NCBI RefSeq assembly: GCF_000745265.1
Contig: NZ_JQNN01000001.1
Coordinates: 4,712,001 to 4,776,000 of the forward strand
DNA: 64,000 nucleotides
Reading direction: 5' to 3'
From: Massilia sp. 9096
Lineage (GTDB): Bacteria > Pseudomonadota > Gammaproteobacteria > Burkholderiales > Burkholderiaceae_D
Shown: positions 1 through 64,000 of the stretch, piece by piece
Layout: every line of letters begins with the position of its first letter
Numbering within the stretch: the first letter of the stretch is position 1
Notes under the pieces: model-generated
What the model saw: the letters and a program-made list of their open reading frames with translations, nothing else
What the model was told of the DNA's origin: nothing
Database searches by the model: none
Translations under genes and position numbers: made by a program

Positions 1-88
1 CCAATGCAATGCCGAGACATAATGGCAATGCCACCAGGAAGACGACAATGCCGGCAGGGATATCGTATTTGAGGGTTGAGGTAGTCAT
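1..88 (-). CDS. SulP family inorganic anion transporter, N-terminal fragment (cut by window edge)
   Basis: Reading leftward from the ATG at 88 gives [20 protein letters not shown] and then LPLCLGIAL before the window ends. The stretch [20 protein letters not shown] is the first membrane segment typical of bacterial SulP anion (sulfate or bicarbonate) transporters, known from memory of the family. Only 29 codons are present, so substrate and C-terminal STAS domain cannot be judged. Upstream an AGGCAAAC sequence could act as a weak ribosome site. Confidence 0.72.
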
Positions 89-869
89 GTTTGCCTGCGC
101 GATTGATTAAATTGATGCTGAGTTGGTTGAAAGTTTCAGATGGTCGATCAGGGCATTCCGAATGGCGCCATCGGTCACATGCGTGAATCTTCTTGGCGCT
201 ACATTAGATTTAGGCCAGGAAACATATTGGATCGCATGGCACGTAGATGAGTACATGTTGTCAATAGAAAATTGACCTCATGTTTTATCGCTGCTGTTTT
301 GCTCAACTTCCAGCCGCGCTAGAGTACGCGAGCATTGATATCGGAAAAATGAGAGATTCTAAGAATGTTGCTTCGTAAATCTCGAAGTATCATGAGGACT
401 TTGACGATGGGTGATCCTGATCAGGAATCAGAATAACCATCGATCAAAATTTCAATACGGGAATTAAGTTGGCTGTTCAAATAATAAATATGTGTCGATC
501 GCAACAGACTCGGAATCAATTCATCCGTAATGCCGGTCGATAAAAATGGTTTGTTCGCGCGCAAAGGCGCTTGCCATTATTTGGCTTTGGCTTGTCATGC
601 TGCAGTAAATAGTGAGCGCGACAGGTATGGGAAAGTCGCTCCCTGAACCGAACAAGACGGTCTGCCGAAGTTCCTCGCGCGCGCGGGTGCATCGATGCGC
701 GCGAGCGCACTCAAGCGTAAGAAAAATGGGTAGCTGCAGCGTGGCGCGGAGCGCCGCCTTCCTGATGAGGCCGCAGGCCCTGCACGCGCCTTTAAAAGCG
801 ATCGGCGCCAGCCGGTGCCGCCTGCGGTGATTCGTGTTCGGGCAGGCGGCGCTGCCGTTCGGGCAGGCG
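89..869. other. Intergenic region without a convincing gene
   Basis: About 780 bases, clearly AT-richer than the rest of the window up to about position 600, then GC-rich. Short open frames on both strands have no recognisable motif, no good ribosome site and a composition typical of chance frames. The part nearest position 89 presumably carries the promoter of the SulP gene. Nothing else can be supported. Confidence 0.5.
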
Positions 870-1237
870 CGGGCGTGCAGCCTCGCTAGGACCCTGCGGC
901 ACGCTCAATCGTGCACGATTCCCAGCGCCGCCGCCGTCACGCACTGGCGTTTTACACGCGGCGAGGATATCTGCAAGGTGCCGGTGCCGGGCCAGGCCGG
1001 GTGACCGTGAACAATGGCCCGGCCCTGCGCATGGCGGCCCTGCATGGCCTGGGGGTGGTGCTGCAGCCGGCGATCCTGCTGGACGCCGATGTGCGCGCCG
1101 GGCGGCTGGTGCCGCTGTTTCCCGAATACGAATTGCCCAGCCGGCCGATGCACGTGGTGTTTCTGCCGGACCGCTACCGCTCGCCCAAGCTGCGCAGCTT
1201 CATCGACTTCGTCACCGCACGCTGCGTCGACGGCTGA
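870..1237 (+). pseudogene. LysR-type regulator remnant, N-terminally truncated and frameshifted
   Basis: The frame ending at 1237 encodes a good C-terminal half of a LysR effector-binding domain: GRVTVNNGPALRMAALHGLG, then VVLQPAILL, RLVPLFPEYELPSRPMHVVF and RSPKLRSFIDFV. The upstream continuation lies in another frame: 909-992 reads SCTIPSAAAVTHWRFTRGED followed by ICKVPVPG, just what precedes GRVTVNNG in this family, and then hits a stop at 1002. The reading frame therefore shifts by one base near 990-995. The helix-turn-helix and most of the first domain half are absent. The left limit is approximate. Confidence 0.75.
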
Positions 1238-1242
1238 TCATT

Positions 1243-1560
1243 TTATTCGTGCAGCTTCGCAAACAGGACGGCGAAGAGGATGAAGCCGACCAGGAAGGTC
1301 CATCCGAACCGCGTCATGAATGGAATCGGATTCTTGCCCAGATTGGCTTCCACCGGACCGGCCGGCAGTTCCGACCCACGGCGGCAAACATCGGAGGCGA
1401 GGTGGTAGGTTTTCTTGGTGACCCAGCGCAGGTAATACAGGTGGGCGTACTTGTACTGCAAGAAGATGTTGAATGGACGTTCACGTTCACAAGTCGCGCA
1501 ATGCTGTGTCTGCGTCGTCCCCAGGTCAGCGCCGCCGCTTCCAGAACCCCAGATGATCAT
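1243..1560 (-). CDS. Small zinc-ribbon-like membrane protein (hypothetical)
   Basis: 105 residues: a short N-terminus (MIIWGSGSGG), a CATC knuckle around residues 22-25, an aromatic block (YKYAHLYYLRWVTKKTYHL), a second knuckle and one C-terminal membrane helix (GWTFLVGFILFAVLFA). It resembles a conserved proteobacterial family of about 100 residues that I remember as having two CxxC pairs and function unknown. Here the second pair reads SDVC instead of CDVC, and the following residue is Ser where I expect Trp, so zinc binding may be weakened. It is transcribed away from sodC. The family match is from memory; no function is known to me. Confidence 0.7.
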   Translation of the reverse strand: MIIWGSGSGGADLGTTQTQHCATCERERPFNIFLQYKYAHLYYLRWVTKKTYHLASDVCRRGSELPAGPVEANLGKNPIPFMTRFGWTFLVGFILFAVLFAKLHE

Positions 1561-1733
1561 GTTTTTCCGTAGTAATGAATATTTAATTTAAAACTGTTGC
1601 TCTAGAGAATGTAATAACATTGGCGGCAAGCGTCAACCGATGCCTCTTGTTTGTCTCGCTCGTACGACTCCACAGTCGATTTTTATCGAATACACTGTCC
1701 GAGCAGTACTTTCCCCCCATTCAAGGAGACACC

Positions 1734-2279
1734 ATGCCCCTTCGCTCGACCCGCACCCTGATCGCGTGCGCCCTGGTATCCGCATTCACCGCCCTCGGCA
1801 GCGCCCATGCCGCCGACCAGTTGCAAGCCTCGATGACCCTGGTGGACGGCACCGGCACCGGCAAGAACATCGGTAACGTGACCGTTGCCGAATCGAAGGG
1901 CGGCCTGGTGTTCACGCCGAACCTGACCAACCTGCCGCCGGGCACGCACGGTTTCCACGTGCACGAGATCGGCGGCTGCGGTACCACCGAAAAGGATGGC
2001 AAACCGGTGGCGGCGGGCGCGGCGGGCGGCCACTTCGACCCGGCCTCGTCCAAGCATCACGCCGGTCCGAGCGGAGACGGCCACCTCGGCGACCTGCCGC
2101 CGCTGGTCGTCGCCGCCAACGGCGGGGCCAGCACGGCGGTGACCGCGCCGCGCCTGACCAAGCTGTCGGACGTCAAAGGCAAGGCGCTGATGGTGCACGC
2201 CGGCGGCGACAATTATTCGGACCAGCCGGCGCCGCTGGGCGGTGGCGGCGCGCGCATCGCCTGCGGCGTGATCCAGTAA
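1734..2279 (+). CDS. sodC: Periplasmic Cu/Zn superoxide dismutase
   Basis: 181 residues. SodC converts superoxide to peroxide and oxygen in the periplasm. A signal peptide is evident (MPLRSTRTLIACALVSAFTA, cleavage near AHA-AD). The metal motifs are present: GFHVHE with His75 and His77, GGHFDP with the bridging and zinc ligands, GDLPPL, and HAGGDNYSDQPAPLGGGGAR near the end. The disulfide pair is Cys82 and Cys177. I chose 1734 because AAGGAGA lies seven to eight bases upstream and the signal peptide starts there; the frame stays open to 1620 but the extra residues are not signal-like. It stands alone; no oxidative-stress operator was recognised. Confidence 0.95.
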   Translation: MPLRSTRTLIACALVSAFTALGSAHAADQLQASMTLVDGTGTGKNIGNVTVAESKGGLVFTPNLTNLPPGTHGFHVHEIGGCGTTEKDGKPVAAGAAGGHFDPASSKHHAGPSGDGHLGDLPPLVVAANGGASTAVTAPRLTKLSDVKGKALMVHAGGDNYSDQPAPLGGGGARIACGVIQ

Positions 2280-2300
2280 GCTGCTCAGCCTCATCGGATA

Positions 2301-2319
2301 CGCGGCGCCAGTCGCCGCG
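2301..2319 (+). other. Hairpin downstream of sodC (possible terminator without U-tract)
   Basis: CGCGGCG, a five-base loop and CGCCGCG form a perfect seven-pair stem 21 bases after the sodC stop. No run of T follows, so factor-independent termination is doubtful; it could instead protect the 3' end. Confidence 0.35.
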
Positions 2320-2448
2320 TCGGTGCCAACCGCAACGCAACATTTCAGTAATTAAACGTTACAGATACTCAAGGTTGTACACAGGCTTAATGTGATGCCT
2401 GCTATCATTGGTCGTTGAGCCATCTTTGGCTGATTTCCAACGATACCT

Positions 2449-5193
2449 ATGCCTTGGCCTTTCGATCCCGCTGCGCCCGCCGATGCCGTCCCGGCGCCGG
2501 GCGACATGGAGCTGCGCATGCAGCGCCATCCGTGGGAGGCGACCCCGGTCGGCCCGGTGGCGCAATGGCCATTCAGCCTGAAGCTGGCGGTGCGCACCTT
2601 GCTCGACTGCCGTCTGCCGATGTACCTGACCTGGGGCGAGCATGACACCCAGTTCTTCAATGACGCTTACGTGCCCGTCCTCGGCAACAAGTTCGACGGC
2701 GCGCTCGGCGACGACATACGTTCCACCTGGTCCGAGATCTGGACGACCGTCGGGCCGATGTGGGAGCGCGTCAAGCGCGGCGAGCCGCTCGGCTCGGACA
2801 ACCTGGTGCTGTCCATCAACCGCTACGGTTATTTCGAGACCTGCTGGTTCAACTATTCGTACAGTCCGGTGTATGCCGAAACCGGCAGGGTCGGGGGCGT
2901 GCTGGCCACTTTCGTCGAGACCACCGAAATGGTGCTGGCAGAGCGGCGCCGCCTGTGCCAGCTCGAGCTGGCCGACATCCTGCACCGCGAGACCGATGCC
3001 GGCGCGCTGCTGCAGGCGGTCGGGCGCCATGTGAGCGCGTACTTCGACGGCGCCACCCTGTGCTATGCCGAGACCAGGCCGGACGACCACGCTGCGCTGA
3101 TCCTCGGCGAGTGGCGCAACGACGCCCACGCTGCAGCCAGCGATGCGGGTGGCGATGCAGATGGCGCCGTAGCGCCGGTGCGCACGGTCCCGCTGGCGAT
3201 GCTGGCCTTCGGCCTGGGCGAGATGCTCGCCGCCGGCGAAACCGTGCACAGCGACGACGTCGCGCGCGATGTGCGCATCGCCGGGCGCGGCGCTTATCTG
3301 GCCGAGGGCATCGGTGCCGGCGTCGCCGTGCCGCTGATGGATGGCGGACGCCTGCAGGCCGCGCTGGTGCTGCACCACACCGCCGCGCAGCGCTGGCGCG
3401 GCGAGGACGTACGCCAGCTGGAAGACGCGGCGCGGCGTACCTGGGAAGCGCTGCGCCGCATCCGCGCCGAGCAGGCGCTGCGCGACGAGACGCGCGTGCT
3501 GGAACTGATGCGCAGCGCCAGCGAGACGCTGGCCTCGACCATCGACCTGGAACCGCTGATGCAGGCGATCACCGACGCCGCCACCCAGCTGTCCGGCGCC
3601 GAATTCGGTTCGTTCTTCTACAACCGCACCGGCGACGATGGCGAAGACTACCTGCTGCACACGTTGACCGGCGCGCCGCGCGACGCCTTCGCCCGCTTCG
3701 GCAATCCGCGCGCCACCGCGGTGTTCGGCCCGACCTTCCGCGCCGAAGGCGCTGTGCGCAGCGACGACATCACCCGGGACCCGCGCTACGGTTCGATGGC
3801 GCCGCACCATGGCATACCGCCGGGGCACTTGCCGGTGCGCAGCTACCTCGCGGTGCCGGTGGTCTCGCGCTCGGGCGAGGTGATCGGCGGCCTGTTCTTC
3901 GGCCACTCGCAGCCGGGCATGTTCAGCGCGCGCAGCGAGGAGCTGATCAGCGCGTTTGCCGTGCAGGCCGCGATCGCGATCGACAATGCGCGCCTGTACG
4001 AGATGTCGCAGCGTTCGGCCGAGGAGCGCGACGGCCTGCTGGCCAGCGAGCGCGCCGCGCGCGCCGAGGCCGAGCGCCACAACAAGATGAAGGACGAGTT
4101 CCTGGCGATGCTGGCGCACGAGCTGCGCAACCCGCTGGCGCCGATCACCAGCGCGGCCCAGCTGCTGCGCCTGCCCGAGGTGAACGAGGGCCTGCGCCTG
4201 AAGGCCTCCAACATCATCTCGCGCCAGGTGCGCCACATGACGGAGCTGGTCGACGACCTGCTCGACGTCTCGCGCGTGACGCGCGGCCTGGTCAAGCTGG
4301 AAAACGAGATCCTCGACCTGAACAAGATCGCCATCGCCGCGGTCGAGCAGGCGCGCCCGCACATCGAAGAGCGCCGGCACACGCTGTCGGTCGAGCTGCC
4401 GCCCGAGCCGGTGCCGGTCGAAGGCGACCGCACGCGCCTGGTGCAGGTGCTGGTCAACCTGCTCAACAATTCGGCCAAGTACACGCCACAGGGCGGCCAG
4501 GTCGCCCTCAAGGTGGTCAACGACGGCGCCTCGGCCGAGGTGACGGTGGTCGACAACGGCAGCGGCATCGACGCCCAGCTGCTGCCCCACGTGTTCGACC
4601 TGTTCACCCAGGCCGACCGCGCGCCCGACCGCTCGCAGGGCGGCCTCGGGATCGGGCTGGCGCTGGTCAAGAGCATCGTGCGCATGCACAACGGCCAGGT
4701 GGCGGCGCGCAGCGCGGGCCTGCAGCGCGGCACCCAAATGACGGTGGCGCTGCCGCTCGCGCACGCCGAGGTCGGCCAGGTGATCCGTTCGGGCGAGGGC
4801 AGCGGCGAAGCACTGCCGCTGACGGTCACGGTGGTCGACGACAACCTCGACGCCGGCCATTCGCTGGCGGTGCTGCTGCGCGCCCACGGCCACACGGTGC
4901 AGGTGTACGAGGACGGCGCCGGCACGCTGGCCGCGCGCGACGCCTTACCCCAGGTCTTCATCCTCGACATCGGCCTGCCCGACATGACCGGCTACGAACT
5001 GGTGCGCCGCTTGCGTCGCCTGCCGCAGCACGCCGGTGCGGTGTTCGTGGCGCTGACCGGCTACGGCCAGCAGCGCGACCGGGATTTGTCGCGCCAGGCC
5101 GGCTTCGACCATCACCTGGTCAAGCCGGTCGAGATCGGCAAGCTGACCCAGATCCTGGCCCAGGTCGCGGGCGACGCACGCGCCGCATCCTGA
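2449..5193 (+). CDS. Hybrid sensor histidine kinase with PAS/GAF sensor domains and C-terminal receiver
   Basis: 914 residues, no signal peptide or membrane helix, so cytoplasmic. Order: PAS-like segment (about 45-185), GAF-like (about 190-335), a second clear GAF (about 360-520, with RSYLAVPVVSRSGEVIGGLF), HisKA with phospho-acceptor His557 in LAHELRNPLAP, HATPase with N box (LNNSAKYT), DNGSGID and GLGIGLALVK, and a receiver with Asp840 in FILDIGLPDMTGYEL and a late Lys (HLVKPVE). Such kinases pass phosphate internally to the receiver; no output domain or adjacent regulator is present, so the signal and target are unknown. The start at 2449 has no strong ribosome site but is the first Met in frame with PAS-like sequence. 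Confidence 0.88.
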   Translation: MPWPFDPAAPADAVPAPGDMELRMQRHPWEATPVGPVAQWPFSLKLAVRTLLDCRLPMYLTWGEHDTQFFNDAYVPVLGNKFDGALGDDIRSTWSEIWTTVGPMWERVKRGEPLGSDNLVLSINRYGYFETCWFNYSYSPVYAETGRVGGVLATFVETTEMVLAERRRLCQLELADILHRETDAGALLQAVGRHVSAYFDGATLCYAETRPDDHAALILGEWRNDAHAAASDAGGDADGAVAPVRTVPLAMLAFGLGEMLAAGETVHSDDVARDVRIAGRGAYLAEGIGAGVAVPLMDGGRLQAALVLHHTAAQRWRGEDVRQLEDAARRTWEALRRIRAEQALRDETRVLELMRSASETLASTIDLEPLMQAITDAATQLSGAEFGSFFYNRTGDDGEDYLLHTLTGAPRDAFARFGNPRATAVFGPTFRAEGAVRSDDITRDPRYGSMAPHHGIPPGHLPVRSYLAVPVVSRSGEVIGGLFFGHSQPGMFSARSEELISAFAVQAAIAIDNARLYEMSQRSAEERDGLLASERAARAEAERHNKMKDEFLAMLAHELRNPLAPITSAAQLLRLPEVNEGLRLKASNIISRQVRHMTELVDDLLDVSRVTRGLVKLENEILDLNKIAIAAVEQARPHIEERRHTLSVELPPEPVPVEGDRTRLVQVLVNLLNNSAKYTPQGGQVALKVVNDGASAEVTVVDNGSGIDAQLLPHVFDLFTQADRAPDRSQGGLGIGLALVKSIVRMHNGQVAARSAGLQRGTQMTVALPLAHAEVGQVIRSGEGSGEALPLTVTVVDDNLDAGHSLAVLLRAHGHTVQVYEDGAGTLAARDALPQVFILDIGLPDMTGYELVRRLRRLPQHAGAVFVALTGYGQQRDRDLSRQAGFDHHLVKPVEIGKLTQILAQVAGDARAAS

Positions 5194-5209
5194 CAAGCGC
5201 CTGAGGCGC

Positions 5210-7561
5210 TCACGGGAACCTCAGGATGTCCGACGACACCGTGGTGCCGGTCCCGGGCATCAGCGCGGGCAGCATGCCGCTCGGGCGCGGCGGCAGCACG
5301 TCCTGCGGCAGACCGGGGATGCGTTCCTGGATGAAGACGTTGAAACCGGCGTCGCCCTGCAGGTCGAAGGCGAAGCGCAGCTCCTGGTCGCCCATGCCGC
5401 TCAGGTCGAGCTTCCAGCCGCGGTACAGGCGGTCGGTCAGCACACGCCCGTTGACGCTGGCGCGCAGCGGCTGGACGCCGTCCAGGCGCAGCATCAGCGA
5501 CGGCGCGCGGTTCTTCGAGCGCAGCCGGATTTCGACGTGGCGCACCGGGCCCGGCCGCTCGTCCTTCTCGATCATCAGGTCGGGATAGGCGATGGCGTCG
5601 ATGCGCGGCGCCGCCGCGAACCACACCGGCATGCTGGTCACGCCGAACAGGTAGGGCAGCTGGTAAGGGTGCATCGTGTGCGGGAACACGCGGCGCGTCC
5701 AGGCGTCGAGCGGCAGCGCCGGGTACAGCCAGTAAGATTGCCAGCTCGGCGTGTCCTTGAAATAGACCAAATGGTTCGGCTGCGGTAGATCCAGCAGCTG
5801 CGGCGTGCGGGGCTGGGCCGCCCACGTCGTCGCCAGGCAGCCGGCGCAGCCGAGCAGCAGGGTGCGCGCAACGAAGCGTCGGCCCAGCTGCGCCAGCGCC
5901 ATGCCGGCCAGGGCGAGGGCGGCGCAGACCAGGCTCGATGGCAGCACCAGCCACTGCGGACTGACCCAGGCCAGGCTGGCATGCGCCGCCGGCACGATCA
6001 GGAAGACGGCCGGCAGCGCGGCCGCCAGCAGCACGGCGCCGCGCCGGCGCGCGCTCCATTGCGCGGCACGCTGCGACGACAGCGCCAGCCAGGCCGCCTG
6101 GGCCGCCAGCAACGGCAAGGCCAGCACGTAGCTGGCGCCGGGGGCGCCGGCGCTGGTGGCGAGCAGGGCGATGTTCACGGTCAGCAGGGCGCCCAGCATC
6201 GTCGTGCGGGCGCCCAGCCTGGCCTGCAGATGGCGCTGCAGGATGACGAACGCGGCCGCCGGCAGCAGCAGGAAGGCGACCAGCTGCCAGTCGGCGCCGG
6301 CGTCGGCCGCCAGCACGCTGGCGTCGTAGCGAGCTTCCAGCCCGGGGATCGAATCGCGGCACACGTAGGCGACGAAGGTCGCCAGCGCCGTCATGAAGAC
6401 GAAGCCGAACGCGGCTTGCACGATGTCGGTACCGTCCACGCGCTGGCGTACGGCGCGCCAGCAGGCCAGGGCCGACAGCATGCAGGCCAGCGCATCCAGC
6501 GGCCAGACCCAGGCCTGGGTGTAATGCAGGCCGCCCAGACCGGGCAGGGTGAAGAAGACCTGGCCGCGCGCCGGCGCCGATCCCAGCGCCGGCAGCGGCG
6601 TGTTGCCCAAGCGGCGCAGCAGGGCCACCATGGTGTCGCCTTCGTGCTGCAGGCTGGCCGGCGCCAGGCGCTGCGGGACGTCGGCCAGGCCGTTCGGACC
6701 GAGCATGCCGCGCAGGGTCGCGAACTGCAGCAGCGCAGGGCTCACCGAGCCGCTGCCTGCCAGCAGGGCGGCGGCGGCGCGCTGCGGCCGGTCGCGCGTC
6801 AGCTCGGCCATGAAGGACGAGCCGCGCGCGGCCGGGGCCGCCACCCAGGCATCGATCGTAAAACCGTCGGCATGGCTGGCGTCGACCAGTTCGAGCGGCC
6901 CGCTGTTGCCCAGGTTGTCGAAGCGCAGGGCGACGCGCGCGCGCCGCGCCCAAGGATGCGATTCGGCGAAGCCGCGCGTGCCCAGCGCGTGCGCGTCGTC
7001 GGCGTCGGTGAACACGAACAGCAGGTCGTTGTCGAGCGGCGGCCCGGCCTGCAGCACGCGCAGCGCCTCGAGCAGGCTGGCAGCCGACATCGCGCCGTCG
7101 GCCGCGCCCAGGCTGTCGCCATTCGAATCGTAGTGGGCGCTGGCCAGGACCGCCGGCCGTCCGCGCGGGCCGCTGCCGGGTTTACGCACCAGGATATTGT
7201 GGGCCGTGGCCAGCGTCACGTGCACGTTTCCCATCAGGTCGACCGACGCCGTCTGCGCGGTCTCGAGTTCGACCTCCGGTCCCAGGCCGAGGGCGCGCAA
7301 CTGCTCGAGCAGGTAAGCGCGCGCCTGTTCGTTGGCCGCGCTCGCGACCGGACGCGGCGCCCGCGCCAGCGCGCGCACGTGGGCGAGGGCGCGTGCGGCG
7401 ACGAAGCCGTCCTGTGCGGCGCCGGCCGCGGGCCGCTGCGCCGCGTCGACGCCGGGGCGCAGCGCCAGCCAGGCGAGCAGCAGCAAGGGCAGTACCAGGG
7501 CGCAGGCGGCGGCAAGCAGGCGCGGCGCGGGCGCGCGCAGCAGGGCGGAGTGGTGGCGCAT
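5210..7561 (-). CDS. M28-family membrane peptidase homologue, active site altered
   Basis: 783 residues: an N-terminal signal-anchor (LLAAACALVLPLLLLAWLAL), an M28 aminopeptidase-type domain, then eight or so membrane helices and a soluble C-terminal domain, the plan of ER/vacuolar-type M28 proteins. Zinc-site segments are LASAHYDSNGDSLGAADGAM and NDLLFVFTDADDAHALG. Where active M28 enzymes have the acidic pair GEE (catalytic and metal-binding Glu), this protein has ADD, and the later Glu is replaced in RFDNLG. Activity is therefore uncertain. The start is supported by GAAGGAGCG nine bases upstream; the frame runs open to 7792 but through the terminator and repeat. It converges on the hybrid kinase (16 bases apart). 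Confidence 0.8.
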   Translation of the reverse strand: MRHHSALLRAPAPRLLAAACALVLPLLLLAWLALRPGVDAAQRPAAGAAQDGFVAARALAHVRALARAPRPVASAANEQARAYLLEQLRALGLGPEVELETAQTASVDLMGNVHVTLATAHNILVRKPGSGPRGRPAVLASAHYDSNGDSLGAADGAMSAASLLEALRVLQAGPPLDNDLLFVFTDADDAHALGTRGFAESHPWARRARVALRFDNLGNSGPLELVDASHADGFTIDAWVAAPAARGSSFMAELTRDRPQRAAAALLAGSGSVSPALLQFATLRGMLGPNGLADVPQRLAPASLQHEGDTMVALLRRLGNTPLPALGSAPARGQVFFTLPGLGGLHYTQAWVWPLDALACMLSALACWRAVRQRVDGTDIVQAAFGFVFMTALATFVAYVCRDSIPGLEARYDASVLAADAGADWQLVAFLLLPAAAFVILQRHLQARLGARTTMLGALLTVNIALLATSAGAPGASYVLALPLLAAQAAWLALSSQRAAQWSARRRGAVLLAAALPAVFLIVPAAHASLAWVSPQWLVLPSSLVCAALALAGMALAQLGRRFVARTLLLGCAGCLATTWAAQPRTPQLLDLPQPNHLVYFKDTPSWQSYWLYPALPLDAWTRRVFPHTMHPYQLPYLFGVTSMPVWFAAAPRIDAIAYPDLMIEKDERPGPVRHVEIRLRSKNRAPSLMLRLDGVQPLRASVNGRVLTDRLYRGWKLDLSGMGDQELRFAFDLQGDAGFNVFIQERIPGLPQDVLPPRPSGMLPALMPGTGTTVSSDILRFP

Positions 7562-7578
7562 GGTGCGCTCCTTCGGAT

Positions 7579-7606
7579 AAAAAAGCCCGCCGAGGGGGAG
7601 GCGGGC
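7579..7606 (-). terminator. Factor-independent terminator between tonB-like gene and M28 gene
   Basis: On the minus strand GCCCGCC, an eight-base loop and GGCGGGC form a seven-pair GC stem followed directly by six T. It ends only 18 bases before the start codon of the downstream gene, so that gene needs read-through, or a promoter overlapping this region. Confidence 0.85.
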
Positions 7607-7650
7607 AAACAAGAGAACCGTCAGCGCGGACGCGCGCTTGCCGCCCGGTC

Positions 7651-7716
7651 GTGGCTCGGTTGCGGCTCGGTTGCGGCTCAGTTGCGGCTCAGTTGCCGCT
7701 CGGTTGCCGCTCAGTC
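7651..7716 (-). repeat. Six tandem copies of an 11-base repeat over the 3' end of the tonB-like gene
   Basis: Units of the form G(T/C)(G/C)GCTC(G/A)GTT follow one another at 7651, 7662, 7673, 7684, 7695 and 7706. The last unit overlaps the TGA stop (7713-7711) of the tonB-like gene. The 11-base period is not codon-neutral, so copy-number change across the stop could alter the C-terminus. Confidence 0.85.
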
Positions 7717-8400
7717 GAGCGTCCAGACATAGGCCAGCTGGGCCCAGCCGGCTTCCGCCACGCCATTCGCGCTGGCCGGCTTGAACTTGCACAGGCTGAG
7801 CGCCTGCAGCGCCGCCCGGTCCAGCTCGCGCGAACCGCTGCTGTGCTGCACCCGCGCCGAGCTCACGCGGCCGTCGGCGCCGACCAGCAACGCCAGCGTC
7901 GTGGTGCCGCTCTCGCCCTCGCGCACGGCCTTGGCCGGGTAGCTGGGCAGCGCGCAGGCGTTGGCGTCGGCAAAGACGGCGCTGCGCATCTGGCCGGGGT
8001 TGGCGTTGTGCGGCGTGGCCGTGGGTGGCCCCGGATCCGCCGCCGCTTGGGTGGGCTGTGCCGGCTGTGGCGCTTGTGGTTCGGCGGTGGTGGCCGTAAC
8101 CGTCGGCGTCGGTTCGGGCGGCGCCGCGAGCGGAATCTCGGGCGGCGGCACGAACAGTTTCGGCGGTGGCGCCAGTTGCTGCTTCGGCGTGGGCGGATCG
8201 ACCGGCGTCGGCGGCGGTGGCGGCGGATCCGCTTGCAGCACCACCGTCACCGGATCGGGCAGAAAGGGCAGCGAGAGATGGCGCGTGCCCAGGCTGTGCA
8301 CGAACAGCACGCCGACCGCCACGTGCAGTCCGGCGACCAGGGCGAACTTGCCGGTGTTGCCGCGCTTGCCATTGACTATGTCAGAGAAATGCACGGTCAT
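7711..8400 (-). CDS. TonB family energy-transducing protein
   Basis: 229 residues. TonB links the inner-membrane proton motive force (through ExbB/ExbD) to outer-membrane receptors. Seen: a short cytoplasmic start, one membrane helix (FALVAGLHVAVGVLFVHSLG), a long Pro-rich periplasmic linker (PPPPPPTPVDPP and further), and a C-terminal TonB domain (LPSYPAKAVREGESGTTTLA, then SSGSRELDRAALQAL and KFKPA). No exbB/exbD lie beside it. The ATG at 8400 directly abuts GAGGAGG, with no spacer, whereas a GTG two codons later (8394) has ideal six-base spacing; the true start may be 8394. A clean terminator follows. It is too short and generic to name the receptor it serves. Confidence 0.88.
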   Translation of the reverse strand: MTVHFSDIVNGKRGNTGKFALVAGLHVAVGVLFVHSLGTRHLSLPFLPDPVTVVLQADPPPPPPTPVDPPTPKQQLAPPPKLFVPPPEIPLAAPPEPTPTVTATTAEPQAPQPAQPTQAAADPGPPTATPHNANPGQMRSAVFADANACALPSYPAKAVREGESGTTTLALLVGADGRVSSARVQHSSGSRELDRAALQALSLCKFKPASANGVAEAGWAQLAYVWTLD

Positions 8401-8646
8401 CCTCCTCGCTAGTTCACTTAGATGGAAATAATATATGCCATCAACTAGCAGTTTGCAAAGCGTTTTTATGGCAAAGAGACTATCTTTGGCAAAGAAAGAA
8501 AACCCGTTCTGTAATCGCTGGCTCCAGTGGAAGGGATGCTCGCTTAGCCGCCGGATGTATGAAATAATCACATCGTGACTATTGTTGCTTCGCTAGGGTG
8601 GCAGGCCGCGCTGCCAGCGACCCGCAAGCCTCCGGAGAAAACAGAC

Positions 8647-9303
8647 GTGCAAAAAGATTCCAAAACCCCCGCGATCCGCGTGATGCTGGCGGACGACCAT
8701 CCAATCGTGATGACCGGCTTCGCCATGTCGCTGGCCGGGCAGGGCATGGACGTGGTCGGGCAGGCCAAGGCGCCCGACGAGGCGGTCGCGATGTACGAGG
8801 CGCACAAGCCCGACGTGGCCGTGCTCGACATCCGTTTCGGTACCGGCCTGACCGGCCTGGACGCCGCCCAGAACATCCTGAAAAACGATCCCGATGCGAA
8901 GATCGTGTTCCTCAGCCAGTTCGACCAGGACAGCCTGATCAAGGAAACCTACCGCCTCGGCGCCCATGCCTTCGTCACCAAGGATTGCGACCCGAACGAC
9001 CTGGGCGAAGCCGTGCGCCACGCGCACCAGGGCAAGCTGTACTTCCCGCCGCAGATCGCCGAGCGCCTGGCCAGCATCGCCGTGCGCGGCGACGTCTCGC
9101 CGCAGTCGCAGCTGGACGAGCGCAGCCTGGAGATCTTCAAGCTGATGGCTGAGGGACTCACCAACACCGAGATCGCCGAGCGCCTGAACCTGTCGACCAA
9201 GACCATCAGCAACATCAGCCAGTCCGTCAAGGAAAAGCTGGGCGTGCATCGCCAGGCCTACATCACCAAGCTGGCGGTGAAGCACGGCTTGATCGAACCC
9301 TGA
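8647..9303 (+). CDS. NarL/FixJ-type response regulator
   Basis: 218 residues. Receiver domain first (IRVMLADDHPIV acidic pocket; phospho-Asp in VAVLDIRFG; late Lys in VTKDCDP), then a LuxR-type helix-turn-helix (LMAEGLTNTEIAERLNLSTK and VKEKLGVHRQAYI). The GTG at 8647 is preferred since CCGGAGAAAACAGAC precedes it; a GTG at 8575 is in frame but has no ribosome site. First gene of a three-gene operon with a binding protein and the HisKA_3 kinase that very probably phosphorylates it. Target genes unknown. Confidence 0.9.
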   Translation: MQKDSKTPAIRVMLADDHPIVMTGFAMSLAGQGMDVVGQAKAPDEAVAMYEAHKPDVAVLDIRFGTGLTGLDAAQNILKNDPDAKIVFLSQFDQDSLIKETYRLGAHAFVTKDCDPNDLGEAVRHAHQGKLYFPPQIAERLASIAVRGDVSPQSQLDERSLEIFKLMAEGLTNTEIAERLNLSTKTISNISQSVKEKLGVHRQAYITKLAVKHGLIEP

Positions 9304-9319
9304 CGCCGTACGCGTGCCG

Positions 9320-10273
9320 ATGCGCCACCTGATCCGTGGTCTCCCGGCGCTGGCGCTCGCCGCCGGCGCTGCCTGTACCCTCGGCGCTGCGCACGCCGAA
9401 GGCGCGCGCCAGGACCACGTCGACGGCTACCGCTTCCAGATCGTCACCGCCGACGACAGCGAGCTGACCCGGCGCATCGCCGACGACCTCGGGCGGCGCC
9501 TGGTACCGGTGTTCGCGGGATTCCGCACCGAGCTGGCCCAGCAGCGCCGCATGCTGTACGTGGCGGTCGGCCCGGCCGCGCTGCGCGAGGTGGCGGCGCG
9601 CCGCTGCGACTGCGTGGCGATCGCCGCCTTCACTTCGAGCCAGGTGTTTCGCGCCATCGTCGGCAAGCTGGCGCCGGCGCGCGCGGGCGCGATCACTGCG
9701 GTCTACGCCGAGCCGGCGCCCGCCGACCAGCTGCGCCTGGCGTCGATGCTGTACCGCCGCTCGCCGCTGCACGTGGCGGCGATCCTCGGACCCGACACCG
9801 CCTTCCTCAAGCCGGAGCTGGACGGCGACGGCGTCAACGTACTGGACGCGGCGCCCGGCGAGGACATCAACCGGCTGCTCAACCGTATCGACCAGGCCGA
9901 CGTGCTGCTGGCGCTGCCCGACAGCGCGATCTACAACACCGAGAACTTCCGCAACATCCTGCTCTCGACCTACCGCCGCAAGCAGGGCGTGATCGGCTTC
10001 TCGGGCGACATGGTCAAGGCCGGCGCGCTGGCCACGACCTATTCCGGCATCGAGGACATCGACGCCCAGGTGGCCGAGATCGCGGCCGCCTATGTGGCCG
10101 GCGGCGAACTGGCCGCGCCGCAGTTTCCGCGTTACTTCCGCACCGCCGTCAACGAGGGCGTGGCGCGCTCGCTCGAGGTCGAGGTGCCGGATGCCGTGCG
10201 CCGCTTCGCGCGCGCGCCTGCGGCCCTGCCTGCGCCCGCGCGCGCGCCGGCGCCATCGGCGGCCTGGCGATGA
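9320..10273 (+). CDS. Secreted ABC-type substrate-binding-like protein of two-component operon
   Basis: 317 residues. A signal peptide (LPALALAAGAACTLGAAHAE) precedes a two-lobed fold like the ABC_sub_bind family (VDGYRFQIVTADDSELTRRI; segments around ILGPDTAFLKPEL; LLSTYRRKQGVIGFSGDMV; FRTAVNEGVARSLEV). No permease or ATPase is nearby. Placed between a response regulator and its kinase, with a 4-base ATGA overlap into the kinase gene, it probably presents a ligand to the kinase's periplasmic domain rather than feeding transport; this is inference. A GTG at 9314, two codons earlier, is an alternative start; neither has a strong ribosome site. The C-terminus is Ala/Pro-rich. Confidence 0.72.
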   Translation: MRHLIRGLPALALAAGAACTLGAAHAEGARQDHVDGYRFQIVTADDSELTRRIADDLGRRLVPVFAGFRTELAQQRRMLYVAVGPAALREVAARRCDCVAIAAFTSSQVFRAIVGKLAPARAGAITAVYAEPAPADQLRLASMLYRRSPLHVAAILGPDTAFLKPELDGDGVNVLDAAPGEDINRLLNRIDQADVLLALPDSAIYNTENFRNILLSTYRRKQGVIGFSGDMVKAGALATTYSGIEDIDAQVAEIAAAYVAGGELAAPQFPRYFRTAVNEGVARSLEVEVPDAVRRFARAPAALPAPARAPAPSAAWR

Positions 10274-11721
10274 AGCCGCGCTTCTGGCGCGGCTGGAGCA
10301 TCGGCCTGCGCATGGCCTTCATCACCATGCTGCCGGTGGTGCTGCTGTTCTCGTCCTTCGTCTGGTACTCGTGGTATGCGCACCGCGCGCAGGTCGACGA
10401 GGAGCTGGCCGAGCGCGGCCGCATCCTGGCGCGCGCGCTGGCCGAGACCAGCGAGTACAACGTCATCTCCGGCAACCTGTCCGACCTGCGCCTGACCATC
10501 GACGGGCTGGTGCAGTCCGACAGCAGCATCTACCGCGTCGACATCGTCGACACCACCGGCCGCAACGCGGTGTCGGTCTTGTCCAAGCATCCGATCCGGC
10601 CCGAGCCGCGCTGGTACGAGGCCACGATCCGCAAGCAGGTCGTGTGGATCAACCTGTTCTCGGACAACGGCGCGCCGCACGTCTCGGCCTCCAGCGGCAC
10701 GCGGGCGCCGACGCAGACCGCCGAGGTGGTCGGGCGGGTGCGCGTGACCATGTCGCCGACCAACATGCTGGCCAAGCAGCTGCACCGCTTCCGTATCGAG
10801 CTGGCGCTGGCGGCGCTGGCGCTGGCGGCCAGCGGCGCCCTGGCCTACGTGCTGGCGCGCAGCTTGACCGTGCCGCTGCAGGAGGCGATCGGCAAGCTGC
10901 GCCAGATCCGCGGCGGCCATTACCGCGTGCAGCTGCCGGTCACCACCGGCGGCGAGGTCGGCGAATTGCAGGCCTCGATCGGCGACATGTCGGTGGCGCT
11001 GGAACGCTCCAAGCAGGACCTGGAAAACAAGGTGGCCGAGCGCACGCGCGACTATCGAAAACTGATCCAGAAGGTCAACAGCATCGTCGAGGATGAAAGG
11101 AAGAGCATCGCGGTCGAGATCCACGACGAGCTGAACGCCTCGCTGATCGCGGTGCGCCTGGGCGCGCAGACCATCGGCCAATTGGCGACCAAGGCGCCGC
11201 AGGGACCCGAGGTCGAGCAGATCCGCGACAACGCCCAGGCGATCACCAAGATGGCGCTGGACCTGTACGCCAATGGCCGGCGCCTGGTGCGCAGGCTGCG
11301 CCCGGAGGTGCTGGACATGCTCGGCCTGCACGGCGCGGTCGAGGAGATGGTCAGCCACTACCGCAGCTCGGGCGTGCATTTCGAGTTCGACTCGAAAGGC
11401 GATTTTTCCAGGATCGGCAACGAGCTGGCGATTTCCGCCTACCGCATCGTGCAGGAAGCGCTGTCGAACATCATGAAGCACTCGCAGGCCGGCTTCGCGC
11501 GCGTGAGCCTGACGCTGTCCGATGCCGCGCACGCGCTGCAGATCGAGGTGCGCGACGATGGCGAAGGGTTCGACCCGGCGCTGGCGTCGGAAGGCATCGG
11601 CATCATCGGCATGCGCGAGCGCGTGTTCGCGCTGGGCGGCACGATCCAGGTGCAGTCGCGCCCGGGCGAGGGCACGCTGGTCGCGATTTCGCTGCCGCTG
11701 GATGGCACAGGCGCGGAATAA
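10270..11721 (+). CDS. Sensor histidine kinase, HisKA_3/NarX-like
   Basis: 483 residues. A membrane helix near residues 12-35 (MAFITMLPVVLLFSSFVWYS), a periplasmic loop to about 170, a second helix (ELALAALALAASGALAYVLA), a HAMP segment, and a HisKA_3 dimerisation helix with phospho-acceptor His285 in SIAVEIHDELN. The ATPase domain shows YRIVQEALSNIMKHSQ, DDGEGFD and GIGIIGMRERV. This kinase class pairs with NarL-type regulators, matching the regulator at 8647. It overlaps the preceding binding-protein gene by 4 bases, so translation is coupled. Confidence 0.92.
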   Translation: MKPRFWRGWSIGLRMAFITMLPVVLLFSSFVWYSWYAHRAQVDEELAERGRILARALAETSEYNVISGNLSDLRLTIDGLVQSDSSIYRVDIVDTTGRNAVSVLSKHPIRPEPRWYEATIRKQVVWINLFSDNGAPHVSASSGTRAPTQTAEVVGRVRVTMSPTNMLAKQLHRFRIELALAALALAASGALAYVLARSLTVPLQEAIGKLRQIRGGHYRVQLPVTTGGEVGELQASIGDMSVALERSKQDLENKVAERTRDYRKLIQKVNSIVEDERKSIAVEIHDELNASLIAVRLGAQTIGQLATKAPQGPEVEQIRDNAQAITKMALDLYANGRRLVRRLRPEVLDMLGLHGAVEEMVSHYRSSGVHFEFDSKGDFSRIGNELAISAYRIVQEALSNIMKHSQAGFARVSLTLSDAAHALQIEVRDDGEGFDPALASEGIGIIGMRERVFALGGTIQVQSRPGEGTLVAISLPLDGTGAE

Positions 11722-11765
11722 CGCGTTACAGTAGCGATCCTGGCAATACCATCATCGCATCCAAC

Positions 11766-13469
11766 ATGTCGAACGAACCGAACACCTCCGCAGTGCTGAC
11801 GCCTTTCGAAAAGGGCAACCAGAACCAGACCACCACCTGGGCCGAGTGCATCGCCTGGTACGAAGACCTGACCCGGCGCTACCCGCGCGTGCTGCGCTTT
11901 TCCGTGATCGGCACCTCGGATGCGGGCGTGCCGATCCACGCCGGCGTGATCACTGCCGACGGCGAATTCGACCGCGCCCAGATCAAGCGCGAGGGCCGCC
12001 CGGTGTTCTTCAACAACAACGGCATCCACCCGGGCGAGCCGGAAGGCGTCGACGCCTGCATGGCGCTGGTGCGCGACTTCTGCGAGCAGCCCGAGCGCCT
12101 GGCCGCCCTGGGCAAGACGGTGTTCCTGTTCATCCCGATCTATAACGTCGACGGCGCCCACAACCGTTCCAACACCTCGCGCGTCAACCAGGACGGGCCG
12201 GAGCAGTTCGGCTTTCGCGGCAACAGCCGCCACCTCGACCTGAACCGCGACTTCGTCAAGTGCGACTCCCTCACCGCCAAGATCTTCAACCGTTTCTTCA
12301 GCGAGTGGGACCCGGACGTGATGGTCGACACCCACACCTCGAACGGCGCCGATTACAGCTACACGATGACCCTGATCCACACCCAGGCCGACAAGCTGGG
12401 CGGGAACCTGGGCGGCTTTTTACGCGACATCATGCTGCCGCGCGTGTACGCCGAGATGGACCGGCGCGGCTGGCCGACCTGCCCGTACGTGAACCCGGTC
12501 AAGGACAGCCCGGACCAGGGCATCGCCGAATTCCTCGAGACCGCGCGCTTCTCGACCGGCTACGCGGCGCTGCACAACACGATCGGCTTCATGCCCGAGA
12601 CGCACATGCTCAAACCCTTCGCCGACCGCTATCACTCGATGCGCGCGCTGGTGGAGACCGCGCTGGACTTCACGGTCAACTACGGCGACCGCATCCTGGA
12701 ACTGCGCCACGCCGCCAAGATGGAAGGGCGGATGCGCCGCAGCTGGCCGATCCACTGGACGATGGACGAAGCGAATCCGTCGACGGTGCGCTTCAAGGGT
12801 TACGAGGCCAAATACAAGCCGAGCGTGCTGGGCGGTTACCAGCGCCTGTGGTACGACCGCAGCGCGCCGTACGAGCGCGACATCCCCTACTACAACCGCT
12901 TCCCGGCCGACGTCGAGGTGCCGGCGCCGCGCGCCTACGTCGTACCGCAGCAGTGGCGCGAGGTGATCGAGCGCCTGAAGTGGAACGGCGTGCGCCTGCA
13001 GGAGATCGAGCACGATCGCGACGAGGAGGTCAGCTACTATCACCTCGCGGACGTGTCCGCGCGCGCGCACGCGTACGAGGGCCACATGTTCCACGACGAG
13101 GTGCGCGTCGAGCGCCGCCGCATGGTGGCCAAGCTGCGCCGTGGCGACTCTCTGGTGATGCTGGACCAGGACAATGCGCGCTACGCGGTCGAGACGCTCG
13201 AGCCGCAGGCCCACGACAGCTTCTTCCGCTGGGGCTTCTTCAACAGCGTGCTGGAAAAGAAGGAAGCGTATTCGGATTACGTGTTCGAGGACGAGGCCGA
13301 GCGCCTGCTGGCGGCCGAGCCGGCACTGGCCGCCAGCTTCGCGGCCTGGAAGGCGGCCAATCCGCACCTGGTCGGCGACCAGGCTGCGGTGCTCGACTTC
13401 ATCTTCCACAGCTGCACGCGCTACCATGAGCCGGAGTGGCGCCGCTACCCGGTCTTCATGATCGACTGA
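11766..13469 (+). CDS. M14 family zinc carboxypeptidase
   Basis: 567 residues, no signal peptide seen, so probably cytoplasmic. Zinc ligands His88 and Glu91 in NNGIHPGEPEGVD, the third His in VDTHTSNGADYSY, and the likely catalytic Glu in FMPETHMLKP. RHLDLNRDFVK is the substrate-carboxylate region usual in the family. Cuts C-terminal residues from peptides or removes amide-linked groups; the exact substrate is unknown. The long C-terminal half (from about 340) carries no domain I recognise. Followed after 26 bases by the cytochrome/PQQ gene. Confidence 0.87.
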   Translation: MSNEPNTSAVLTPFEKGNQNQTTTWAECIAWYEDLTRRYPRVLRFSVIGTSDAGVPIHAGVITADGEFDRAQIKREGRPVFFNNNGIHPGEPEGVDACMALVRDFCEQPERLAALGKTVFLFIPIYNVDGAHNRSNTSRVNQDGPEQFGFRGNSRHLDLNRDFVKCDSLTAKIFNRFFSEWDPDVMVDTHTSNGADYSYTMTLIHTQADKLGGNLGGFLRDIMLPRVYAEMDRRGWPTCPYVNPVKDSPDQGIAEFLETARFSTGYAALHNTIGFMPETHMLKPFADRYHSMRALVETALDFTVNYGDRILELRHAAKMEGRMRRSWPIHWTMDEANPSTVRFKGYEAKYKPSVLGGYQRLWYDRSAPYERDIPYYNRFPADVEVPAPRAYVVPQQWREVIERLKWNGVRLQEIEHDRDEEVSYYHLADVSARAHAYEGHMFHDEVRVERRRMVAKLRRGDSLVMLDQDNARYAVETLEPQAHDSFFRWGFFNSVLEKKEAYSDYVFEDEAERLLAAEPALAASFAAWKAANPHLVGDQAAVLDFIFHSCTRYHEPEWRRYPVFMID

Positions 13470-13495
13470 CGAGAAACAACGAGGGGGAGAATCGA

Positions 13496-15187
13496 ATGAA
13501 CAAGAACATCATCGCCGCAGCGGGCCTGCTGGCCCTGAGCGGCGGCGCCGCAGCTGCGGCCGCACCGTCCGCCGGCCAGGTTTACTTCGAGCGCAACTGT
13601 GCCAGCTGCCATACGGTGGACGCCGGCATGGGCGCGCGCTCGGGCCCGGGCCTGTTCAACGTGGTCGGCCGCAAGGCCGGATCGGCGCCCGGCTACAACT
13701 ACACCGACGCCATGAGCAAGGCCGGCGCCGCCGGCAAAACCTGGACGCGCGAGGAACTCGACGTCTTCCTGAGCAATCCGAGCAAGGACGTGCCGGGCAC
13801 CGCGATGCCGGTCGCCGTGGCCGACGCCAAGGCGCGCGCTATGGTGATCGACTATCTCGCCACGCAAAGCGGCAAGGCGACGGCGCCTGCGGCCGCACCG
13901 GCGGCGGGCGGCAATGCAGGCGCAGGCGCCAAGGCCGGCGCCTGGAGCGAAGACAAGCCGGGCGACATGCACCACGTGCGCGTCGACCAGCTGGTCGCAC
14001 CCTATGCCAGCCAGAGCGCCGGCAACGGACCGAAGCTGGCGCCGCGCCCGAACGGCGCGATGCCGCAGGTGCCGAAGGGGTTCAAGGTGGGCGAATTCGC
14101 CACCGACACCGGCAAGGCGCGCCTGGCCGTACGCGCCCCCAACGGCGACATCTTCCTGTCCGAAGCCGGCAAGGACGAGATCCGCATCCTGCGCCAGAAC
14201 GGCGAGAAGGCGCAGACCGTCGGCGTGTTTGCCAGCGGCCTGTCGCGCCCGTACGGCATGGTGTTCTGGCCCTCGGGCGCCAACCCGAAATATCTGTACG
14301 TGGCCAACGTGAATTCGATCGTGCGTATTCCGTACAGCGTCGGCGACGTCAAGGCCAAGGGCGCGCCGGAGACCATCGTCGACAAGCTGGCCGACAGCAC
14401 CGGCGGCCACACCACGCGCACGCTGGCGTTCTCGAAGGACGACAAGACCTTGTACGTGTCGGTCGGCTCGGCCACCAACTACGCTTCCGACATCGGTCCC
14501 AAGCCGCCGGAGCCGCTGGCGCAGTGGGAAGCCAAGCACGGCATGGGCGCCGCCTGGGCCGAGGAAGCCAGCCGCGCCGACGTGCTGGCGTTCGACGCCG
14601 ACGGCAAGAACCGCCGCACCTTCGCCACCGGCCTGCGCAACTGCGTCGGCCTGTTCGTTCACCCCGAGACCGGCGACGTGTTCTGCGCGGTCAACGAGCG
14701 CGACGAGCTGGGCGACAACCTGCCGCCGGACTACGTCACCCGCGTCAAGCAGGGCGGCTTCTATGGCTGGCCGTGGTACTACCTCGGCGCCCACGAAGAC
14801 CCGCGCCTGAAGGGCATCCGCCCGGATCTGAAGGACAAGATCACCGTGCCCGACACGCTGATCCAGGCGCACTCGGCGCCGCTGGGCATGACGGTCTATC
14901 ACGCGCCCGCCGGCGCCCAGCACGCCTTCCCGAAAGAGTACGACGGCGACGTGTTCCTGGCGCTGCACGGCTCCTGGAACCGCGGCATCCGCACCGGCTA
15001 CAAGGTGATCCGCGTGTTCATGAAAAACGGCGTGCCGACCGGCCAGTACCAGGACTTCATGACCGGCATGGTGCTGTCCGACCGCGACGTCTGGGGCCGC
15101 CCGGCCGCGGTGACGGTGGCGGCGGATGGGGCGCTGCTGGTGGTCGACGATGGCGGTGGGGTCGTCTGGCGCATCGCGCCGCAATAA
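13496..15187 (+). CDS. Cytochrome c / PQQ-type sugar (sorbosone) dehydrogenase fusion
   Basis: 563 residues. A signal peptide (NIIAAAGLLALSGGAAAAAA) is followed by a class I cytochrome c: haem motif Cys35-Ala-Ser-Cys38-His39, and the Met ligand probably in GTAMPVAV. An Ala/Gly linker near 130-150 leads to a six-bladed propeller of the glucose/sorbosone dehydrogenase family (FASGLSRPYGMVFWP, LYVANVNSIVRIPY, TGLRNCVGLFVHPETGD, HGSWNRGIRTGYKV). Such enzymes oxidise sugars or aldehydes in the periplasm with PQQ and hand electrons to the fused haem. The substrate is not predictable. The start is set by GAGGGGGAGAATCGA before the ATG. Ends before a bidirectional terminator. Confidence 0.88.
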   Translation: MNKNIIAAAGLLALSGGAAAAAAPSAGQVYFERNCASCHTVDAGMGARSGPGLFNVVGRKAGSAPGYNYTDAMSKAGAAGKTWTREELDVFLSNPSKDVPGTAMPVAVADAKARAMVIDYLATQSGKATAPAAAPAAGGNAGAGAKAGAWSEDKPGDMHHVRVDQLVAPYASQSAGNGPKLAPRPNGAMPQVPKGFKVGEFATDTGKARLAVRAPNGDIFLSEAGKDEIRILRQNGEKAQTVGVFASGLSRPYGMVFWPSGANPKYLYVANVNSIVRIPYSVGDVKAKGAPETIVDKLADSTGGHTTRTLAFSKDDKTLYVSVGSATNYASDIGPKPPEPLAQWEAKHGMGAAWAEEASRADVLAFDADGKNRRTFATGLRNCVGLFVHPETGDVFCAVNERDELGDNLPPDYVTRVKQGGFYGWPWYYLGAHEDPRLKGIRPDLKDKITVPDTLIQAHSAPLGMTVYHAPAGAQHAFPKEYDGDVFLALHGSWNRGIRTGYKVIRVFMKNGVPTGQYQDFMTGMVLSDRDVWGRPAAVTVAADGALLVVDDGGGVVWRIAPQ

Positions 15188-15207
15188 GCGACGCGCATTC
15201 GCCAATG

Positions 15208-15234
15208 AAAAACCGGGGCATGCCCCGGTTTTTT
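15208..15234. terminator. Bidirectional factor-independent terminator
   Basis: A perfect palindrome CCGGGGCATGCCCCGG (15213-15228) is flanked by AAAAA on the left and TTTTTT on the right, so it can stop transcription from the sugar dehydrogenase gene (plus) and the DUF885 gene (minus), which converge here. Confidence 0.95.
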
Positions 15235-15252
15235 ACGTCTGCGGCAAGCGGT

Positions 15253-17064
15253 TTATCCAGCCACCTTGCTCGCCGCAATCCACAGATTGACCTTCTTCTC
15301 CAGCAGCTCCAGCGGCAGCGTGCCTTCGCCCAGCACCACCGCGTGGAAGGCCGGCAGGTTGAACTTCGGACCGAGCGCCTGTTCGGCGCGGGCGCGCAGG
15401 TCCTGGATCTTCAGCGCGCCGATCTTGTAGCCCAGCGCCTGGCCCGGCCAGGCCATGTAGCGCTCGGTCTCGCTCCTGGCCAGCGCGTCGGTGTAGCCGA
15501 GCGTCTCGCGCATGTACTTGATCGACTGCTCGCGCGTCCAGCCTTTCGAATGCATGCCGGTGTCGACCACCAGGCGCACCGCGCGCAGCATCTCGTCGTT
15601 CAGGTGGCCGAACCAGTCTTCCGGCTTTTCGTACAGGCCCATCTCGCTGCCCAGCGTCTCGGCGTACAGCGCCCAGCCTTCGGTGAAGGCGTTGTTCATG
15701 TCGAACTTGCGCAGCGTCGGCAGGCCGAGCTCCTGGCTCAGGGCGATGTGGAAGTGGTGGCCCGGCTGGCCCTCGTGCAGGAACAGCGTGGTCATGCCGG
15801 TGCTGCCGTACTGCTTCGGGTCGTTCACCACCGCCCAGAACACGCCCGGGCGCGAACCGTCGGCGGCCGGCGGCGTGTAGTGGTCGGACGCGGTGGCGCG
15901 CGTCAGCTCGGGCTCGAGGCGGATGTCGAGCGGCGTCTTCGGGCGCAGCGAGAACAGCGCCGGCAGCTTGGTGTTGAGCGTCGCGTTCAGCTTGCGGTAG
16001 ACGGCGATGATCTCGCCTTCGGTCTTGAACGGCTTGTACTTGGCCTGCTCGCCGACCCAGGTCGGCAGGTCGGTCGCCGGGCCGGTGTAGCCCATCTGCG
16101 GGCCGATGCGCGCGTATTCCTTCTGGATGCGCGCCACTTCGTGCAAGCCGGTGACGTGGATGTCGTCCGGGCTCAGGCTGGTCGTGGTCTGGCTGGCCAC
16201 GCGCGCCAGGTACCAGGCCTTCCCGTTCGGCAGGGCGTCGTAGCCGGTGCTTGTGCGGCAGGCCGGCAGGTATTCGGTTTCCAGGAACACGCCCAGCGCC
16301 GCCACCGGCTGGCGCAGCTTCTCGAGGACGCGGCGGTAGTCGGCGCTCAGCCTGTTCTTGTCTTCGCTCGAGAAGCCGGCCGGGAACTGCTTCACCGGGG
16401 TGTAGTAGATGCTCGATTCGACGTCGCTGTAGGCCAGCTGCTTGAACTGGGGCAGCATCGAGACCACGATCGCCTTCGGCAGCGTGACGCCGCGCTTCAT
16501 CCCTTCGCGCATGTTGGCGATGGCCTGGTCGATCCACGGACCGAGCTGCTCCAGGCGGCTCAGGTAAGCCTGGTAATCCTTGACGCTGACCAGCGGCTGC
16601 GCGCCCTGGCCGCTGGCGTAGTTGGCCAGGTCGACCGGGACGCTGTCCATCTGGTCCAGCGGCAGCAGGTGCTCGGGGAAGGCCTCGAAGCGCAGCGCGG
16701 TCTTGAGGTCGTAGTCGAGGATGTCGTAGGTGGTCTGGTCGCGTGGCGACAGGGCGGCGCGGCGCACCGCGTGCAGGCGCGACTGCATGCTCTTGTACAG
16801 CGCGAACTGCTGCGCGCGCACCTTGGGCCAGATCGCCATGCCGATCTGGTCGTTGAAGCGGCTGTCGCCCGCTTCGCCGGCCGCGATCGGGTTGAAGCGG
16901 GCTTCGGCGTCCCAGTAGGCGTCGGCGAGGTCGTTGAGGCGCTTGCTGTCGGCGCTGGCAGGCGCGGTTGCGGCGGCGGCCGGCTTGGCGGCGCTCGCCT
17001 GCGCGCCCGCGCACGCGAGCAGGGCGGCGGTGGCGATCGCGCCCAGGGTCAGGATGTGTTTCAT
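15253..17064 (-). CDS. DUF885 family secreted metallopeptidase-like protein
   Basis: 603 residues. A signal peptide (ILTLGAIATAALLACAGAQA) and Ala-rich linker, then an all-helical DUF885 domain with the family's metal motif LHEGQPGHHFHIAL and the downstream Glu in FTEGWALYAETL, followed by PGQALGYKIG. Proteins of this class resemble M3/M32-type peptidases; some act on peptides or esters, but no substrate can be assigned. The start at 17064 opens a clean signal peptide; an upstream Met 20 codons away would add a charged non-signal stretch. Lies alone between a convergent terminator and the livK-like gene. Confidence 0.87.
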   Translation of the reverse strand: MKHILTLGAIATAALLACAGAQASAAKPAAAATAPASADSKRLNDLADAYWDAEARFNPIAAGEAGDSRFNDQIGMAIWPKVRAQQFALYKSMQSRLHAVRRAALSPRDQTTYDILDYDLKTALRFEAFPEHLLPLDQMDSVPVDLANYASGQGAQPLVSVKDYQAYLSRLEQLGPWIDQAIANMREGMKRGVTLPKAIVVSMLPQFKQLAYSDVESSIYYTPVKQFPAGFSSEDKNRLSADYRRVLEKLRQPVAALGVFLETEYLPACRTSTGYDALPNGKAWYLARVASQTTTSLSPDDIHVTGLHEVARIQKEYARIGPQMGYTGPATDLPTWVGEQAKYKPFKTEGEIIAVYRKLNATLNTKLPALFSLRPKTPLDIRLEPELTRATASDHYTPPAADGSRPGVFWAVVNDPKQYGSTGMTTLFLHEGQPGHHFHIALSQELGLPTLRKFDMNNAFTEGWALYAETLGSEMGLYEKPEDWFGHLNDEMLRAVRLVVDTGMHSKGWTREQSIKYMRETLGYTDALARSETERYMAWPGQALGYKIGALKIQDLRARAEQALGPKFNLPAFHAVVLGEGTLPLELLEKKVNLWIAASKVAG

Positions 17065-17151
17065 GGTCTTTCGGTTCGGAGGAAAAAATCGGGCGGCGCC
17101 AAGGATACGCCCTGCGCCGCCCATCGCCCAGTCTTTACGGCTGAGTATCGA

Positions 17152-18294
17152 TCAATAGCTGGCCAGTGGCACCAGCAACCCGCCCTTGAAGGTATAGACC
17201 GTCACCGCGGTTTTTTTCAGGTTGCCGTTGGCGTCGTAGGCGTAGCTGCCGGCCACGCCCTGGTAGGTCAGGGTGCGCAGCTGGCGGTTGACGGCGGCCG
17301 GGTCGACCGCGTTGGCGCTCTTCATCGCCTGGGCGATGAACATCGTCTGGTCGTAGAAAAAGGGCGCGTACACGTCGGCGTCGCGCCCGAAGCGCTGCTT
17401 GTAGCGCGCCTTGAACGCCGGGCCGCCGGCCTGCTTGTCGAGCATGGCGCCGGCCTGGGCGCACATCACGTTGCCGCCGACCGCGTCGCCGCCCAGCTTG
17501 GCCATCTCCGGGCTGCACAGCGTGTCGCCGCCGAGCAGGCGCACGTTCGCCATGCCGAGCTGCTTCATCTGGCGCGCCATCGGAGCGCCTTGCGGCGCAT
17601 AGCCGCCAAAGAAAATCGCGTCGACCTTCTTGGCGCGGAAGCTGGTGAGGATGGTGGCGAAGTCGCTGGCCTTGTCGGTGGTGAACTCGCGTCCGGCGAC
17701 CGTGAGGCCCGAGGCGCGCGCCTGCTTGGCGAATTCGTCGGCGATGCCGGTGCCGAAGGCGGTGCGGTCGTCGATCACGCCGACCGTCTTGATCTTGAGT
17801 TCCTTGGCCGCGTAGGCCGCCATCGAGCCGCCGACCTGGTTGTCGCTGGCGACGATGCGGAACACGGTGGGGTAGCGCGCCTGCGTGATCTTCGGGTTGG
17901 TGCCGACCGTCGACATCAGGATGCCGGCGTCGTTGTACACGCGCGAAGCCGGAATCGCGACGCCCGAGTTGTACGGGCCGAGCACGAACTTGACGCCGGC
18001 GTCGACGAATTTCTGCGCGACGTTGACGCCGGCTTTGGGATCGCCCTGGTCGTCCTCGGACTGCAGCTCGAAGCGCACCGGCTTGCCGCCGACCTTGATC
18101 TTCTGCGTGTTGAGTTCCTCGACCGCGAGACGCACGCCGTTCTCGTCGTCCTTGCCGGCGAAGGCGTTGGCGCCCGACAGCGGGCCGCTCACGCCGATGC
18201 GCACGACCTGGTCCTGCGCCGATGCGTGGGCGCCGATGGCGAGCAGCGCGGCCAGCAAGGGGGCCAACTGCGCGGTCTTCAGTTTCGATGGCAT
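17152..18294 (-). CDS. Branched-chain amino-acid ABC transporter substrate-binding protein (LivK-like)
   Basis: 380 residues. A signal peptide (LAPLLAALLAIGAHASAQ) then the periplasmic leucine/isoleucine/valine-binding fold: VVRIGVSGPLSGANAFAGKD, DDQGDPKAGVNVAQKFVDAG, VKFVLGPYNSGVAIPASRVY, VGVIDDRTAFGTGIADEF. Delivers branched-chain amino acids or related compounds to a LivHMGF permease, which is not encoded here, so this is an orphan binding protein. GGAGAGACTGGCA precedes the ATG. It sits 64 bases downstream of the Lrp-family regulator gene on the same strand and may be co-regulated with it (inference). Confidence 0.9.
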   Translation of the reverse strand: MPSKLKTAQLAPLLAALLAIGAHASAQDQVVRIGVSGPLSGANAFAGKDDENGVRLAVEELNTQKIKVGGKPVRFELQSEDDQGDPKAGVNVAQKFVDAGVKFVLGPYNSGVAIPASRVYNDAGILMSTVGTNPKITQARYPTVFRIVASDNQVGGSMAAYAAKELKIKTVGVIDDRTAFGTGIADEFAKQARASGLTVAGREFTTDKASDFATILTSFRAKKVDAIFFGGYAPQGAPMARQMKQLGMANVRLLGGDTLCSPEMAKLGGDAVGGNVMCAQAGAMLDKQAGGPAFKARYKQRFGRDADVYAPFFYDQTMFIAQAMKSANAVDPAAVNRQLRTLTYQGVAGSYAYDANGNLKKTAVTVYTFKGGLLVPLASY

Positions 18295-18358
18295 TGCCAG
18301 TCTCTCCGTATTGGTAACGGCCGCCATCATCGCATGAGAAACGCGGCCGGAGAATAGC

Positions 18359-18844
18359 TCAGGCAGGCAACCCGTGCGAAATCAGGTCGAGCGGCAGCGC
18401 GGTGGTGGACTTGATCTGCTCCATCGAAAAGGCCGAGGACACCCCGGTCAGCTGCGCCGCCTTGATCAGCTTCTTGTAAAAGCGGTCGTAGCCCTGGATG
18501 TCGGTGGTGACCACTTTCAGCAGGTAATCCACGTCGCCGCTCATGCGGTGGAATTCGAGCACCTCGGGCAGCGCCATCACCGACGCGGCGAAGCGCTCCA
18601 GCCACTTTTCGTCATGGCTGGTGGTGCGCACGCTGACGAACACCGTCACCGGCAGGCCGACTTTTTGCCGGTTCACGATGCTGACCCGGCTCTCTATATA
18701 GCCCTCTTCCTCCAGGCGCTTGACCCGTTTCCAGCAGGGTGTGCTGGACAGGCCGACCTTCTCGCTCAACCCGGAAATCGACAGGGTCGCGTCCGCCTGG
18801 AGTGCGGCCAAAATCGCACAATCGTATTTGTCGAGTGAGTTCAT
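18359..18844 (-). CDS. Lrp/AsnC family transcriptional regulator
   Basis: 161 residues. N-terminal helix-turn-helix (LDKYDCAILAALQADATLSI, then GLSSTPCWKRVKRLEEEGYI) and a C-terminal RAM/AsnC ligand domain (FVSVRTTSHDEKWLERF, VLEFHRMSGDVDYLLKVVT). These proteins bind amino acids and form octamers or dimers on palindromic sites. The start at 18844 has AGGATAGGAAG just before it. It is divergent from the cysteine desulfurase fusion with a palindrome between them, suggesting it controls sulfur amino-acid handling, as Lrp-family cysteine-responsive regulators do elsewhere (inference). Confidence 0.92.
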   Translation of the reverse strand: MNSLDKYDCAILAALQADATLSISGLSEKVGLSSTPCWKRVKRLEEEGYIESRVSIVNRQKVGLPVTVFVSVRTTSHDEKWLERFAASVMALPEVLEFHRMSGDVDYLLKVVTTDIQGYDRFYKKLIKAAQLTGVSSAFSMEQIKSTTALPLDLISHGLPA

Positions 18845-18932
18845 CTTCCTATCCTGCCACATTGAGAATGTTTGTTCTGCAAAACCGGAAAATCGGGGGA
18901 ACTTGAGGACGACTGATTCCGCACGACTACGT

Positions 18933-18959
18933 AACATATATTACTCAACAATGTATGTT
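18933..18959. promoter_or_regulatory. Imperfect palindrome between lrp-like and cysteine desulfurase genes (candidate operator)
   Basis: Arms AACATATATT and AATGTATGTT are reverse complements at nine of ten positions and flank a 7-base AT-rich centre. It lies 35 bases before the start of the desulfurase fusion and 89 bases before the regulator gene, in the only AT-rich block nearby. AT-rich palindromes of this length are usual Lrp-family sites. Confidence 0.55.
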
Positions 18960-18993
18960 GCGCGCACATATTTTTTTGCTTTTTGTTCATTTC

Positions 18994-21009
18994 ATGAATC
19001 ACGACATCTATCTCGACGCAAACGCCACGTCCCCCGTTCTTCCTGAGGCGCTCGCCGCCGCGGTCGAGGCGATGCAAGCCAATTACGGCAATCCCAGCAG
19101 CAGCCATGCGACCGGTTTGCGCGCCAAGGCCATCCTCGACGCCACCCGCGCCCGCGCGCGCCGCGTGCTCGGCGCGGGACCGGGCCGCCTGCTGTTCACC
19201 AGCGGCGCGACCGAAGGCATTCATACCGCGGTGCTGTCGGCGCTGTGCGCGGTGCGCGAGCGGCGCGCGGCCGGCGACGTCTGTGGCGATCTGCTGCTGT
19301 ACGGCGCCACCGAGCACAAGGCCGTGCCGGAAAGCCTGGCGCACTGGAACCGCCTGCTCGGCACCGGCCTGACGCTGCGCGCCGTGCCGGTCGACGCCGA
19401 TGGACGTCATCGCATGGACGTGCTGCGCGAGCTGGCGCCGCGCGCCGCGATGCTCTGCACGATGGCCGCCAACAACGAGACCGGCGTGGTCTCCGACCTG
19501 GACGCCATCGCGCGCGTGCTGAAGGACCTGGGCAGCCGCGCCTACTGGCTGGTCGACTGCGTGCAGGCGCTCGGCAAGCTGCCTTTGCACCTGGCCGACA
19601 CCCGCATCGATTACGCGCCGTTCTCGGGCCACAAGCTGTACGCGCCCAAGGGCATCGGCATGCTGTACGTGCGCGACGGCGCGCCGTACACGCCCCTGAT
19701 CACCGGCGGCGGCCAGGAAGACGGCCAGCGTTCCGGCACGGAGAACATGGCCGGCATCGCGGCGCTCGGGGCCGTGCTGAAAGCGCTGGAGGACGGCGCG
19801 ACCTTCCGCAACCACGATCAACTCGCCGCCATGCGCGCGCGCGTGGTGCACGCGCTGCGCGAGGCCTTCCCGGGCATCGTGTTCAACGCGCGTTTCGAGA
19901 CCACGCTGCCGACCACGATCAACTTCGCCGTGCCCGGACTGCCGGCGCGCGAGCTGCTCGACCTGTTCGACGCGGCCGGCATGCGCGTCAGCGCGGGTTC
20001 GGCCTGTTCGGCGGCCAAGGCCGCGCCCAGCTACGTGCTGGAGGCGATGGGCGTGCCGGACTGGCAGGCCAGCGGCGCGGTGCGCTTGTCCTTCGGGCCG
20101 CTCGCCGACGAGGCCTTCATCGACGCCGCCTGCGCGCGCATCCGCCGCTGCGGCCAGGCGATGCGCGGCATGCCGCTCGCGTCGAACGCTGCCCCTGCCG
20201 GCCAGGCCGGCGTCGCCCGCTTCAGCAGCGACGGGCGGCACGGCTGGCTGGTGCTCGACCACGAAGCGGGGGAGTGCGTGGCGATCGATCCGCCGCCTGC
20301 GCTGGCCGGGCGCATGGCCGACGCGATCCGTCGGCATGGTTTGCGCCTGGTGGCGGCGCTCGCAACCCACGCCGATGCCGAGGGCGCCGAAGCACGCGCG
20401 GCGCTGCGCGTCGCGCTCGGGATGGACGGCGCCGATCCGGGGCCGCTCGGCTGGCCGGCGCATGTCGCGGACGATGCTGCGAACGATGCGCTCGTTGTTG
20501 GTCGGCAGCGCCTGCGCCGCCTGCCCGGGATCGGCGCGGATCATGCGATGTACCTGCTCGACGCCCCGCGCCTGGTCTTCGCCGGCGACCTGGCCGGCCA
20601 CGCGTTCGGCGCGGGCGCCGTGCCGGCCGACGCCATCCTGTGCCATCGCGCCGACGTCGACGGTGCGGCCTGGACCCGGCCCGGCGCGGCCGTCATGGAC
20701 GAGGCGCGGCAGTTGCAGCAGGACGCGCTCGAGCGCTTCCTGCGCACCCATGGCGATGCGCTGGTCGTCGACGTGCGCGAAGCTTTCGAGGCTGAAGCCG
20801 GCGCTCTGCACCTGCTCGGCCGCGAGACGCGCAACCTGCCGCTGTCGCGCCTTGCCGAGCACCTCGAGCACTTGCTGGCTGCGCCGCAGCGGCCGCTGGT
20901 CTTCATCTGCCGCAGCGGCAACCGCAGCGCGCGCGCCGCGCTGTGCCTGCAGCGCCTGGGCCACCCGCACGCCTGGACCGTCGTCGGCGGTATCGCACTC
21001 GTCGGCTGA
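18994..21009 (+). CDS. Cysteine desulfurase / MBL-like / rhodanese three-domain fusion
   Basis: 671 residues. About 1-390 is a NifS/IscS-type cysteine desulfurase: YLDANATSP start, PLP Lys214 in SGHKLYAPKG, RSGTENM, and persulfide-forming Cys338 in AGSACSAAK. About 405-590 aligns with persulfide-dioxygenase-type metallo-beta-lactamase folds (LVLDHEAGECVAIDPP, RLVAALATHADAEG, RLVFAGDLAG) but the zinc motif THxHxDH is reduced to THADAE. About 600-671 is a rhodanese with active loop CRSGNRS (Cys639). Sulfur from cysteine could pass from Cys338 to Cys639 within one chain. No ribosome site is clear; 18994 fits the family N-terminus. Divergent from an Lrp-type regulator. Confidence 0.85.
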   Translation: MNHDIYLDANATSPVLPEALAAAVEAMQANYGNPSSSHATGLRAKAILDATRARARRVLGAGPGRLLFTSGATEGIHTAVLSALCAVRERRAAGDVCGDLLLYGATEHKAVPESLAHWNRLLGTGLTLRAVPVDADGRHRMDVLRELAPRAAMLCTMAANNETGVVSDLDAIARVLKDLGSRAYWLVDCVQALGKLPLHLADTRIDYAPFSGHKLYAPKGIGMLYVRDGAPYTPLITGGGQEDGQRSGTENMAGIAALGAVLKALEDGATFRNHDQLAAMRARVVHALREAFPGIVFNARFETTLPTTINFAVPGLPARELLDLFDAAGMRVSAGSACSAAKAAPSYVLEAMGVPDWQASGAVRLSFGPLADEAFIDAACARIRRCGQAMRGMPLASNAAPAGQAGVARFSSDGRHGWLVLDHEAGECVAIDPPPALAGRMADAIRRHGLRLVAALATHADAEGAEARAALRVALGMDGADPGPLGWPAHVADDAANDALVVGRQRLRRLPGIGADHAMYLLDAPRLVFAGDLAGHAFGAGAVPADAILCHRADVDGAAWTRPGAAVMDEARQLQQDALERFLRTHGDALVVDVREAFEAEAGALHLLGRETRNLPLSRLAEHLEHLLAAPQRPLVFICRSGNRSARAALCLQRLGHPHAWTVVGGIALVG

Positions 21010-21125
21010 GCCGGCGTCAGTCGGCGAAGCCTTGGCGTGCACGCGACGGCTTGTCGTGTGCGCTTTGCAGCCTGTGCGGCGGACGCGCTACACTGACAAC
21101 AGGCGCATCGAGCGAGGCGGCGAGC

Positions 21126-21737
21126 ATGGGGACGAGACCGACGGCAGCACCGGCAACACCGCTGGCGACGACCGCCGCACCCGCACGGCGCGCGGCGCGG
21201 ACCCCAGCCCGTCTGCTGGCGGCGCTGCTTGCACTGCTGGCGTGTGTCGCTGCCGCCCATGCGGCCGACTTCAGCGACACCGCGATCAGCTGGCGCTACG
21301 GCCAGCGCTTCCGCGAGCCCTATAGCGCGGCCGACATCCAGAAGAACGTCATCGCGCTGACCCACATCAGCACGTACGCGTATGGGTCGAACTACTTCAA
21401 CGCCGACCTGCTCCAATCCGACAAGAACGATCCGGCCTCGCTCACGCAAGACGCGGGTGCGCAGGAAGCCTACATCGTCTACCGCCACACGCTCGACATC
21501 GGCGCGGTGCTCGGGCGCGAGCTGCGCTTCGGCGCGGTCAAGGGCGTCGGCGCGGTGCTGGGGTTCGACTGGAATACCAAGAACGACGTCGGCTACAGTT
21601 CGCGCAAGCGCATGCTGGTGGTCGGGCCGACGCTGATCTGGAACGTGACAGTCAGCGGGGTGCCGGGTGTGCTCAGCACCGGCAACCGCGGACAACGCGC
21701 GTCGACGCCGATGGTGCGGGCGGAATACCATTTTTGA
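21126..21737 (+). CDS. Tsx-like outer-membrane channel protein, apparently missing the central barrel
   Basis: 203 residues. A long N-terminus leads into a signal peptide (LLAALLALLACVAAAHA). The mature part begins FSDTAISWRYGQRFREPY and contains IALTHISTYAYGSNYFNADL, both typical of Tsx/nucleoside-channel family porins, and it ends in TPMVRAEYHF with a C-terminal Phe as in outer-membrane barrels. Related proteins I remember are nearer 260-290 residues; the passage GPTLIWNVTVSGVPGVLSTG to ASTPMVRAEYHF looks like a jump over several strands. It may therefore be an internally deleted, possibly non-functional version. The substrate is not certain. Confidence 0.65.
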   Translation: MGTRPTAAPATPLATTAAPARRAARTPARLLAALLALLACVAAAHAADFSDTAISWRYGQRFREPYSAADIQKNVIALTHISTYAYGSNYFNADLLQSDKNDPASLTQDAGAQEAYIVYRHTLDIGAVLGRELRFGAVKGVGAVLGFDWNTKNDVGYSSRKRMLVVGPTLIWNVTVSGVPGVLSTGNRGQRASTPMVRAEYHF

Positions 21738-21809
21738 AGAGGGCGCACCGGTGCCGGGCTGCACACGGCGGGATGCGCTTGCCGTTTCAATGACGGCCCC
21801 GGCGTCCGC

Positions 21810-22301
21810 TCAGTGCCCGAACTTTGCGGCCAGCCTCGGCAACAAGGCCGGGAGCACGTCCTCGTCCCATGCGCGGCCCTCGGGTTCGCCTTCGCCGGAA
21901 TAATCCCGCTCGAGTTCCTTGTCCGTGTGTTCGGCATAGGCTTCCTGCGCCGTATAGCCGAACGCTTCGAGTTCGAATTCATCGCGGATCGGAAAGTCGG
22001 CCAGGCTGTCGGGGTCGGCCAGTGCGCGTTGATAAGTGTCGCGCCCTTCGGAGATCAGCCAATCGCGGAAGTAGCGGAAACCGTCATCGCTGCAGCCGCC
22101 ATTCATCAACCAGGCCGCGCCCCACAAGTCCCAGCGGTTGGTGTGCGCGATCGCCTGGTCGTAGATGCGCTGGAACGCCTGGATCTCGGTGGCCGGCAGG
22201 GCGGCCAGGGCCGTGCGCAGGATCGACGGACGCGCACCTTCGTTGTCGCCGGCTTGCGATCTGGCGGCATCGATCAGCTTCCAGAAGCGGGACTCATCCA
22301 T
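21810..22301 (-). CDS. DUF4240 family protein
   Basis: 163 residues, cytoplasmic, acidic. The N-terminus MDESRFWKLIDAAR and the block WGAAWLMNGGCSDDGFRYFR followed by GRDTYQRALADPDSL are typical of DUF4240, a family without known biochemical role, sometimes next to toxin/antitoxin or immunity genes. AAGGAGATCGCC before the ATG at 22301 fixes the start. Convergent with the Tsx-like gene. No partner gene suggests a job here. Confidence 0.85.
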   Translation of the reverse strand: MDESRFWKLIDAARSQAGDNEGARPSILRTALAALPATEIQAFQRIYDQAIAHTNRWDLWGAAWLMNGGCSDDGFRYFRDWLISEGRDTYQRALADPDSLADFPIRDEFELEAFGYTAQEAYAEHTDKELERDYSGEGEPEGRAWDEDVLPALLPRLAAKFGH

Positions 22302-22486
22302 GGCGATCTCCTTGGCGTCTCCTTTGCGATGCGCCAATTATGCCCGAGTCCCCGGCATCCGAAACCGGCCGGCAGGGCGCTGCACCTCAAACATATTGCC
22401 GCTCATCATATGCGCATAAAAAATTATTAATTAGTCATCTATATTGCATCAATAACAATGTTTTCTTGATTGTGACAATGACAATC

Positions 22487-24118
22487 ATGAAAACCCATCT
22501 CGCCCCCATCCTGTTCCTCGCCTTGTCGACCGGCGCGTCCGGCGTCATGGCGGTTCCCAACGACCATCGCGAATTCGAGGCCACCTTGAATGCGCCTTAC
22601 CGCGGCGAGGGCGGTGTCAAGCCGGACGCGCGTACCTTCACCCTGTCGTTCGATGTCCCCGGCCTGCGGCGCGCGCAAGCAGCGGCCTGGCGGCTAGAGC
22701 TGATTGCACCGGGCGGACGCCGCGTCGCCCGGTGGCAGGGCAAGACGATGCTGGCGGGGCGACCGCTCGACGTTCTGGTCCGCTGGCAGGGCCTGCTGGC
22801 CGGCCGCGCGCCCGCACCCGGCGTTTATCGCGTGCGCCTGCATGCGGCGGCCAAGGGCGAGGCCGTCGACCAGGATTGGGAGATCGCAGTCGGCAAGCCG
22901 CAGACGCCCGCCATGCTGGCGTTTGCGCCGCTGCCCAGTGGGTACATGCAACGGCACGCGCAGGCCTCGGCCGCGCCGGCAGTGGGCACGCTGCCCTACA
23001 CGGTCTATTACGGCAACCTGCACAGCCAGTCGAACCACAGCGACGGCGGCGGCGCCCTCGACAGTTGCAACGGCGCCCAGGACCCGCAGAGCGCATCGTT
23101 CGGGCCCGACGCCGCCTTCGACTACGCGCGCGCGCATGGGCTGGACCTGCTGATGGTCTCGGAGCACAACCACATGTACGACGGCTCGGACGGCACCAAC
23201 GCGGACGCCGACCCCGCCAGATCCAAAGGCCTGTACCAGGCCGGCCTGCAAACTGCGCGCGACGCCAACGCCGCGCATCCCGAGTTCCTGGCGCTGTACG
23301 GCCTGGAGTGGGGCGTCATCAGTAACGGCGGCCACCTGAACATCTTCAACAGCGACGAGTTGCTCGGCTGGGAGAACAATGCCAAGGGTGAGCTGCTGGC
23401 CGACACGCGCACCGCGCGCAGCGACTACGCCGCCTTGTACACGCTGATGGCCCAGCGCGGCTGGATCGGCCAGTTCAATCATCCGTCCATCGGCGGCCAG
23501 TTCGTCGTGAACGGCAAGGCGCTCGGCTACACACCCGATGGTGACGCGGCGATGGCCTTGTGCGAAGTGCTCAACAGCTCGGCCTTCTCGACCATGGGCG
23601 ACGAATCCGAAACGCGGCGCAGCAATTACGAACAGGCTTGCAACGCGCTGCTCGAAGCCGGCTACCACGTCGCCTTCAGCAGCGACCAGGACAACCACTG
23701 CGCCAACTGGGGCATGTCGTACACCAACCGCACCGCGGTGCTGATCCCGAACGGCGTGCCGCTCACGCGCGCCAGCTTCATCGACGCCCTGCGCGCGCGC
23801 CGCGTGTTCGCGACCATGGACCGCGACGCGCAGCTTGTCCTGACCGCCAACGGCCACCTGATGGGCGAGCGCTTCGACAACGCCGGCCCGCTGGCGCTGA
23901 AGGTGCTGTACGCCGGCGCGCCGGGGCGCAGCGCCGCCGCGGTGACGATCGTCGAAGGTGTCCCGGGCCGCAACGGCGCGGTGAGCGTCTTGTCGACGCA
24001 GGCCGAGACCAGCGTCACGCCGGCGCCCGGCGCCCACTTCTACTACGCGAAGGTGACGCAGGACGACGGCCGCGTGCTGTGGTCGGCGCCGGTCTGGGTG
24101 AGCCAGGCGGCGCAGTGA
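22487..24118 (+). CDS. CehA/McbA-like secreted metallohydrolase (PHP fold)
   Basis: 543 residues. Signal peptide (APILFLALSTGASGVMA), an N-terminal beta domain (about 25-165), then a PHP-type hydrolase: YGNLHSQSNHSDGGGA, MVSEHNHMYDG, YGLEWGVISNGGHLNIF, GQFNHPS and FSSDQDNHCANWG provide the His/Asp/Glu metal ligands. CehA/McbA relatives hydrolyse carbamates or phosphoesters, so the substrate is open. Several in-frame Met codons precede 22487 (22478 and a GTG at 22472) and none has a good ribosome site. The 140 bases upstream are strikingly AT-rich and probably carry the promoter. Confidence 0.82.
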   Translation: MKTHLAPILFLALSTGASGVMAVPNDHREFEATLNAPYRGEGGVKPDARTFTLSFDVPGLRRAQAAAWRLELIAPGGRRVARWQGKTMLAGRPLDVLVRWQGLLAGRAPAPGVYRVRLHAAAKGEAVDQDWEIAVGKPQTPAMLAFAPLPSGYMQRHAQASAAPAVGTLPYTVYYGNLHSQSNHSDGGGALDSCNGAQDPQSASFGPDAAFDYARAHGLDLLMVSEHNHMYDGSDGTNADADPARSKGLYQAGLQTARDANAAHPEFLALYGLEWGVISNGGHLNIFNSDELLGWENNAKGELLADTRTARSDYAALYTLMAQRGWIGQFNHPSIGGQFVVNGKALGYTPDGDAAMALCEVLNSSAFSTMGDESETRRSNYEQACNALLEAGYHVAFSSDQDNHCANWGMSYTNRTAVLIPNGVPLTRASFIDALRARRVFATMDRDAQLVLTANGHLMGERFDNAGPLALKVLYAGAPGRSAAAVTIVEGVPGRNGAVSVLSTQAETSVTPAPGAHFYYAKVTQDDGRVLWSAPVWVSQAAQ

Positions 24119-24162
24119 GCGGCGCGGCGATCGCGTCGCGCGCCCACACATATACGATACGC

Positions 24163-24186
24163 GCGCCCGCGCCCGCGCCCGCGCCC
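24163..24186 (+). repeat. Four tandem GCGCCC hexamers within a GC-alternating intergenic tract
   Basis: Four perfect GCGCCC units are followed to about 24235 by alternating purine-pyrimidine DNA rich in CACGC and GTACGC. The tract lies in the 230-base gap between the CehA-like and M1 peptidase genes. Alternating purine-pyrimidine runs favour left-handed DNA; no gene or promoter is recognised in the gap. Confidence 0.8.
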
Positions 24187-24348
24187 ACGCATACGCACGC
24201 GCACGCGACGGTGCGTACGCGCGTACGCTCGCGCGCCATCGGCCCGCGGCGGCGAGGACCGGGCCGCGGCAGCCGCGCTTTCGCCGCGCCGTCGAGCATG
24301 CTATGCTGCTTGCGCCCACGGCCCGCCGGGCCGTCCCGAACGACAGCG

Positions 24349-26214
24349 ATGAAGATTTCACACCTGCTGCGCGCCGCCCTCGGCCTCGCGCTCGCCCAGT
24401 ACGGCGCCGCCGCGCTGGCCCTCGATCCCCTCAGCTACGCCCACCCGGAACAAGTCAAGACCAGCGCGCTGCACCTCGACCTGAAGGCCGACTTCGCGCG
24501 CAAGACCCTGTCCGGCTACGCGGACCTGAGCCTGGACTGGATCGACCACGACGCCCGCGTCCTCGACCTCGATACGCGCGGCCTCTCGATCGCCAGGATC
24601 GAAGGGCAGGGCACGGACGGCCGCTGGACCAGACTCGCCTACACGCTCGACCCGCTCGATGCCGAGAAGGGCCAGGCGCTGCACGTGACCGTGGACACGC
24701 AGCCGGCCAAGGTCCGCATCTGGTACCACACCGCGCCCACCGCGCCCGCGCTGCAGTGGCTGACGCCGGCCCAGACGATGTCGGGCAAGCGCCCGTTCAT
24801 GTTCAGCCAGAGCGAGACCATCGACGCGCGTTCCTGGGTGCCGCTGCAGGACACGCCGGGCGTGCGCTTCACCTACAGCGCGCGCATCGACGCGCCACGC
24901 GGCCTGCGCGTGGTGATGAGCGCCGCCGGCGACCCGAAAGCGACCGGCAAGGGTGGCTGGCGTTTCAGCATGCCGCAGCCGATTCCCTCTTATCTGCTGG
25001 CGATCGGTATCGGCGAGCTGGACGTGCGCACCCTGGGCGCGCGCACCGCCGTCTACGCCGAGCCGCGGCGCATCAAGGCCGCCGCCTGGGAGTTCGCCGA
25101 CACCGAAAAGATGGTCGAAGCGGCCGAGCACCTGTACGGCCCGTATCGCTGGGGGCGCTACGACATGCTGGTGCTGCCGCCGTCGTTCCCGATCGGCGGC
25201 ATGGAAAATCCGAGCATGACCTTCGTCACGCCGACCATGATCGCGGGCGACCGCAGCCTGGTCGACCTGATCGCGCACGAACTGGCGCACAGCTGGTCCG
25301 GCAACCTGGTCACCAACGCGACCTGGAAGCACTGGTGGCTGAACGAAGGTTTTACCACTTACGTCACCACCCGCATCGTCGAGGCGATCTACGGCGAAGA
25401 CACGGCGCTGGAAAACCTGCAGCTCGAGCAGGAAGAAGCGCTGGCCTCGCTCGCCACCATCCCGCAGGAAAAGCAGGCGCTGCTCACGCGCGACCCGGAC
25501 ACCTCGTCGGAGCACTACACCGACCAGGAGCTGGCCTATCCGAAGGGCGCCTGGCTCCTGCGCACCCTGGAACAGCGCGCCGGCCGCGCCGTGTTCGACC
25601 CCTTCCTGCGCGGCTGGTTCGACAGCCACGCCTTCCAGAGCGTGACCACGGCCGACTTCGTGCGCTACCTGCGCGCCAGCCTGCTCGACCAGCACCCGGA
25701 GATCATGACCGACGCCGAACTCGACGACTGGCTGTACGGCCCCGGCATCCCGGCCGGCGCCCGGCGGGCGGTGTCGCCGCGCCTGGCCGCTCTGGATAAG
25801 ACGCGCGCCGCCTGGCTCAAGGGCGACGTGAAGACCGTGGACCTCGGCATGGACTGGAACGCGGCCGAGTGGATGAAATTCCTGAACGACATCGACAACC
25901 AGGCCAGCCGCGCGCAGCTGCAGGAACTGGACCGTGCCTACAAACTGTCCAGCACCGGCAACGCCGAAGTTGCCTTCCGCTTCTACCGCGCCGCGGTGCA
26001 CGCGGGCGACCGCGACGTGCGTCCGCAGCTGGAAGCCTTCCTGCTGCGCGTCGGCCGCCAGAAGTTCGTGGTGCCGCTGTACGCCGCGCTGCATGCGCAA
26101 CCCGACGACAAAGCCTGGGCCGACGCGCTCTACCGCAAGGCGCGCGTGCATTACCACCCCGAGACGCAGGCCAGCGTCGACCGTGAGCTGGCAAAACAAA
26201 TCGCGAACCCATAG
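24349..26214 (+). CDS. M1 family aminopeptidase (leukotriene A4 hydrolase-like), exported
   Basis: 621 residues. Signal peptide (LLRAALGLALAQYGAAALAL), then M1 architecture: beta-saddle domain, the exopeptidase loop IGGMENPSMTF, zinc motif HELAH at 310-314 followed by the third ligand in WWLNEGFTTYV, and an alpha-helical C-terminal domain of the LTA4-hydrolase type (about 480-621). Removes N-terminal residues from peptides in the periplasm. The length fits the LTA4H-like subgroup. A serine hydrolase gene follows after 14 bases, so the two are probably one transcript. Confidence 0.92.
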   Translation: MKISHLLRAALGLALAQYGAAALALDPLSYAHPEQVKTSALHLDLKADFARKTLSGYADLSLDWIDHDARVLDLDTRGLSIARIEGQGTDGRWTRLAYTLDPLDAEKGQALHVTVDTQPAKVRIWYHTAPTAPALQWLTPAQTMSGKRPFMFSQSETIDARSWVPLQDTPGVRFTYSARIDAPRGLRVVMSAAGDPKATGKGGWRFSMPQPIPSYLLAIGIGELDVRTLGARTAVYAEPRRIKAAAWEFADTEKMVEAAEHLYGPYRWGRYDMLVLPPSFPIGGMENPSMTFVTPTMIAGDRSLVDLIAHELAHSWSGNLVTNATWKHWWLNEGFTTYVTTRIVEAIYGEDTALENLQLEQEEALASLATIPQEKQALLTRDPDTSSEHYTDQELAYPKGAWLLRTLEQRAGRAVFDPFLRGWFDSHAFQSVTTADFVRYLRASLLDQHPEIMTDAELDDWLYGPGIPAGARRAVSPRLAALDKTRAAWLKGDVKTVDLGMDWNAAEWMKFLNDIDNQASRAQLQELDRAYKLSSTGNAEVAFRFYRAAVHAGDRDVRPQLEAFLLRVGRQKFVVPLYAALHAQPDDKAWADALYRKARVHYHPETQASVDRELAKQIANP

Positions 26215-26228
26215 AAAGCCAAGACACC

Positions 26229-27920
26229 ATGCAATCGAAGCACACCCCGCAGCGACGCTTGACGCGCCTGACCGCCTCCCTGCTGTTCGCCTTTGCCGGC
26301 GCGGCCTGCATCGGCAGCGTCCACGCACAAGACGCCGCAAGCAACGCCGCCACCGCCGCCACCGCCGCCACCGCCGCCACCGCCGCCGCGGCGCAAACCT
26401 ACAACCCCGACGCCGACGTCACCCGCGTCATGAAACTGTTCGACGTGCCCGGCATCGCGATCGCCGTGGTCAAGGATGGTAAAGTGCTGGTGGCCGAGGG
26501 GTATGGCGTGCGCGAACTGGGCAAGCCGGCCAAGGTCGACGCCAAGACCCTGTTCGAGGTCGCCTCGAACTCGAAAGCCTTCACCGCCGCCGCGCTGGCG
26601 ATGCTGGTCGACGAAGGCAAGGTCGCCTGGGACGATCCGGTCACCAAGCACCTGCCCGACTTCCAGATGTACGACGCCTACGTCACGCACGAGATGACGG
26701 TGCGCGACCTGCTGACCCACCGCAGCGGTCTGGGCCTGGGCGCGGGCGACCTGCTGTGGTGGCCGACTACCAACTTCAGCACCGACGAGATCATCCAGAA
26801 GCTGCGCTACATCCCGCCTGCGACCAGCTTTCGCAGCAGCTACGCCTACGACAACCTGCTGTACATCGTGGCCGGCAAGATCGTCGCCAGCAAATCCGGC
26901 AAGACCTGGGGCGAGACCATCCGCGAGCGCATCCTGACGCCGGTCGGCATGGCGTCGACCGTGACCAGCGTCGCCGAGGAAGCGGGCAACCCGGACGTGG
27001 CGCACGCGCACAGCAAGATCAACGACCGGATCGCGGCGGTGAAGGCGATGCCGGTGCCGAACGCGGTCGGCGCGGTCGGCATCAACACCAACGCGGAAGA
27101 TATCGCGCGCTGGATGCGCGTGCTGCTCGACGGCGGCCGTGTCGGTACCGATGCCAACGGCAAGGAAGTGCGCCTGTTCAGCGCCAAGCAGGCGCGCGAG
27201 CTGTGGACCGCGCAGACCCCGATCCGCATCGGCGAGCCGGATCCGCGCCTGGCCGCGACCAAGCCGAGCTTCTCGGCCTACGGCCTGGGTTTCCAATTGC
27301 GCGACTACGACGGCAAGCTGGTCGCCATGCACAGCGGCGCGCTGCAGGGCTTTTATTCGAAGGTGGTCCTGGTGCCGGAAGCGAAGCTGGGCATCGCCAT
27401 TCTCACCAATGCCGAAAGCGGCGGCTCGCTCAACGCGCTGCAATACCGCCTGCTCGACCAGTACCTGGGCAGCCACGTCGCCGGTCCCGACCCGATCGGC
27501 GCGGTGGCCGCCGTCGAGCAGGACAGCCACGCCAAGGAACTGGCGCGCCTGAACAAGACCGGCGCGGGCCGCGTGGCGAAATCGCTGCCCTCGCTGGCGC
27601 TGGCCGCCTACGACGGCGACTACCAGGACCCGTGGTATGGCCTGGCCACGATCAAGCACGTCGGCGGCAAGCAGATCCTGACTTTCGCGCGCACGCCCGA
27701 CCTGACCGGCGAGCTGACCCACTACCAGCACGACACCTTCATCGTGCGCTGGAAGGAGCGCAACTTCAATGCCGACGCCTACGTCACCTTCTCGCTGAAC
27801 CCGGACGGCAGCATCGAGCGCATGAAGATGCAGCCGATCTCCACCGAGACCGATTTCAGCTACGACTTCCAGGACCTGAACTTCAAGCCGGTCAAGGCGG
27901 ACCCGAAAGCCGGCTCGTAA
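26229..27920 (+). CDS. Secreted serine hydrolase, class C beta-lactamase/esterase family
   Basis: 563 residues. Signal peptide (LLFAFAGAACIGSVHA), an Ala/Thr spacer encoded by a 9-base repeat, then the penicillin-binding fold: nucleophile motif Ser113-Asn-Ser-Lys116, YAYDN as YxN, and HSGALQG as third motif. A C-terminal DUF3471-like beta domain (about 440-560) is usual in this subgroup. Likely acts on peptides or esters in the periplasm rather than being a true resistance enzyme. Directly behind the M1 aminopeptidase gene. Confidence 0.9.
   Translation: MQSKHTPQRRLTRLTASLLFAFAGAACIGSVHAQDAASNAATAATAATAATAAAAQTYNPDADVTRVMKLFDVPGIAIAVVKDGKVLVAEGYGVRELGKPAKVDAKTLFEVASNSKAFTAAALAMLVDEGKVAWDDPVTKHLPDFQMYDAYVTHEMTVRDLLTHRSGLGLGAGDLLWWPTTNFSTDEIIQKLRYIPPATSFRSSYAYDNLLYIVAGKIVASKSGKTWGETIRERILTPVGMASTVTSVAEEAGNPDVAHAHSKINDRIAAVKAMPVPNAVGAVGINTNAEDIARWMRVLLDGGRVGTDANGKEVRLFSAKQARELWTAQTPIRIGEPDPRLAATKPSFSAYGLGFQLRDYDGKLVAMHSGALQGFYSKVVLVPEAKLGIAILTNAESGGSLNALQYRLLDQYLGSHVAGPDPIGAVAAVEQDSHAKELARLNKTGAGRVAKSLPSLALAAYDGDYQDPWYGLATIKHVGGKQILTFARTPDLTGELTHYQHDTFIVRWKERNFNADAYVTFSLNPDGSIERMKMQPISTETDFSYDFQDLNFKPVKADPKAGS
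26346..26387 (+). repeat. 9-base tandem repeat (GCCGCCACC) coding Ala-Ala-Thr
   Basis: Four perfect GCCGCCACC units plus a further GCCGCC lie in frame just after the predicted signal cleavage site of the serine hydrolase. Changes in copy number would lengthen or shorten a flexible spacer by three residues without frameshift. Confidence 0.9.
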
Positions 27921-28062
27921 GCAGGCCGGCGTGACATGGAGGCCGTCGACATATACACGGCCGATCCCTAAAAACATGCGCGCATTGTCACCACGGTGCA
28001 CACCCCGGCCGCCCACGCACCGTCAAGGCGCGCGCGCCAGCCGGGCGCCCGAAGCATGCATA

Positions 28063-28128
28063 TGTCCGGCTGTCCGCCCGGTGCGCGCGGACAGCGTTGC
28101 GGACACCTCGCGGACACCGATCCGGACA
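28063..28128 (+). promoter_or_regulatory. Cluster of six TGTCCG/CGGACA boxes, candidate enhancer for sigma-54 activator
   Basis: In the 403-base gap 27921-28323, which holds no gene I can support, TGTCCG occurs at 28063 and 28071 and its reverse complement CGGACA at 28088, 28100, 28111 and 28123, spaced about one helical turn. They lie 75-140 bases upstream of a sigma-54 type promoter. The same boxes recur in front of the hlyD-like gene at 54646-54699, whose operon encodes a sigma-54 activator. Confidence 0.65.
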
Positions 28129-28202
28129 CTCTGCAGGAAGCTCGCCCGCCCGCCGTGGCGCGTAGCCGCAAGCACACGCGGGCTCACGACGAGCCCTGCA
28201 TA

Positions 28203-28218
28203 TGGCATAAAGATTGCC
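28203..28218 (+). promoter_or_regulatory. Sigma-54 (-24/-12) promoter of the tldD cluster
   Basis: TGGCATAAAGATTGCC has the invariant GG and GC separated by exactly ten bases and matches TGGCACG-N4-TTGC(A/T) at nine of the twelve defined positions. Transcription would start near 28229-28230, leaving a leader of about 95 bases before the first tldD. The activator boxes upstream strengthen the call. Confidence 0.68.
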
Positions 28219-28323
28219 TATCCAAAACGTCAACTTGCTGCTAATGTGCAACGCACACTGCAGTAGATAACAACGAGGTCCGGCTGCCGGGCCACCGGCC
28301 AAATCAGTGATTCAGGAGATAGT

Positions 28324-29961
28324 ATGGAACGGCGTACCTTCCTCAACCTCAGCGGTCTGGCCTTCGGCTCGATGCTGGTTCCCGTGTTCGGACGCGCGAT
28401 CGCCGCCGAAGAGATGCAATCCTCGATGCCGGCCGCGGCCAGGAAGATGCTGGCCGACACGGCGCTGAATGCCGCCACCAAGGCCGGCGCCAGCTACTGC
28501 GACGTGCGCATCGGCCGCTACCTGAACCAGTACGTCATCACGCGCGACCTGAACGTCGAGAACGTGGTCAACACCGAATCGGCCGGCATCGGCGTGCGCG
28601 TACTGTGCAACGGCGCCTATGGCTTCGCGGCCACCAACGACATGAGCCCGGACGGCGTCGCGGGCGCGGCGCGCCAGGCGGTGGCGATCGCCAAGGCCAA
28701 CGCCAAGCTGCAGACCGAACCGGTGCAACTGGCGCCGGTCAAGGGCGTGGGCGAGGTGGCGTGGTCGACGCCGGTGGTCAAGGACTGGCGTTCGGTGCCG
28801 ATCAAGGACAAGGCCGAGATGCTGATCACGGCCAACAAGGCCGGCATGGACGGCGGCGCCAACTTCATGACCTCGATGCTGTTCCAGGTGCACCAGTCGA
28901 AGTATTTCGCTTCGACCGACGGCTCCTACATCGACCAGGACATCCAGCGCCTGTGGGCGCCGGTGACCGCGACCGCCATCGACAAGGCCAGCGGCAAGTT
29001 CCGTTCGCGCAGCGGCCTGTCGGCGCCGGTCGGCATGGGCTACGAATACTTCGACGCGCGTCCCGAGCACAAGATCAAGGCCGCAGGCGGCGTCGCCACG
29101 CTGTACACCAAATCGTACGACATCGTCGAGGACGCGCGCGCCGCGGGCCGCGACGCCAAGCGCAAGCTGACCGCGAAATCGGTCACGCCGGGCAAGTACG
29201 ACCTGATGCTCTCGCCGGAAAACATCTGGCTGACCATCCACGAATCGGTCGGCCACCCGACCGAACTGGATCGCGTGCTCGGCTACGAAGCCAACTACGC
29301 CGGCACCAGCTTCGCCACGCTGGACAAGTGGCAGAGCAAGAAATTCAATTACGGTTCGCCGCTGGTGAACATCGTCGCCGACAAGACCACCCCGGGCTCG
29401 CTCGGCTACGTCGGCTACGACGACGAGGGCGTGAAAACCAAGCGCTGGGACATCATCAAGGACGGCATCCTGGTCAGCTACCAGGCCACGCGCGACCAGG
29501 CCCACATCATCGGCAAGACCGAGTCGGACGGCTGCTCGTACGCCGACAGCTGGAGCAACGTGCAGTTCCAGCGCATGCCGAACGTGTCGCTCCAGGCCGG
29601 CCAGAAGAAGCTGACCCCGGACGAGATGGTCAAGGACATCAAGAAGGGCATCTACATCGTCGGCGACGGCTCGTTCTCGATCGACCAGCAGCGCTACAAC
29701 TTCCAGTTCGGCGGCCAGCTGTTCTACGAGATCAACAACGGCAAGATCGGCCAGATGCTGGAAGACGTGGCCTACCAGTCGAACACCCAGGACTTCTGGA
29801 ATGCCTGCAGCGCGCTGTGCGACGACCGCGACTGGCGCATGGGCGGCTCCTTCTTCGACGGCAAGGGCCAGCCGAGCCAGGTCAGCATCGTGTCGCACGG
29901 CGCCTCGACGGCGCGCTTCAACGGCATCAACGTCATCAACACCGCCCGCAAGATCGGCTAA
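28324..29961 (+). CDS. TldD-type metalloprotease, copy 1, with twin-arginine signal
   Basis: 545 residues. The N-terminus MERRTFLNLSGLAFGSML is a Tat signal (RRTFLN) ending near AIAAEE, so export of the folded protein is predicted, unlike cytoplasmic E. coli TldD. The metal motif His306-Glu-Ser-Val-Gly-His311 is followed by PTELDRVLGYEANYAG. The C-terminal zinc Cys known in E. coli TldD is not seen; the matching segment reads FFDGKGQ. TldD works only with TldE as a heteromer that trims unfolded peptides. First gene behind the sigma-54 promoter; tldE follows after 18 bases. It is highly similar to copy 2. Confidence 0.9.
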   Translation: MERRTFLNLSGLAFGSMLVPVFGRAIAAEEMQSSMPAAARKMLADTALNAATKAGASYCDVRIGRYLNQYVITRDLNVENVVNTESAGIGVRVLCNGAYGFAATNDMSPDGVAGAARQAVAIAKANAKLQTEPVQLAPVKGVGEVAWSTPVVKDWRSVPIKDKAEMLITANKAGMDGGANFMTSMLFQVHQSKYFASTDGSYIDQDIQRLWAPVTATAIDKASGKFRSRSGLSAPVGMGYEYFDARPEHKIKAAGGVATLYTKSYDIVEDARAAGRDAKRKLTAKSVTPGKYDLMLSPENIWLTIHESVGHPTELDRVLGYEANYAGTSFATLDKWQSKKFNYGSPLVNIVADKTTPGSLGYVGYDDEGVKTKRWDIIKDGILVSYQATRDQAHIIGKTESDGCSYADSWSNVQFQRMPNVSLQAGQKKLTPDEMVKDIKKGIYIVGDGSFSIDQQRYNFQFGGQLFYEINNGKIGQMLEDVAYQSNTQDFWNACSALCDDRDWRMGGSFFDGKGQPSQVSIVSHGASTARFNGINVINTARKIG

Positions 29962-29979
29962 GGCAGGGAGAACCAGAAC

Positions 29980-31317
29980 ATGACCATCCTGACCCAGGAA
30001 CAGACCAAACACATCTGCGACACGGTGCTCAAGGCGAGCAAGGCCGACGAATGCACCGTCAGCGTGAGCGGCACCCGTGACGGCAACATCCGCTTCGCGC
30101 GCAACGCGGTGTCGACCGCCGGCCTGGCCGACGACGTCAGCATCGCCGTGCAGGTCGCCTTCGGCAAGCGCGTCGGTACCGCCACCATCAACGAGTTCGA
30201 CGACAAGTCGCTGGAAAAAGTCGTCCGCCGCGCCGAGGACCTGGCGCGCCTGGCGCCGGAAAATCCGGAGTTCGTGCCGGCCGTGGGCAAGCAGGACTTC
30301 AAGGCATCCAACACCTTCAACGCCAAGACCGCCGCCATCGATCCGGAGTACCGTGCGCAGGCGGCCGCGTACGCGATCGAAGCCTGCAAGAAGAAGGACC
30401 TGGTCGCCGCCGGCTTCTTTTCCGACAGCACCGCGTTCTCGACGGTGGCCAACTCGAACGGCGTATTCGGCCACCAGACCCAGACCGGCCTCGACTTCAC
30501 CTGCACCGTGCGCACCAGCGATGGCCGCGGCTCGGGCTGGGTCAAGCGCTCGGCCACCGACGCCGCCCGCTTCGATCCGCGCGAAGCGGCCGACGTGGCG
30601 ATCGAGAAGGCCTTGAAATCGGTCGACGCGAAGGCGCTCGAGCCGGGCCGCTACACCGTGATCCTGGAGCCGGCCGCGACCTCCGAACTGCTGGGTAACA
30701 TGCTGGTCGGCTTCGACGCGCGCCAGACCGACGAAGGGCGCAGCTTCCTCTCCAAGAAGGGCGGCGCCTCGCGCCTGGGCGACAAGCTGTTCGACGAAAA
30801 GGTCAACATCTGGGCCGACCCGTGGAACCCGGACGTGCCGGTGCTGCCGTGGGACGACCGCAGCCTGATCGCGCGCCAGCGCATGGACCTGGTCAAGAAC
30901 GGCAAGGTCAACGCGCTGCAGTATTCGCAGTACTGGGCCAAGAAGAAGGGCGTGATGGCGACCGCGATGCCGGGCAATATCATCATGGCCGGTACCGACA
31001 AGAGCACGCAGGAGCTGATCGCCAGCACCAAGAAAGGCATCCTGGTCACGCGCACCTGGTACATCCGCATGGTCGATCCGCAGTCGGTGCTGCTGACCGG
31101 CCTGACCCGCGACGGCACCTTCTACATCGAGAACGGCCAGATCAAGTACCCGGTCAAGAACTTCCGCTTCAACGAGAGCCCGGTGACCATGCTGAACAAC
31201 ATCGAGGAGATCGGCAAGCCGGTGGTGATCGGCGGCGACGAAGTGCCGTTCCAGATGCTGATCCCGCCGATGAAGGTCCGCGATTTCAACTTCACGTCGC
31301 TGTCGGACGCGGTCTAA
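29980..31317 (+). CDS. TldE/PmbA-type partner subunit, copy 1
   Basis: 445 residues, no signal peptide, no HExxxH motif: the non-catalytic partner. Family features include NIRFARNAVSTAGL, TINEFDDKSLEKVVRRAEDL, and a C-terminal block IENGQIKYPVKNFRFNESPV. TldD and TldE form a barrel enclosing the active site, so TldE should be needed for activity. As TldD here has a Tat signal and TldE none, TldE might be carried out bound to TldD (inference). Followed after 13 bases by the second tldD. Confidence 0.9.
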   Translation: MTILTQEQTKHICDTVLKASKADECTVSVSGTRDGNIRFARNAVSTAGLADDVSIAVQVAFGKRVGTATINEFDDKSLEKVVRRAEDLARLAPENPEFVPAVGKQDFKASNTFNAKTAAIDPEYRAQAAAYAIEACKKKDLVAAGFFSDSTAFSTVANSNGVFGHQTQTGLDFTCTVRTSDGRGSGWVKRSATDAARFDPREAADVAIEKALKSVDAKALEPGRYTVILEPAATSELLGNMLVGFDARQTDEGRSFLSKKGGASRLGDKLFDEKVNIWADPWNPDVPVLPWDDRSLIARQRMDLVKNGKVNALQYSQYWAKKKGVMATAMPGNIIMAGTDKSTQELIASTKKGILVTRTWYIRMVDPQSVLLTGLTRDGTFYIENGQIKYPVKNFRFNESPVTMLNNIEEIGKPVVIGGDEVPFQMLIPPMKVRDFNFTSLSDAV

Positions 31318-31330
31318 GCACCGGGCACCC

Positions 31331-32968
31331 ATGGAACGCCGCACCTTCCTCAACCTGTGCGCCGGCACCGCCGGCAGCCTGCTGGTCCCGGTCTTCGGCA
31401 ACGCGGTCGCCGCCGAAGAGCTGATCGGCACGATGCCGGCCAGCGCCAAGAAAGCCATCGCCGACACCGCGCTGAACGCCGCCACCAAGGCCGGCGCCAG
31501 CTATTGCGACGTGCGCATCGGGCGCTACCTGAACCAGTACATCAACACGCGCGACCTCGCGGTGCAGGGCGTGACGAATACCGAGTCGAGCGGCGTCGGC
31601 GTGCGCGTGATCGCCAACGGCGCCTACGGCTTCGCCGCCACCAACCAGATGACGCCGGACGCGGTCGCCAACGCGGCGCGCCAGGCGGTCGCCATCGCCA
31701 AGGCCAACGCCAGGCTGCAGGACCGGCCGCTCGAGCTGGCGCCGGTCAAGGGCGTGGGCGAAGTCGCCTGGGCCACGCCGATGAAGAAGGACTGGCGCAC
31801 GGTCGCGGTCAAGGACAAGGCCGAGATGCTGATCGCCGCCAACAAGGCCGGCCTGGACGCGGGCGCCAGCTTCATGACGGCCAACCTGTTCCAGATAAAC
31901 CAGCAGAAGTATTTTGCTTCCACCGACGGCTCCTACATCGACCAGGACATCCATCGCCTGTGGGCGCCGATCACCGCCACCGCGGTCGACAAGGCGACCG
32001 GCAAGTTCCGCTCGCGCGCCGGCCTGGCGCCGCCGGTGGGCATGGGCTACGAATGGTTCGACGCGCGCGCCGAGCACAAGGTCCGCGCAGCCGGCGGCGT
32101 CACCACGCTGTACAACGGCAGCTACGACATCGTCGAGGAAGCGGCCAGCGCCGGCCGCCAGGCGCGCCAGAAGCTGGGCGCGAAAAGCGTCGACCCGGGC
32201 AAGTACGACCTGGTGCTGGCGCCGGAAAACCTGTTCCTGACCATCCACGAGTCCGTGGGACACCCGACCGAACTCGATCGCGTGCTCGGCTATGAAGCCA
32301 ACTACGCCGGCACCAGCTTCTGCACGCTGGACAAGTGGGAATCGAAGAGATTCAGTTTCGGCTCGCCCCTGGTGAACATCGTCGCCGACAAGGACACGCC
32401 GGGTTCGCTCGGCGCAGTCGGCTACGACGACGAAGGCGTCAAGCCGAAGCGCTGGGACATCATCAAGGACGGCATCCTGGTCAACTACCAGGTCACGCGC
32501 GACCAGGCCCACATCATCGGCGAAAAGGAATCGCAGGGCTGCTCGTACGCGGACAGCTGGAGCAAGGTGCAGTTCCAGCGCATGCCGAACGTGTCGCTCG
32601 CCGCCGGCAAGAAGCGGCTCACGCCAGACGAGATGGTCAAGGACGTCAAGCGCGGCATCTACATCCTCGGCCGCGGCTCGTACTCGATCGACCAGCAGCG
32701 CTACAACTTCCAGTTCGGCGGCCAGCTGTATTTCGAAATCAAGGACGGCAAGATCGGCCAGATGCTCGAGGATGTGGCGTACCAGTCGAACACCCAGGAT
32801 TTCTGGAATGCCTGCAGCGCCGTGTGCGACGAACGCGACTGGCGCATGAGCGGCTCCTTCTTCGACGGCAAGGGGCAGCCGAGCCAGGTCAGCGCGGTCT
32901 CGCACGGCGCACCGACCACGCGCTTCAACGGCATCAACGTGATCAACACCGGCCGCAAGATCGGTTAA
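31331..32968 (+). CDS. TldD-type metalloprotease, copy 2, with twin-arginine signal
   Basis: 545 residues, same length as copy 1 and nearly collinear throughout. Tat signal MERRTFLNLCAGTAGSLL ending near AVAAEE; metal motif His306-Glu-Ser-Val-Gly-His311; FFDGKGQ at the position of the missing zinc Cys. The differences are spread through the protein, so this is an old duplication rather than a recent copy. The gene begins 14 bases after the tldE1 stop with little room for a ribosome site (CACCGGGCACCC), suggesting coupled translation. Confidence 0.9.
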   Translation: MERRTFLNLCAGTAGSLLVPVFGNAVAAEELIGTMPASAKKAIADTALNAATKAGASYCDVRIGRYLNQYINTRDLAVQGVTNTESSGVGVRVIANGAYGFAATNQMTPDAVANAARQAVAIAKANARLQDRPLELAPVKGVGEVAWATPMKKDWRTVAVKDKAEMLIAANKAGLDAGASFMTANLFQINQQKYFASTDGSYIDQDIHRLWAPITATAVDKATGKFRSRAGLAPPVGMGYEWFDARAEHKVRAAGGVTTLYNGSYDIVEEAASAGRQARQKLGAKSVDPGKYDLVLAPENLFLTIHESVGHPTELDRVLGYEANYAGTSFCTLDKWESKRFSFGSPLVNIVADKDTPGSLGAVGYDDEGVKPKRWDIIKDGILVNYQVTRDQAHIIGEKESQGCSYADSWSKVQFQRMPNVSLAAGKKRLTPDEMVKDVKRGIYILGRGSYSIDQQRYNFQFGGQLYFEIKDGKIGQMLEDVAYQSNTQDFWNACSAVCDERDWRMSGSFFDGKGQPSQVSAVSHGAPTTRFNGINVINTGRKIG

Positions 32969-33017
32969 CGCAAGACCGCTCAACGCAAGACCGATCAAGG
33001 CAGAGGGAACCTACCGC

Positions 33018-34355
33018 ATGAAACAGCTGACCCAGGACGAAGCCCAGAGTATCTGCCAGCGTGTCCTCAAGTATTCGACCGCCGACGATTGCAGCGTCTC
33101 GATCGCCGGCAACCGCAGCGGCAACATCCGCTTCGCGCGCAACGCCGTCTCGACCGCCGGCCTGAACGATAACCGCACCTTGAACGTGACGGTCGCCTTC
33201 GGCAAGCGCCAGGGCACCGCCAGCGTCAACGAGTTCGACGACGCCTCGCTCGAGCGCGCGGTGCGCCGCGCCGAGGACGTCGCGCGCCTGGCGCCGGAAA
33301 ACCCGGAGTACGTCGGCATTTCGGCCAAGCAGGATTTCAAGCCGAGCGAAGAGTATTTCGCATCGACCGCCGCCATCGACCCGGAGTTCCGCGCCGAGGT
33401 GGCCGCGCGCGCGATCGAGGGCGGCCGCAAGAACAAGCTGGTCACCGCCGGCTTCTTCACCGACACGACCGGCTTCGAGACCATCGCCAACTCGAAGGGC
33501 GTGTTCGGCCACCGCCAATTCACCGGCCTGCAATTTACCTGCACCGCGCGTACCGAAGACGGCCGCGGCTCGGGCTGGGTGACGCGCGGCGCCAGCGATG
33601 CGAAACGCTTCGACGCGCGCGAGGCGATCGAAGTCGCGATCGAAAAAGCGATGCACTCGGTCGATGCGAAAGCGATCGAGCCGGGCCGCTACACCGTGAT
33701 TCTGGAGCCGGCCGCGACGTCCGAGCTGCTGGGCCGCATGTTCGGCGCCTTCGATGCGCGCAACGCCGACGAGGGCCGCAGCTTCCTGGCCAGGAAGGGC
33801 GGCGGCAACCGCCTGGGCGAAAAGCTGTTCGACGACCACGTCAACGTCTGGGCGGACCCGTGGAACCCGGACGTGCCGGTCAGCCCGTGGGATACCCAAT
33901 CGATGCTGGCGCGCCGGCGCCAGGACCTGATCAAGGACGGCAAGGTCGCCTCGCTCGACTACTCGCGCTTCTGGGCGCAGAAGAAGGGCGTGCAGCCGAG
34001 TGCGCGCCCCGGGAACATCATCATGGCCGGCGGCGCCAAGTCGCTCGAGGAGCTGATCCAGGATACCAGGAAGGGCGTGCTGGTCACGCGCACCTGGTAC
34101 ATCCGCTCGGTCGACCCGCAGTCGCTGCTGCTGACCGGCCTGACGCGCGACGGCACCTTCTATATCGAAAACGGCAAGATCAAGTACCCGGTCAAGAACT
34201 TCCGCTTCAACGAAAGCCCGGTCACGATGCTCAACAACGTCGAGGAGCTCGGCAAGCCGACCGTGGTGGCGCCGGACGAGGTGCGCTTCCAGATGCTGAT
34301 CCCGCCGATGCGCCTGCGCGACTTCAATTTCACGTCGCTGTCGGACGCGGTGTAA
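33018..34355 (+). CDS. TldE/PmbA-type partner subunit, copy 2
   Basis: 445 residues, collinear with copy 1 and again without signal peptide or metal motif. Shared blocks: GNIRFARNAVSTAGLNDNRT, RGSGWVTRGASDAKRFDARE, YTVILEPAATSELLGRMFGA, LLTGLTRDGTFYIENGKIKY. The pair tldD2-tldE2 probably forms its own heteromer or mixes with pair 1. The 49-base gap after tldD2 contains a partly repeated segment (CAAGACCG) and GAGGGAACCTACCGC before the start codon. Confidence 0.9.
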   Translation: MKQLTQDEAQSICQRVLKYSTADDCSVSIAGNRSGNIRFARNAVSTAGLNDNRTLNVTVAFGKRQGTASVNEFDDASLERAVRRAEDVARLAPENPEYVGISAKQDFKPSEEYFASTAAIDPEFRAEVAARAIEGGRKNKLVTAGFFTDTTGFETIANSKGVFGHRQFTGLQFTCTARTEDGRGSGWVTRGASDAKRFDAREAIEVAIEKAMHSVDAKAIEPGRYTVILEPAATSELLGRMFGAFDARNADEGRSFLARKGGGNRLGEKLFDDHVNVWADPWNPDVPVSPWDTQSMLARRRQDLIKDGKVASLDYSRFWAQKKGVQPSARPGNIIMAGGAKSLEELIQDTRKGVLVTRTWYIRSVDPQSLLLTGLTRDGTFYIENGKIKYPVKNFRFNESPVTMLNNVEELGKPTVVAPDEVRFQMLIPPMRLRDFNFTSLSDAV

Positions 34356-34373
34356 GGGCAGGCGGCTTCCAGC

Positions 34374-34994
34374 ATGGCCAACTTCGACTTTTATTTCACG
34401 CGCCTGATGTACGAATCGGGCGATTGGGACGTCGACCAGCGCATGCCCAGCAACGTGCTCAACTCGCTGGTCGAGTACACGACCCTGCGCGTGGACACGG
34501 CCGAGCGTCTGGTCAACCTGTCCGACCCAAAGATGCTGGAAGCGCCGTTCTGCTACCTGGCCGGGCACAAGCTGGTGCAGTTCACGCCCGCCGAGCGCAG
34601 GAACTTCGAGCGCTACGTGAAGGGCGGCGGCTTCGTCTTCGTGGACGATTGCAACCACGACGTCGACGGGCTGTTCGCGAAATCGTTCGAGGCCGAGATG
34701 GCAAAGATCTTCGGCGCGTCCGCCATGAAGAAGATCCCCAACAACCACCGCCTCTATTCCAGCTTCTTCCAGTTCGACGGCCCGCCCAACACGGCGGTCG
34801 AATTGAACGGCTGGGGCGACGATCTGGTGCACGAGTACCTGCGCGCCATCGAGATCAATGGGCGCATCGCCGTCCTGTATTCGAACAAGGACTACGGCTG
34901 CGAGTGGGACTACGACTTCCGCAACAAGCGCTGGCTGGCGGTCGACAACACCCGCTTCGCGGTCAATATCATTCAATACGCACTGGGAGCATAG
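34374..34994 (+). CDS. DUF4159 domain protein
   Basis: 206 residues, no signal peptide. FDFYFTRLMYESGDWDVDQR at the N-terminus, YLAGHKLVQFTPAERRNFER, GGGFVFVDDCNHDVDG and VLYSNKDYGCEWDYD are DUF4159 hallmarks; the fold is thought to resemble glutamine-amidotransferase/vWA-associated domains. Usually found beside MoxR and DUF58 genes, as here, but its biochemical role is unknown. It links the Tld pairs to the MoxR part of the cluster: 18 bases after tldE2 and 3 bases before the moxR-like gene. Confidence 0.82.
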   Translation: MANFDFYFTRLMYESGDWDVDQRMPSNVLNSLVEYTTLRVDTAERLVNLSDPKMLEAPFCYLAGHKLVQFTPAERRNFERYVKGGGFVFVDDCNHDVDGLFAKSFEAEMAKIFGASAMKKIPNNHRLYSSFFQFDGPPNTAVELNGWGDDLVHEYLRAIEINGRIAVLYSNKDYGCEWDYDFRNKRWLAVDNTRFAVNIIQYALGA

Positions 34995-34997
34995 CAA

Positions 34998-36002
<1,005 letters not shown>

Positions 36003-36003
36003 C

Positions 36004-36906
36004 ATGCCGATGCTGGACAGCGCCGCGCTGGTTGCGCATACGGGCAAGCTCGACCTGGTGATCCGGCATGTGCTGGCCGGGCTCGGGCAGGGCGTCCACG
36101 CCGGGCGCGAACGCGGCGCCGGCGTCGAGTTTTCCGAGTACCGCGCCTACGCCCCCGGCGACGAGTGGCGCCGCGTCGACTGGAAGCTGGCCGGGCGCAC
36201 CGATCGCTACTTCGTACGCGAGGCCGAGCGCGACAGCCACGTCGCCGTCTGGCTGGTGCTGGACGCGACCGCGTCGATGATCGAGCCGAGCCGCAGCATC
36301 GACGGTCTCACCAAACTGCATTACGCCCGCGTACTGCTGGCCTGCGTGGCCGCGCTGGCGCAGCGGCAGGGCGACGCCTTCGGCCTGGTGGTCTGCAACG
36401 GCGAGCGCGCCCACTTCACGCCGGCCGCACGCGGACCGCGCCAGCTGCAGCGCGTGCTGGCGCGCCTGAACGCGGTTGAAGCCGGCGGCCAGCTGCCCGG
36501 CAGCGAGGTGCTGCGCGCCAGCCTGCATTTCGCACAGGCGCCGAGCGTGGTGTGCGTGGCCAGCGATTTTCTGGACTGGCCCTCGGCCTTGTCGGAATCG
36601 ATGCTGCGCCTGCGCGCCATGCGCCACGACGTGCGCGCGCTGTGCCTGCATACGACGGCCGAGGACGAGGCCAGCTTCGACGCCTCGCTCGCCTACCGCG
36701 ATCCCGAGCAGGTCAATACCGTGTTCCGCTTCGGGCGCGACGTGCGTGACGCCTACGTGCGCACGCGCGAGGCCCACTTCGATACCGTGCTGCGCGACTG
36801 CCGCCGGCACGACCTGCCGCTGCTGCAGGCGTGCATCGAACGCGCCCCGGGCGAGGTGCTGCGCACCTGGATGCGGCGCTCCATGGCAGGAGCGCGCGCG
36901 GCATGA
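36004..36906 (+). CDS. DUF58 domain protein
   Basis: 300 residues. The DUF58 signature GVEFSEYRAYAPGDEWRRVD followed by WKLAGRTDRYFVREAERD is complete, then a vWA-like segment with VLDATASMIEP, a variant of the metal-site motif DxSxS. Known partner of MoxR ATPases, probably an adaptor to the membrane. No membrane helix is seen. Its stop overlaps the next start (ATGA at 36903-36906), so the two are translationally coupled. Confidence 0.92.
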   Translation: MPMLDSAALVAHTGKLDLVIRHVLAGLGQGVHAGRERGAGVEFSEYRAYAPGDEWRRVDWKLAGRTDRYFVREAERDSHVAVWLVLDATASMIEPSRSIDGLTKLHYARVLLACVAALAQRQGDAFGLVVCNGERAHFTPAARGPRQLQRVLARLNAVEAGGQLPGSEVLRASLHFAQAPSVVCVASDFLDWPSALSESMLRLRAMRHDVRALCLHTTAEDEASFDASLAYRDPEQVNTVFRFGRDVRDAYVRTREAHFDTVLRDCRRHDLPLLQACIERAPGEVLRTWMRRSMAGARAA

Positions 36907-37904
36907 TGAATGTCAGTTTGTGGTGGCTGGCGCTGCCGGTCCTGGTGCTGCCGATCCTGTGGCATCGCCAGAAGCGCGAGCAGACGAAAGCGGCGCCGCT
37001 GGCGTCGGCCCGTTTTTTACCGAAGGCCGAACCCAAGCAGCTGCACGTGTGGCGCTGGAGCGACCCGCTGCTCCTGCTGCTGCGCTGCCTGCTGCTGCTG
37101 GCCCTGATCGCGCTGCTGGCCGACCCGGTGCTGCCGTGGCGCGGCGACAGCGTGCTGGTGCTGCCCGGGACCGCGCCGGCCGCCGTCGACCGCCTCGAGC
37201 GCGAGGCCGGCTTCGCGGGCGCACAGCGGCTCGCGCTGCCGGGCGTCGACGCCATCGCCTGGCTGCACGCGCACGAACGCGAATTCAAGCCGGAGGCGCG
37301 CCTGCTGGTGCTCGGCGACGCGGCCATGCCATCCACGCCGCCGCGTTTCCGGCATGCGGTCCAGTGGCGGGCGGATACGGCCCGGCCGGCAGCGCTTGAA
37401 CATCACGTGGCCGTGTTCAGCGCACGTGCAGATGCGTGGCGCCGCCTGTTCGCGGCCGCCAGCCCGGCCTGGCGCATCGTCGTCGATGCCCAGCCGGGGC
37501 CGCGTACCGAGCTGGTGGTGTGGGACGTGCCCGAGGCGCCGCCAGGCACGCTGCGTGCGCCCTTGTGGTGGGTGAGCGATGCGCGGCTCTTTCCGGAGCT
37601 GGCGCATGCTTCGGAAGTCGACGGCTTGCGCGTGGCCGCGGGTGCGCGTGGACGCGTGTGGACGCAAGCGCAAGCGCAAGACACTTGGCCGCCGCGCGAC
37701 GCCGATGCCGCACGCGCCCTGTTCGCGGCCTGGCAGCACCTGCAGATCGGGCCGCAGGCGTATCCGATGCCGCTGCCGGCCACCGCGGCGGACGCGAGTG
37801 CGCCGGCCGGTCCGGCCCGCGGCGCCCTGTGCGCGTTTCTCGCGACCCTGCTGGCCGTGCTGTTTGCTTTAGAGAGGATGTTGACCCATGCCCGGCGACG
37901 CTGA
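36903..37904 (+). CDS. BatA-like membrane protein of MoxR cluster
   Basis: 333 residues. Starts with the BatA/aerotolerance N-terminal pattern: a helix (VSLWWLALPVLVLPILWHRQ), a charged loop with PLASARFLPKAEP, and a second helix (LLLLLRCLLLLALIALLADP). A periplasmic domain follows (about 85-300) and a last helix (GALCAFLATLLAVLFALERM) near the end. No intact vWA metal site was found, so it may be a structural member of a Bat-type complex. It overlaps the DUF58 gene by 4 bases and the DUF4175 gene by 17 bases. Confidence 0.75.
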   Translation: MMNVSLWWLALPVLVLPILWHRQKREQTKAAPLASARFLPKAEPKQLHVWRWSDPLLLLLRCLLLLALIALLADPVLPWRGDSVLVLPGTAPAAVDRLEREAGFAGAQRLALPGVDAIAWLHAHEREFKPEARLLVLGDAAMPSTPPRFRHAVQWRADTARPAALEHHVAVFSARADAWRRLFAAASPAWRIVVDAQPGPRTELVVWDVPEAPPGTLRAPLWWVSDARLFPELAHASEVDGLRVAAGARGRVWTQAQAQDTWPPRDADAARALFAAWQHLQIGPQAYPMPLPATAADASAPAGPARGALCAFLATLLAVLFALERMLTHARRR

Positions 37905-39903
37905 CATCGCCCACGAAGTTGCTCACCGCGTTGCCCGCCGCGTCTGGCGCGCCGCGCAACTGCGCCGTGCCGGACTGTGGGCGGCCGGCGCCGTGCCCTG
38001 GCTGGTGCTGCGCAACGCGCCCGGCCTGCTGGCCTGGTCGGCCTTTTGTGCCTGGGATGGCCTGCGCCTGCAGCGCCGGGTCGCGCACGACTGGACCGCC
38101 TGGATCGACGAGGCCGTCCCGGAGATGGAAGACAGCAGCGCGCTGTTGCTGGAAGACCCGGCCACGCAAGCGCCGATCGCGCGCCTGCAGCGCAAGCGCC
38201 TGGTCGAACGTCTGCAAGCCAGCCTGGACGGCCCGCGCCTGCGTGCGGTCGCGCGCGCGCACGTGACGCCTGGCTGGCCATGGCTGGCGGCGGACGTGGT
38301 GCTGGCGGCCCTGGCCTGGTTGAGCGCCATGCAGCATCCGCATGCCGTGCAAGCCGCCACCGCCGCGCAGGCGCCGGCACGCAAGACCGCGGCGACGCAG
38401 GCGCGCGCCGAGTTGATCCTGAAACTGACGCCGCCCGCCTACACCGGCGTGGCCGCATCGACCTCGAACCCGCGCGACCTGCAGACGCCCGAGCAGACCG
38501 TGGTCGAGTGGTGCCTGCGCACCCCGGACGACGCGGCCGAACGCATCGAACTGAGCGATGGCCAGGCGCTGCAGGTCGCGAAGGACTGCGTACGCTGGAC
38601 GGCGACGGAATCGATGTTCTGGCGCTGGCGCGGCAAGCGCTACACGCTGAAAGTCATACCCGACCAGCCGCCCGAGATCTCGATCAGCCAGCCGAACGAG
38701 ATGACGCATGACCTGGCGCGCGACGCGGCCAGCGCGAGGATCGCGCTGAGCGTGCGTGACGACTACCGCATCCAGCAGGCGACCATGCACCTGACGCTGG
38801 CGCGCGGCAGCGGCGAGAACATCAAGTTCAGCGACCGCGAGCTGCCGCTGCCGGTTTCAAACGATCCGCGCAAGCGCGACTGGGCCAAGGACTGGCCGCT
38901 GGCGGAACTGGGCATGCAGCCGGGCGACGAGCTGTACTTCTTCATCCGCGCCAGCGACAACGCCTTCAAACCGCACACGGTGCAATCGGCCACCTACACG
39001 CTGCGCCTGCCGGCGCCACCCTCCGACAAGGACGAGGACAGCGCCGCGCTGCCGATGATGGTCAAGCCGGAGAGTCTGCGCAGCCAGCGCCAGATCATCA
39101 TCGACACCGAGCAGCTGGTCGCCGACCTGCGCAACAAGAAGCTGCCCGAAGCGGAAGCGCGCGAACGCAGCGAGCGCATCGCCGACGACGAGGCTGTGCT
39201 GCGCCGCCGCTACGGCCAGTTCCTGGGCGAGGAGTCGACCCTGTTCGGCAAGGACGACGACCACGACGAGCCTGCACACGGCAAGGACAAGGACGACGTG
39301 CTGCACCAGTTCGGCCACGCCCACGACCAGCCCGAGAACGCGACGCTGTTCGACGACGCCACCAAGAAGGTGCTGCGCCGCGCGCTCGCCGCGATGTGGG
39401 ACGCCGAAAAATCCCTGCGCGCGATCCAGCCGAAGAGCGCGCTGCCGCCCGAGAACACGGCGCTGGTCGCGATCAAGGAACTGCAGCAGTCCGAGCGCAT
39501 CTACCTGCACAAGACCTCGTCCGAGATCCCGCCTATCAAGGAAGACAAGCGCCTGAGCGGCGACATGGCCGGCAGCGCCAGCTTCAAGCGCGCGCAGGGC
39601 GAGGCCAACGATCCGGTACCGGCCGACTTGCGCGCGCTGGTGCGCTCGCTCGGCACCGACGGCCCGCTGCCGGCGCTGTGGACCCGCACCGCGCACGACT
39701 GGGTGCGCGAGCGCGTCAAGGACGACGAGCAGCGCCTGAACGCCCAGCGCGCGATCCAGGACGTGGCCGACGGCTGCCTGGCGTGCCGCCCGGTGCTGCG
39801 CGCCTGGCTGCGCGGCGGCGTCGATAACGCGCCGGTGCTGCTGCAGGCGCGCCCGGACGTGCAGACGCGGTTCGGGCGCGCGCTTGCGGGAGGGCAGCGA
39901 TGA
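37888..39903 (+). CDS. DUF4175 family membrane protein
   Basis: 671 residues. Helices near residues 28-55 (AAGAVPWLVLRNAPGLLAWS) and 130-150 (WPWLAADVVLAALAWLSAMQ), then a large periplasmic region with a beta-sandwich-like domain (ELILKLTPPAYTG; YTLKVIPDQPPEISISQPNE; LSVRDDYRIQQATMHLTLAR) and a charged helical part (about 370-620) containing His/Asp-rich GKDDDHDEPAHGKDKDD. DUF4175 proteins accompany MoxR-DUF58-Bat clusters, role unknown. Translation is coupled to both neighbours by overlaps of 17 and 4 bases. Confidence 0.8.
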   Translation: MPGDADIAHEVAHRVARRVWRAAQLRRAGLWAAGAVPWLVLRNAPGLLAWSAFCAWDGLRLQRRVAHDWTAWIDEAVPEMEDSSALLLEDPATQAPIARLQRKRLVERLQASLDGPRLRAVARAHVTPGWPWLAADVVLAALAWLSAMQHPHAVQAATAAQAPARKTAATQARAELILKLTPPAYTGVAASTSNPRDLQTPEQTVVEWCLRTPDDAAERIELSDGQALQVAKDCVRWTATESMFWRWRGKRYTLKVIPDQPPEISISQPNEMTHDLARDAASARIALSVRDDYRIQQATMHLTLARGSGENIKFSDRELPLPVSNDPRKRDWAKDWPLAELGMQPGDELYFFIRASDNAFKPHTVQSATYTLRLPAPPSDKDEDSAALPMMVKPESLRSQRQIIIDTEQLVADLRNKKLPEAEARERSERIADDEAVLRRRYGQFLGEESTLFGKDDDHDEPAHGKDKDDVLHQFGHAHDQPENATLFDDATKKVLRRALAAMWDAEKSLRAIQPKSALPPENTALVAIKELQQSERIYLHKTSSEIPPIKEDKRLSGDMAGSASFKRAQGEANDPVPADLRALVRSLGTDGPLPALWTRTAHDWVRERVKDDEQRLNAQRAIQDVADGCLACRPVLRAWLRGGVDNAPVLLQARPDVQTRFGRALAGGQR

Positions 39904-41471
39904 ACTGGCTGGAACCGCAATGGCTGATCCTGATCGGGGCCGTCGCCGGCGCGGTCAGTGCCCTGATCTACCTGCGCCGCCGGCGCTGGATCGAGGCGCT
40001 GCTGGTGCTCGTGGCCGGCGCAGCGCTGGCCGGCGCCACGGGTGGTTTGACCTTGCCGGGCGAGGCGGGCGGCGCCTTGACGGTGTCGGCGGCGCATCCG
40101 CCGGTCAATCTCGACGGCGTGCGCAGCCTGCTGGTCAAGGATGACGGCCTGCGCCAGGCCGAGTGGGACGACCTGCCGGCGCGGCCGCTGGCCTGGACCG
40201 CGCCTACCACGCCGGCGATCAGCCTCGACTTCCCGCGCGAACTGGCGCTGGGCCGCATCTTCGCGCTCACCGCGCACCGCTCCTGGAAGGCGCCCGGCCG
40301 CCTGCAGCTGCTGGCCGAAAACGGCCAGGTGCTGGCGGAAGCCAAGGGCGACGGCGACCTGACCGTGCAATGGCTGCCGCCGCTGGCCGAAGACCTGGTC
40401 TTGCAAGCGCGCCTGCTCGATGCCGACGGCAAGCCGGTCGACCGGGGACCGGTCCCGGTGCGCGTGCGCGAGCCGCTGCCGCTGCAGGTGCGCGGCCGTT
40501 TCAACGCCCCGTCGTTCGACCTGCGCACGCTCGACGAACTGCTCGCCAACAGCAACGCGGCCATCGACTGGCAGATCGAACTGGGCAAGAACCTGCGGCG
40601 CGCCGAGACCGCGCGCGACCCGATTCAAACGCCCGACCTGGAGATCGTCGACGCGGCCTGGTTCGAGCATGCGCCGGCCGGCGAGCGTGCCGCCCTGCTG
40701 GCGCGCGTGGCTGCCGGGGGACGCCTGCTGGTGCTGGGCGCGAACGCGCAGGACGCCGGCGCCTGGAGCCGCAGCGTGGCGCTGGCGCTGGCCCCACAGC
40801 CGGCCAACAAGACCATCGAAGGCGCGCTGCCGATGACCGTGGCCGGCCTGGCCCCGAACGCTGCGCAGGCAGGCGAGTGGCAGGGCGAAAGCGGCCTGGA
40901 GACACGCGGCCTGTGGACGCGCGACTGGCAGCAGGGCCGCATCGGCTGGCTGGCCGTGGGCGACTGGCACCGCCACGCGATCGAGCAGCCGCGCGCGCTG
41001 GCGCTGTGGTGGCAGAGCGTGCTGGACCGCCTGCAAGTGCGGCGCAGCCGCGACATCGCCTGGCTCGAGCCCGAAGAAATGCCGCTGCCCGGACAACGGC
41101 TGGCCGTGTGTGCGCGCGGCGATGCGCTGGCGGCATCGCCCGGCGTGGTGTTCCCGGCCTTGACACAGACCCTGGCCTGGCAGCGTCGTGCGGACCACGT
41201 CGACGCCGCCTGCGCCGCCGTCTGGCCGCAGCGCAGCGGCTGGCTGCGGATGCAGGCACAAGGCGCCAGGCCGGTCGAAGGCGCCGTTTACGTGTACGCC
41301 GACAAGGACTGGCCGCTGTGGCAGCGCCGCGAACGCCGCGCCGCCACCGCCCGCTACGCCGCGCGTGCGGCGGTCGCACCCGCTACCGGCACGCGGCCGC
41401 TGCCGGCCTGGCCGTTCGGCGTGGTGTTCGCGCTGGCCATGCTCGGCCTCTGGTGGCGCGAACGCCGCTAA
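39900..41471 (+). CDS. Membrane-anchored periplasmic protein closing the MoxR cluster
   Basis: 523 residues. Two helices at the start (QWLILIGAVAGAVSALIYLR; WIEALLVLVAGAALAGATGG), a large periplasmic part and a final helix (WPFGVVFALAMLGLWWRERR). The centre holds a Rossmann-like segment (TPDLEIVDAAWFEHAPAGER; ARVAAGGRLLVLGANAQDAG) as in the glutamine-amidotransferase-like domains of Bat-cluster proteins, but no catalytic Cys is evident. It starts within the stop of the DUF4175 gene (4-base overlap). Its TAA stop (41469-41471) is the target duplicated by the insertion element that follows. Confidence 0.72.
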   Translation: MNWLEPQWLILIGAVAGAVSALIYLRRRRWIEALLVLVAGAALAGATGGLTLPGEAGGALTVSAAHPPVNLDGVRSLLVKDDGLRQAEWDDLPARPLAWTAPTTPAISLDFPRELALGRIFALTAHRSWKAPGRLQLLAENGQVLAEAKGDGDLTVQWLPPLAEDLVLQARLLDADGKPVDRGPVPVRVREPLPLQVRGRFNAPSFDLRTLDELLANSNAAIDWQIELGKNLRRAETARDPIQTPDLEIVDAAWFEHAPAGERAALLARVAAGGRLLVLGANAQDAGAWSRSVALALAPQPANKTIEGALPMTVAGLAPNAAQAGEWQGESGLETRGLWTRDWQQGRIGWLAVGDWHRHAIEQPRALALWWQSVLDRLQVRRSRDIAWLEPEEMPLPGQRLAVCARGDALAASPGVVFPALTQTLAWQRRADHVDAACAAVWPQRSGWLRMQAQGARPVEGAVYVYADKDWPLWQRRERRAATARYAARAAVAPATGTRPLPAWPFGVVFALAMLGLWWRERR

Positions 41472-41472
41472 G

Positions 41473-41491
41473 AGGGTGTAGACAAAATCAA
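41473..41491 (+). repeat. Left terminal inverted repeat of the IS element
   Basis: AGGGTGTAGACAAAATCAA matches the reverse complement of the right end at 17 of 19 positions. Confidence 0.9.
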
Positions 41492-41535
41492 TAACGTAGC
41501 TGTGGCATGCTATCCCGATGTGGAAGGAGCATGCC

Positions 41536-42684
41536 ATGGCAACGAAACATCCACTCGACGGTACTGAGCCCTCAAGCAACGTTGGCGGCAGGCCGCCGGC
41601 GTTGAAGCCTGAGCATATCGCGATTTTGCACGACATCGTGACGGAGCGCGCCCAAGCCAGTTTGCATGAAATCGCCGACGAGCTGCATCGCCGCTGTGGG
41701 TTACGCGTTTGCGATGCAACGATTCGACGCGTGCTGCGTGCGCAAGGCATCGTACGGCTCAAGCCAGCGCGCCGCGCGCATACGGAGCGAGCTGAGGGCG
41801 CCAAACGGTATGGCTACACGGCAGTGCACCGACGCAAGGATATTTCCCCATACAGCACCAATCTGACAGATGCCGAGTGGGAGCTGGTCGCTGATTTGTT
41901 CGAGCGATTACCAGGAAAACGAGGCACGCCTGTGCATTACAGCCGCCGCGATCTGGTAAATGCGTGCTCGTATGTACTGCGCACGGGTTGCGCCTGGCGG
42001 CTGTTACCCGAGACGTTTCCACCTTGGCAGGCGGTCTACAAGGCATTTTCGCGCTGGGTCGAAGCCGGCGTATTCGAGCAGATGCAGGACCGGCTGCGCG
42101 AACAATGGCGTGCACGAATGGGACGCGCGAGTACGCCGGCCGCAGCAGTGATCGATGCACAGTCCACTCGCGCGTCGCCACAAGGTGGCGAAAGCGGATT
42201 CGATGCAGGCAAGAAGGTCAAAGGACGAAAGCGCAATCTCGTCGTCGATACAATGGGGCTGCTCATCGCAGTCACGGTGACCGCCGCGAGCGTGCAGGAC
42301 CGAGATGCTGCCGCAGCCGTGGTTGCGCAAGCGTGCGCCAAGAGCCCTCGGCTCGAAAAGCTTTACACCGACGGCGCGTACGGTGGGAAGTGCGCCCATG
42401 ATATCGAGCAGGCGCATCATATTCGTGTCGAAGTCGTTCGTCGTCCAGGTAACAGCACGATCGGAACGCTGCACGATCCCAAGACGACATCTGAGCCAAC
42501 TGCTGTTATCAACTCAGGATTCACGATCCTGCCCAAACGCTGGGTCGTTGAACGAACCCACGCTTGGACCGAACGCTGGCGCCGCACAGTGATGCATCAC
42601 GACCGCAAACTCGCGGTATCAGCGGCTTGGGTTTGGCTGGCCGAGGCACGTATGCTACTCAGCAGGCTCGCTTATCAAGGTTGA
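41536..42684 (+). CDS. IS5-family transposase with N-terminal winged-helix domain
   Basis: 382 residues. Residues 1-85 form a helix-turn-helix/winged domain (HEIADELHRRCGLRVCDATI, RRVLRAQG), then an IS5-type DUF4096 segment (TDAEWELVADLFERLPGKRG) and a DDE catalytic core: VIDAQSTR, LYTDGAYGG and WVVERTHAW give Asp, Asp and Glu. AAGGAG lies eight to nine bases before the ATG at 41536; an ATG at 41518 is in frame but has no site. The right inverted repeat overlaps its last codons. Confidence 0.9.
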   Translation: MATKHPLDGTEPSSNVGGRPPALKPEHIAILHDIVTERAQASLHEIADELHRRCGLRVCDATIRRVLRAQGIVRLKPARRAHTERAEGAKRYGYTAVHRRKDISPYSTNLTDAEWELVADLFERLPGKRGTPVHYSRRDLVNACSYVLRTGCAWRLLPETFPPWQAVYKAFSRWVEAGVFEQMQDRLREQWRARMGRASTPAAAVIDAQSTRASPQGGESGFDAGKKVKGRKRNLVVDTMGLLIAVTVTAASVQDRDAAAAVVAQACAKSPRLEKLYTDGAYGGKCAHDIEQAHHIRVEVVRRPGNSTIGTLHDPKTTSEPTAVINSGFTILPKRWVVERTHAWTERWRRTVMHHDRKLAVSAAWVWLAEARMLLSRLAYQG

Positions 42685-42699
42685 TTTCGTCCACACCCT
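42681..42699 (-). repeat. Right terminal inverted repeat of the IS element
   Basis: Read on the minus strand it is AGGGTGTGGACGAAATCAA, differing from the left end at two positions. Confidence 0.9.
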
Positions 42700-42833
42700 G
42701 TAAGAGCGCCTGACAAAAGCCCCCATGGCTGCGTTGCATCGGCTCGCCGTACTAGCTCCAAAGCCGAAGATGGTCGGCAGGGAAGAGCGGAACGTGAGAT
42801 GATCGGCGACATTCCATTTCACGCGTCCATGCC

Positions 42834-43892
42834 ATGAACCAGCCGACCGCATCGCCTGAAGTCTCGTCGACGCCGACCGGGGCCCTGCGCCGCCCCGACG
42901 GGCGCTTCCGCAACGTGATCCCGCGCCAACCCATGGGTCTGAAGAAGACGCTTGGCCTCATGCGGCGCATGTTCTTCGACAAGCCCAAGACCACGGTGCC
43001 GGACCGCCCGCTGCCGCTGCATGCATTGACCCGCGCCGAACTCGAGGCGGCGCCGGACGCCAGCCTGTGGCGCCTCGGCCATTCGACCATGCTGCTCAAG
43101 CTGGACGGACGCTTCTGGCTGACCGACCCGGTGTTCTCGGAATATGCGTCGCCGTTCCAGTTCATCGGACCGAAGCGCTTCCATGCGCCGCCGATCGCCA
43201 TCGAGGATCTGCCGCCGCTGGCCGGCGTGATCCTGTCGCACGACCATTACGACCACCTCGACCACGCCAGCATCCTGCGCCTGAAGGACAGGGCGCAGGT
43301 GTTCGTCACGCCGCTGGGCGTCGGCGACCGTCTGATCGGCTGGGGCGTCGATGCGAATAAAGTGCGCCAGCTCGACTGGTGGCAGTCGACCGAAGCCGGC
43401 GGCCTGCGCCTGACCGCCGGCCCGGCGCGCCATTTCTCCGGCCGCACCCCGCGCGACGAGGACACCACGCTGTGGGTGTCGTGGATCATCCACGCGCGCA
43501 GTGCGGACACCACGCTGAACATCTTCTTCAGCGGCGATACCGGCTACCACGCCGGCTTCAAGGAAGTCGGCGAGCGCTACGGCCCGTTCGACGTCACGCT
43601 GATCGAGAACGGCGCCTATAACACCGATTGGCCCGAGGTCCACATGCAGCCCGAGGAAACGCTGCAGGCCCACCTCGACGTGCGCGGCCGCTGGCTGGTG
43701 CCGATCCACAACGGCACCTTCGACCTGGCTTTCCATCCCTGGTACGAGCCTTTCGAGCGCATCGCGGCGCTGGCGCACACGCAGGGCGTCGAGCTGGCCA
43801 CGCCGATGATGGGCGAGCGCTTGTCGCTGGCGCAGCCGCAGGCCGGCGGCGCGTGGTGGCGCCAGGCGATGCCGGCGCACAGCGCGCCCTGA
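42834..43892 (+). CDS. MBL-fold metallohydrolase, NAPE-PLD/RomA-like
   Basis: 352 residues, cytoplasmic. Zinc motif HDHYDHLDH in ILSHDHYDHLDHASIL, further ligands in GPARHFSGR, FFSGDTGYH and PIHNGTFDLAFHPW, and the start SLWRLGHSTMLLKLDGRFWL TDPVF, the pattern of the NAPE-type phospholipase D/UlaG branch. Probably cleaves a phosphodiester or lactone; the substrate is unknown. It begins 134 bases after the IS element; that gap shows no further feature. Convergent with the PaaK-like gene, only 9 bases apart and without a terminator. Confidence 0.87.
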   Translation: MNQPTASPEVSSTPTGALRRPDGRFRNVIPRQPMGLKKTLGLMRRMFFDKPKTTVPDRPLPLHALTRAELEAAPDASLWRLGHSTMLLKLDGRFWLTDPVFSEYASPFQFIGPKRFHAPPIAIEDLPPLAGVILSHDHYDHLDHASILRLKDRAQVFVTPLGVGDRLIGWGVDANKVRQLDWWQSTEAGGLRLTAGPARHFSGRTPRDEDTTLWVSWIIHARSADTTLNIFFSGDTGYHAGFKEVGERYGPFDVTLIENGAYNTDWPEVHMQPEETLQAHLDVRGRWLVPIHNGTFDLAFHPWYEPFERIAALAHTQGVELATPMMGERLSLAQPQAGGAWWRQAMPAHSAP

Positions 43893-43901
43893 GCCTGCGC
43901 C

Positions 43902-45221
43902 TCATGCCGACAAGGCGCTGACCACCAGGCGCCGCTTGCCGTTCGGCGCCAGCGGGATGTCGCTTTCCTCCTGCAGCGAGATGTCGAAGAAGCCGCCCCA
44001 GCGGCGCTGCTGGGCCTCGAGCAGGAAGGCGCGCTGTTCCGGCGCCAGGCGCCCGTGGCGCCCCACCACCGCCAGTATGATCTCGCCGGGGCGGCGCTGG
44101 CGCACCTGGTACAGGCGCACGAAGTCCCAGGTGGCCTCGTCGATGCTGATTGCCAGGCCGGGCACGCGGCGGCCGTTGCGGTCGACCAGGAATTCGTGGC
44201 CGCGTCCGTCGATCGCGGCGCAGCGGCCGTTGGCGTCGATGCGGCCGTAGTCGCCGGTGCGGTAGCGGATCAGTGGCATCACGTCGTTCCACAGCGAGGT
44301 GCCGACGATCTCGCAGCGCTCGCCCTCCATGCGGTTTTCGCTCCAGCCGTACAGTGGCTGGAAGCGGTAGTTCATGGTGCCGTGCTGGTTGTGGTCGGCG
44401 AAGGCCAGGTTGGTGCGCTCGGACAGGCCGTAGTTGAGCGAGATCGGGCAGCCGAACAGGCGCTCGATCGCCGCCAGCTGGCCAGGGGTCGCCGGTTCCG
44501 AAGCCAGCAGCACGGCGCGCACGCCCATCGTCGGCGGATCGGCGGCCAGCAGCTCGGCCAGGGTCGCGGCCGAACTCGGGTAGGCGTGGACGTAGCGCGG
44601 CCGGAAGCGTTCGATCGCCGCCGCGATCGCGGCCCGGTGCCCGGCATGGATGTGGTAGGGCGACAGCATCAGGCGGTTGCCCACCACCCGGGCCGGTCCC
44701 TCGTGCGCGAGGCGGCGCGCGTCGGCGCCGATGCGCAGGATGCGCGCCTTGTCGAACGAGAAGCCGAAGCGCCCCCATTCGTGCGCGAAGAAGGCCTTTT
44801 CGATGTCGGCCAGGCGCTTGCTGCGCCAGACGCCGATGCCCTGGCCGGACGAGCCGCCGCTGGTCGCGTACAGCAGGCGGCGCGGGTCGAGCCGGCAGTC
44901 CAGGAAGCTGCGCTGGCGCGCCATCACCTCGTCCTTGGTCAGGTAGGGAAAGCGCGCCAGCACCTCGTCGAGCGGTTCGTGCTGCGCTTCGGCGGCGCTC
45001 AGGCGCACGCTGTCGCGGTAGTGCGGCACGTGGGTCAGCGCATGCGCGAGCGTCGCGCGCAGGCGTTCGCGGGCGCGCGCGAGGCCGCCGTCGCCGTCGC
45101 GCGCCAGCCAGGCGCGGATGCGGAAGTGGTCGGGGTGGTACAGCGCGCGCGTCGGCAGCCAGGGGCGCCAGGCATAGTAGCGGCGCGCCATCCAGTCGTG
45201 CAGGGTTCCGGGCGTGGTCAT
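43902..45221 (-). CDS. PaaK/CapK-like adenylate-forming enzyme
   Basis: 439 residues. The nucleotide-binding motif is YATSGGSSGQGIGVW, followed by YVHAYPSSAATLAEL, VLLASEPATPGQLAAIERLF, NYGLSERTN, and LIRYRTGDYGRID, all features of the phenylacetate-CoA ligase/CapK branch that activates carboxylates as AMP esters. The C-terminal domain is shortened. It lies 25 bases downstream of an octopine-dehydrogenase-like gene on the same strand; the pair may activate and reductively couple a small acid and an amino compound (inference). Confidence 0.82.
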   Translation of the reverse strand: MTTPGTLHDWMARRYYAWRPWLPTRALYHPDHFRIRAWLARDGDGGLARARERLRATLAHALTHVPHYRDSVRLSAAEAQHEPLDEVLARFPYLTKDEVMARQRSFLDCRLDPRRLLYATSGGSSGQGIGVWRSKRLADIEKAFFAHEWGRFGFSFDKARILRIGADARRLAHEGPARVVGNRLMLSPYHIHAGHRAAIAAAIERFRPRYVHAYPSSAATLAELLAADPPTMGVRAVLLASEPATPGQLAAIERLFGCPISLNYGLSERTNLAFADHNQHGTMNYRFQPLYGWSENRMEGERCEIVGTSLWNDVMPLIRYRTGDYGRIDANGRCAAIDGRGHEFLVDRNGRRVPGLAISIDEATWDFVRLYQVRQRRPGEIILAVVGRHGRLAPEQRAFLLEAQQRRWGGFFDISLQEESDIPLAPNGKRRLVVSALSA

Positions 45222-45246
45222 GGTTGGCTCGCGTTCCGTGTCGGGT

Positions 45247-46335
45247 TCAGTGGTTGAGTGTGTGGCGCAGCTCGTCCGCCGACAGGTCGCCCAGGCCGAG
45301 GCTGGACAGCGTGCGCGCCTCGATGGCGAAGTCGCGGTCGAGCAGGCCGCCGGCCAGCACGATCAGCGCATCGGCGACCGGGGTCGGCACCTCGACCGTG
45401 CGCCCGATCGAGGACAGCAGCGCCAGCCCCATCGGCACGTCCTCGGTGACGAAGCGCGAGTCGATGCTGCCTGGGCCCTTCGGCCCGCCCTCGCGCGCGT
45501 AGCGGCGGAACACGGCGATGCCGCTCTGGCTCAGGTCTTCCTCGTTGCGGAAGCGGCATTCGTCGAAGTAGGGCGAGGGAATGCCGCCGGTGGCCGCGAT
45601 CACCGCGTTCTTCTCGCGGTCGAGCCGGTCGAGCAGGCGCAGCACCGAGGGCGTGAAGGCTTCGCGGTACATCCAGAATTCGCCCTGCGCATACTCGATG
45701 CGGCTGGCCGAGAGCAGCGTGCCGATGGTGTGCACGATCAGGTTCGGATTGTGCAGCGCCGATTCGACGATGTTGCTGCGCGTGGCGACATAGGTCGGGA
45801 ACAGGCGCGCCGCGCGCGCCAGCCCTTCCTCGGCGCGCCCGCGCGGCACGAAGGCCAGCGCGTTGCGCACGTTCTTGAACAGGACGTCGACCACGCCCGG
45901 CTGGGCCAGGCGCGCATCGTAAGGCAGGCTCTCGCCTTCGGCCAGCAGGAAGCCGGCCGCGCGCTGCCAGCGCTGGAAGTGGCAGGAGCCCATGTAGCCG
46001 GGCGCCAGCAGCACCAGTTCGCGCCCGTCCAGGCGTGGGCCGATCAATGCGGCCACCTGCGGGTGGTACTGGGTCTGGGTGGTGACGATGACGGCGTCCG
46101 GCGCCATCTCGAAGGCTTCGTCGGCGTCGCGCGTGGCGAACGCCAGGCGGGCGGTGCGCGGCAGGGCGTCGCGCGGACCGCGCAGCGTGATCGCGCGGGT
46201 TGCGCTTACCTTGTCGAAATTTTCGTCGTGCAGGGCGTGCGATGTCTTCAACAACCCGACCCGATGCCCATCGAGGGCCAGGATCGCCCCCAGCGCACAA
46301 CCGGCGTTACCAACGCCGACCATAAGTACGTTCAT
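45247..46335 (-). CDS. NAD/NADP octopine/nopaline dehydrogenase family protein
   Basis: 362 residues. Rossmann start [20 protein letters not shown] (GxGNAG motif), [20 protein letters not shown], then the opine dehydrogenase C-terminal domain ([34 protein letters not shown]) with a candidate catalytic His in [10 protein letters not shown]. Such enzymes condense an alpha-keto acid with an amino group and reduce the imine, making opines or opine-type metallophores. No nicotianamine synthase lies nearby, so a metallophore role is not supported. GGAGCACAAGG precedes the start. First gene of a pair with the PaaK-like enzyme. Confidence 0.83.
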
Positions 46336-46473
46336 CCTTGTGCTCCGTCAGAAAGTCTGATGACGAAGCTTGACGATGCCAGTAGCTCAATCAGCTGGGT
46401 TGCGATAGCTCAGTTATGCGTGGCGGATAACGGGGAACTTGCTGGGGCCGTGCCGGCAGAACAGGTATCGGCA

Positions 46474-47241
46474 TCAGCCCAGGTGGTCGCGCATCCATTC
46501 CTTCAGACCATTGACCCAGGTCTTGGCCGGCAGGTTGTAGCGCCGCTTGATCTCGGCGGCGCGCTCGTACAGCACGGCGAAATCGATTTGCGGCGCCTCC
46601 TTGAACGCGATCACGACGATATTCGCGTCGTGCACCTCGGGCAGCCAGACCACGGCATCGAAGGCCTGCTCCATCGCCTGCAGGTTCTTGTCGTAGTTGA
46701 TGAAGTCGCCGAACACGTTGGCGGTCATGATGCCGCCCGGCGCCAGGCAGTCGGCGCAGGCCTGGTAGAACTCGGGCGTGTCGAGCACCGGGCCGCGCGC
46801 TTGTTCGTCATATAAATCGACCTGCAGCACGTCGAGCGTGCCGTGGCGGCGCGCATCCATCACGAAGTCGAGCGCGTCCATCTCGCGCACGTCCAGCCGC
46901 GCATCGTTGGGCGGCAGGCCGAAATAGTCGTGGCAGATCGCGATCACGTTCGGGTTCAGCTCGGCGACCTCGACCCGTGCCTCGGGAAAACGCTGCCAGC
47001 AGAACTTGGTCAGCGCGGCGCTGCCCAGCCCGAGCTGGGCGATGCGGCGCGGCCGTTCGACGAACAGCATCCACATCATCATCATCTGCACGTATTCGAG
47101 TTCGATCGCGTCCGGACGGGCCAGACGCATCGCGCCCTGCACCCAGGAGGTGCCCAGGTGCAGCGAGCGCACGCCTTCGAATTCGGTGATGGTGGCCGGC
47201 GGGTGGCCGGGCTGGGAGAAGCGGGGGTCGGGACTAGGCAT
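46474..47241 (-). CDS. Spermidine synthase-like methyltransferase-fold protein
   Basis: 255 residues. RIAQLGLGSAALTKFCWQRF is the nucleotide-binding glycine motif, AELNPNVIAICHDYFGL binds the propylamine donor in true enzymes, and LDVLQVDLYDEQARGPVLDT replaces the catalytic DSTDP-type segment. Lacks the N-terminal beta domain of complete spermidine synthases; such short homologues often have unknown function. It follows the kinase gene by 21 bases and may be the last gene of the sigma-54 controlled exporter operon. Confidence 0.8.
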   Translation of the reverse strand: MPSPDPRFSQPGHPPATITEFEGVRSLHLGTSWVQGAMRLARPDAIELEYVQMMMMWMLFVERPRRIAQLGLGSAALTKFCWQRFPEARVEVAELNPNVIAICHDYFGLPPNDARLDVREMDALDFVMDARRHGTLDVLQVDLYDEQARGPVLDTPEFYQACADCLAPGGIMTANVFGDFINYDKNLQAMEQAFDAVVWLPEVHDANIVVIAFKEAPQIDFAVLYERAAEIKRRYNLPAKTWVNGLKEWMRDHLG

Positions 47242-47262
47242 GCAGATATCTTACCCGACCGC

Positions 47263-48624
47263 TTAGCCGACCGGCAGGATCATCGTCACCGCCAGCCCGC
47301 CGCCCTCGCGGTTGGCCAGCAGGATGCGCCCGCCGTGCGCCTCGGCGATCTCGCGCGCGAGCGCGAGGCCCAGGCCGGTGCCGCTGCGCTTGGTCGAATA
47401 GAACGGTACCAGCGCATTGGTCAGCACGGCGTCGTTCATGCCGGCGCCGCGGTCGAGCACGTCGATGCGCACCACCTCGTGCGCCCCGTCCCGGTTTGGA
47501 TCATTGATGCGGCGGATCTGCAGCTCGACCTGGGTCGGATGCGAGCCGGATTCGTGGGCGTTCTTGAGCAGGTTGATGAGGGCCTGCTCCATCTGCACGC
47601 GGTCGATCCGGGCCGGTTCCTCGGGCAGCGCGCCGACCAGGCGGAACGCCACGTGCGCGGCCAGGCCGGCCACGAAGTCGCGCCAGGGGATGGTGTCGAT
47701 GCGCGGCGTCGGCAGCTTGGCGAAGCGCGCATAGCCGAGGATGAAGCTTTCCAGGTGGCGCGTGCGCTCGCCGATGGTGTCCAGGATCTCCGGCAGGCGC
47801 TCGACCTGGCCGCGCCGCACCAGCGCCGCGCCGGAGTGGGCGAGCGAGGCCAGCGGGGCCAGCGAATTGTTCAACTCGTGGCTGATCACGCGGATCACCT
47901 TTTTCCAGGTCTGCACCTCCTGGCGCCGCAGCTCGACCGTGAGCTGGCGCAGCAGCAGCAGTTCGTGGCGCCGCCCGTTCAGGCTGAAGTCGCGCCGCGC
48001 CAGGTGGTACACCTCCTCGTCCTCGCCTTCGCCGGCGGTGAACAGGCCGTCGCCGCCGCGCGCCAGCGCCTCGACCAGCGCCGGCGTCGCCTGGGCCAGC
48101 ACCTCATCCAGCGCATGGCCTTCGAGCTTGCGGCCTTCGAACAGCAGCTGGCGCGCGGCCAGGTTGGCGTAGACGATGCTGCGCTGGGCGCCGGCTTGCC
48201 CGCTCACCAGCAGCATCGCCACCGGCGTGTTCTGCACCATGGTGTCGAGCAGCAGCTCGCGCTGGACCAGGTCGAGGCGCTGCGCACGCAGCACGTCGCC
48301 GAGCGCGTTGTGGGCCTGGACCAGGTCGGACAGCTCGTCGTTCTGGGCCCAGTGCAGGCCGAACGAAAAATCGCCGTCGCGGTAGCTCGTCACGGTACCT
48401 TCCAGCGCCCGGAACAGCGACAGGATCGGCTGGATTTGCGAGCGGATCGTGATCAGCGCGATCGGCACCACGCACAGCAGGCAGATCGCCAGCACCGCCA
48501 GCGGCCGGCCGGGCATCAGGTGGTCAAGCGCCAGCGCGACCAGGATCCCGACCGCCAGCAGCGTGCCGACCAGCGCCGACCAGCGCGTGACCAGCGAAAG
48601 CCGAAAGCCGCGCGTGGTTTTCAT
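47263..48624 (-). CDS. Sensor histidine kinase of sigma-54 two-component system (NtrY-like)
   Basis: 453 residues. Two membrane helices near the start (WSALVGTLLAVGILVALALD; PLAVLAICLLCVVPIALITI), HAMP-like and PAS segments (ALEGTVTSYRDGDFSFGLHW; LLLDTMVQNTPVAMLLVSGQ), phospho-acceptor His in VISHELNNSLAPLASLAHSG, and ATPase motifs (INLLKNAHESG, DRGAGMN, GTGLGLALAREIAE). The HELNNSLAP pattern is that of NtrY-type kinases working with sigma-54 activators. Twelve bases downstream of the activator gene. Almost no periplasmic domain, so it may sense within the membrane. Confidence 0.9.
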   Translation of the reverse strand: MKTTRGFRLSLVTRWSALVGTLLAVGILVALALDHLMPGRPLAVLAICLLCVVPIALITIRSQIQPILSLFRALEGTVTSYRDGDFSFGLHWAQNDELSDLVQAHNALGDVLRAQRLDLVQRELLLDTMVQNTPVAMLLVSGQAGAQRSIVYANLAARQLLFEGRKLEGHALDEVLAQATPALVEALARGGDGLFTAGEGEDEEVYHLARRDFSLNGRRHELLLLRQLTVELRRQEVQTWKKVIRVISHELNNSLAPLASLAHSGAALVRRGQVERLPEILDTIGERTRHLESFILGYARFAKLPTPRIDTIPWRDFVAGLAAHVAFRLVGALPEEPARIDRVQMEQALINLLKNAHESGSHPTQVELQIRRINDPNRDGAHEVVRIDVLDRGAGMNDAVLTNALVPFYSTKRSGTGLGLALAREIAEAHGGRILLANREGGGLAVTMILPVG

Positions 48625-48636
48625 GCCGTCACGCCG

Positions 48637-49980
48637 TCAGCCCGCGCGCGCGATGCCGAGGCGCTCCATGCGGCGATATAGCGCCTGACGCGACAGCCCG
48701 AGCTCGCCGGCTGCCTGGGCGATCACGCCGCCCGCGCGCGCGAGCGCCTGCACGATGGCGTCGCGGTCCGGTTCGGCCTCCTGCGCGCCGCCGGTGGGCG
48801 CCACCGGCAGGCCGAGGTCGGCCGGCTTGATGACCTCGCCCTGGGCCAGCAGGTTGGCGCGCGCCATCACGTTTTTCAGTTCGCGCACGTTGCCGGGCCA
48901 GGCGTGCGCCTGCAGCGCGGCCTCGGCGCTCGGCTGCAGGGACTTGCCGGGCGCCAGGAAGCCGCGCGCCAGCGGCAGGATGTCGCCCGGACGCGCGGCC
49001 AGCGCCGGCAGCTTCAGTTCGATCAGGTTGAGACGGTAGTACAAGTCTTCGCGGAAGGTTCCGGCGCGGATCATCGCCTGCAAATCCGCATTGGTGGCGC
49101 TGATCACGCGCACCTTCACCTGCCGCTCGCGGTTCGAGCCGAGCCGCTCGAAGCGTCCGGTCTCGAGCACGCGCAGCAGTTTCATCTGCCCGGCCAGCGG
49201 CAGGTTGCCGATCTCGTCCAAAAACAGCGTGCCGCCGTCGGCCGCCTCGAACTTGCCCTCGCGCGCCTTGGAAGCGCCGGTGTAGGCGCCGGCGTCCGCG
49301 CCGAACAGCTCGGCCTCGATCAGCTCGGCGGGCAGGGCACCGCAGTTGAGCACGACGAAGGGGCCCTCGCGCACGCTGGAGTTGGCCTGGATGATCTCGG
49401 CGATGCGCTCCTTACCGGTGCCGTTCGGACCGGTGATCAGGACCGGCACGTCGGCGCGCGAGACCTGGCAGGCCAGGCTCAGCACGCGCTCGGTGGCCGG
49501 GTCGGCCCAGACCAGGCCGCGCAGGTCGTACTGCCGTTCCAGTTCGTTGCGGGCGCGGCGTTCGCGCTGCAGCCGCTGGGTCAGGGCGCGATTGGCCTGG
49601 CAAAGTTCGATCAGGTTGGTGACGGTCGCCAGCAGGCGGTCGTCGTTCCAGGGCTTGGGCAGGTAGTCGGCGGCGCCGGCCTTGACCAGGTCGACCGCCG
49701 CGTCGAGGTGGGTCCAGGCCGTCAGCAGGATCACCGGCAGGTCGGGATGGCGCTTGCGGATCTCCTTGAACAGCGCCACGCCTTCCTCGCCGGACGTCGT
49801 GTCGGCGCTGAAGTTCATGTCCTGGATCACCAGGTCCACCGGCTCGCGTGCGAGGACGTCCAGGCCCTCCTCCGGCGAGGCGGCGCGCAGCGCGCCGATG
49901 TCGTGCAGGGAAAACAGCACGTCGAGCGCCATGCCGACGGCGGCGTTGTCATCGATGATCAGAACGGTAGGCATGGCCAT
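48637..49980 (-). CDS. Sigma-54 dependent response regulator (NtrC family)
   Basis: 447 residues. Receiver domain with VLIIDDN and phospho-Asp in LVIQDMNFSA, AAA+ domain with Walker A ITGPNGTGKE, the sigma-54 contact loop GAYTGA (common variant of GAFTGA), Walker B GGTLFLDEIGNL and the arginine-rich RLNLIELKLPAL; a C-terminal Fis-type helix-turn-helix (AQAAGELGLSRQALYRRMER). ATG at 49980 or 49974. It lies in the same operon as the exporter genes and is preceded by them, so it is probably autoregulated through the promoter at 54587. Candidate binding boxes are at 54646-54699 and 28063-28128. Confidence 0.95.
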   Translation of the reverse strand: MAMPTVLIIDDNAAVGMALDVLFSLHDIGALRAASPEEGLDVLAREPVDLVIQDMNFSADTTSGEEGVALFKEIRKRHPDLPVILLTAWTHLDAAVDLVKAGAADYLPKPWNDDRLLATVTNLIELCQANRALTQRLQRERRARNELERQYDLRGLVWADPATERVLSLACQVSRADVPVLITGPNGTGKERIAEIIQANSSVREGPFVVLNCGALPAELIEAELFGADAGAYTGASKAREGKFEAADGGTLFLDEIGNLPLAGQMKLLRVLETGRFERLGSNRERQVKVRVISATNADLQAMIRAGTFREDLYYRLNLIELKLPALAARPGDILPLARGFLAPGKSLQPSAEAALQAHAWPGNVRELKNVMARANLLAQGEVIKPADLGLPVAPTGGAQEAEPDRDAIVQALARAGGVIAQAAGELGLSRQALYRRMERLGIARAG

Positions 49981-49994
49981 CAGGATAACACTGC

Positions 49995-51224
49995 TCAGAC
50001 GCTGCGGGTTGCAGTCGCCGGCGAGATGCTGGCCGCTTTCCAGGCCGGACCGTAGGCCGCCAGCACACCGAGCAGCCAGAAGCCGAGCGCCCCGAACACG
50101 AGGTAGCCGGCCGGCAGGCGCGCCATCTCGAGCTGGCTCACCAGCAGCTGGTTCAGCGCCAGGCCGAGCGCCACGCCGCCGAACACGCCGGCGCTGGTGA
50201 TCATGAAATTCTCGAGCAGGAAGTAGCGCAGGATGTCGACGCGGCGCGCCCCCAGCGCGCGGCGCACGCCGATCTGCTTGCGGCGCTGCGTGACCCACAG
50301 GCTGGCCATGCCGACGATGCCGCAGCAGGTGATCAGCAGCAGCAGGGCGCTGACCGCCATCAGTGTCCATTGCAGGGCGACGTCGTTGCGGTAGCGGCGC
50401 CGGCGGTCGCCTTCGACGGTGTCGGCCTTGACGATCAGCGGCAGGGCCGAGGACTTGCGCAGCGCCGCTTCGGCTTCCTTCATCACGCGGTCGCGCTGGC
50501 CCGGCTCGGTGCGGATCGCGAACATCGCCTTGCCGGAGCCGAACTGGCGCTGCGGATAGATGACGCCCTGCCAGTCGTCGTTGCTGGTTTGGGCATGCGC
50601 GCTGATCAGGCGCTCGACGACGCCGACCACACGGCTGCCGGCGCCGGGTTTGCTGGTGACGTACAGCGTCTTGCCGATCGCTGACTGCCCCGGCCACAGC
50701 TTGTCCGCCAGCGCCCGGGTGACGATGATGGCCTGCGGCCTCACCTCTTCGATGCTGTCGTTGATTTCCGCGACCTCGCCGGGCAGGAAGTCGCGGCCGT
50801 CGACCAGCTGCAGGCCGAAGGTCTTGACCAGCGAATCGCCGGATACGTACACGGAAGCGACCGTGCTGGTCTTTTCCTGGCGCGGGTCCAGCTTCACGCT
50901 GGTGACCCAGCCGCTCTGCGACATCGGCATCTGGCTGACCTGCGCGACCGAGGCCACGCCGCCGACGGCGCGCAGTAGGTCGGCTTGGCGCTTGATGTCG
51001 GCGAGCTGCTTTTCCGGCGTCTCGTCGCCGAGCGTGCGCACCGACAGGTAGAAGGTCGAGGCTTCGTCGGACAGCCCGGACGGGCGGGTCACCACGCCGC
51101 GCCGCTCGCTGACGATGTGGACGGCATTGGCCAGGATGGCCAGGCTCATGGCGACTTGCAGGGCCACCAGGATCGGACCGGTCTTGTTGCGCAGCAGCGC
51201 GGACAGGATGGGACGGAATTCCAT
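49995..51224 (-). CDS. FtsX-type ABC permease, second of pair
   Basis: 409 residues. One N-terminal helix (GPILVALQVAMSLAILANAV), a MacB-type periplasmic domain (about 50-275) and three C-terminal helices (WTLMAVSALLLLITCCGIVG; MITSAGVFGGVALGLALNQL; YLVFGALGFWLLGVLAAYG) with RRKQIGVRRALGARRVDILR, the coupling segment of MacB/FtsX permeases. Works with the ATPase and the other permease as a heterodimeric exporter or mechanotransmission pump. Ten bases after the first permease gene, fourteen before the activator gene. Confidence 0.9.
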   Translation of the reverse strand: MEFRPILSALLRNKTGPILVALQVAMSLAILANAVHIVSERRGVVTRPSGLSDEASTFYLSVRTLGDETPEKQLADIKRQADLLRAVGGVASVAQVSQMPMSQSGWVTSVKLDPRQEKTSTVASVYVSGDSLVKTFGLQLVDGRDFLPGEVAEINDSIEEVRPQAIIVTRALADKLWPGQSAIGKTLYVTSKPGAGSRVVGVVERLISAHAQTSNDDWQGVIYPQRQFGSGKAMFAIRTEPGQRDRVMKEAEAALRKSSALPLIVKADTVEGDRRRRYRNDVALQWTLMAVSALLLLITCCGIVGMASLWVTQRRKQIGVRRALGARRVDILRYFLLENFMITSAGVFGGVALGLALNQLLVSQLEMARLPAGYLVFGALGFWLLGVLAAYGPAWKAASISPATATRSV

Positions 51225-51234
51225 TGCGTTCTCC

Positions 51235-52545
51235 TTACTGGGATTTGAGCTGGATGGCGGGCGTGACCTGGCAGGCGCGCCAGGTCGGCAGCAAGCCGGC
51301 CAGGACCGCCGCGCCCACGGCCAGCACGAAGGTCAGGCCCAGCATTTTGACGTCCATGGTGGCGACGCCCGCCATCTCCTTGTTGTTCAGGCGCAGCAGG
51401 GCCAGGGTGCCGAAGGCAAGCAGCAGTCCGAGCCCGCCGCCGACCAGTCCGACCACGCCGGTCTCGATCAGGAACTGGCGGAAGATCTCGGCGCGCGAGG
51501 CGCCCAATGCGCGGCGCACGCCGATCTCGGAGGCGCGCGCCGAGAACTTGGCGAGCAGCAGGCCGACCGTGTTCACCAGGCACAGCAGCAGGAAGCCGAA
51601 CGCCAGCCAGGCCTGCAGCTTGCTGTCCTTCGGGACCACCTTGCCGTATTCCAGCCATTCACGGACGTTGTACAGCATGTTCGGCGCGTGGCGCTTCAGG
51701 CGGCCCAGCTTGCGCTGTTCGTCCGCGTAGCTGTCGAGCCAGGATTGCAAGTCGCCGCGTGCACCCGCCGATTCCGTCTCGACCCAGGCGGTGATCCAGG
51801 TGCATTCCGAGGCCAGGAAGGCGGCGAAGCCGGGATCGGTCGTGCCCGAGCAGCTGATGCCGCCGTTGATGCCGGCCTCGTGGCGAACCGCGCTGGCCAG
51901 CGGGATAAAGAACTCCTCGCTGTTGCCGAAGCGTGGCCCGCCCGAGAGCTGGTAAAAGCGCGGCAGCGGCGCCCAGTCGCCGGTCACGCCGACGATGGTG
52001 TAGGGGACACCCAGCATCGTCAGGCGCTGGCCGACCGGATCGGTGTCGCCGTACAGCTTGTCGGCCAGCCGGCGGCTCAGGACCACGACGTCGGCGCCGC
52101 GCGCCTCGTCGGCCGCGCTCCAGGCCTGGCCGCGCAGGAAGGGCACGTCGAACATGGCGAAGAAGTCATGCGTGGGCGCGAGCCCGGCGGCGCTGAAAGG
52201 CTGCATGTCGCGCCTGGGCGGTTCGACCGGGACGCTCACGGCGTACAAGGCGGTACGGCGCACGCCCTGGCCGCTCTTGACGATGCTCATCGCATCCTGG
52301 TAGCTGATCTGGCGGTCCTTGTTCGGCTCCCTCGGCGTGTAGTCTTCGAGCGGACCATTGTCGATGATCGGCACGAACAGGCGCTCGCTCTTGTGCGGGA
52401 TCGGGTCGTTCGACATCATGTGCAGGATGGTCAGCGTCGACATGCTGGCCGCGACGCCGACCGCCAGCGTGATCACCATCAGCGCGGTCAGCACCGGATT
52501 GCGGCGCAGGCTGCGCACGCCGAGCTTGAAGTAATAGCTGAACAT
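51235..52545 (-). CDS. FtsX-type ABC permease, first of pair
   Basis: 436 residues. N-terminal helix (LTALMVITLAVGVAASMSTL), periplasmic MacB-PCD domain (about 45-290), then helices LQAWLAFGFLLLCLVNTVGL, VVGLVGGGLGLLLAFGTLAL and a third near VLAVGAAVLAGLLPTW. The coupling motif RASEIGVRRALGASRAEIFR is intact. Together with the second permease it is expected to form the membrane part of a MacB-like complex that uses the HlyD-type adaptor encoded upstream. The substrate is unknown: a peptide, lipid or antibiotic are all possible. Confidence 0.9.
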   Translation of the reverse strand: MFSYYFKLGVRSLRRNPVLTALMVITLAVGVAASMSTLTILHMMSNDPIPHKSERLFVPIIDNGPLEDYTPREPNKDRQISYQDAMSIVKSGQGVRRTALYAVSVPVEPPRRDMQPFSAAGLAPTHDFFAMFDVPFLRGQAWSAADEARGADVVVLSRRLADKLYGDTDPVGQRLTMLGVPYTIVGVTGDWAPLPRFYQLSGGPRFGNSEEFFIPLASAVRHEAGINGGISCSGTTDPGFAAFLASECTWITAWVETESAGARGDLQSWLDSYADEQRKLGRLKRHAPNMLYNVREWLEYGKVVPKDSKLQAWLAFGFLLLCLVNTVGLLLAKFSARASEIGVRRALGASRAEIFRQFLIETGVVGLVGGGLGLLLAFGTLALLRLNNKEMAGVATMDVKMLGLTFVLAVGAAVLAGLLPTWRACQVTPAIQLKSQ

Positions 52546-52554
52546 GGCGATTCC

Positions 52555-53262
52555 TTATGCGGTGGCGGCGCTGTCGACCAGCGTCGGGGTCTTGCGCACC
52601 AGGTCCGACACCTGACCGTCGACGATGTGCACGTTGCGGCTGGTGCGCACCGCCAGCTCGGGGTCGTGGGTCACCATCAGGATGGTCGTGCCGGCGGCGT
52701 TGATCTCTTCCAGCAGATCCATCACGCCGCGCGCCATCTGCGTGTCGAGGTTACCGGTCGGCTCGTCGGCCAGCAGCAGCTTGGGCGAGCCCGCGAGCGC
52801 GCGCGCGATGGCCACGCGCTGCTGCTGGCCGCCGGACAGCTCGGCCGGATAGTGCTTCATGCGCGACGCCAGGCCGACCTTGGCCAGCGCGTCCTCGATG
52901 CGCTTCTTGCGTTCGGCGGCATTGAAGCCGCGGTAGCGCAGCGGGACGTCGACGTTGTCGAACAAATTCAGGTCCGGGATCAGGTTGAAACCCTGGAAGA
53001 TGAAACCGAGCTTTTCGTTGCGCAGCTTCGAGCGTGCGTTGTCGTCCAGGCCCTTGACGTTGACGCCGTCGAGCACGTACTCGCCCGCGCTGAATTCCTC
53101 GAGCAGGCCGGCGATGTTGAGGAAGCTGGTCTTGCCCGAGCCGGACGGGCCGGTCACGGTGACGAATTCGCCTTCCCTGACGTCGATCTCGAAGCCGCGC
53201 AGCGCGTGCGTCTCGATCATGTGGGTGCGATAAACTTTAGACAGATTGGTCATGCGCAGCAT
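52555..53262 (-). CDS. MacB/LolD-type ABC transporter ATP-binding protein
   Basis: 235 residues. Walker A GPSGSGKTS, Q loop FIFQGFNLI, signature LSGGQQQRVAIARAL, Walker B KLLLADEPTGNLD and switch His in MVTHDPELA. The DEPTGNLD string and length are characteristic of the MacB/LolD/FtsE class that drives FtsX-type permeases. Ten bases before the first permease gene, 22 bases after the adaptor gene. Confidence 0.95.
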   Translation of the reverse strand: MLRMTNLSKVYRTHMIETHALRGFEIDVREGEFVTVTGPSGSGKTSFLNIAGLLEEFSAGEYVLDGVNVKGLDDNARSKLRNEKLGFIFQGFNLIPDLNLFDNVDVPLRYRGFNAAERKKRIEDALAKVGLASRMKHYPAELSGGQQQRVAIARALAGSPKLLLADEPTGNLDTQMARGVMDLLEEINAAGTTILMVTHDPELAVRTSRNVHIVDGQVSDLVRKTPTLVDSAATA

Positions 53263-53284
53263 GGTCTTGTCCTTTCAGGTTCGG

Positions 53285-54553
53285 TTATTGGTTGATCGAG
53301 ACGTTTTTTGCGTTGTTGAAGGCGTCGGTGCCGGCGACGACCACCTTGTCGCCTTGCTTCAGGCCGGACAGGATTTCGACCGCCGAGATGCTGGTCGCGC
53401 CCATCTGGATCGGCGTGCGGGTGGCGATGCCGCCGCGCACCACGTAGGCGTAGCGTCCGCCCTCGCTTTCGACGAAGGGACCGCGCGCCACCATCAGCAC
53501 GTTCGGCTTCTCTTCGATCAGCAGGCGCGCCGTCACGCGCTGGCTCTGGCGCAGTCCCTTGGGCTGCTCGCCATCGAAGCGCACGCGCGCCAGCACCATG
53601 TTCTTGACCACTTCCGGCGACAGCGCCGACAGCGTGCCGGTCGCGCTGCCCGAGGGCAGGGTGACTTCGGCGTGCATGCCGATGCCGAGATCGTTCACGT
53701 AGGTCTCCGGCACTTCGATCTCGACTTCGAGCTTGGACAAATCGACCAGCGTCATCAGCGGCGCGTTGGCGGCGACCACCATACGGTTCTGCACGTTGAG
53801 CGTGCCGATGAAGCCGTCGACCGGCGCGCGCACGGTCAGTTCGTCGACGCGGCGCTGCGCCTCTTCCATCGACAGGCGCGCGCGTTCCAGTTCGTTGGCC
53901 TTGGTCTTGATCGACAGCGCGACGTCGTCGCCTTCGAGCGTGGCCGCTTCGGCCGCGTGCCTGGCGCGGATCTGCGCCGACTGCACCGCGTCCTTGGCCT
54001 TCTGGAAGTCGATCTTGGCGATGATGCCGAGCTCGCCCACGCTCTGGTAGCGCTCCAGCGTGCGCTGGGCCGACAGGCGGTCGATCTCGGCGGTGTCGGC
54101 GTCCTTCTGCGCCAGCAGCTTCTGCTTGCGCGCCAGGATCTTCTGGCGCTCGACCTCGGCCTTCAATTGTTCGTAGTTCGAGACTTCCTTCTTCAATGCG
54201 TCGGACAGGTCCGGGGACTCCAGCACGGCCAGCACCTGGTCTTTCTTGACGGTGTCGCCGGCCGCGACCTTCAGGTTGACGGTGGCCGGCGCCTTGGCGT
54301 ACAGCGTCGGGCTGACCGCGGCGACGACGCGGCCGTTGACCGAGGCGTCGCGCACCAGCGTGCCGCGCGTGACCTCGGCGATGCGCAGGCGCGAGCCGCT
54401 GACCGACGCCTCGCTGCTGCGCCAGGTCGACAGCAGCGCCACGAACAGCACGGCGATGCCGGCCGCGCCGCCGATCCACAGGGTGCGGCGTTTCAGCTTG
54501 TGGCCGGCGCGCGGGGCGATGACGGCGTCTTGGTGGGAAGTGTCGCGGATCAT
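53285..54553 (-). CDS. HlyD/MacA-type periplasmic adaptor
   Basis: 422 residues. One N-terminal membrane helix (TLWIGGAAGIAVLFVALLST), biotinyl-lipoyl halves (LYAKAPATVNLKVAAGDTVK and VRAPVDGFIGTLNVQNRMVV) flanking a long coiled coil (about 110-215, rich in Glu, Lys, Gln), then beta-barrel and membrane-proximal domains. Bridges the inner-membrane transporter and an outer-membrane channel, which is not encoded here. GAGAAG six bases upstream fixes the start. It is the first gene behind a sigma-54 promoter whose start point would be about 22 bases before the ATG. Confidence 0.92.
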   Translation of the reverse strand: MIRDTSHQDAVIAPRAGHKLKRRTLWIGGAAGIAVLFVALLSTWRSSEASVSGSRLRIAEVTRGTLVRDASVNGRVVAAVSPTLYAKAPATVNLKVAAGDTVKKDQVLAVLESPDLSDALKKEVSNYEQLKAEVERQKILARKQKLLAQKDADTAEIDRLSAQRTLERYQSVGELGIIAKIDFQKAKDAVQSAQIRARHAAEAATLEGDDVALSIKTKANELERARLSMEEAQRRVDELTVRAPVDGFIGTLNVQNRMVVAANAPLMTLVDLSKLEVEIEVPETYVNDLGIGMHAEVTLPSGSATGTLSALSPEVVKNMVLARVRFDGEQPKGLRQSQRVTARLLIEEKPNVLMVARGPFVESEGGRYAYVVRGGIATRTPIQMGATSISAVEILSGLKQGDKVVVAGTDAFNNAKNVSINQ

Positions 54554-54586
54554 GATGGCTTCTCGTGTTTGGACACCCGAGTATTT

Positions 54587-54601
54587 GCACGAAGCGTGCC
54601 A
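54587..54601 (-). promoter_or_regulatory. Sigma-54 (-24/-12) promoter of the exporter/two-component operon
   Basis: On the minus strand TGGCACGCTTCGTGC followed by A has a perfect seven-base -24 element and the invariant GG-N10-GC spacing, with one deviation (G for T) in the -12 element. A start near 54575 gives a short leader that still contains the ribosome site of the adaptor gene. Confidence 0.8.
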
Positions 54602-54645
54602 CCGCCTAAGTCGTTGATTGCATTGAAAACCCTTGCTGCATAGGG

Positions 54646-54699
54646 TGTCCGGACGCGTCCGCGCGGCGGCGGGAACGGACAGCGCGGACAGCGCGGACG
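54646..54699 (-). promoter_or_regulatory. Cluster of TGTCCG/CGGACA-type boxes upstream of the exporter promoter
   Basis: Plus-strand positions: TGTCCG at 54646, CGGACG at 54650, CGTCCG at 54656, CGGACA at 54676 and 54685, CGGACG at 54694. They lie 45 to about 100 bases upstream of the -24 element, the usual place for an enhancer bound by an NtrC-type activator. The boxes match those before the tldD cluster. They also lie 90-140 bases before the divergent MutS-like gene. Confidence 0.65.
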
Positions 54700-54787
54700 C
54701 TGCAGTACTCAACAGGCGGCTTGATATTCTGGAAAGCGTCCGCAATTTCCTGACAACAAAATCCGGCCCGGCCGTGGAAAGCGCCTC

Positions 54788-56425
54788 ATGACTCCGCTCC
54801 TGTTTCAGCTGCTGCGCGCCTGGCGTCCGCTCGGCGGGCACATCGCCCGCCTGTTCCAGCCTGCCGAACCTGTGCCCCAGGATTATCCGTTCGCGCCCAC
54901 CGACCTGGCCCAGCTGTTGCGCGTGCGCGGCGCCGATCGCACGGCCGAACTCGACGACCCCACTTGGCGCGACCTGCTGCTCGCGCGCTACCTGGACACG
55001 CTGAGCCCTGACGTGAGCATCTTCGGACGCCAGGTGCTGTACCGTCGCCTGCGCGCGGGCACGGACGTGTCCAACGTGTCCGGAGTGGCCGCGCAGCGTG
55101 CGCGCGTGAGCCGGCTGATGGAAGACCCGGCGCAGCTCGAGGCGCTGCATGGCAAGCTGGCCTGCCTGCGCGCGGCCGACATCGAGGTCGCCACGCTGCT
55201 GTTCGAAGACGAGCAGCCGGTGCGCCCTGGCTGGATCAGCCATCTGCTGTGGCTGCCGCTGCTGCTGGCGGCCTCGATCGCGGCGGCGCTGCTGGTGTCG
55301 CCCTTGGGCTGGGTCGGCGCCGGCGTCGCCATGTATTTCCTGGTCACGACGCGCATGCGCTACCAGGACCGCATCGGCCCGTGGCGGCGCTCGGTGCGCG
55401 CCTTGCAGATGCTGCTGCGCGCCTGCTCGCTGCTCGATGGCAGCGGCTTGCCATTGACCGAGGCGTTCGCCGGCCGCGCGACCGTCGGCGGACGCCTGAG
55501 CCGTGCTCTGTCGCGCTCGCCGGTGGCGGAGGCGGTGCCGGACATGGCCGAATACACGAACTGGTTCCTGGCGGCCGAACTCCGGCATTATTTTCACAGC
55601 GTCGGCCTGGTGTTCGGCCAGCGCACCTTCCTGCGCGAGTGCTTCCAGCTGTGCGCCGAGCTCGAAGCCGACGTCGCCCTTGCGCGCCACCTGCGCACGC
55701 GCGCGCGCGCGGGCGCGCCCTGGTGCTGGTCGGACAGCGGCGGACAGCGGACACTGCGGCTGATTGGTGGCGTGCATCCGCTGCTCGAGGATGCCGGCGC
55801 GCTGTCGATCGGCCTGGAGGGCAAGGGCGCTTTCCTGTCCGGCCAGAATGGCGTCGGCAAGAGCACCTTCCTGCGCACGGTCGGCCTGAACCTGGCGGCG
55901 GCGCGCGCTTTCGGCTTTTGCTACGCGCAGCAGGCCGTCCTGCCTGCGCTGCCGGTCGTGGCCAGCATGCAGAACGAGGATTCGCTGCTGGGCGGCCAGA
56001 GCTTGTATATCGCCGAACTGGCGCGCGCACGTGAGCTGCTGGCGGCTGCGTCGGCGCGGCCGGTCGTGTGTCTGATCGACGAGGTGTTCCGCGGGACCAA
56101 TCACGAGGAAGCGGTGTCCGCGGCGGCGGCCGTGGTCGACGCGCTGGCCCAGGATGCGCTGGTGCTGGTGTCTTCGCACAACCTGGTGCTCGGGCCGTTG
56201 CTGGCGCATCGGCTGGACCCGTGGCGCATCGTGCGCGATGCCGATGGCGCGCTGCATATGGAAGCCGGCGTGCTGGGGCGGACCAATGGGGTGGCGCTGC
56301 TGGCGGCACATGGGTTCGATGGGGGCGTCCAGCGCCAGGCCGAGCGGGTGGCGGCCTGGCTGGCGGGACAGCGGCGCGCGGAGCCGGACGCCGCTCTACT
56401 GGCGAGCGAGGGCGGCCGCGCCTAG
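54788..56425 (+). CDS. Membrane-anchored MutS-like ATPase
   Basis: 545 residues. The C-terminal third is a MutS ATPase domain: Walker A SGQNGVGKSTFL from residue 352, the ST-like segment QNEDSLLGGQSLYIAELARA, Walker B CLIDEVFRGTNHEEA and the switch SSHN. DNA-binding domains of MutS are absent; instead residues about 148-188 form two membrane helices (ISHLLWLPLLLAASIAAALL; WVGAGVAMYFLVTT). Such MutS relatives are known in sequence but not, to my knowledge, in function, and are unlikely to do mismatch repair. Divergent from the exporter operon across a 234-base region. Confidence 0.85.
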   Translation: MTPLLFQLLRAWRPLGGHIARLFQPAEPVPQDYPFAPTDLAQLLRVRGADRTAELDDPTWRDLLLARYLDTLSPDVSIFGRQVLYRRLRAGTDVSNVSGVAAQRARVSRLMEDPAQLEALHGKLACLRAADIEVATLLFEDEQPVRPGWISHLLWLPLLLAASIAAALLVSPLGWVGAGVAMYFLVTTRMRYQDRIGPWRRSVRALQMLLRACSLLDGSGLPLTEAFAGRATVGGRLSRALSRSPVAEAVPDMAEYTNWFLAAELRHYFHSVGLVFGQRTFLRECFQLCAELEADVALARHLRTRARAGAPWCWSDSGGQRTLRLIGGVHPLLEDAGALSIGLEGKGAFLSGQNGVGKSTFLRTVGLNLAAARAFGFCYAQQAVLPALPVVASMQNEDSLLGGQSLYIAELARARELLAAASARPVVCLIDEVFRGTNHEEAVSAAAAVVDALAQDALVLVSSHNLVLGPLLAHRLDPWRIVRDADGALHMEAGVLGRTNGVALLAAHGFDGGVQRQAERVAAWLAGQRRAEPDAALLASEGGRA

Positions 56426-56462
56426 ACCACGGGCCGGCTGGTCCGGCCTGTCCGCCATGCCC

Positions 56463-57458
56463 TCATGGCGCCGGAATCCGGTTGCGCAGCGTGCGTCCAA
56501 GCGCGAAGTCGGTGATGCTTTCGATGGTGGTGCGCATGATCTGGCCGATCGCCTCGACCGTGAAGAAGGCCTGATGGCCCGTCACGATTACGTTCGGGAA
56601 GGCCACCAGACGCTGGATTACGTCATCGGTGATTATCGTCGAGGACAGGTCCTGGAAGAACAGGCTGGCTTCCTGCTCGTACACGTCGATCGCCAGGCCG
56701 CCTAGCTGGCCGGTCTTCAGCGCGGCGATCGCGCATTCGGTGTCGACCAGGCCGCCGCGGCTGGTGTTGACCAGGATGCAGCCGCGTTTGATGCGCGCCA
56801 GCGAGGCTGCGTCCACGATGTGATGGGTTTCCGGCGTCAGCGGGCAGTGCAGCGACACGACGTCGCTGCAACGGAGCAGCTCATCGATGCTGACATACCG
56901 TCCGCCCAGCGCTTCGAACGCCGGCGAGGGAAACATGTCGTAACCCACCAGCGAGCAACCGAAACCGGCCATGATGCGCGCAAAAATGAGGCCGATCTTG
57001 CCGGTGCCGATGACCCCGACGGTCTTGCCGTGCAGGTCGAAGCCCATCAGGCCTTCGAGGTCGAAGTTGCCGTCGCGCGTGCGGTTGCTCGCGCGCGCGA
57101 TCTTGCGATTCACCGCCAGCAGCAGGCCCACCGCAAACTCGGCCACCGAATGCGGCGAGTAGTCGGTGACGCGCACGACCGCGATGCCCATGTCTTGCGC
57201 AGCTTGGGCGTCGATATGGTTGTATCCGGTCGAGCGTGTCGCGATCAGCCGCGTGCCCTGCATCGCCAATATCCCGAGCACCTCGGCGTCGACGTTGTCG
57301 TTGACGAACACGCAGACAGCCTCGCAGTCCTTGGCCAGCACGGCGCTGGTGCTGGTCAGCCGGTCTTCCATGAAACGGAGTTCGTGGCCTGCGCCCGCGT
57401 TGGCTTCGGTCAGCATGGTCTTGTCGTAGCGGCGTGTGCTATATACGGCGATCTTCAT
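56463..57458 (-). CDS. ldhA: D-lactate dehydrogenase (2-hydroxyacid dehydrogenase family)
   Basis: 331 residues. NAD-binding GTGKIGLIFARIMAGFG; catalytic Arg, Glu and His expected in NTSRGGLVDTE, the following acidic segment AIDVYEQE and GHQAFFT; substrate loop RSTGYNHIDAQA. These are characteristic of fermentative LdhA, which reduces pyruvate to D-lactate with NADH. The start is preceded by CGGGAGCAGAA. Stands alone, convergent with the MutS-like gene. Confidence 0.9.
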   Translation of the reverse strand: MKIAVYSTRRYDKTMLTEANAGAGHELRFMEDRLTSTSAVLAKDCEAVCVFVNDNVDAEVLGILAMQGTRLIATRSTGYNHIDAQAAQDMGIAVVRVTDYSPHSVAEFAVGLLLAVNRKIARASNRTRDGNFDLEGLMGFDLHGKTVGVIGTGKIGLIFARIMAGFGCSLVGYDMFPSPAFEALGGRYVSIDELLRCSDVVSLHCPLTPETHHIVDAASLARIKRGCILVNTSRGGLVDTECAIAALKTGQLGGLAIDVYEQEASLFFQDLSSTIITDDVIQRLVAFPNVIVTGHQAFFTVEAIGQIMRTTIESITDFALGRTLRNRIPAP

Positions 57459-57506
57459 TTCTGCTCCCGGTCAGCCTGCATTGCCGCATTCTACCCAATG
57501 CGCCGC

Positions 57507-59393
57507 TCACTCCCGCGCCAGAGGCTTGCCGCGTGCAATCACCTCGCGGCAATCCCCCTTCATGACCGCATTGTCGTAATCGGTCCATCCATAACTGTCG
57601 ACATAGCGCTTGTGCTGCTTGAAGCGCGCGTTCACGAAGCTCCATTCGAGATGCTCGTCCGGATAGCGCAGATCGGCCATGTCGAGCAGCGTATGGAACA
57701 TGTTTTCCGTGGCCAGCCGGGCTTTCCGGTGGCGCAGCAGTTGGGCGACCTTGTCCGGATAGCGGTCCTGGTACGCGTCCGAATACCAGGCGAAGGCCGG
57801 CACGTGGAATTCGTATTGCGTGTTATGGCCGTGGAAGGCCAGGCGGCAGCTGTTGTCGTACAAGGTCTGGCCGTGGTCGGCCACGTACAGCATCGATGCC
57901 GCTTGCCCGGTCTCCTTCAAGGTTCCGATCACGTGGTCGAGGAACCAGTCGGTGTACAGGATCGAGCTGTCGTAGCTGTTGTTGAGCGGGGTCTTGATGC
58001 GCAGGTCGGTGTAGACCGGATTGTCGACGCCGTACAGCGAGGGCAGCCATTGATCGAATTGCCTGGGATAGCGGCGGCTGTAATTCCAGTGGCTGCCGAG
58101 GGTGTGCAGCACGATCAGCTTTTTTGGCGCCGGGTCGCGCACCGCGTGCTGCAGGGGCGTGAACAGCACCTCGTCGTAATTCGAGTTGTCGGTGAAGCCG
58201 CCCAGGTTGAGGAAATCGACCACGTCGGCCTCCTTGGCGAACACCGAGACCGGCGTGTCGAATTTGCCGAACGAGATCTGGTTCGACAGCCAGAACGTCT
58301 TGTAGCCGGCTTCCTTGAACGCGGTGATGAACGATTTTTCCGAGAAGCCGTCTTTCAGGCTTTGCGTGGCCGGTTTGCGCGACAGGATCACCGGCACCGA
58401 CAGGCGGGTCGCCGACACCGACGTGATCACGTCCGGCAGCGTCACCAGGTTGGCTTCCTTCGATAACAGCGGGTTGGTCGCGCGCGCATAGCCGTTGATG
58501 CTCCAGCGGTCGTAGCGCGAGGATTCGCCGATCACCATCACGACCAGCTGCGGCGCGGCGTCCGGATTGGCCTGGTGCGCATGGAAGCGGAACGCGGCGC
58601 TGCGCCGGTTGAGGTTGGCCAGGTAGGCGCGTTCCTTGTAAAAGTCGACGCCGCGCGCCATCAGGCCGAACGGCCAGGCGTGGGCGAAGGCGTCGAGGTC
58701 GAACGGCAGCCGGGCCCAGTGCGCCAGCGGGGGCAGGGCGCGGCGCGGCGGCGCGCTGCCGGCGGCGGGGGCGGCGGTCTCCTCGCCGGCTGGAGCGCCG
58801 GCAGAGGCAATGGCGCCAGCGTTGGCGCCGGCCTTGACCAGGTGGATCGGCGTTACCGCCCGCGCCGGGCGCGCGGCAAGCGCCAGGTTCGGGGGCGCCA
58901 CGCCGAATTCCAGTCCATAGCCGAACACCAGGGCGGCCAGCGCCAGTACGCCCAGCACGATCGGGCGCGAGACGTCGTTCCAGTCGAGTTCGCGCGTGAT
59001 CCAGGCGGCGCGCCAGCTGGCGCCGAACCAGGCCAGCACGCCGGCGAACACGCCGATCAGCAGCCAGACCTTGTTGCCCAGGAATTCCATCGCCTCGGCC
59101 GGGCTGGTCTCGAACAGGATGCCCAGGTGGTGGGTCGAGATGCCCTGGCCGTAGAACGCATATAAATAGAGTTCGACCGGCAGCGCCAGGAACGCCGGCA
59201 GCAGCAGCCAGTGAAACCAAGCCGGACGCTTGAACAAGGCCCATACGCCGATCCAGCAGATCAGCTCGATGCCGGCGATCGCGCCCGCATGCACCAGCGG
59301 CTGGCCGAACAGGCCGGCGGCGAACGGAGTGCAGGACAGCAGCAGGTAGGTCAGGACGACGAACAGGGAACGCGGGCGCAGCAGGAAGGGCAT
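57507..59393 (-). CDS. Phosphoethanolamine transferase (EptA-like, alkaline phosphatase superfamily)
   Basis: 628 residues. Five membrane helices in the first 200 residues (for instance SLFVVLTYLLLSCTPFAAGL and VWLLIGVFAGVLAWFGASW), an Ala/Pro linker, then a periplasmic sulfatase-type domain: VVMVIGESSRYDRWSINGYA, TLGSHWNYSRRYP, and YVADHGQTLYDN with a downstream His in AFHGHN for zinc. It should transfer phosphoethanolamine from phosphatidylethanolamine to lipid A or another envelope glycan. The usual nucleophile Thr (GET) is Ser here (GES). The start at 59393 begins the first helix; no strong ribosome site. Confidence 0.87.
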   Translation of the reverse strand: MPFLLRPRSLFVVLTYLLLSCTPFAAGLFGQPLVHAGAIAGIELICWIGVWALFKRPAWFHWLLLPAFLALPVELYLYAFYGQGISTHHLGILFETSPAEAMEFLGNKVWLLIGVFAGVLAWFGASWRAAWITRELDWNDVSRPIVLGVLALAALVFGYGLEFGVAPPNLALAARPARAVTPIHLVKAGANAGAIASAGAPAGEETAAPAAGSAPPRRALPPLAHWARLPFDLDAFAHAWPFGLMARGVDFYKERAYLANLNRRSAAFRFHAHQANPDAAPQLVVMVIGESSRYDRWSINGYARATNPLLSKEANLVTLPDVITSVSATRLSVPVILSRKPATQSLKDGFSEKSFITAFKEAGYKTFWLSNQISFGKFDTPVSVFAKEADVVDFLNLGGFTDNSNYDEVLFTPLQHAVRDPAPKKLIVLHTLGSHWNYSRRYPRQFDQWLPSLYGVDNPVYTDLRIKTPLNNSYDSSILYTDWFLDHVIGTLKETGQAASMLYVADHGQTLYDNSCRLAFHGHNTQYEFHVPAFAWYSDAYQDRYPDKVAQLLRHRKARLATENMFHTLLDMADLRYPDEHLEWSFVNARFKQHKRYVDSYGWTDYDNAVMKGDCREVIARGKPLARE

Positions 59394-59572
59394 GAAAGCG
59401 GAACGGGGAACAATTGGCAAAGGGACAGCATTATCGCCTTTTTGCCACACAGAAATCTGCACCCTGCACAACAACAAAAAAGCCGCGTACACTGCTTGTG
59501 TCGCAAGCGCGACATTCTCTTGTCGTTTACCCATTCTTCCGCCGATCCCGCGCGGTCCGGTCCGCGAGCTGG

Positions 59573-59601
59573 TTGACCGCGTCCTGCTTCAGGTCTATAC
59601 T
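59573..59601 (+). promoter_or_regulatory. Sigma-70 promoter of the str operon
   Basis: TTGACC and TATACT are separated by 17 bases, nearly consensus. A start near 59608 gives a leader of about 155 bases before rpsL. Confidence 0.88.
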
Positions 59602-59705
59602 CGCGAGTTCTCGTTAATCTGCGCATCGTATACGCATCTCAGCCGCTCCCTTTGGTGAGTGGCTTTCGTCGCCTGTGCCATGCAGTGTCGGGACTCGGTT
59701 TCAGT

Positions 59706-59730
59706 CCCCGGGCTAGTAATTACCCCGGGT
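59706..59730 (+). other. Hairpin in the rpsL leader
   Basis: Two CCCGGG blocks (59707-59712 and 59724-59729) can pair around an 11-base loop about 35 bases before the rpsL start. No T-run follows. It may influence leader stability or ribosomal-protein feedback; no known leader motif was recognised. Confidence 0.5.
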
Positions 59731-59763
59731 CATCAACGTAGTAACTTTGTTGGATTAAGAACG

Positions 59764-60150
59764 ATGCCAACCATCAATCAACTGATTCGCAAGCCGCGTG
59801 AAGCCGCGGTTGTGAAGAGCAAGTCGCCGGCACTGGAAAACTGCCCGCAAAAGCGCGGTGTTTGCACCCGTGTCTACACGACGACCCCGAAGAAGCCGAA
59901 CTCGGCACTGCGTAAGGTCGCCAAAGTTCGCCTGACCAACGGTTTCGAAGTCATTTCGTACATCGGCGGTGAAGGCCACAACCTACAGGAACACTCGGTC
60001 GTGCTGATCCGCGGCGGCCGTGTCAAGGACTTGCCGGGTGTGCGTTACCACATGGTTCGCGGCGCGCTGGATACCCAGGGCGTGAAAGACCGTAAGCAAG
60101 CTCGCTCGAAGTACGGTGCGAAGCGTGCCAAGGCCGGCGCCAAGAAGTAA
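59764..60150 (+). CDS. rpsL: 30S ribosomal protein S12
   Basis: 128 residues, full length. [14 protein letters not shown] start, [40 protein letters not shown] and [20 protein letters not shown] are the universal S12 sequence. The Lys residues where streptomycin-resistance changes arise (in [11 protein letters not shown] and in GRVKDLPG) are the unmutated type, so the sequence predicts streptomycin sensitivity at this locus. The frame is open further upstream, but homology begins at 59764. First gene of the str operon. Confidence 0.98.
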
Positions 60151-60202
60151 TAAATGCGCGATCTCGTCATACCGAGGTCACATTGAATAGTTAAGTTGAG
60201 GC

Positions 60203-60261
60203 GGCCGGAAGGCCGAGTAAGTGAAAAGTCATGATGGCTTTTCGCGAGTGCGCAAGCACTC
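60203..60261 (+). promoter_or_regulatory. Structured rpsL-rpsG spacer, candidate S7 translational operator
   Basis: Three stems follow one another in the 135-base spacer: GGCC-GGAA-GGCC (60203-60214), GAAAAG/CTTTTC (60223-60243) and GAGTGC-GCAA-GCACTC (60246-60261). In E. coli the rpsL-rpsG spacer binds S7 and controls translation of rpsG and fusA; position and structure here fit, but sequence identity with that operator was not shown. Confidence 0.5.
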
Positions 60262-60285
60262 AACTGAAGACAGGAAGGAATTGAA

Positions 60286-60756
60286 ATGCCACGTCGTCGT
60301 GAAGTACCCAAGCGCGAGATTCTGCCGGATCCGAAATTCGGCAACACCGATGTCGCCAAGTTCGTCAACGTTCTGATGCTGTCCGGCAAGAAGTCGGTCG
60401 CAGAGCAAATCATCTACGGTGCGTTCGAGCACATCTCGTCCAAGTCGGGCAAGGACCCGCTGGAAGTGTTCGTAGCCGCGATCAACAACTGCAAGCCGAT
60501 GGTCGAGGTGAAATCCCGCCGCGTCGGCGGCGCCAACTACCAGGTGCCAGTGGAAGTTCGTCCGGTTCGCCGCATGGCGCTGTCTATGCGTTGGTTGCGC
60601 GAAGCCGCAAACAAGCGTAGCGAAAAGTCCATGCCGCAACGTCTGGGTGGCGAGCTGATGGAAGCAGCAGAAGGCCGCGGCGGCGCGATGAAGCGTCGTG
60701 ACGAAGTCCACCGTATGGCTGAAGCGAACAAGGCGTTCTCGCACTTCCGCTTCTAA
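60286..60756 (+). CDS. rpsG: 30S ribosomal protein S7
   Basis: 156 residues, full length. [60 protein letters not shown] and the C-terminal [13 protein letters not shown] are typical. S7 nucleates the head of the small subunit by binding 16S rRNA. GGAAGGAATTGAA precedes the start. Confidence 0.98.
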
Positions 60757-60766
60757 TAAAAGGGCC

Positions 60767-60795
60767 GACCGCTTGAGAAATGCTTCTCGGCGGTC
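60767..60795 (+). other. Hairpin between rpsG and fusA
   Basis: GACCGC (60767-60772) pairs with GCGGTC (60790-60795), and GAGAA with TTCTC inside. There is no T-run, so it is unlikely to terminate; it may tune fusA expression relative to rpsG. Confidence 0.6.
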
Positions 60796-60891
60796 ATATA
60801 GGTCCTCCGCAGTATCCGTTGTTCAGGCCGAGCTCATTTTGATAACCAGAATGCTGCTCGGTTTTGTCCATTCAAAGATTTAGGAAAAATT

Positions 60892-62997
60892 ATGGCACGC
60901 AAGACCCCCATTGAGCGCTACCGCAATATCGGTATTTCCGCTCACATTGATGCCGGCAAGACCACCACCACCGAGCGCGTCCTGTTCTACACCGGCGTGA
61001 ACCACAAGATCGGCGAAGTGCACGATGGCGCAGCGACGATGGACTGGATGGAGCAGGAGCAGGAACGCGGCATTACCATTACCTCGGCAGCGACGACCTG
61101 CTTCTGGAGTGGTATGGCCAACAACTTCGAGCCGCACCACATCAACATCATCGATACCCCGGGCCACGTCGACTTCACCATCGAGGTGGAGCGTTCGATG
61201 CGCGTGCTGGACGGCGCCTGCATGGTCTACTGCGCAGTCGGTGGCGTGCAGCCGCAGTCGGAAACCGTGTGGCGTCAGGCTAACAAGTACAAAGTCCCGC
61301 GTCTGGCCTTTGTCAACAAGATGGACCGTACCGGTGCGAACTTCTTCAAGGTCTATGACCAGATGCGCGCGCGCCTGAAGGCCAACCCGATTCCGCTGCA
61401 GATCCCGATCGGCGCCGAAGAGAACTTCCTCGGCGTGGTCGACCTGGTCAAGATGAAAGCCATCTACTGGGACGACGCATCGCAGGGCATGAAGTTCGAC
61501 TACCGCGACATCCCGGCCGAGCTCGTTGATCAAGCCAACGAATGGCGCGAGAAGCTGGTCGAGACCGCTGCTGAAGCGTCGGAAGAGCTGATGAACAAGT
61601 ATCTCGAAGAAGGCGAACTGACCGAAGCCGAGATCAAGGGCGCGCTGCGCGCACGTACCATCGCGTCGGAAATCGTCCCGATGATGTGCGGCACCGCGTT
61701 CAAGAACAAGGGCGTGCAGGCCATGCTCGACGGCGTCATCGAATATCTGCCGTCGCCGGTCGACATTCCGCCGGTCGCAGGTACTGACGAAGACGACCAG
61801 CCGATCACCCGCAAAGCAGCGGACGACGAAAAGTTCGCCGCGCTGGCATTCAAGATCATGACCGACCCGTTCGTCGGCCAGCTGATCTTCTTCCGCGTGT
61901 ATTCGGGCGTCATCAATTCGGGCGATACCGTCTACAACCCGGTCAAGGGCAAGAAGGAACGTCTCGGCCGTATTCTGCAGATGCACGCCAACCAGCGTGA
62001 AGAGATCAAGGAAGTCCGTGCAGGCGACATCGCCGCCGCGGTCGGCCTGAAAGACGCGACCACGGGCGAAACCCTGTGCGACCCGTCGGCGATCATCACC
62101 TTGGAAAAGATGGTGTTCCCGGAGCCGGTGATCCAGCAGGCCGTCGAGCCGAAGACCAAGGCCGACCAGGAAAAGATGGGCCTGGCCCTGAACCGTCTGG
62201 CTCAGGAAGACCCGTCGTTCCGCGTGCGTACCGACGAAGAGTCGGGCCAGACCATCATCGGTGGTATGGGCGAGCTGCACCTGGAGATCATCGTCGACCG
62301 TATGAAGCGTGAATTCGGCGTGGAAGCGACCGTCGGCAAGCCGCAGGTGGCTTACCGCGAGACCATCCGCAAGGCCGTCACCGACGTCGAAGGCAAGTTC
62401 GTCAAGCAGTCGGGCGGCCGCGGCCAGTACGGCCACGCCGTCCTGAACGTCGAACCGCAAGAGCCGGGCAAAGGCTTCGAGTTCATCGACGCGATCAAGG
62501 GTGGTGTGATTCCTCGCGAATACATCCCGGCGGTCGAGAAGGGTGTTCGCGAAACCCTGACCTCGGGCGTGCTGGCCGGTTACCCGGTCGTCGACGTCAA
62601 GGTCACCGTGGTCTTCGGTTCGTACCACGACGTGGACTCGAACGAAAACGCGTTCCGCATGGCCGGTTCGATGGCATTCAAGGAAGGTTGCCGTCGCGCC
62701 AGCCCGGTCATCCTCGAGCCGATGATGGCCGTCGAAGTGGAAACGCCGGAAGACTACGCCGGTACCGTGATGGGCGACCTGTCGTCCCGCCGCGGTATGG
62801 TGCAGGGCATGGACGAAATCCCGGGTGGCGGCGGCAAGATCATCAAGGCCGAAGTCCCGCTGTCGGAAATGTTTGGTTACTCGACCGTGCTGCGTTCGGC
62901 AACCCAGGGCCGTGCGACCTACACGATGGAATTCAAGCACTATGCTGAAGCTCCGAAGCACGTCATCGACGCGATCGTGACCGCGAAGTCCAAGTAA
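60892..62997 (+). CDS. fusA: Elongation factor G
   Basis: 701 residues, full length. The GTPase motifs are [35 protein letters not shown] and NKMDRTG; domains II-V follow in normal order, with [20 protein letters not shown] in domain III and [10 protein letters not shown] in domain IV. Catalyses translocation and, with RRF, ribosome recycling. Third gene of the str operon. Confidence 0.98.
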
Positions 62998-63007
62998 TAC
63001 GTAATCC

Positions 63008-63033
63008 GGGAGCAGGGCATTGGCTCTGCTCCC
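63008..63033 (+). other. Hairpin between fusA and tuf
   Basis: GGGAGCAG (63008-63015) and CTGCTCCC (63026-63033) form a perfect eight-pair stem with a ten-base loop, followed by an A-rich rather than T-rich stretch. It may act as a processing or protection element where tuf becomes more abundant than fusA mRNA. Confidence 0.65.
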
Positions 63034-63075
63034 AATAAAAAACACTATAAATTGTTCTTTTAAAGGAAGATCAAA

Positions 63076-64000
<925 letters not shown>

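Follow-up and report, generated by a model that had tools for sequence, protein, structure and literature searches.

An uncharacterised operon of Stenotrophomonas maltophilia has been described that combines two TldD genes with a MoxR-like ATPase, a membrane protein, a putative protease and hypothetical proteins, and some of its genes were lower in biofilm in all isolates studied, according to the passage concerned (PMC7688217). Elsewhere tldD fills one table row in a section on flagella-related sigma promoters (PMC5493296, in the part concerned) or is named in passing (PMC5403827, likewise). MacAB of Salmonella and E. coli is under PhoPQ control, and in BceRS-BceAB a MacB-family transporter has co-evolved with a two-component system, the response of BceS depending on the transporter (PMC5985334, in the section concerned). 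Among the matches listed from the open-licence literature, I recognised none that links TldD/E or such an exporter to a TGTCCG/CGGACA sigma-54 regulon.

In the window, by which I mean the whole stretch of 64,000 nucleotides from Massilia sp. 9096, a TldD/E operon and an exporter operon each carry TGTCCG/CGGACA boxes 5' of a sigma-54-type promoter, and their conservation in relatives suggests that one regulator, encoded with the exporter, quite probably controls both. The features are as follows.

28063..28128, plus strand: array of six boxes, of which two read TGTCCG and four, spaced by 11-12 bp, CGGACA; candidate upstream activator sites for the TldD/E genes
28203..28218, plus strand: sigma-54-type -24/-12 element TGGCATAAAGATTGCC, 5' of TldD1
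28324..41471, plus strand: TldD/E-DUF4159-MoxR-DUF58 operon
28324..29961, plus strand: TldD1, M103-type metallopeptidase with HESVGH and N-terminal twin-arginine MERRTFL; Pfam PmbA_TldD; match to 5nj5
29980..31317, plus strand: TldE1, without HExxxH and with no evident signal peptide
31331..32968, plus strand: TldD2, with HESVGH and twin-arginine motif; 436 of 545 residues identical to TldD1
33018..34355, plus strand: TldE2
34374..34994, plus strand: DUF4159 protein
34998..36002, plus strand: MoxR-type AAA+ ATPase
36004..36906, plus strand: DUF58 protein
36831..37904, plus strand: BatA N-terminal / double-transmembrane protein, start codon uncertain
37888..39903, plus strand: large protein conserved in the operon and in relatives, no Pfam match
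39900..41471, plus strand: last conserved gene of the operon, no Pfam match; 31 of 80 named loci have it, as do G079 and G027
54553..47263, minus strand: exporter operon, with HlyD-type adaptor, ABC ATPase, two MacB/FtsX permeases, NtrC-type regulator and kinase
47263..48624, minus strand: histidine kinase; about 8 residues separate its two TM-like segments
48637..49980, minus strand: response regulator of the NtrC family, proposed to control both operons; it has a receiver, a sigma-54 AAA+ domain with GAYTGA and a Fis-type HTH
49995..51224, minus strand: MacB_PCD/FtsX permease 2
51235..52545, minus strand: MacB_PCD/FtsX permease 1
52555..53262, minus strand: ABC ATPase; the closest NCBIfam model is DarD, whose cut-off it does not reach
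53285..54553, minus strand: HlyD/MacA-type periplasmic adaptor (membrane fusion protein)
54601..54586, minus strand: sigma-54-type -24/-12 element TGGCACGCTTCGTGCA, exporter operon promoter
54607..54619, minus strand: IHF-consensus-like AATCAACGACTTA, between boxes and promoter
54646..54690, minus strand: box cluster (two TGTCCG and one CGGACA on the minus strand), 5' of the exporter operon

The assignment to TldD/TldE (M103) rests on the PmbA_TldD domains and on the HExxxH motif, present in TldD and lost in TldE; scores against the TldD equivalog NF008006 were 69.4 and 75 bits at a cut-off of 513. RR-x-FL is found, as a motif reading, in all 28 TldD N-termini read (25 from the family, 3 from outside) and also in TldD2 of the window. 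Because TldD1 and TldD2 both have this Tat-type N-terminus, cleavage by TldD is probably periplasmic, and if this is true, the TldD/E protease would work in a place where it is not known to act. A PADLOC search gave nothing relevant, its two weak matches both being to the MoxR ATPase. On the exporter side, the ATPase scored 203.4 bits and the two permeases 66.5 and 43.6 against the MacB model NF007826 (cut-off 966), and the models of the darobactin exporter DarBCD also stayed below their cut-offs (NF038007, 253.9 against 375; NF038010, 56.9 against 450; NF038008, 22 against 700).

The regulator has the complete NtrC-family domain set (Pfam Response_reg, Sigma54_activat and HTH_8), its sigma-54 contact loop GAYTGA is one residue off GAFTGA, and its helix-turn-helix LGLSRQ[AS]LYRR[ML] recurs in 78 of 80 cases, one of the other two being cut. 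Its scores stayed below the curated cut-off of every one of the 25 NCBIfam models listed, with 281.7 bits against 763 for GlrR (NF011695) and 329 against 502.6 for the PEP-CTERM response regulator PrsR (TIGR02915); the resemblance to GlrR that an earlier note on this DNA had pointed out extends to the type of half-site, but not to the GlrR model. The same note called this gene the only sigma-54 activator, driven by one of the two promoters. It is the sole full match in the 64-kb window, where the MoxR gene gave just a weak AAA match in the scan for such activators, but it lies fifth in its operon and not directly 3' of the promoter. A short kinase loop is a Bce trait; loop length in relatives of the kinase, estimated by crude hydropathy, was too noisy to use.

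The regulator occurs in 39 of 145 genomes of the family and the TldD locus in 26, with both in 24 (Fisher P 4e-15, phylogeny ignored), so that the expected co-occurrence of the two loci in relatives is indeed present. At the cut-off used, 15 of the 39 regulator-positive genomes are without the TldD locus. In 21 of the 24 genomes with both, the two operons are convergent and 17.5-30.8 kb apart; what had been described as two loci are two convergent operons, the ends of a single conserved neighbourhood in Massilia-type bacteria. Of 368 genomes of the class that lie outside the family, 3 gave a TldD, and these lack the boxes.

The total number of boxes in the window is ordinary (45 against 43.99 expected), which rules out an unusual count as the signal (45 against 44) and leaves their clustering. 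Six boxes within 66 bp were not reached in any of 200 Markov-1 resamples of the window, where the maximum was three, in 8 of 200, and in the whole genome three CGGACA at N2-14 spacing are found solely at the array 5' of TldD1. Both clusters originally noticed are present, but they are not the only ones, as a third (55731-55753, three boxes in 23 bp) lies within a MutS-V-like open reading frame. Similarly, of the two supposedly unique GG-N10-GC promoters, compared with TGGCACRNNNNTTGCW, the one at 54601 is the sole site with at most one mismatch, whereas that at 28203 is one of ten with two.

At the exporter operon the arrangement is strongly conserved. A sigma-54-type element lies 46-69 bp 5' of the adaptor gene in 79 of 79 named loci, all 79 have at least one box within 260 bp and 73 have at least two. 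At least two boxes 25-130 bp 5' of the element occur at 73 of the 79 exporter promoters, against 2 other places (L163 and L157) in the 1.62 Mb of those loci, and an IHF-like site is found in 65 of 78 exporter upstreams of named relatives. Three loci were dropped from the adaptor rows (L190, which has no adaptor, and G044 and G069, with the adaptor partial or unmatched), and G104 and G063 were retained in the counts despite misassigned adaptor starts. At the TldD/E operon, 18 of 25 complete TldD1 upstreams have the element, and 15 of 25 have at least three boxes within 80 bp, compared with 1 of 3,845 background windows. The upstream region of G108 is cut at a contig end; pieced together from the neighbouring contig, with adjacency inferred, it raises the latter count to 16 of 26, and with it included the boxes follow the element, being found in 16 of 19 upstreams with the element and in none of 7 without. 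Positions and numbers of the TldD boxes vary between genomes, and the mix of box orientations at the two promoters of a genome is uncorrelated (Spearman -0.14, n=15). Of the 15 array-bearing TldD upstreams, 8 have an IHF-like site; the window's own TldD promoter and 6 of the other 14 have none.

Joint control at TldD, as the earlier note proposed, fits in one respect and not in another. G079 and G027, the two genomes that have TldD but not the regulator, show neither a box cluster nor an intact promoter there (the 19 kb adjoining TldD in G079 yielded neither an exporter nor a regulator gene). Of the 24 genomes with both loci, however, 8 also lack the boxes, and three of these, G120, G056 and G126, have kept the sigma-54 element.

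Searched across the 145 genomes, a pair of boxes combined with the promoter occurs, by my count, at 35 distinct places, of which 21 are exporter promoters, 10 TldD promoters and 4 elsewhere, while the reversed-pattern control gave 0; 27 of the 29 genomes with the pattern carry the regulator. Thus the genome-wide search asked for earlier led to the exporter or TldD promoters at 31 of 35 places. Matches at G113:C82, G086 and G066 lie inside open reading frames and were treated as chance. Box-plus-promoter targets found in single genomes are an M61 peptidase, an S41 peptidase and an S15/dienelactone-hydrolase-type protein; M61 genes are not general members of the regulon, as none of 28 other M61 loci has a box cluster (29 were examined, and L291 was left out for want of upstream DNA). 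Without the promoter the boxes carry no such signal: the fixed spacing TGTCCG-N14-CGGACA had no match in the own genome, CGGACA-N2-8-CGGACA pairs were not enriched there (17 matches against 15 for the reversed control), and box triples in the 145 genomes were less frequent than their reversed control, with 28 of 60 distinct places, by my count, at the two promoters and 32 elsewhere. A random scatter of box clusters over the genome, which had been named as grounds for refutation, thus describes the promoter-less clusters, which are at background level, but not the promoter-coupled ones. The pattern TGTCCG-N8-38-CGGACA with promoter also matches in the regulator-negative genomes G051, G130, G023, G141, G057 and G118, and at L245-L247 it marks a different system 3' of another response regulator, with GTGACA/TGTCAC sites, which was set aside.

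That one regulator joins both loci, as first suggested, is thus well supported by comparative genomics, through co-occurrence, linkage, conserved boxes and the genome-wide signature; the purpose given with it, envelope defence or peptide maturation, would be plausible. I propose that the kinase (47263-48624) would phosphorylate the NtrC-type regulator (48637-49980), which would bind the arrayed TGTCCG/CGGACA half-sites and activate sigma-54 RNA polymerase, in many cases with DNA bending by IHF as an aid. Its targets would be its own exporter operon, so that it would autoregulate, and also, in roughly two thirds of the genomes with both loci, the TldD/E-DUF4159-MoxR-DUF58 operon. The exporter would expel harmful peptide; in the periplasm, unfolded peptides would be trimmed by Tat-exported TldD, which would bring TldE with it, supported by a membrane assembly of MoxR/DUF58/BatA type. 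Tentatively, the system may be seen as a response to harmful or misplaced envelope peptides. More doubtful is the fuller picture of a dedicated envelope peptide-handling system, in which one two-component system would command both the MacB-type exporter and the Tat-exported TldD/E-MoxR/DUF58 set, with lineage-specific secreted peptidases added, TldE would cross bound to TldD, and the exporter would act as the sensor.

Alternatively, the peptide could be self-made, a RiPP matured by TldD/E, secreted by a MacB/Dar-like exporter and timed by the regulator, which is compatible with joint regulation but seems unlikely. In the passage concerned, RiPP leaders are described as trimmed by TldD/E, and M61 proteases count among the leader proteases named (PMC10885120); parts of the darobactin exporter are among the NCBIfam models that ATPase and adaptor match, although below cut-off, and the M61 peptidase of one relative stands under the same box/promoter signal. 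However, the 21 window proteins between 28.3 and 54.6 kb include no family match to RiPP-making enzymes, in a scan that had short precursor open reading frames outside its scope, the regulator is found without such a TldD in the 15 genomes mentioned, and a TldD would, because of its Tat-type N-terminus, miss a cytoplasmic precursor.

Joint regulation itself could be mistaken if the TldD boxes were read by another regulator, for instance a paralogous NtrC-type protein, the half-site being common to both loci and the regulator not. Such a paralog is found at G000:C1:4406956, adjoining a second MacB-type exporter; its recognition helix, SRAALYRKL, is similar to SRQALYRRM of the main regulator, and its divergent promoter has TGTCCG-N4-CGGACA in 6 of the 17 paralog loci read, so the half-site alone cannot identify the regulator. 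I nevertheless consider this quite improbable, as the paralog has GSFTDA where GAFTGA is expected, it has compact palindromic sites of 16 bp, which do not resemble the arrays, and the main regulator is present in all 16 genomes with TldD box arrays, whereas in G098, G011, G094, G144 and G106, which have such arrays, a match to the paralog is absent or distant. That the clusters are neutral chance repeats and the sigma-54 elements coincidental agrees with the ordinary box total and with pairs and triples being no commoner than the reversed pattern, but is strongly disfavoured by conservation and hardly credible, since in several genera promoter-coupled clusters recur at these two promoters, with no match in the reversed control, and the 73 of 79 adaptor upstreams compare with those 2 other places.

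The preferred reading, control of both operons by the exporter-encoded regulator, would tie a TldD/E-MoxR operon previously found just as uncharacterised (PMC7688217, in the passage concerned) to a specific regulator, promoter and exporter, and so offer a direct way to its inducer and substrate. The S. maltophilia operon is, by its description, alike in gene content, and the passage on it describes neither a regulator nor an exporter link, unlike what is proposed here. With E. coli TldD/TldE (PmbA; 5nj5) the proteins share three PmbA_TldD domains and HExxxH in TldD alone, but here two TldD/E pairs stand in one operon with MoxR, DUF58 and DUF4159, and TldD has a Tat-type N-terminus. The regulator resembles the NtrC-family models GlrR, PrsR, ZraR and AtoC in domain order and in half-site arrays 5' of -24/-12 promoters, and differs in GAYTGA and in a TGTCCG half-site of varied spacing. 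The exporter, like MacAB-TolC and DarBCD, combines an HlyD-type adaptor, an ABC ATPase and MacB_PCD/FtsX permeases; unlike in MacB, ATPase and two permeases are encoded by separate genes and not as a single fused chain, and unlike in MacAB, the operon has its own sigma-54 two-component system. The pairing of a MacB-family transporter with a two-component system is shared with Bce-type modules, from which the system differs by its NtrC/sigma-54 output, its MacB-type periplasmic domains and an adaptor that BceAB lacks; if the proposal is true, the regulon would be, in logic, a Gram-negative counterpart of such peptide-sensing export modules.

Six TGTCCG/CGGACA half-sites (boxes) lie at 28063-28128, 75 to 140 bp 5' of TGGCATAAAGATTGCC, and three more at 54646-54690, 5' of TGGCACGCTTCGTGCA on the minus strand. 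When the window was resampled 200 times under a Markov-1 model, the maximum in any 66-bp stretch was three boxes. The earlier note took these for the only two clusters in the window, which is not literally true, as three TGTCCG boxes (minus strand) also occur in 23 bp at 55731-55753; they stand within a MutS-V-like coding ORF, and are probably a coding coincidence. The genes concerned are:

28324-41471, plus strand: TldD/E operon, with TldD1, TldE1, TldD2, TldE2, DUF4159, MoxR-type ATPase, DUF58 and BatA-N-terminal membrane protein
within 28324-41471, plus strand: remaining genes of the TldD/E operon, two large proteins without family
41518-42684, plus strand: IS4/5-type transposase gene, directly downstream of the TldD/E operon
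54553-47263, minus strand: exporter operon, with HlyD-type adaptor, ABC ATPase, two MacB_PCD/FtsX permeases, NtrC-family response regulator and histidine kinase
43902-47241, minus strand: spermidine-synthase-like, octopine-dehydrogenase-like and AMP-ligase-like genes, downstream of the kinase

The adaptor reading frame begins at 54553; the ORF at 53250-54602 has no family match and was ruled out as adaptor frame. The genes at 43902-47241 (minus strand) are perhaps an opine-type small-molecule unit, of which the octopine-dehydrogenase-like and AMP-ligase-like genes were matched in just 3/80 named loci (the best 80 of 513 regulator-bearing loci).

The adaptor start is contained in 79 of these best 80 of 513 loci, and all 79 upstreams have both a TGG[CT][AG][CT]-N6-TGC element, which at its nearest stands 46-69 bp 5' of the adaptor, and one or more boxes no further than 260 bp from the adaptor. 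Still within the best 80 of 513, 73/79 loci combine TGGC[AG][CT]-N6-TGC with at least two boxes 25-130 bp 5' of the element, a combination seen at only two further places in the 1,617,154 bp of the named loci. Sites were matched to the IHF and sigma-54 consensus sequences. An IHF-like site is present at most 130 bp 5' of the adaptor in 65/78 loci from the best 80 of 513, the background being 0.008 per stretch across the named loci at large (plus strand), and the window's exporter promoter has one at 54619-54607. Of the adaptor upstreams in the unnamed family set, 34/37 hold two or more boxes within 80 bp, with 0, 1, 2, 3, 4, 5 and 7 boxes in 1, 2, 5, 17, 8, 3 and 1 upstreams, respectively.

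TldD1 upstreams were complete over 400 bp in 25/26 cases, and 15 of these 25 carry three or more boxes within 80 bp, compared with one of 3,845 background windows from the named loci. The upstream in genome G108 ends at the contig edge; a short contig with matching sequence, which I infer to adjoin TldD1, has both array and promoter. A sigma-54 element is present in 18/25 complete upstreams (19/26 including G108), and boxes accompany 16 of the 19 upstreams with the element and 0 of the 7 without it (G108 included). Eight of 15 TldD arrays have an IHF-like site on their 3' side, in the same arrangement as the exporter promoter. The boxes vary in number (3 to 7) and position (-137 to -366 relative to the start codon), which speaks for a maintained function more than for simple shared ancestry, although arrays within one genus (g12) resemble each other. 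No TldD box cluster was found in G018, G040, G056, G113, G120, G126, G003 and G132, where the regulator is present, nor in G079 and G027, where it is absent, and displaced arrays, sought out to 1,500 bp upstream, were not found.

The joint regulon proposed by the earlier note, in which one sigma-54 regulator serves both loci, is supported by their co-occurrence. Counted as present at E <= 1e-100, the regulator is found in 39/145 family genomes, TldD1 in 26/145 and both in 24/145 (Fisher P values are descriptive here, as kinship is ignored). In 21/24 two-locus genomes both lie convergently on one contig, 17,455-30,776 bp apart, and in G098, G108 and G132 on separate contigs. The last TldD/E operon gene is within reach in 31 of the best 80 of 513 loci, from Massilia, Telluria, Duganella and Pseudoduganella. 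The four Rugamonas loci did not show it within flanks of at most 10 kb, beyond which it may lie. The exporter-regulator operon is present also in Rugamonas, Janthinobacterium, Undibacterium, Thermomonas and Arenimonas.

Genome-wide, the expected restriction of box clusters to these promoters stood for clusters coupled to a promoter, but not for clusters alone, which show no enrichment. The pattern CGGACA-N2-8-CGGACA-N28-58-TGGCRY-N6-TGC gave 44 rows, or 35 distinct places by my own count, across the 145 genomes: 21 are 5' of the exporter operon (that in G069 assigned from position alone), 10 5' of TldD1 and 4 elsewhere, placing 31/35 at the two promoters, and the reversed pattern gave 0 matches. 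The window's own two promoters are missed, their spacing being outside the range of the pattern. A looser form, TGTCCG-N8-38-CGGACA plus promoter, matches in 30 genomes, the window's exporter promoter included; its reversed control matches 4 times, and it strays to more places elsewhere than the CGGACA-pair pattern. The TldD array is the sole triple CGGACA cluster found in the own genome.

Boxes and promoter also precede the genes of an M61 peptidase (G089), an S15/dienelactone-hydrolase-type secreted protein (Duganella aceris) and an S41 peptidase (G098), and a box pair with sigma-54-type promoter precedes a roughly 600-aa secreted ORF without Pfam family (L249, G107:C9:84823); the G107 adaptor upstream is without boxes. 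These four sporadic targets, of one genome each, were selected from loci chosen for inspection. A strict IHF-like match occurs at the Duganella aceris target only, and 28 other usable M61 upstreams have no box cluster. That three of the four are of peptidase/hydrolase type fits the peptide-handling theme, in a small, hand-picked sample.

Among the nine full sigma-54 activator matches of the own genome, the exporter-operon regulator is, judged by sequence, the natural candidate for reading the boxes: almost every genome read has them 5' of its operon, and its recognition helix hardly varies (78 of the best 80 of 513 loci). The best rival reader is a paralog beside another exporter:

G000:C1:4406853-4408392 (L241, L258, L299): second MacB-type exporter with divergent NtrC-type regulator (the paralog)

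Of the 17 paralog loci read, 6 carry a compact TGTCCG-N4-CGGACA palindrome in the divergent promoter and others have related sequences there, yet a paralog match is absent or distant in 5/16 genomes with TldD arrays. I keep to the exporter-operon regulator and leave room for cross-talk, because the two share half-sites. The paralog has GSFTDA in place of GAFTGA, and its locus has close relatives in several family genomes. At loci L245, L246 and L247 (G072, G040, G089), the gene of a different response regulator precedes palindromes of the GTGACA/TGTCAC type, a TGGCAC-type promoter, and genes for small secreted proteins rich in proline and for a membrane protein about 417-420 aa long; these loci are possibly another unstudied sigma-54 unit.

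TldD1 and TldD2 have HESVGH and an N-terminus MERRTFLN..., and a twin-arginine start is seen in 28/28 TldD N-termini printed; TldE1 and TldE2 have no HExxxH and no evident signal. From these N-termini, TldD would be exported by Tat, with TldE carried along. The window kinase, in which a crude method finds two TM-like stretches about 8 residues apart, seems for this reason to lack a large extramembrane sensor domain. My guess is that the transporter itself could act as its sensor, by analogy with BceS, whose response requires BceAB according to a passage in PMC5985334. A passage in PMC10885120 gives unfolded peptides as TldD/E substrates, with little sequence preference. Putative Tat export, the guessed transporter sensing and this activity on unfolded peptides lead me to propose that the whole system may be an envelope peptide response.

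The components of both operons fall in known families, and no operon protein reached the curated equivalog cut-offs for GlrR, PrsR, MacB, Dar proteins or TldD. A passage of PMC7688217 calls the Stenotrophomonas TldD-MoxR operon not yet characterised, and no description of a TldD/E-exporter regulon was recognised among the open-licence literature matches listed. According to the relevant passage of PMC5985334, Salmonella and E. coli control their MacAB through PhoPQ, a different kind of regulator from the NtrC-type one here. On these grounds I take the probable regulon to be new in arrangement and built from known families.
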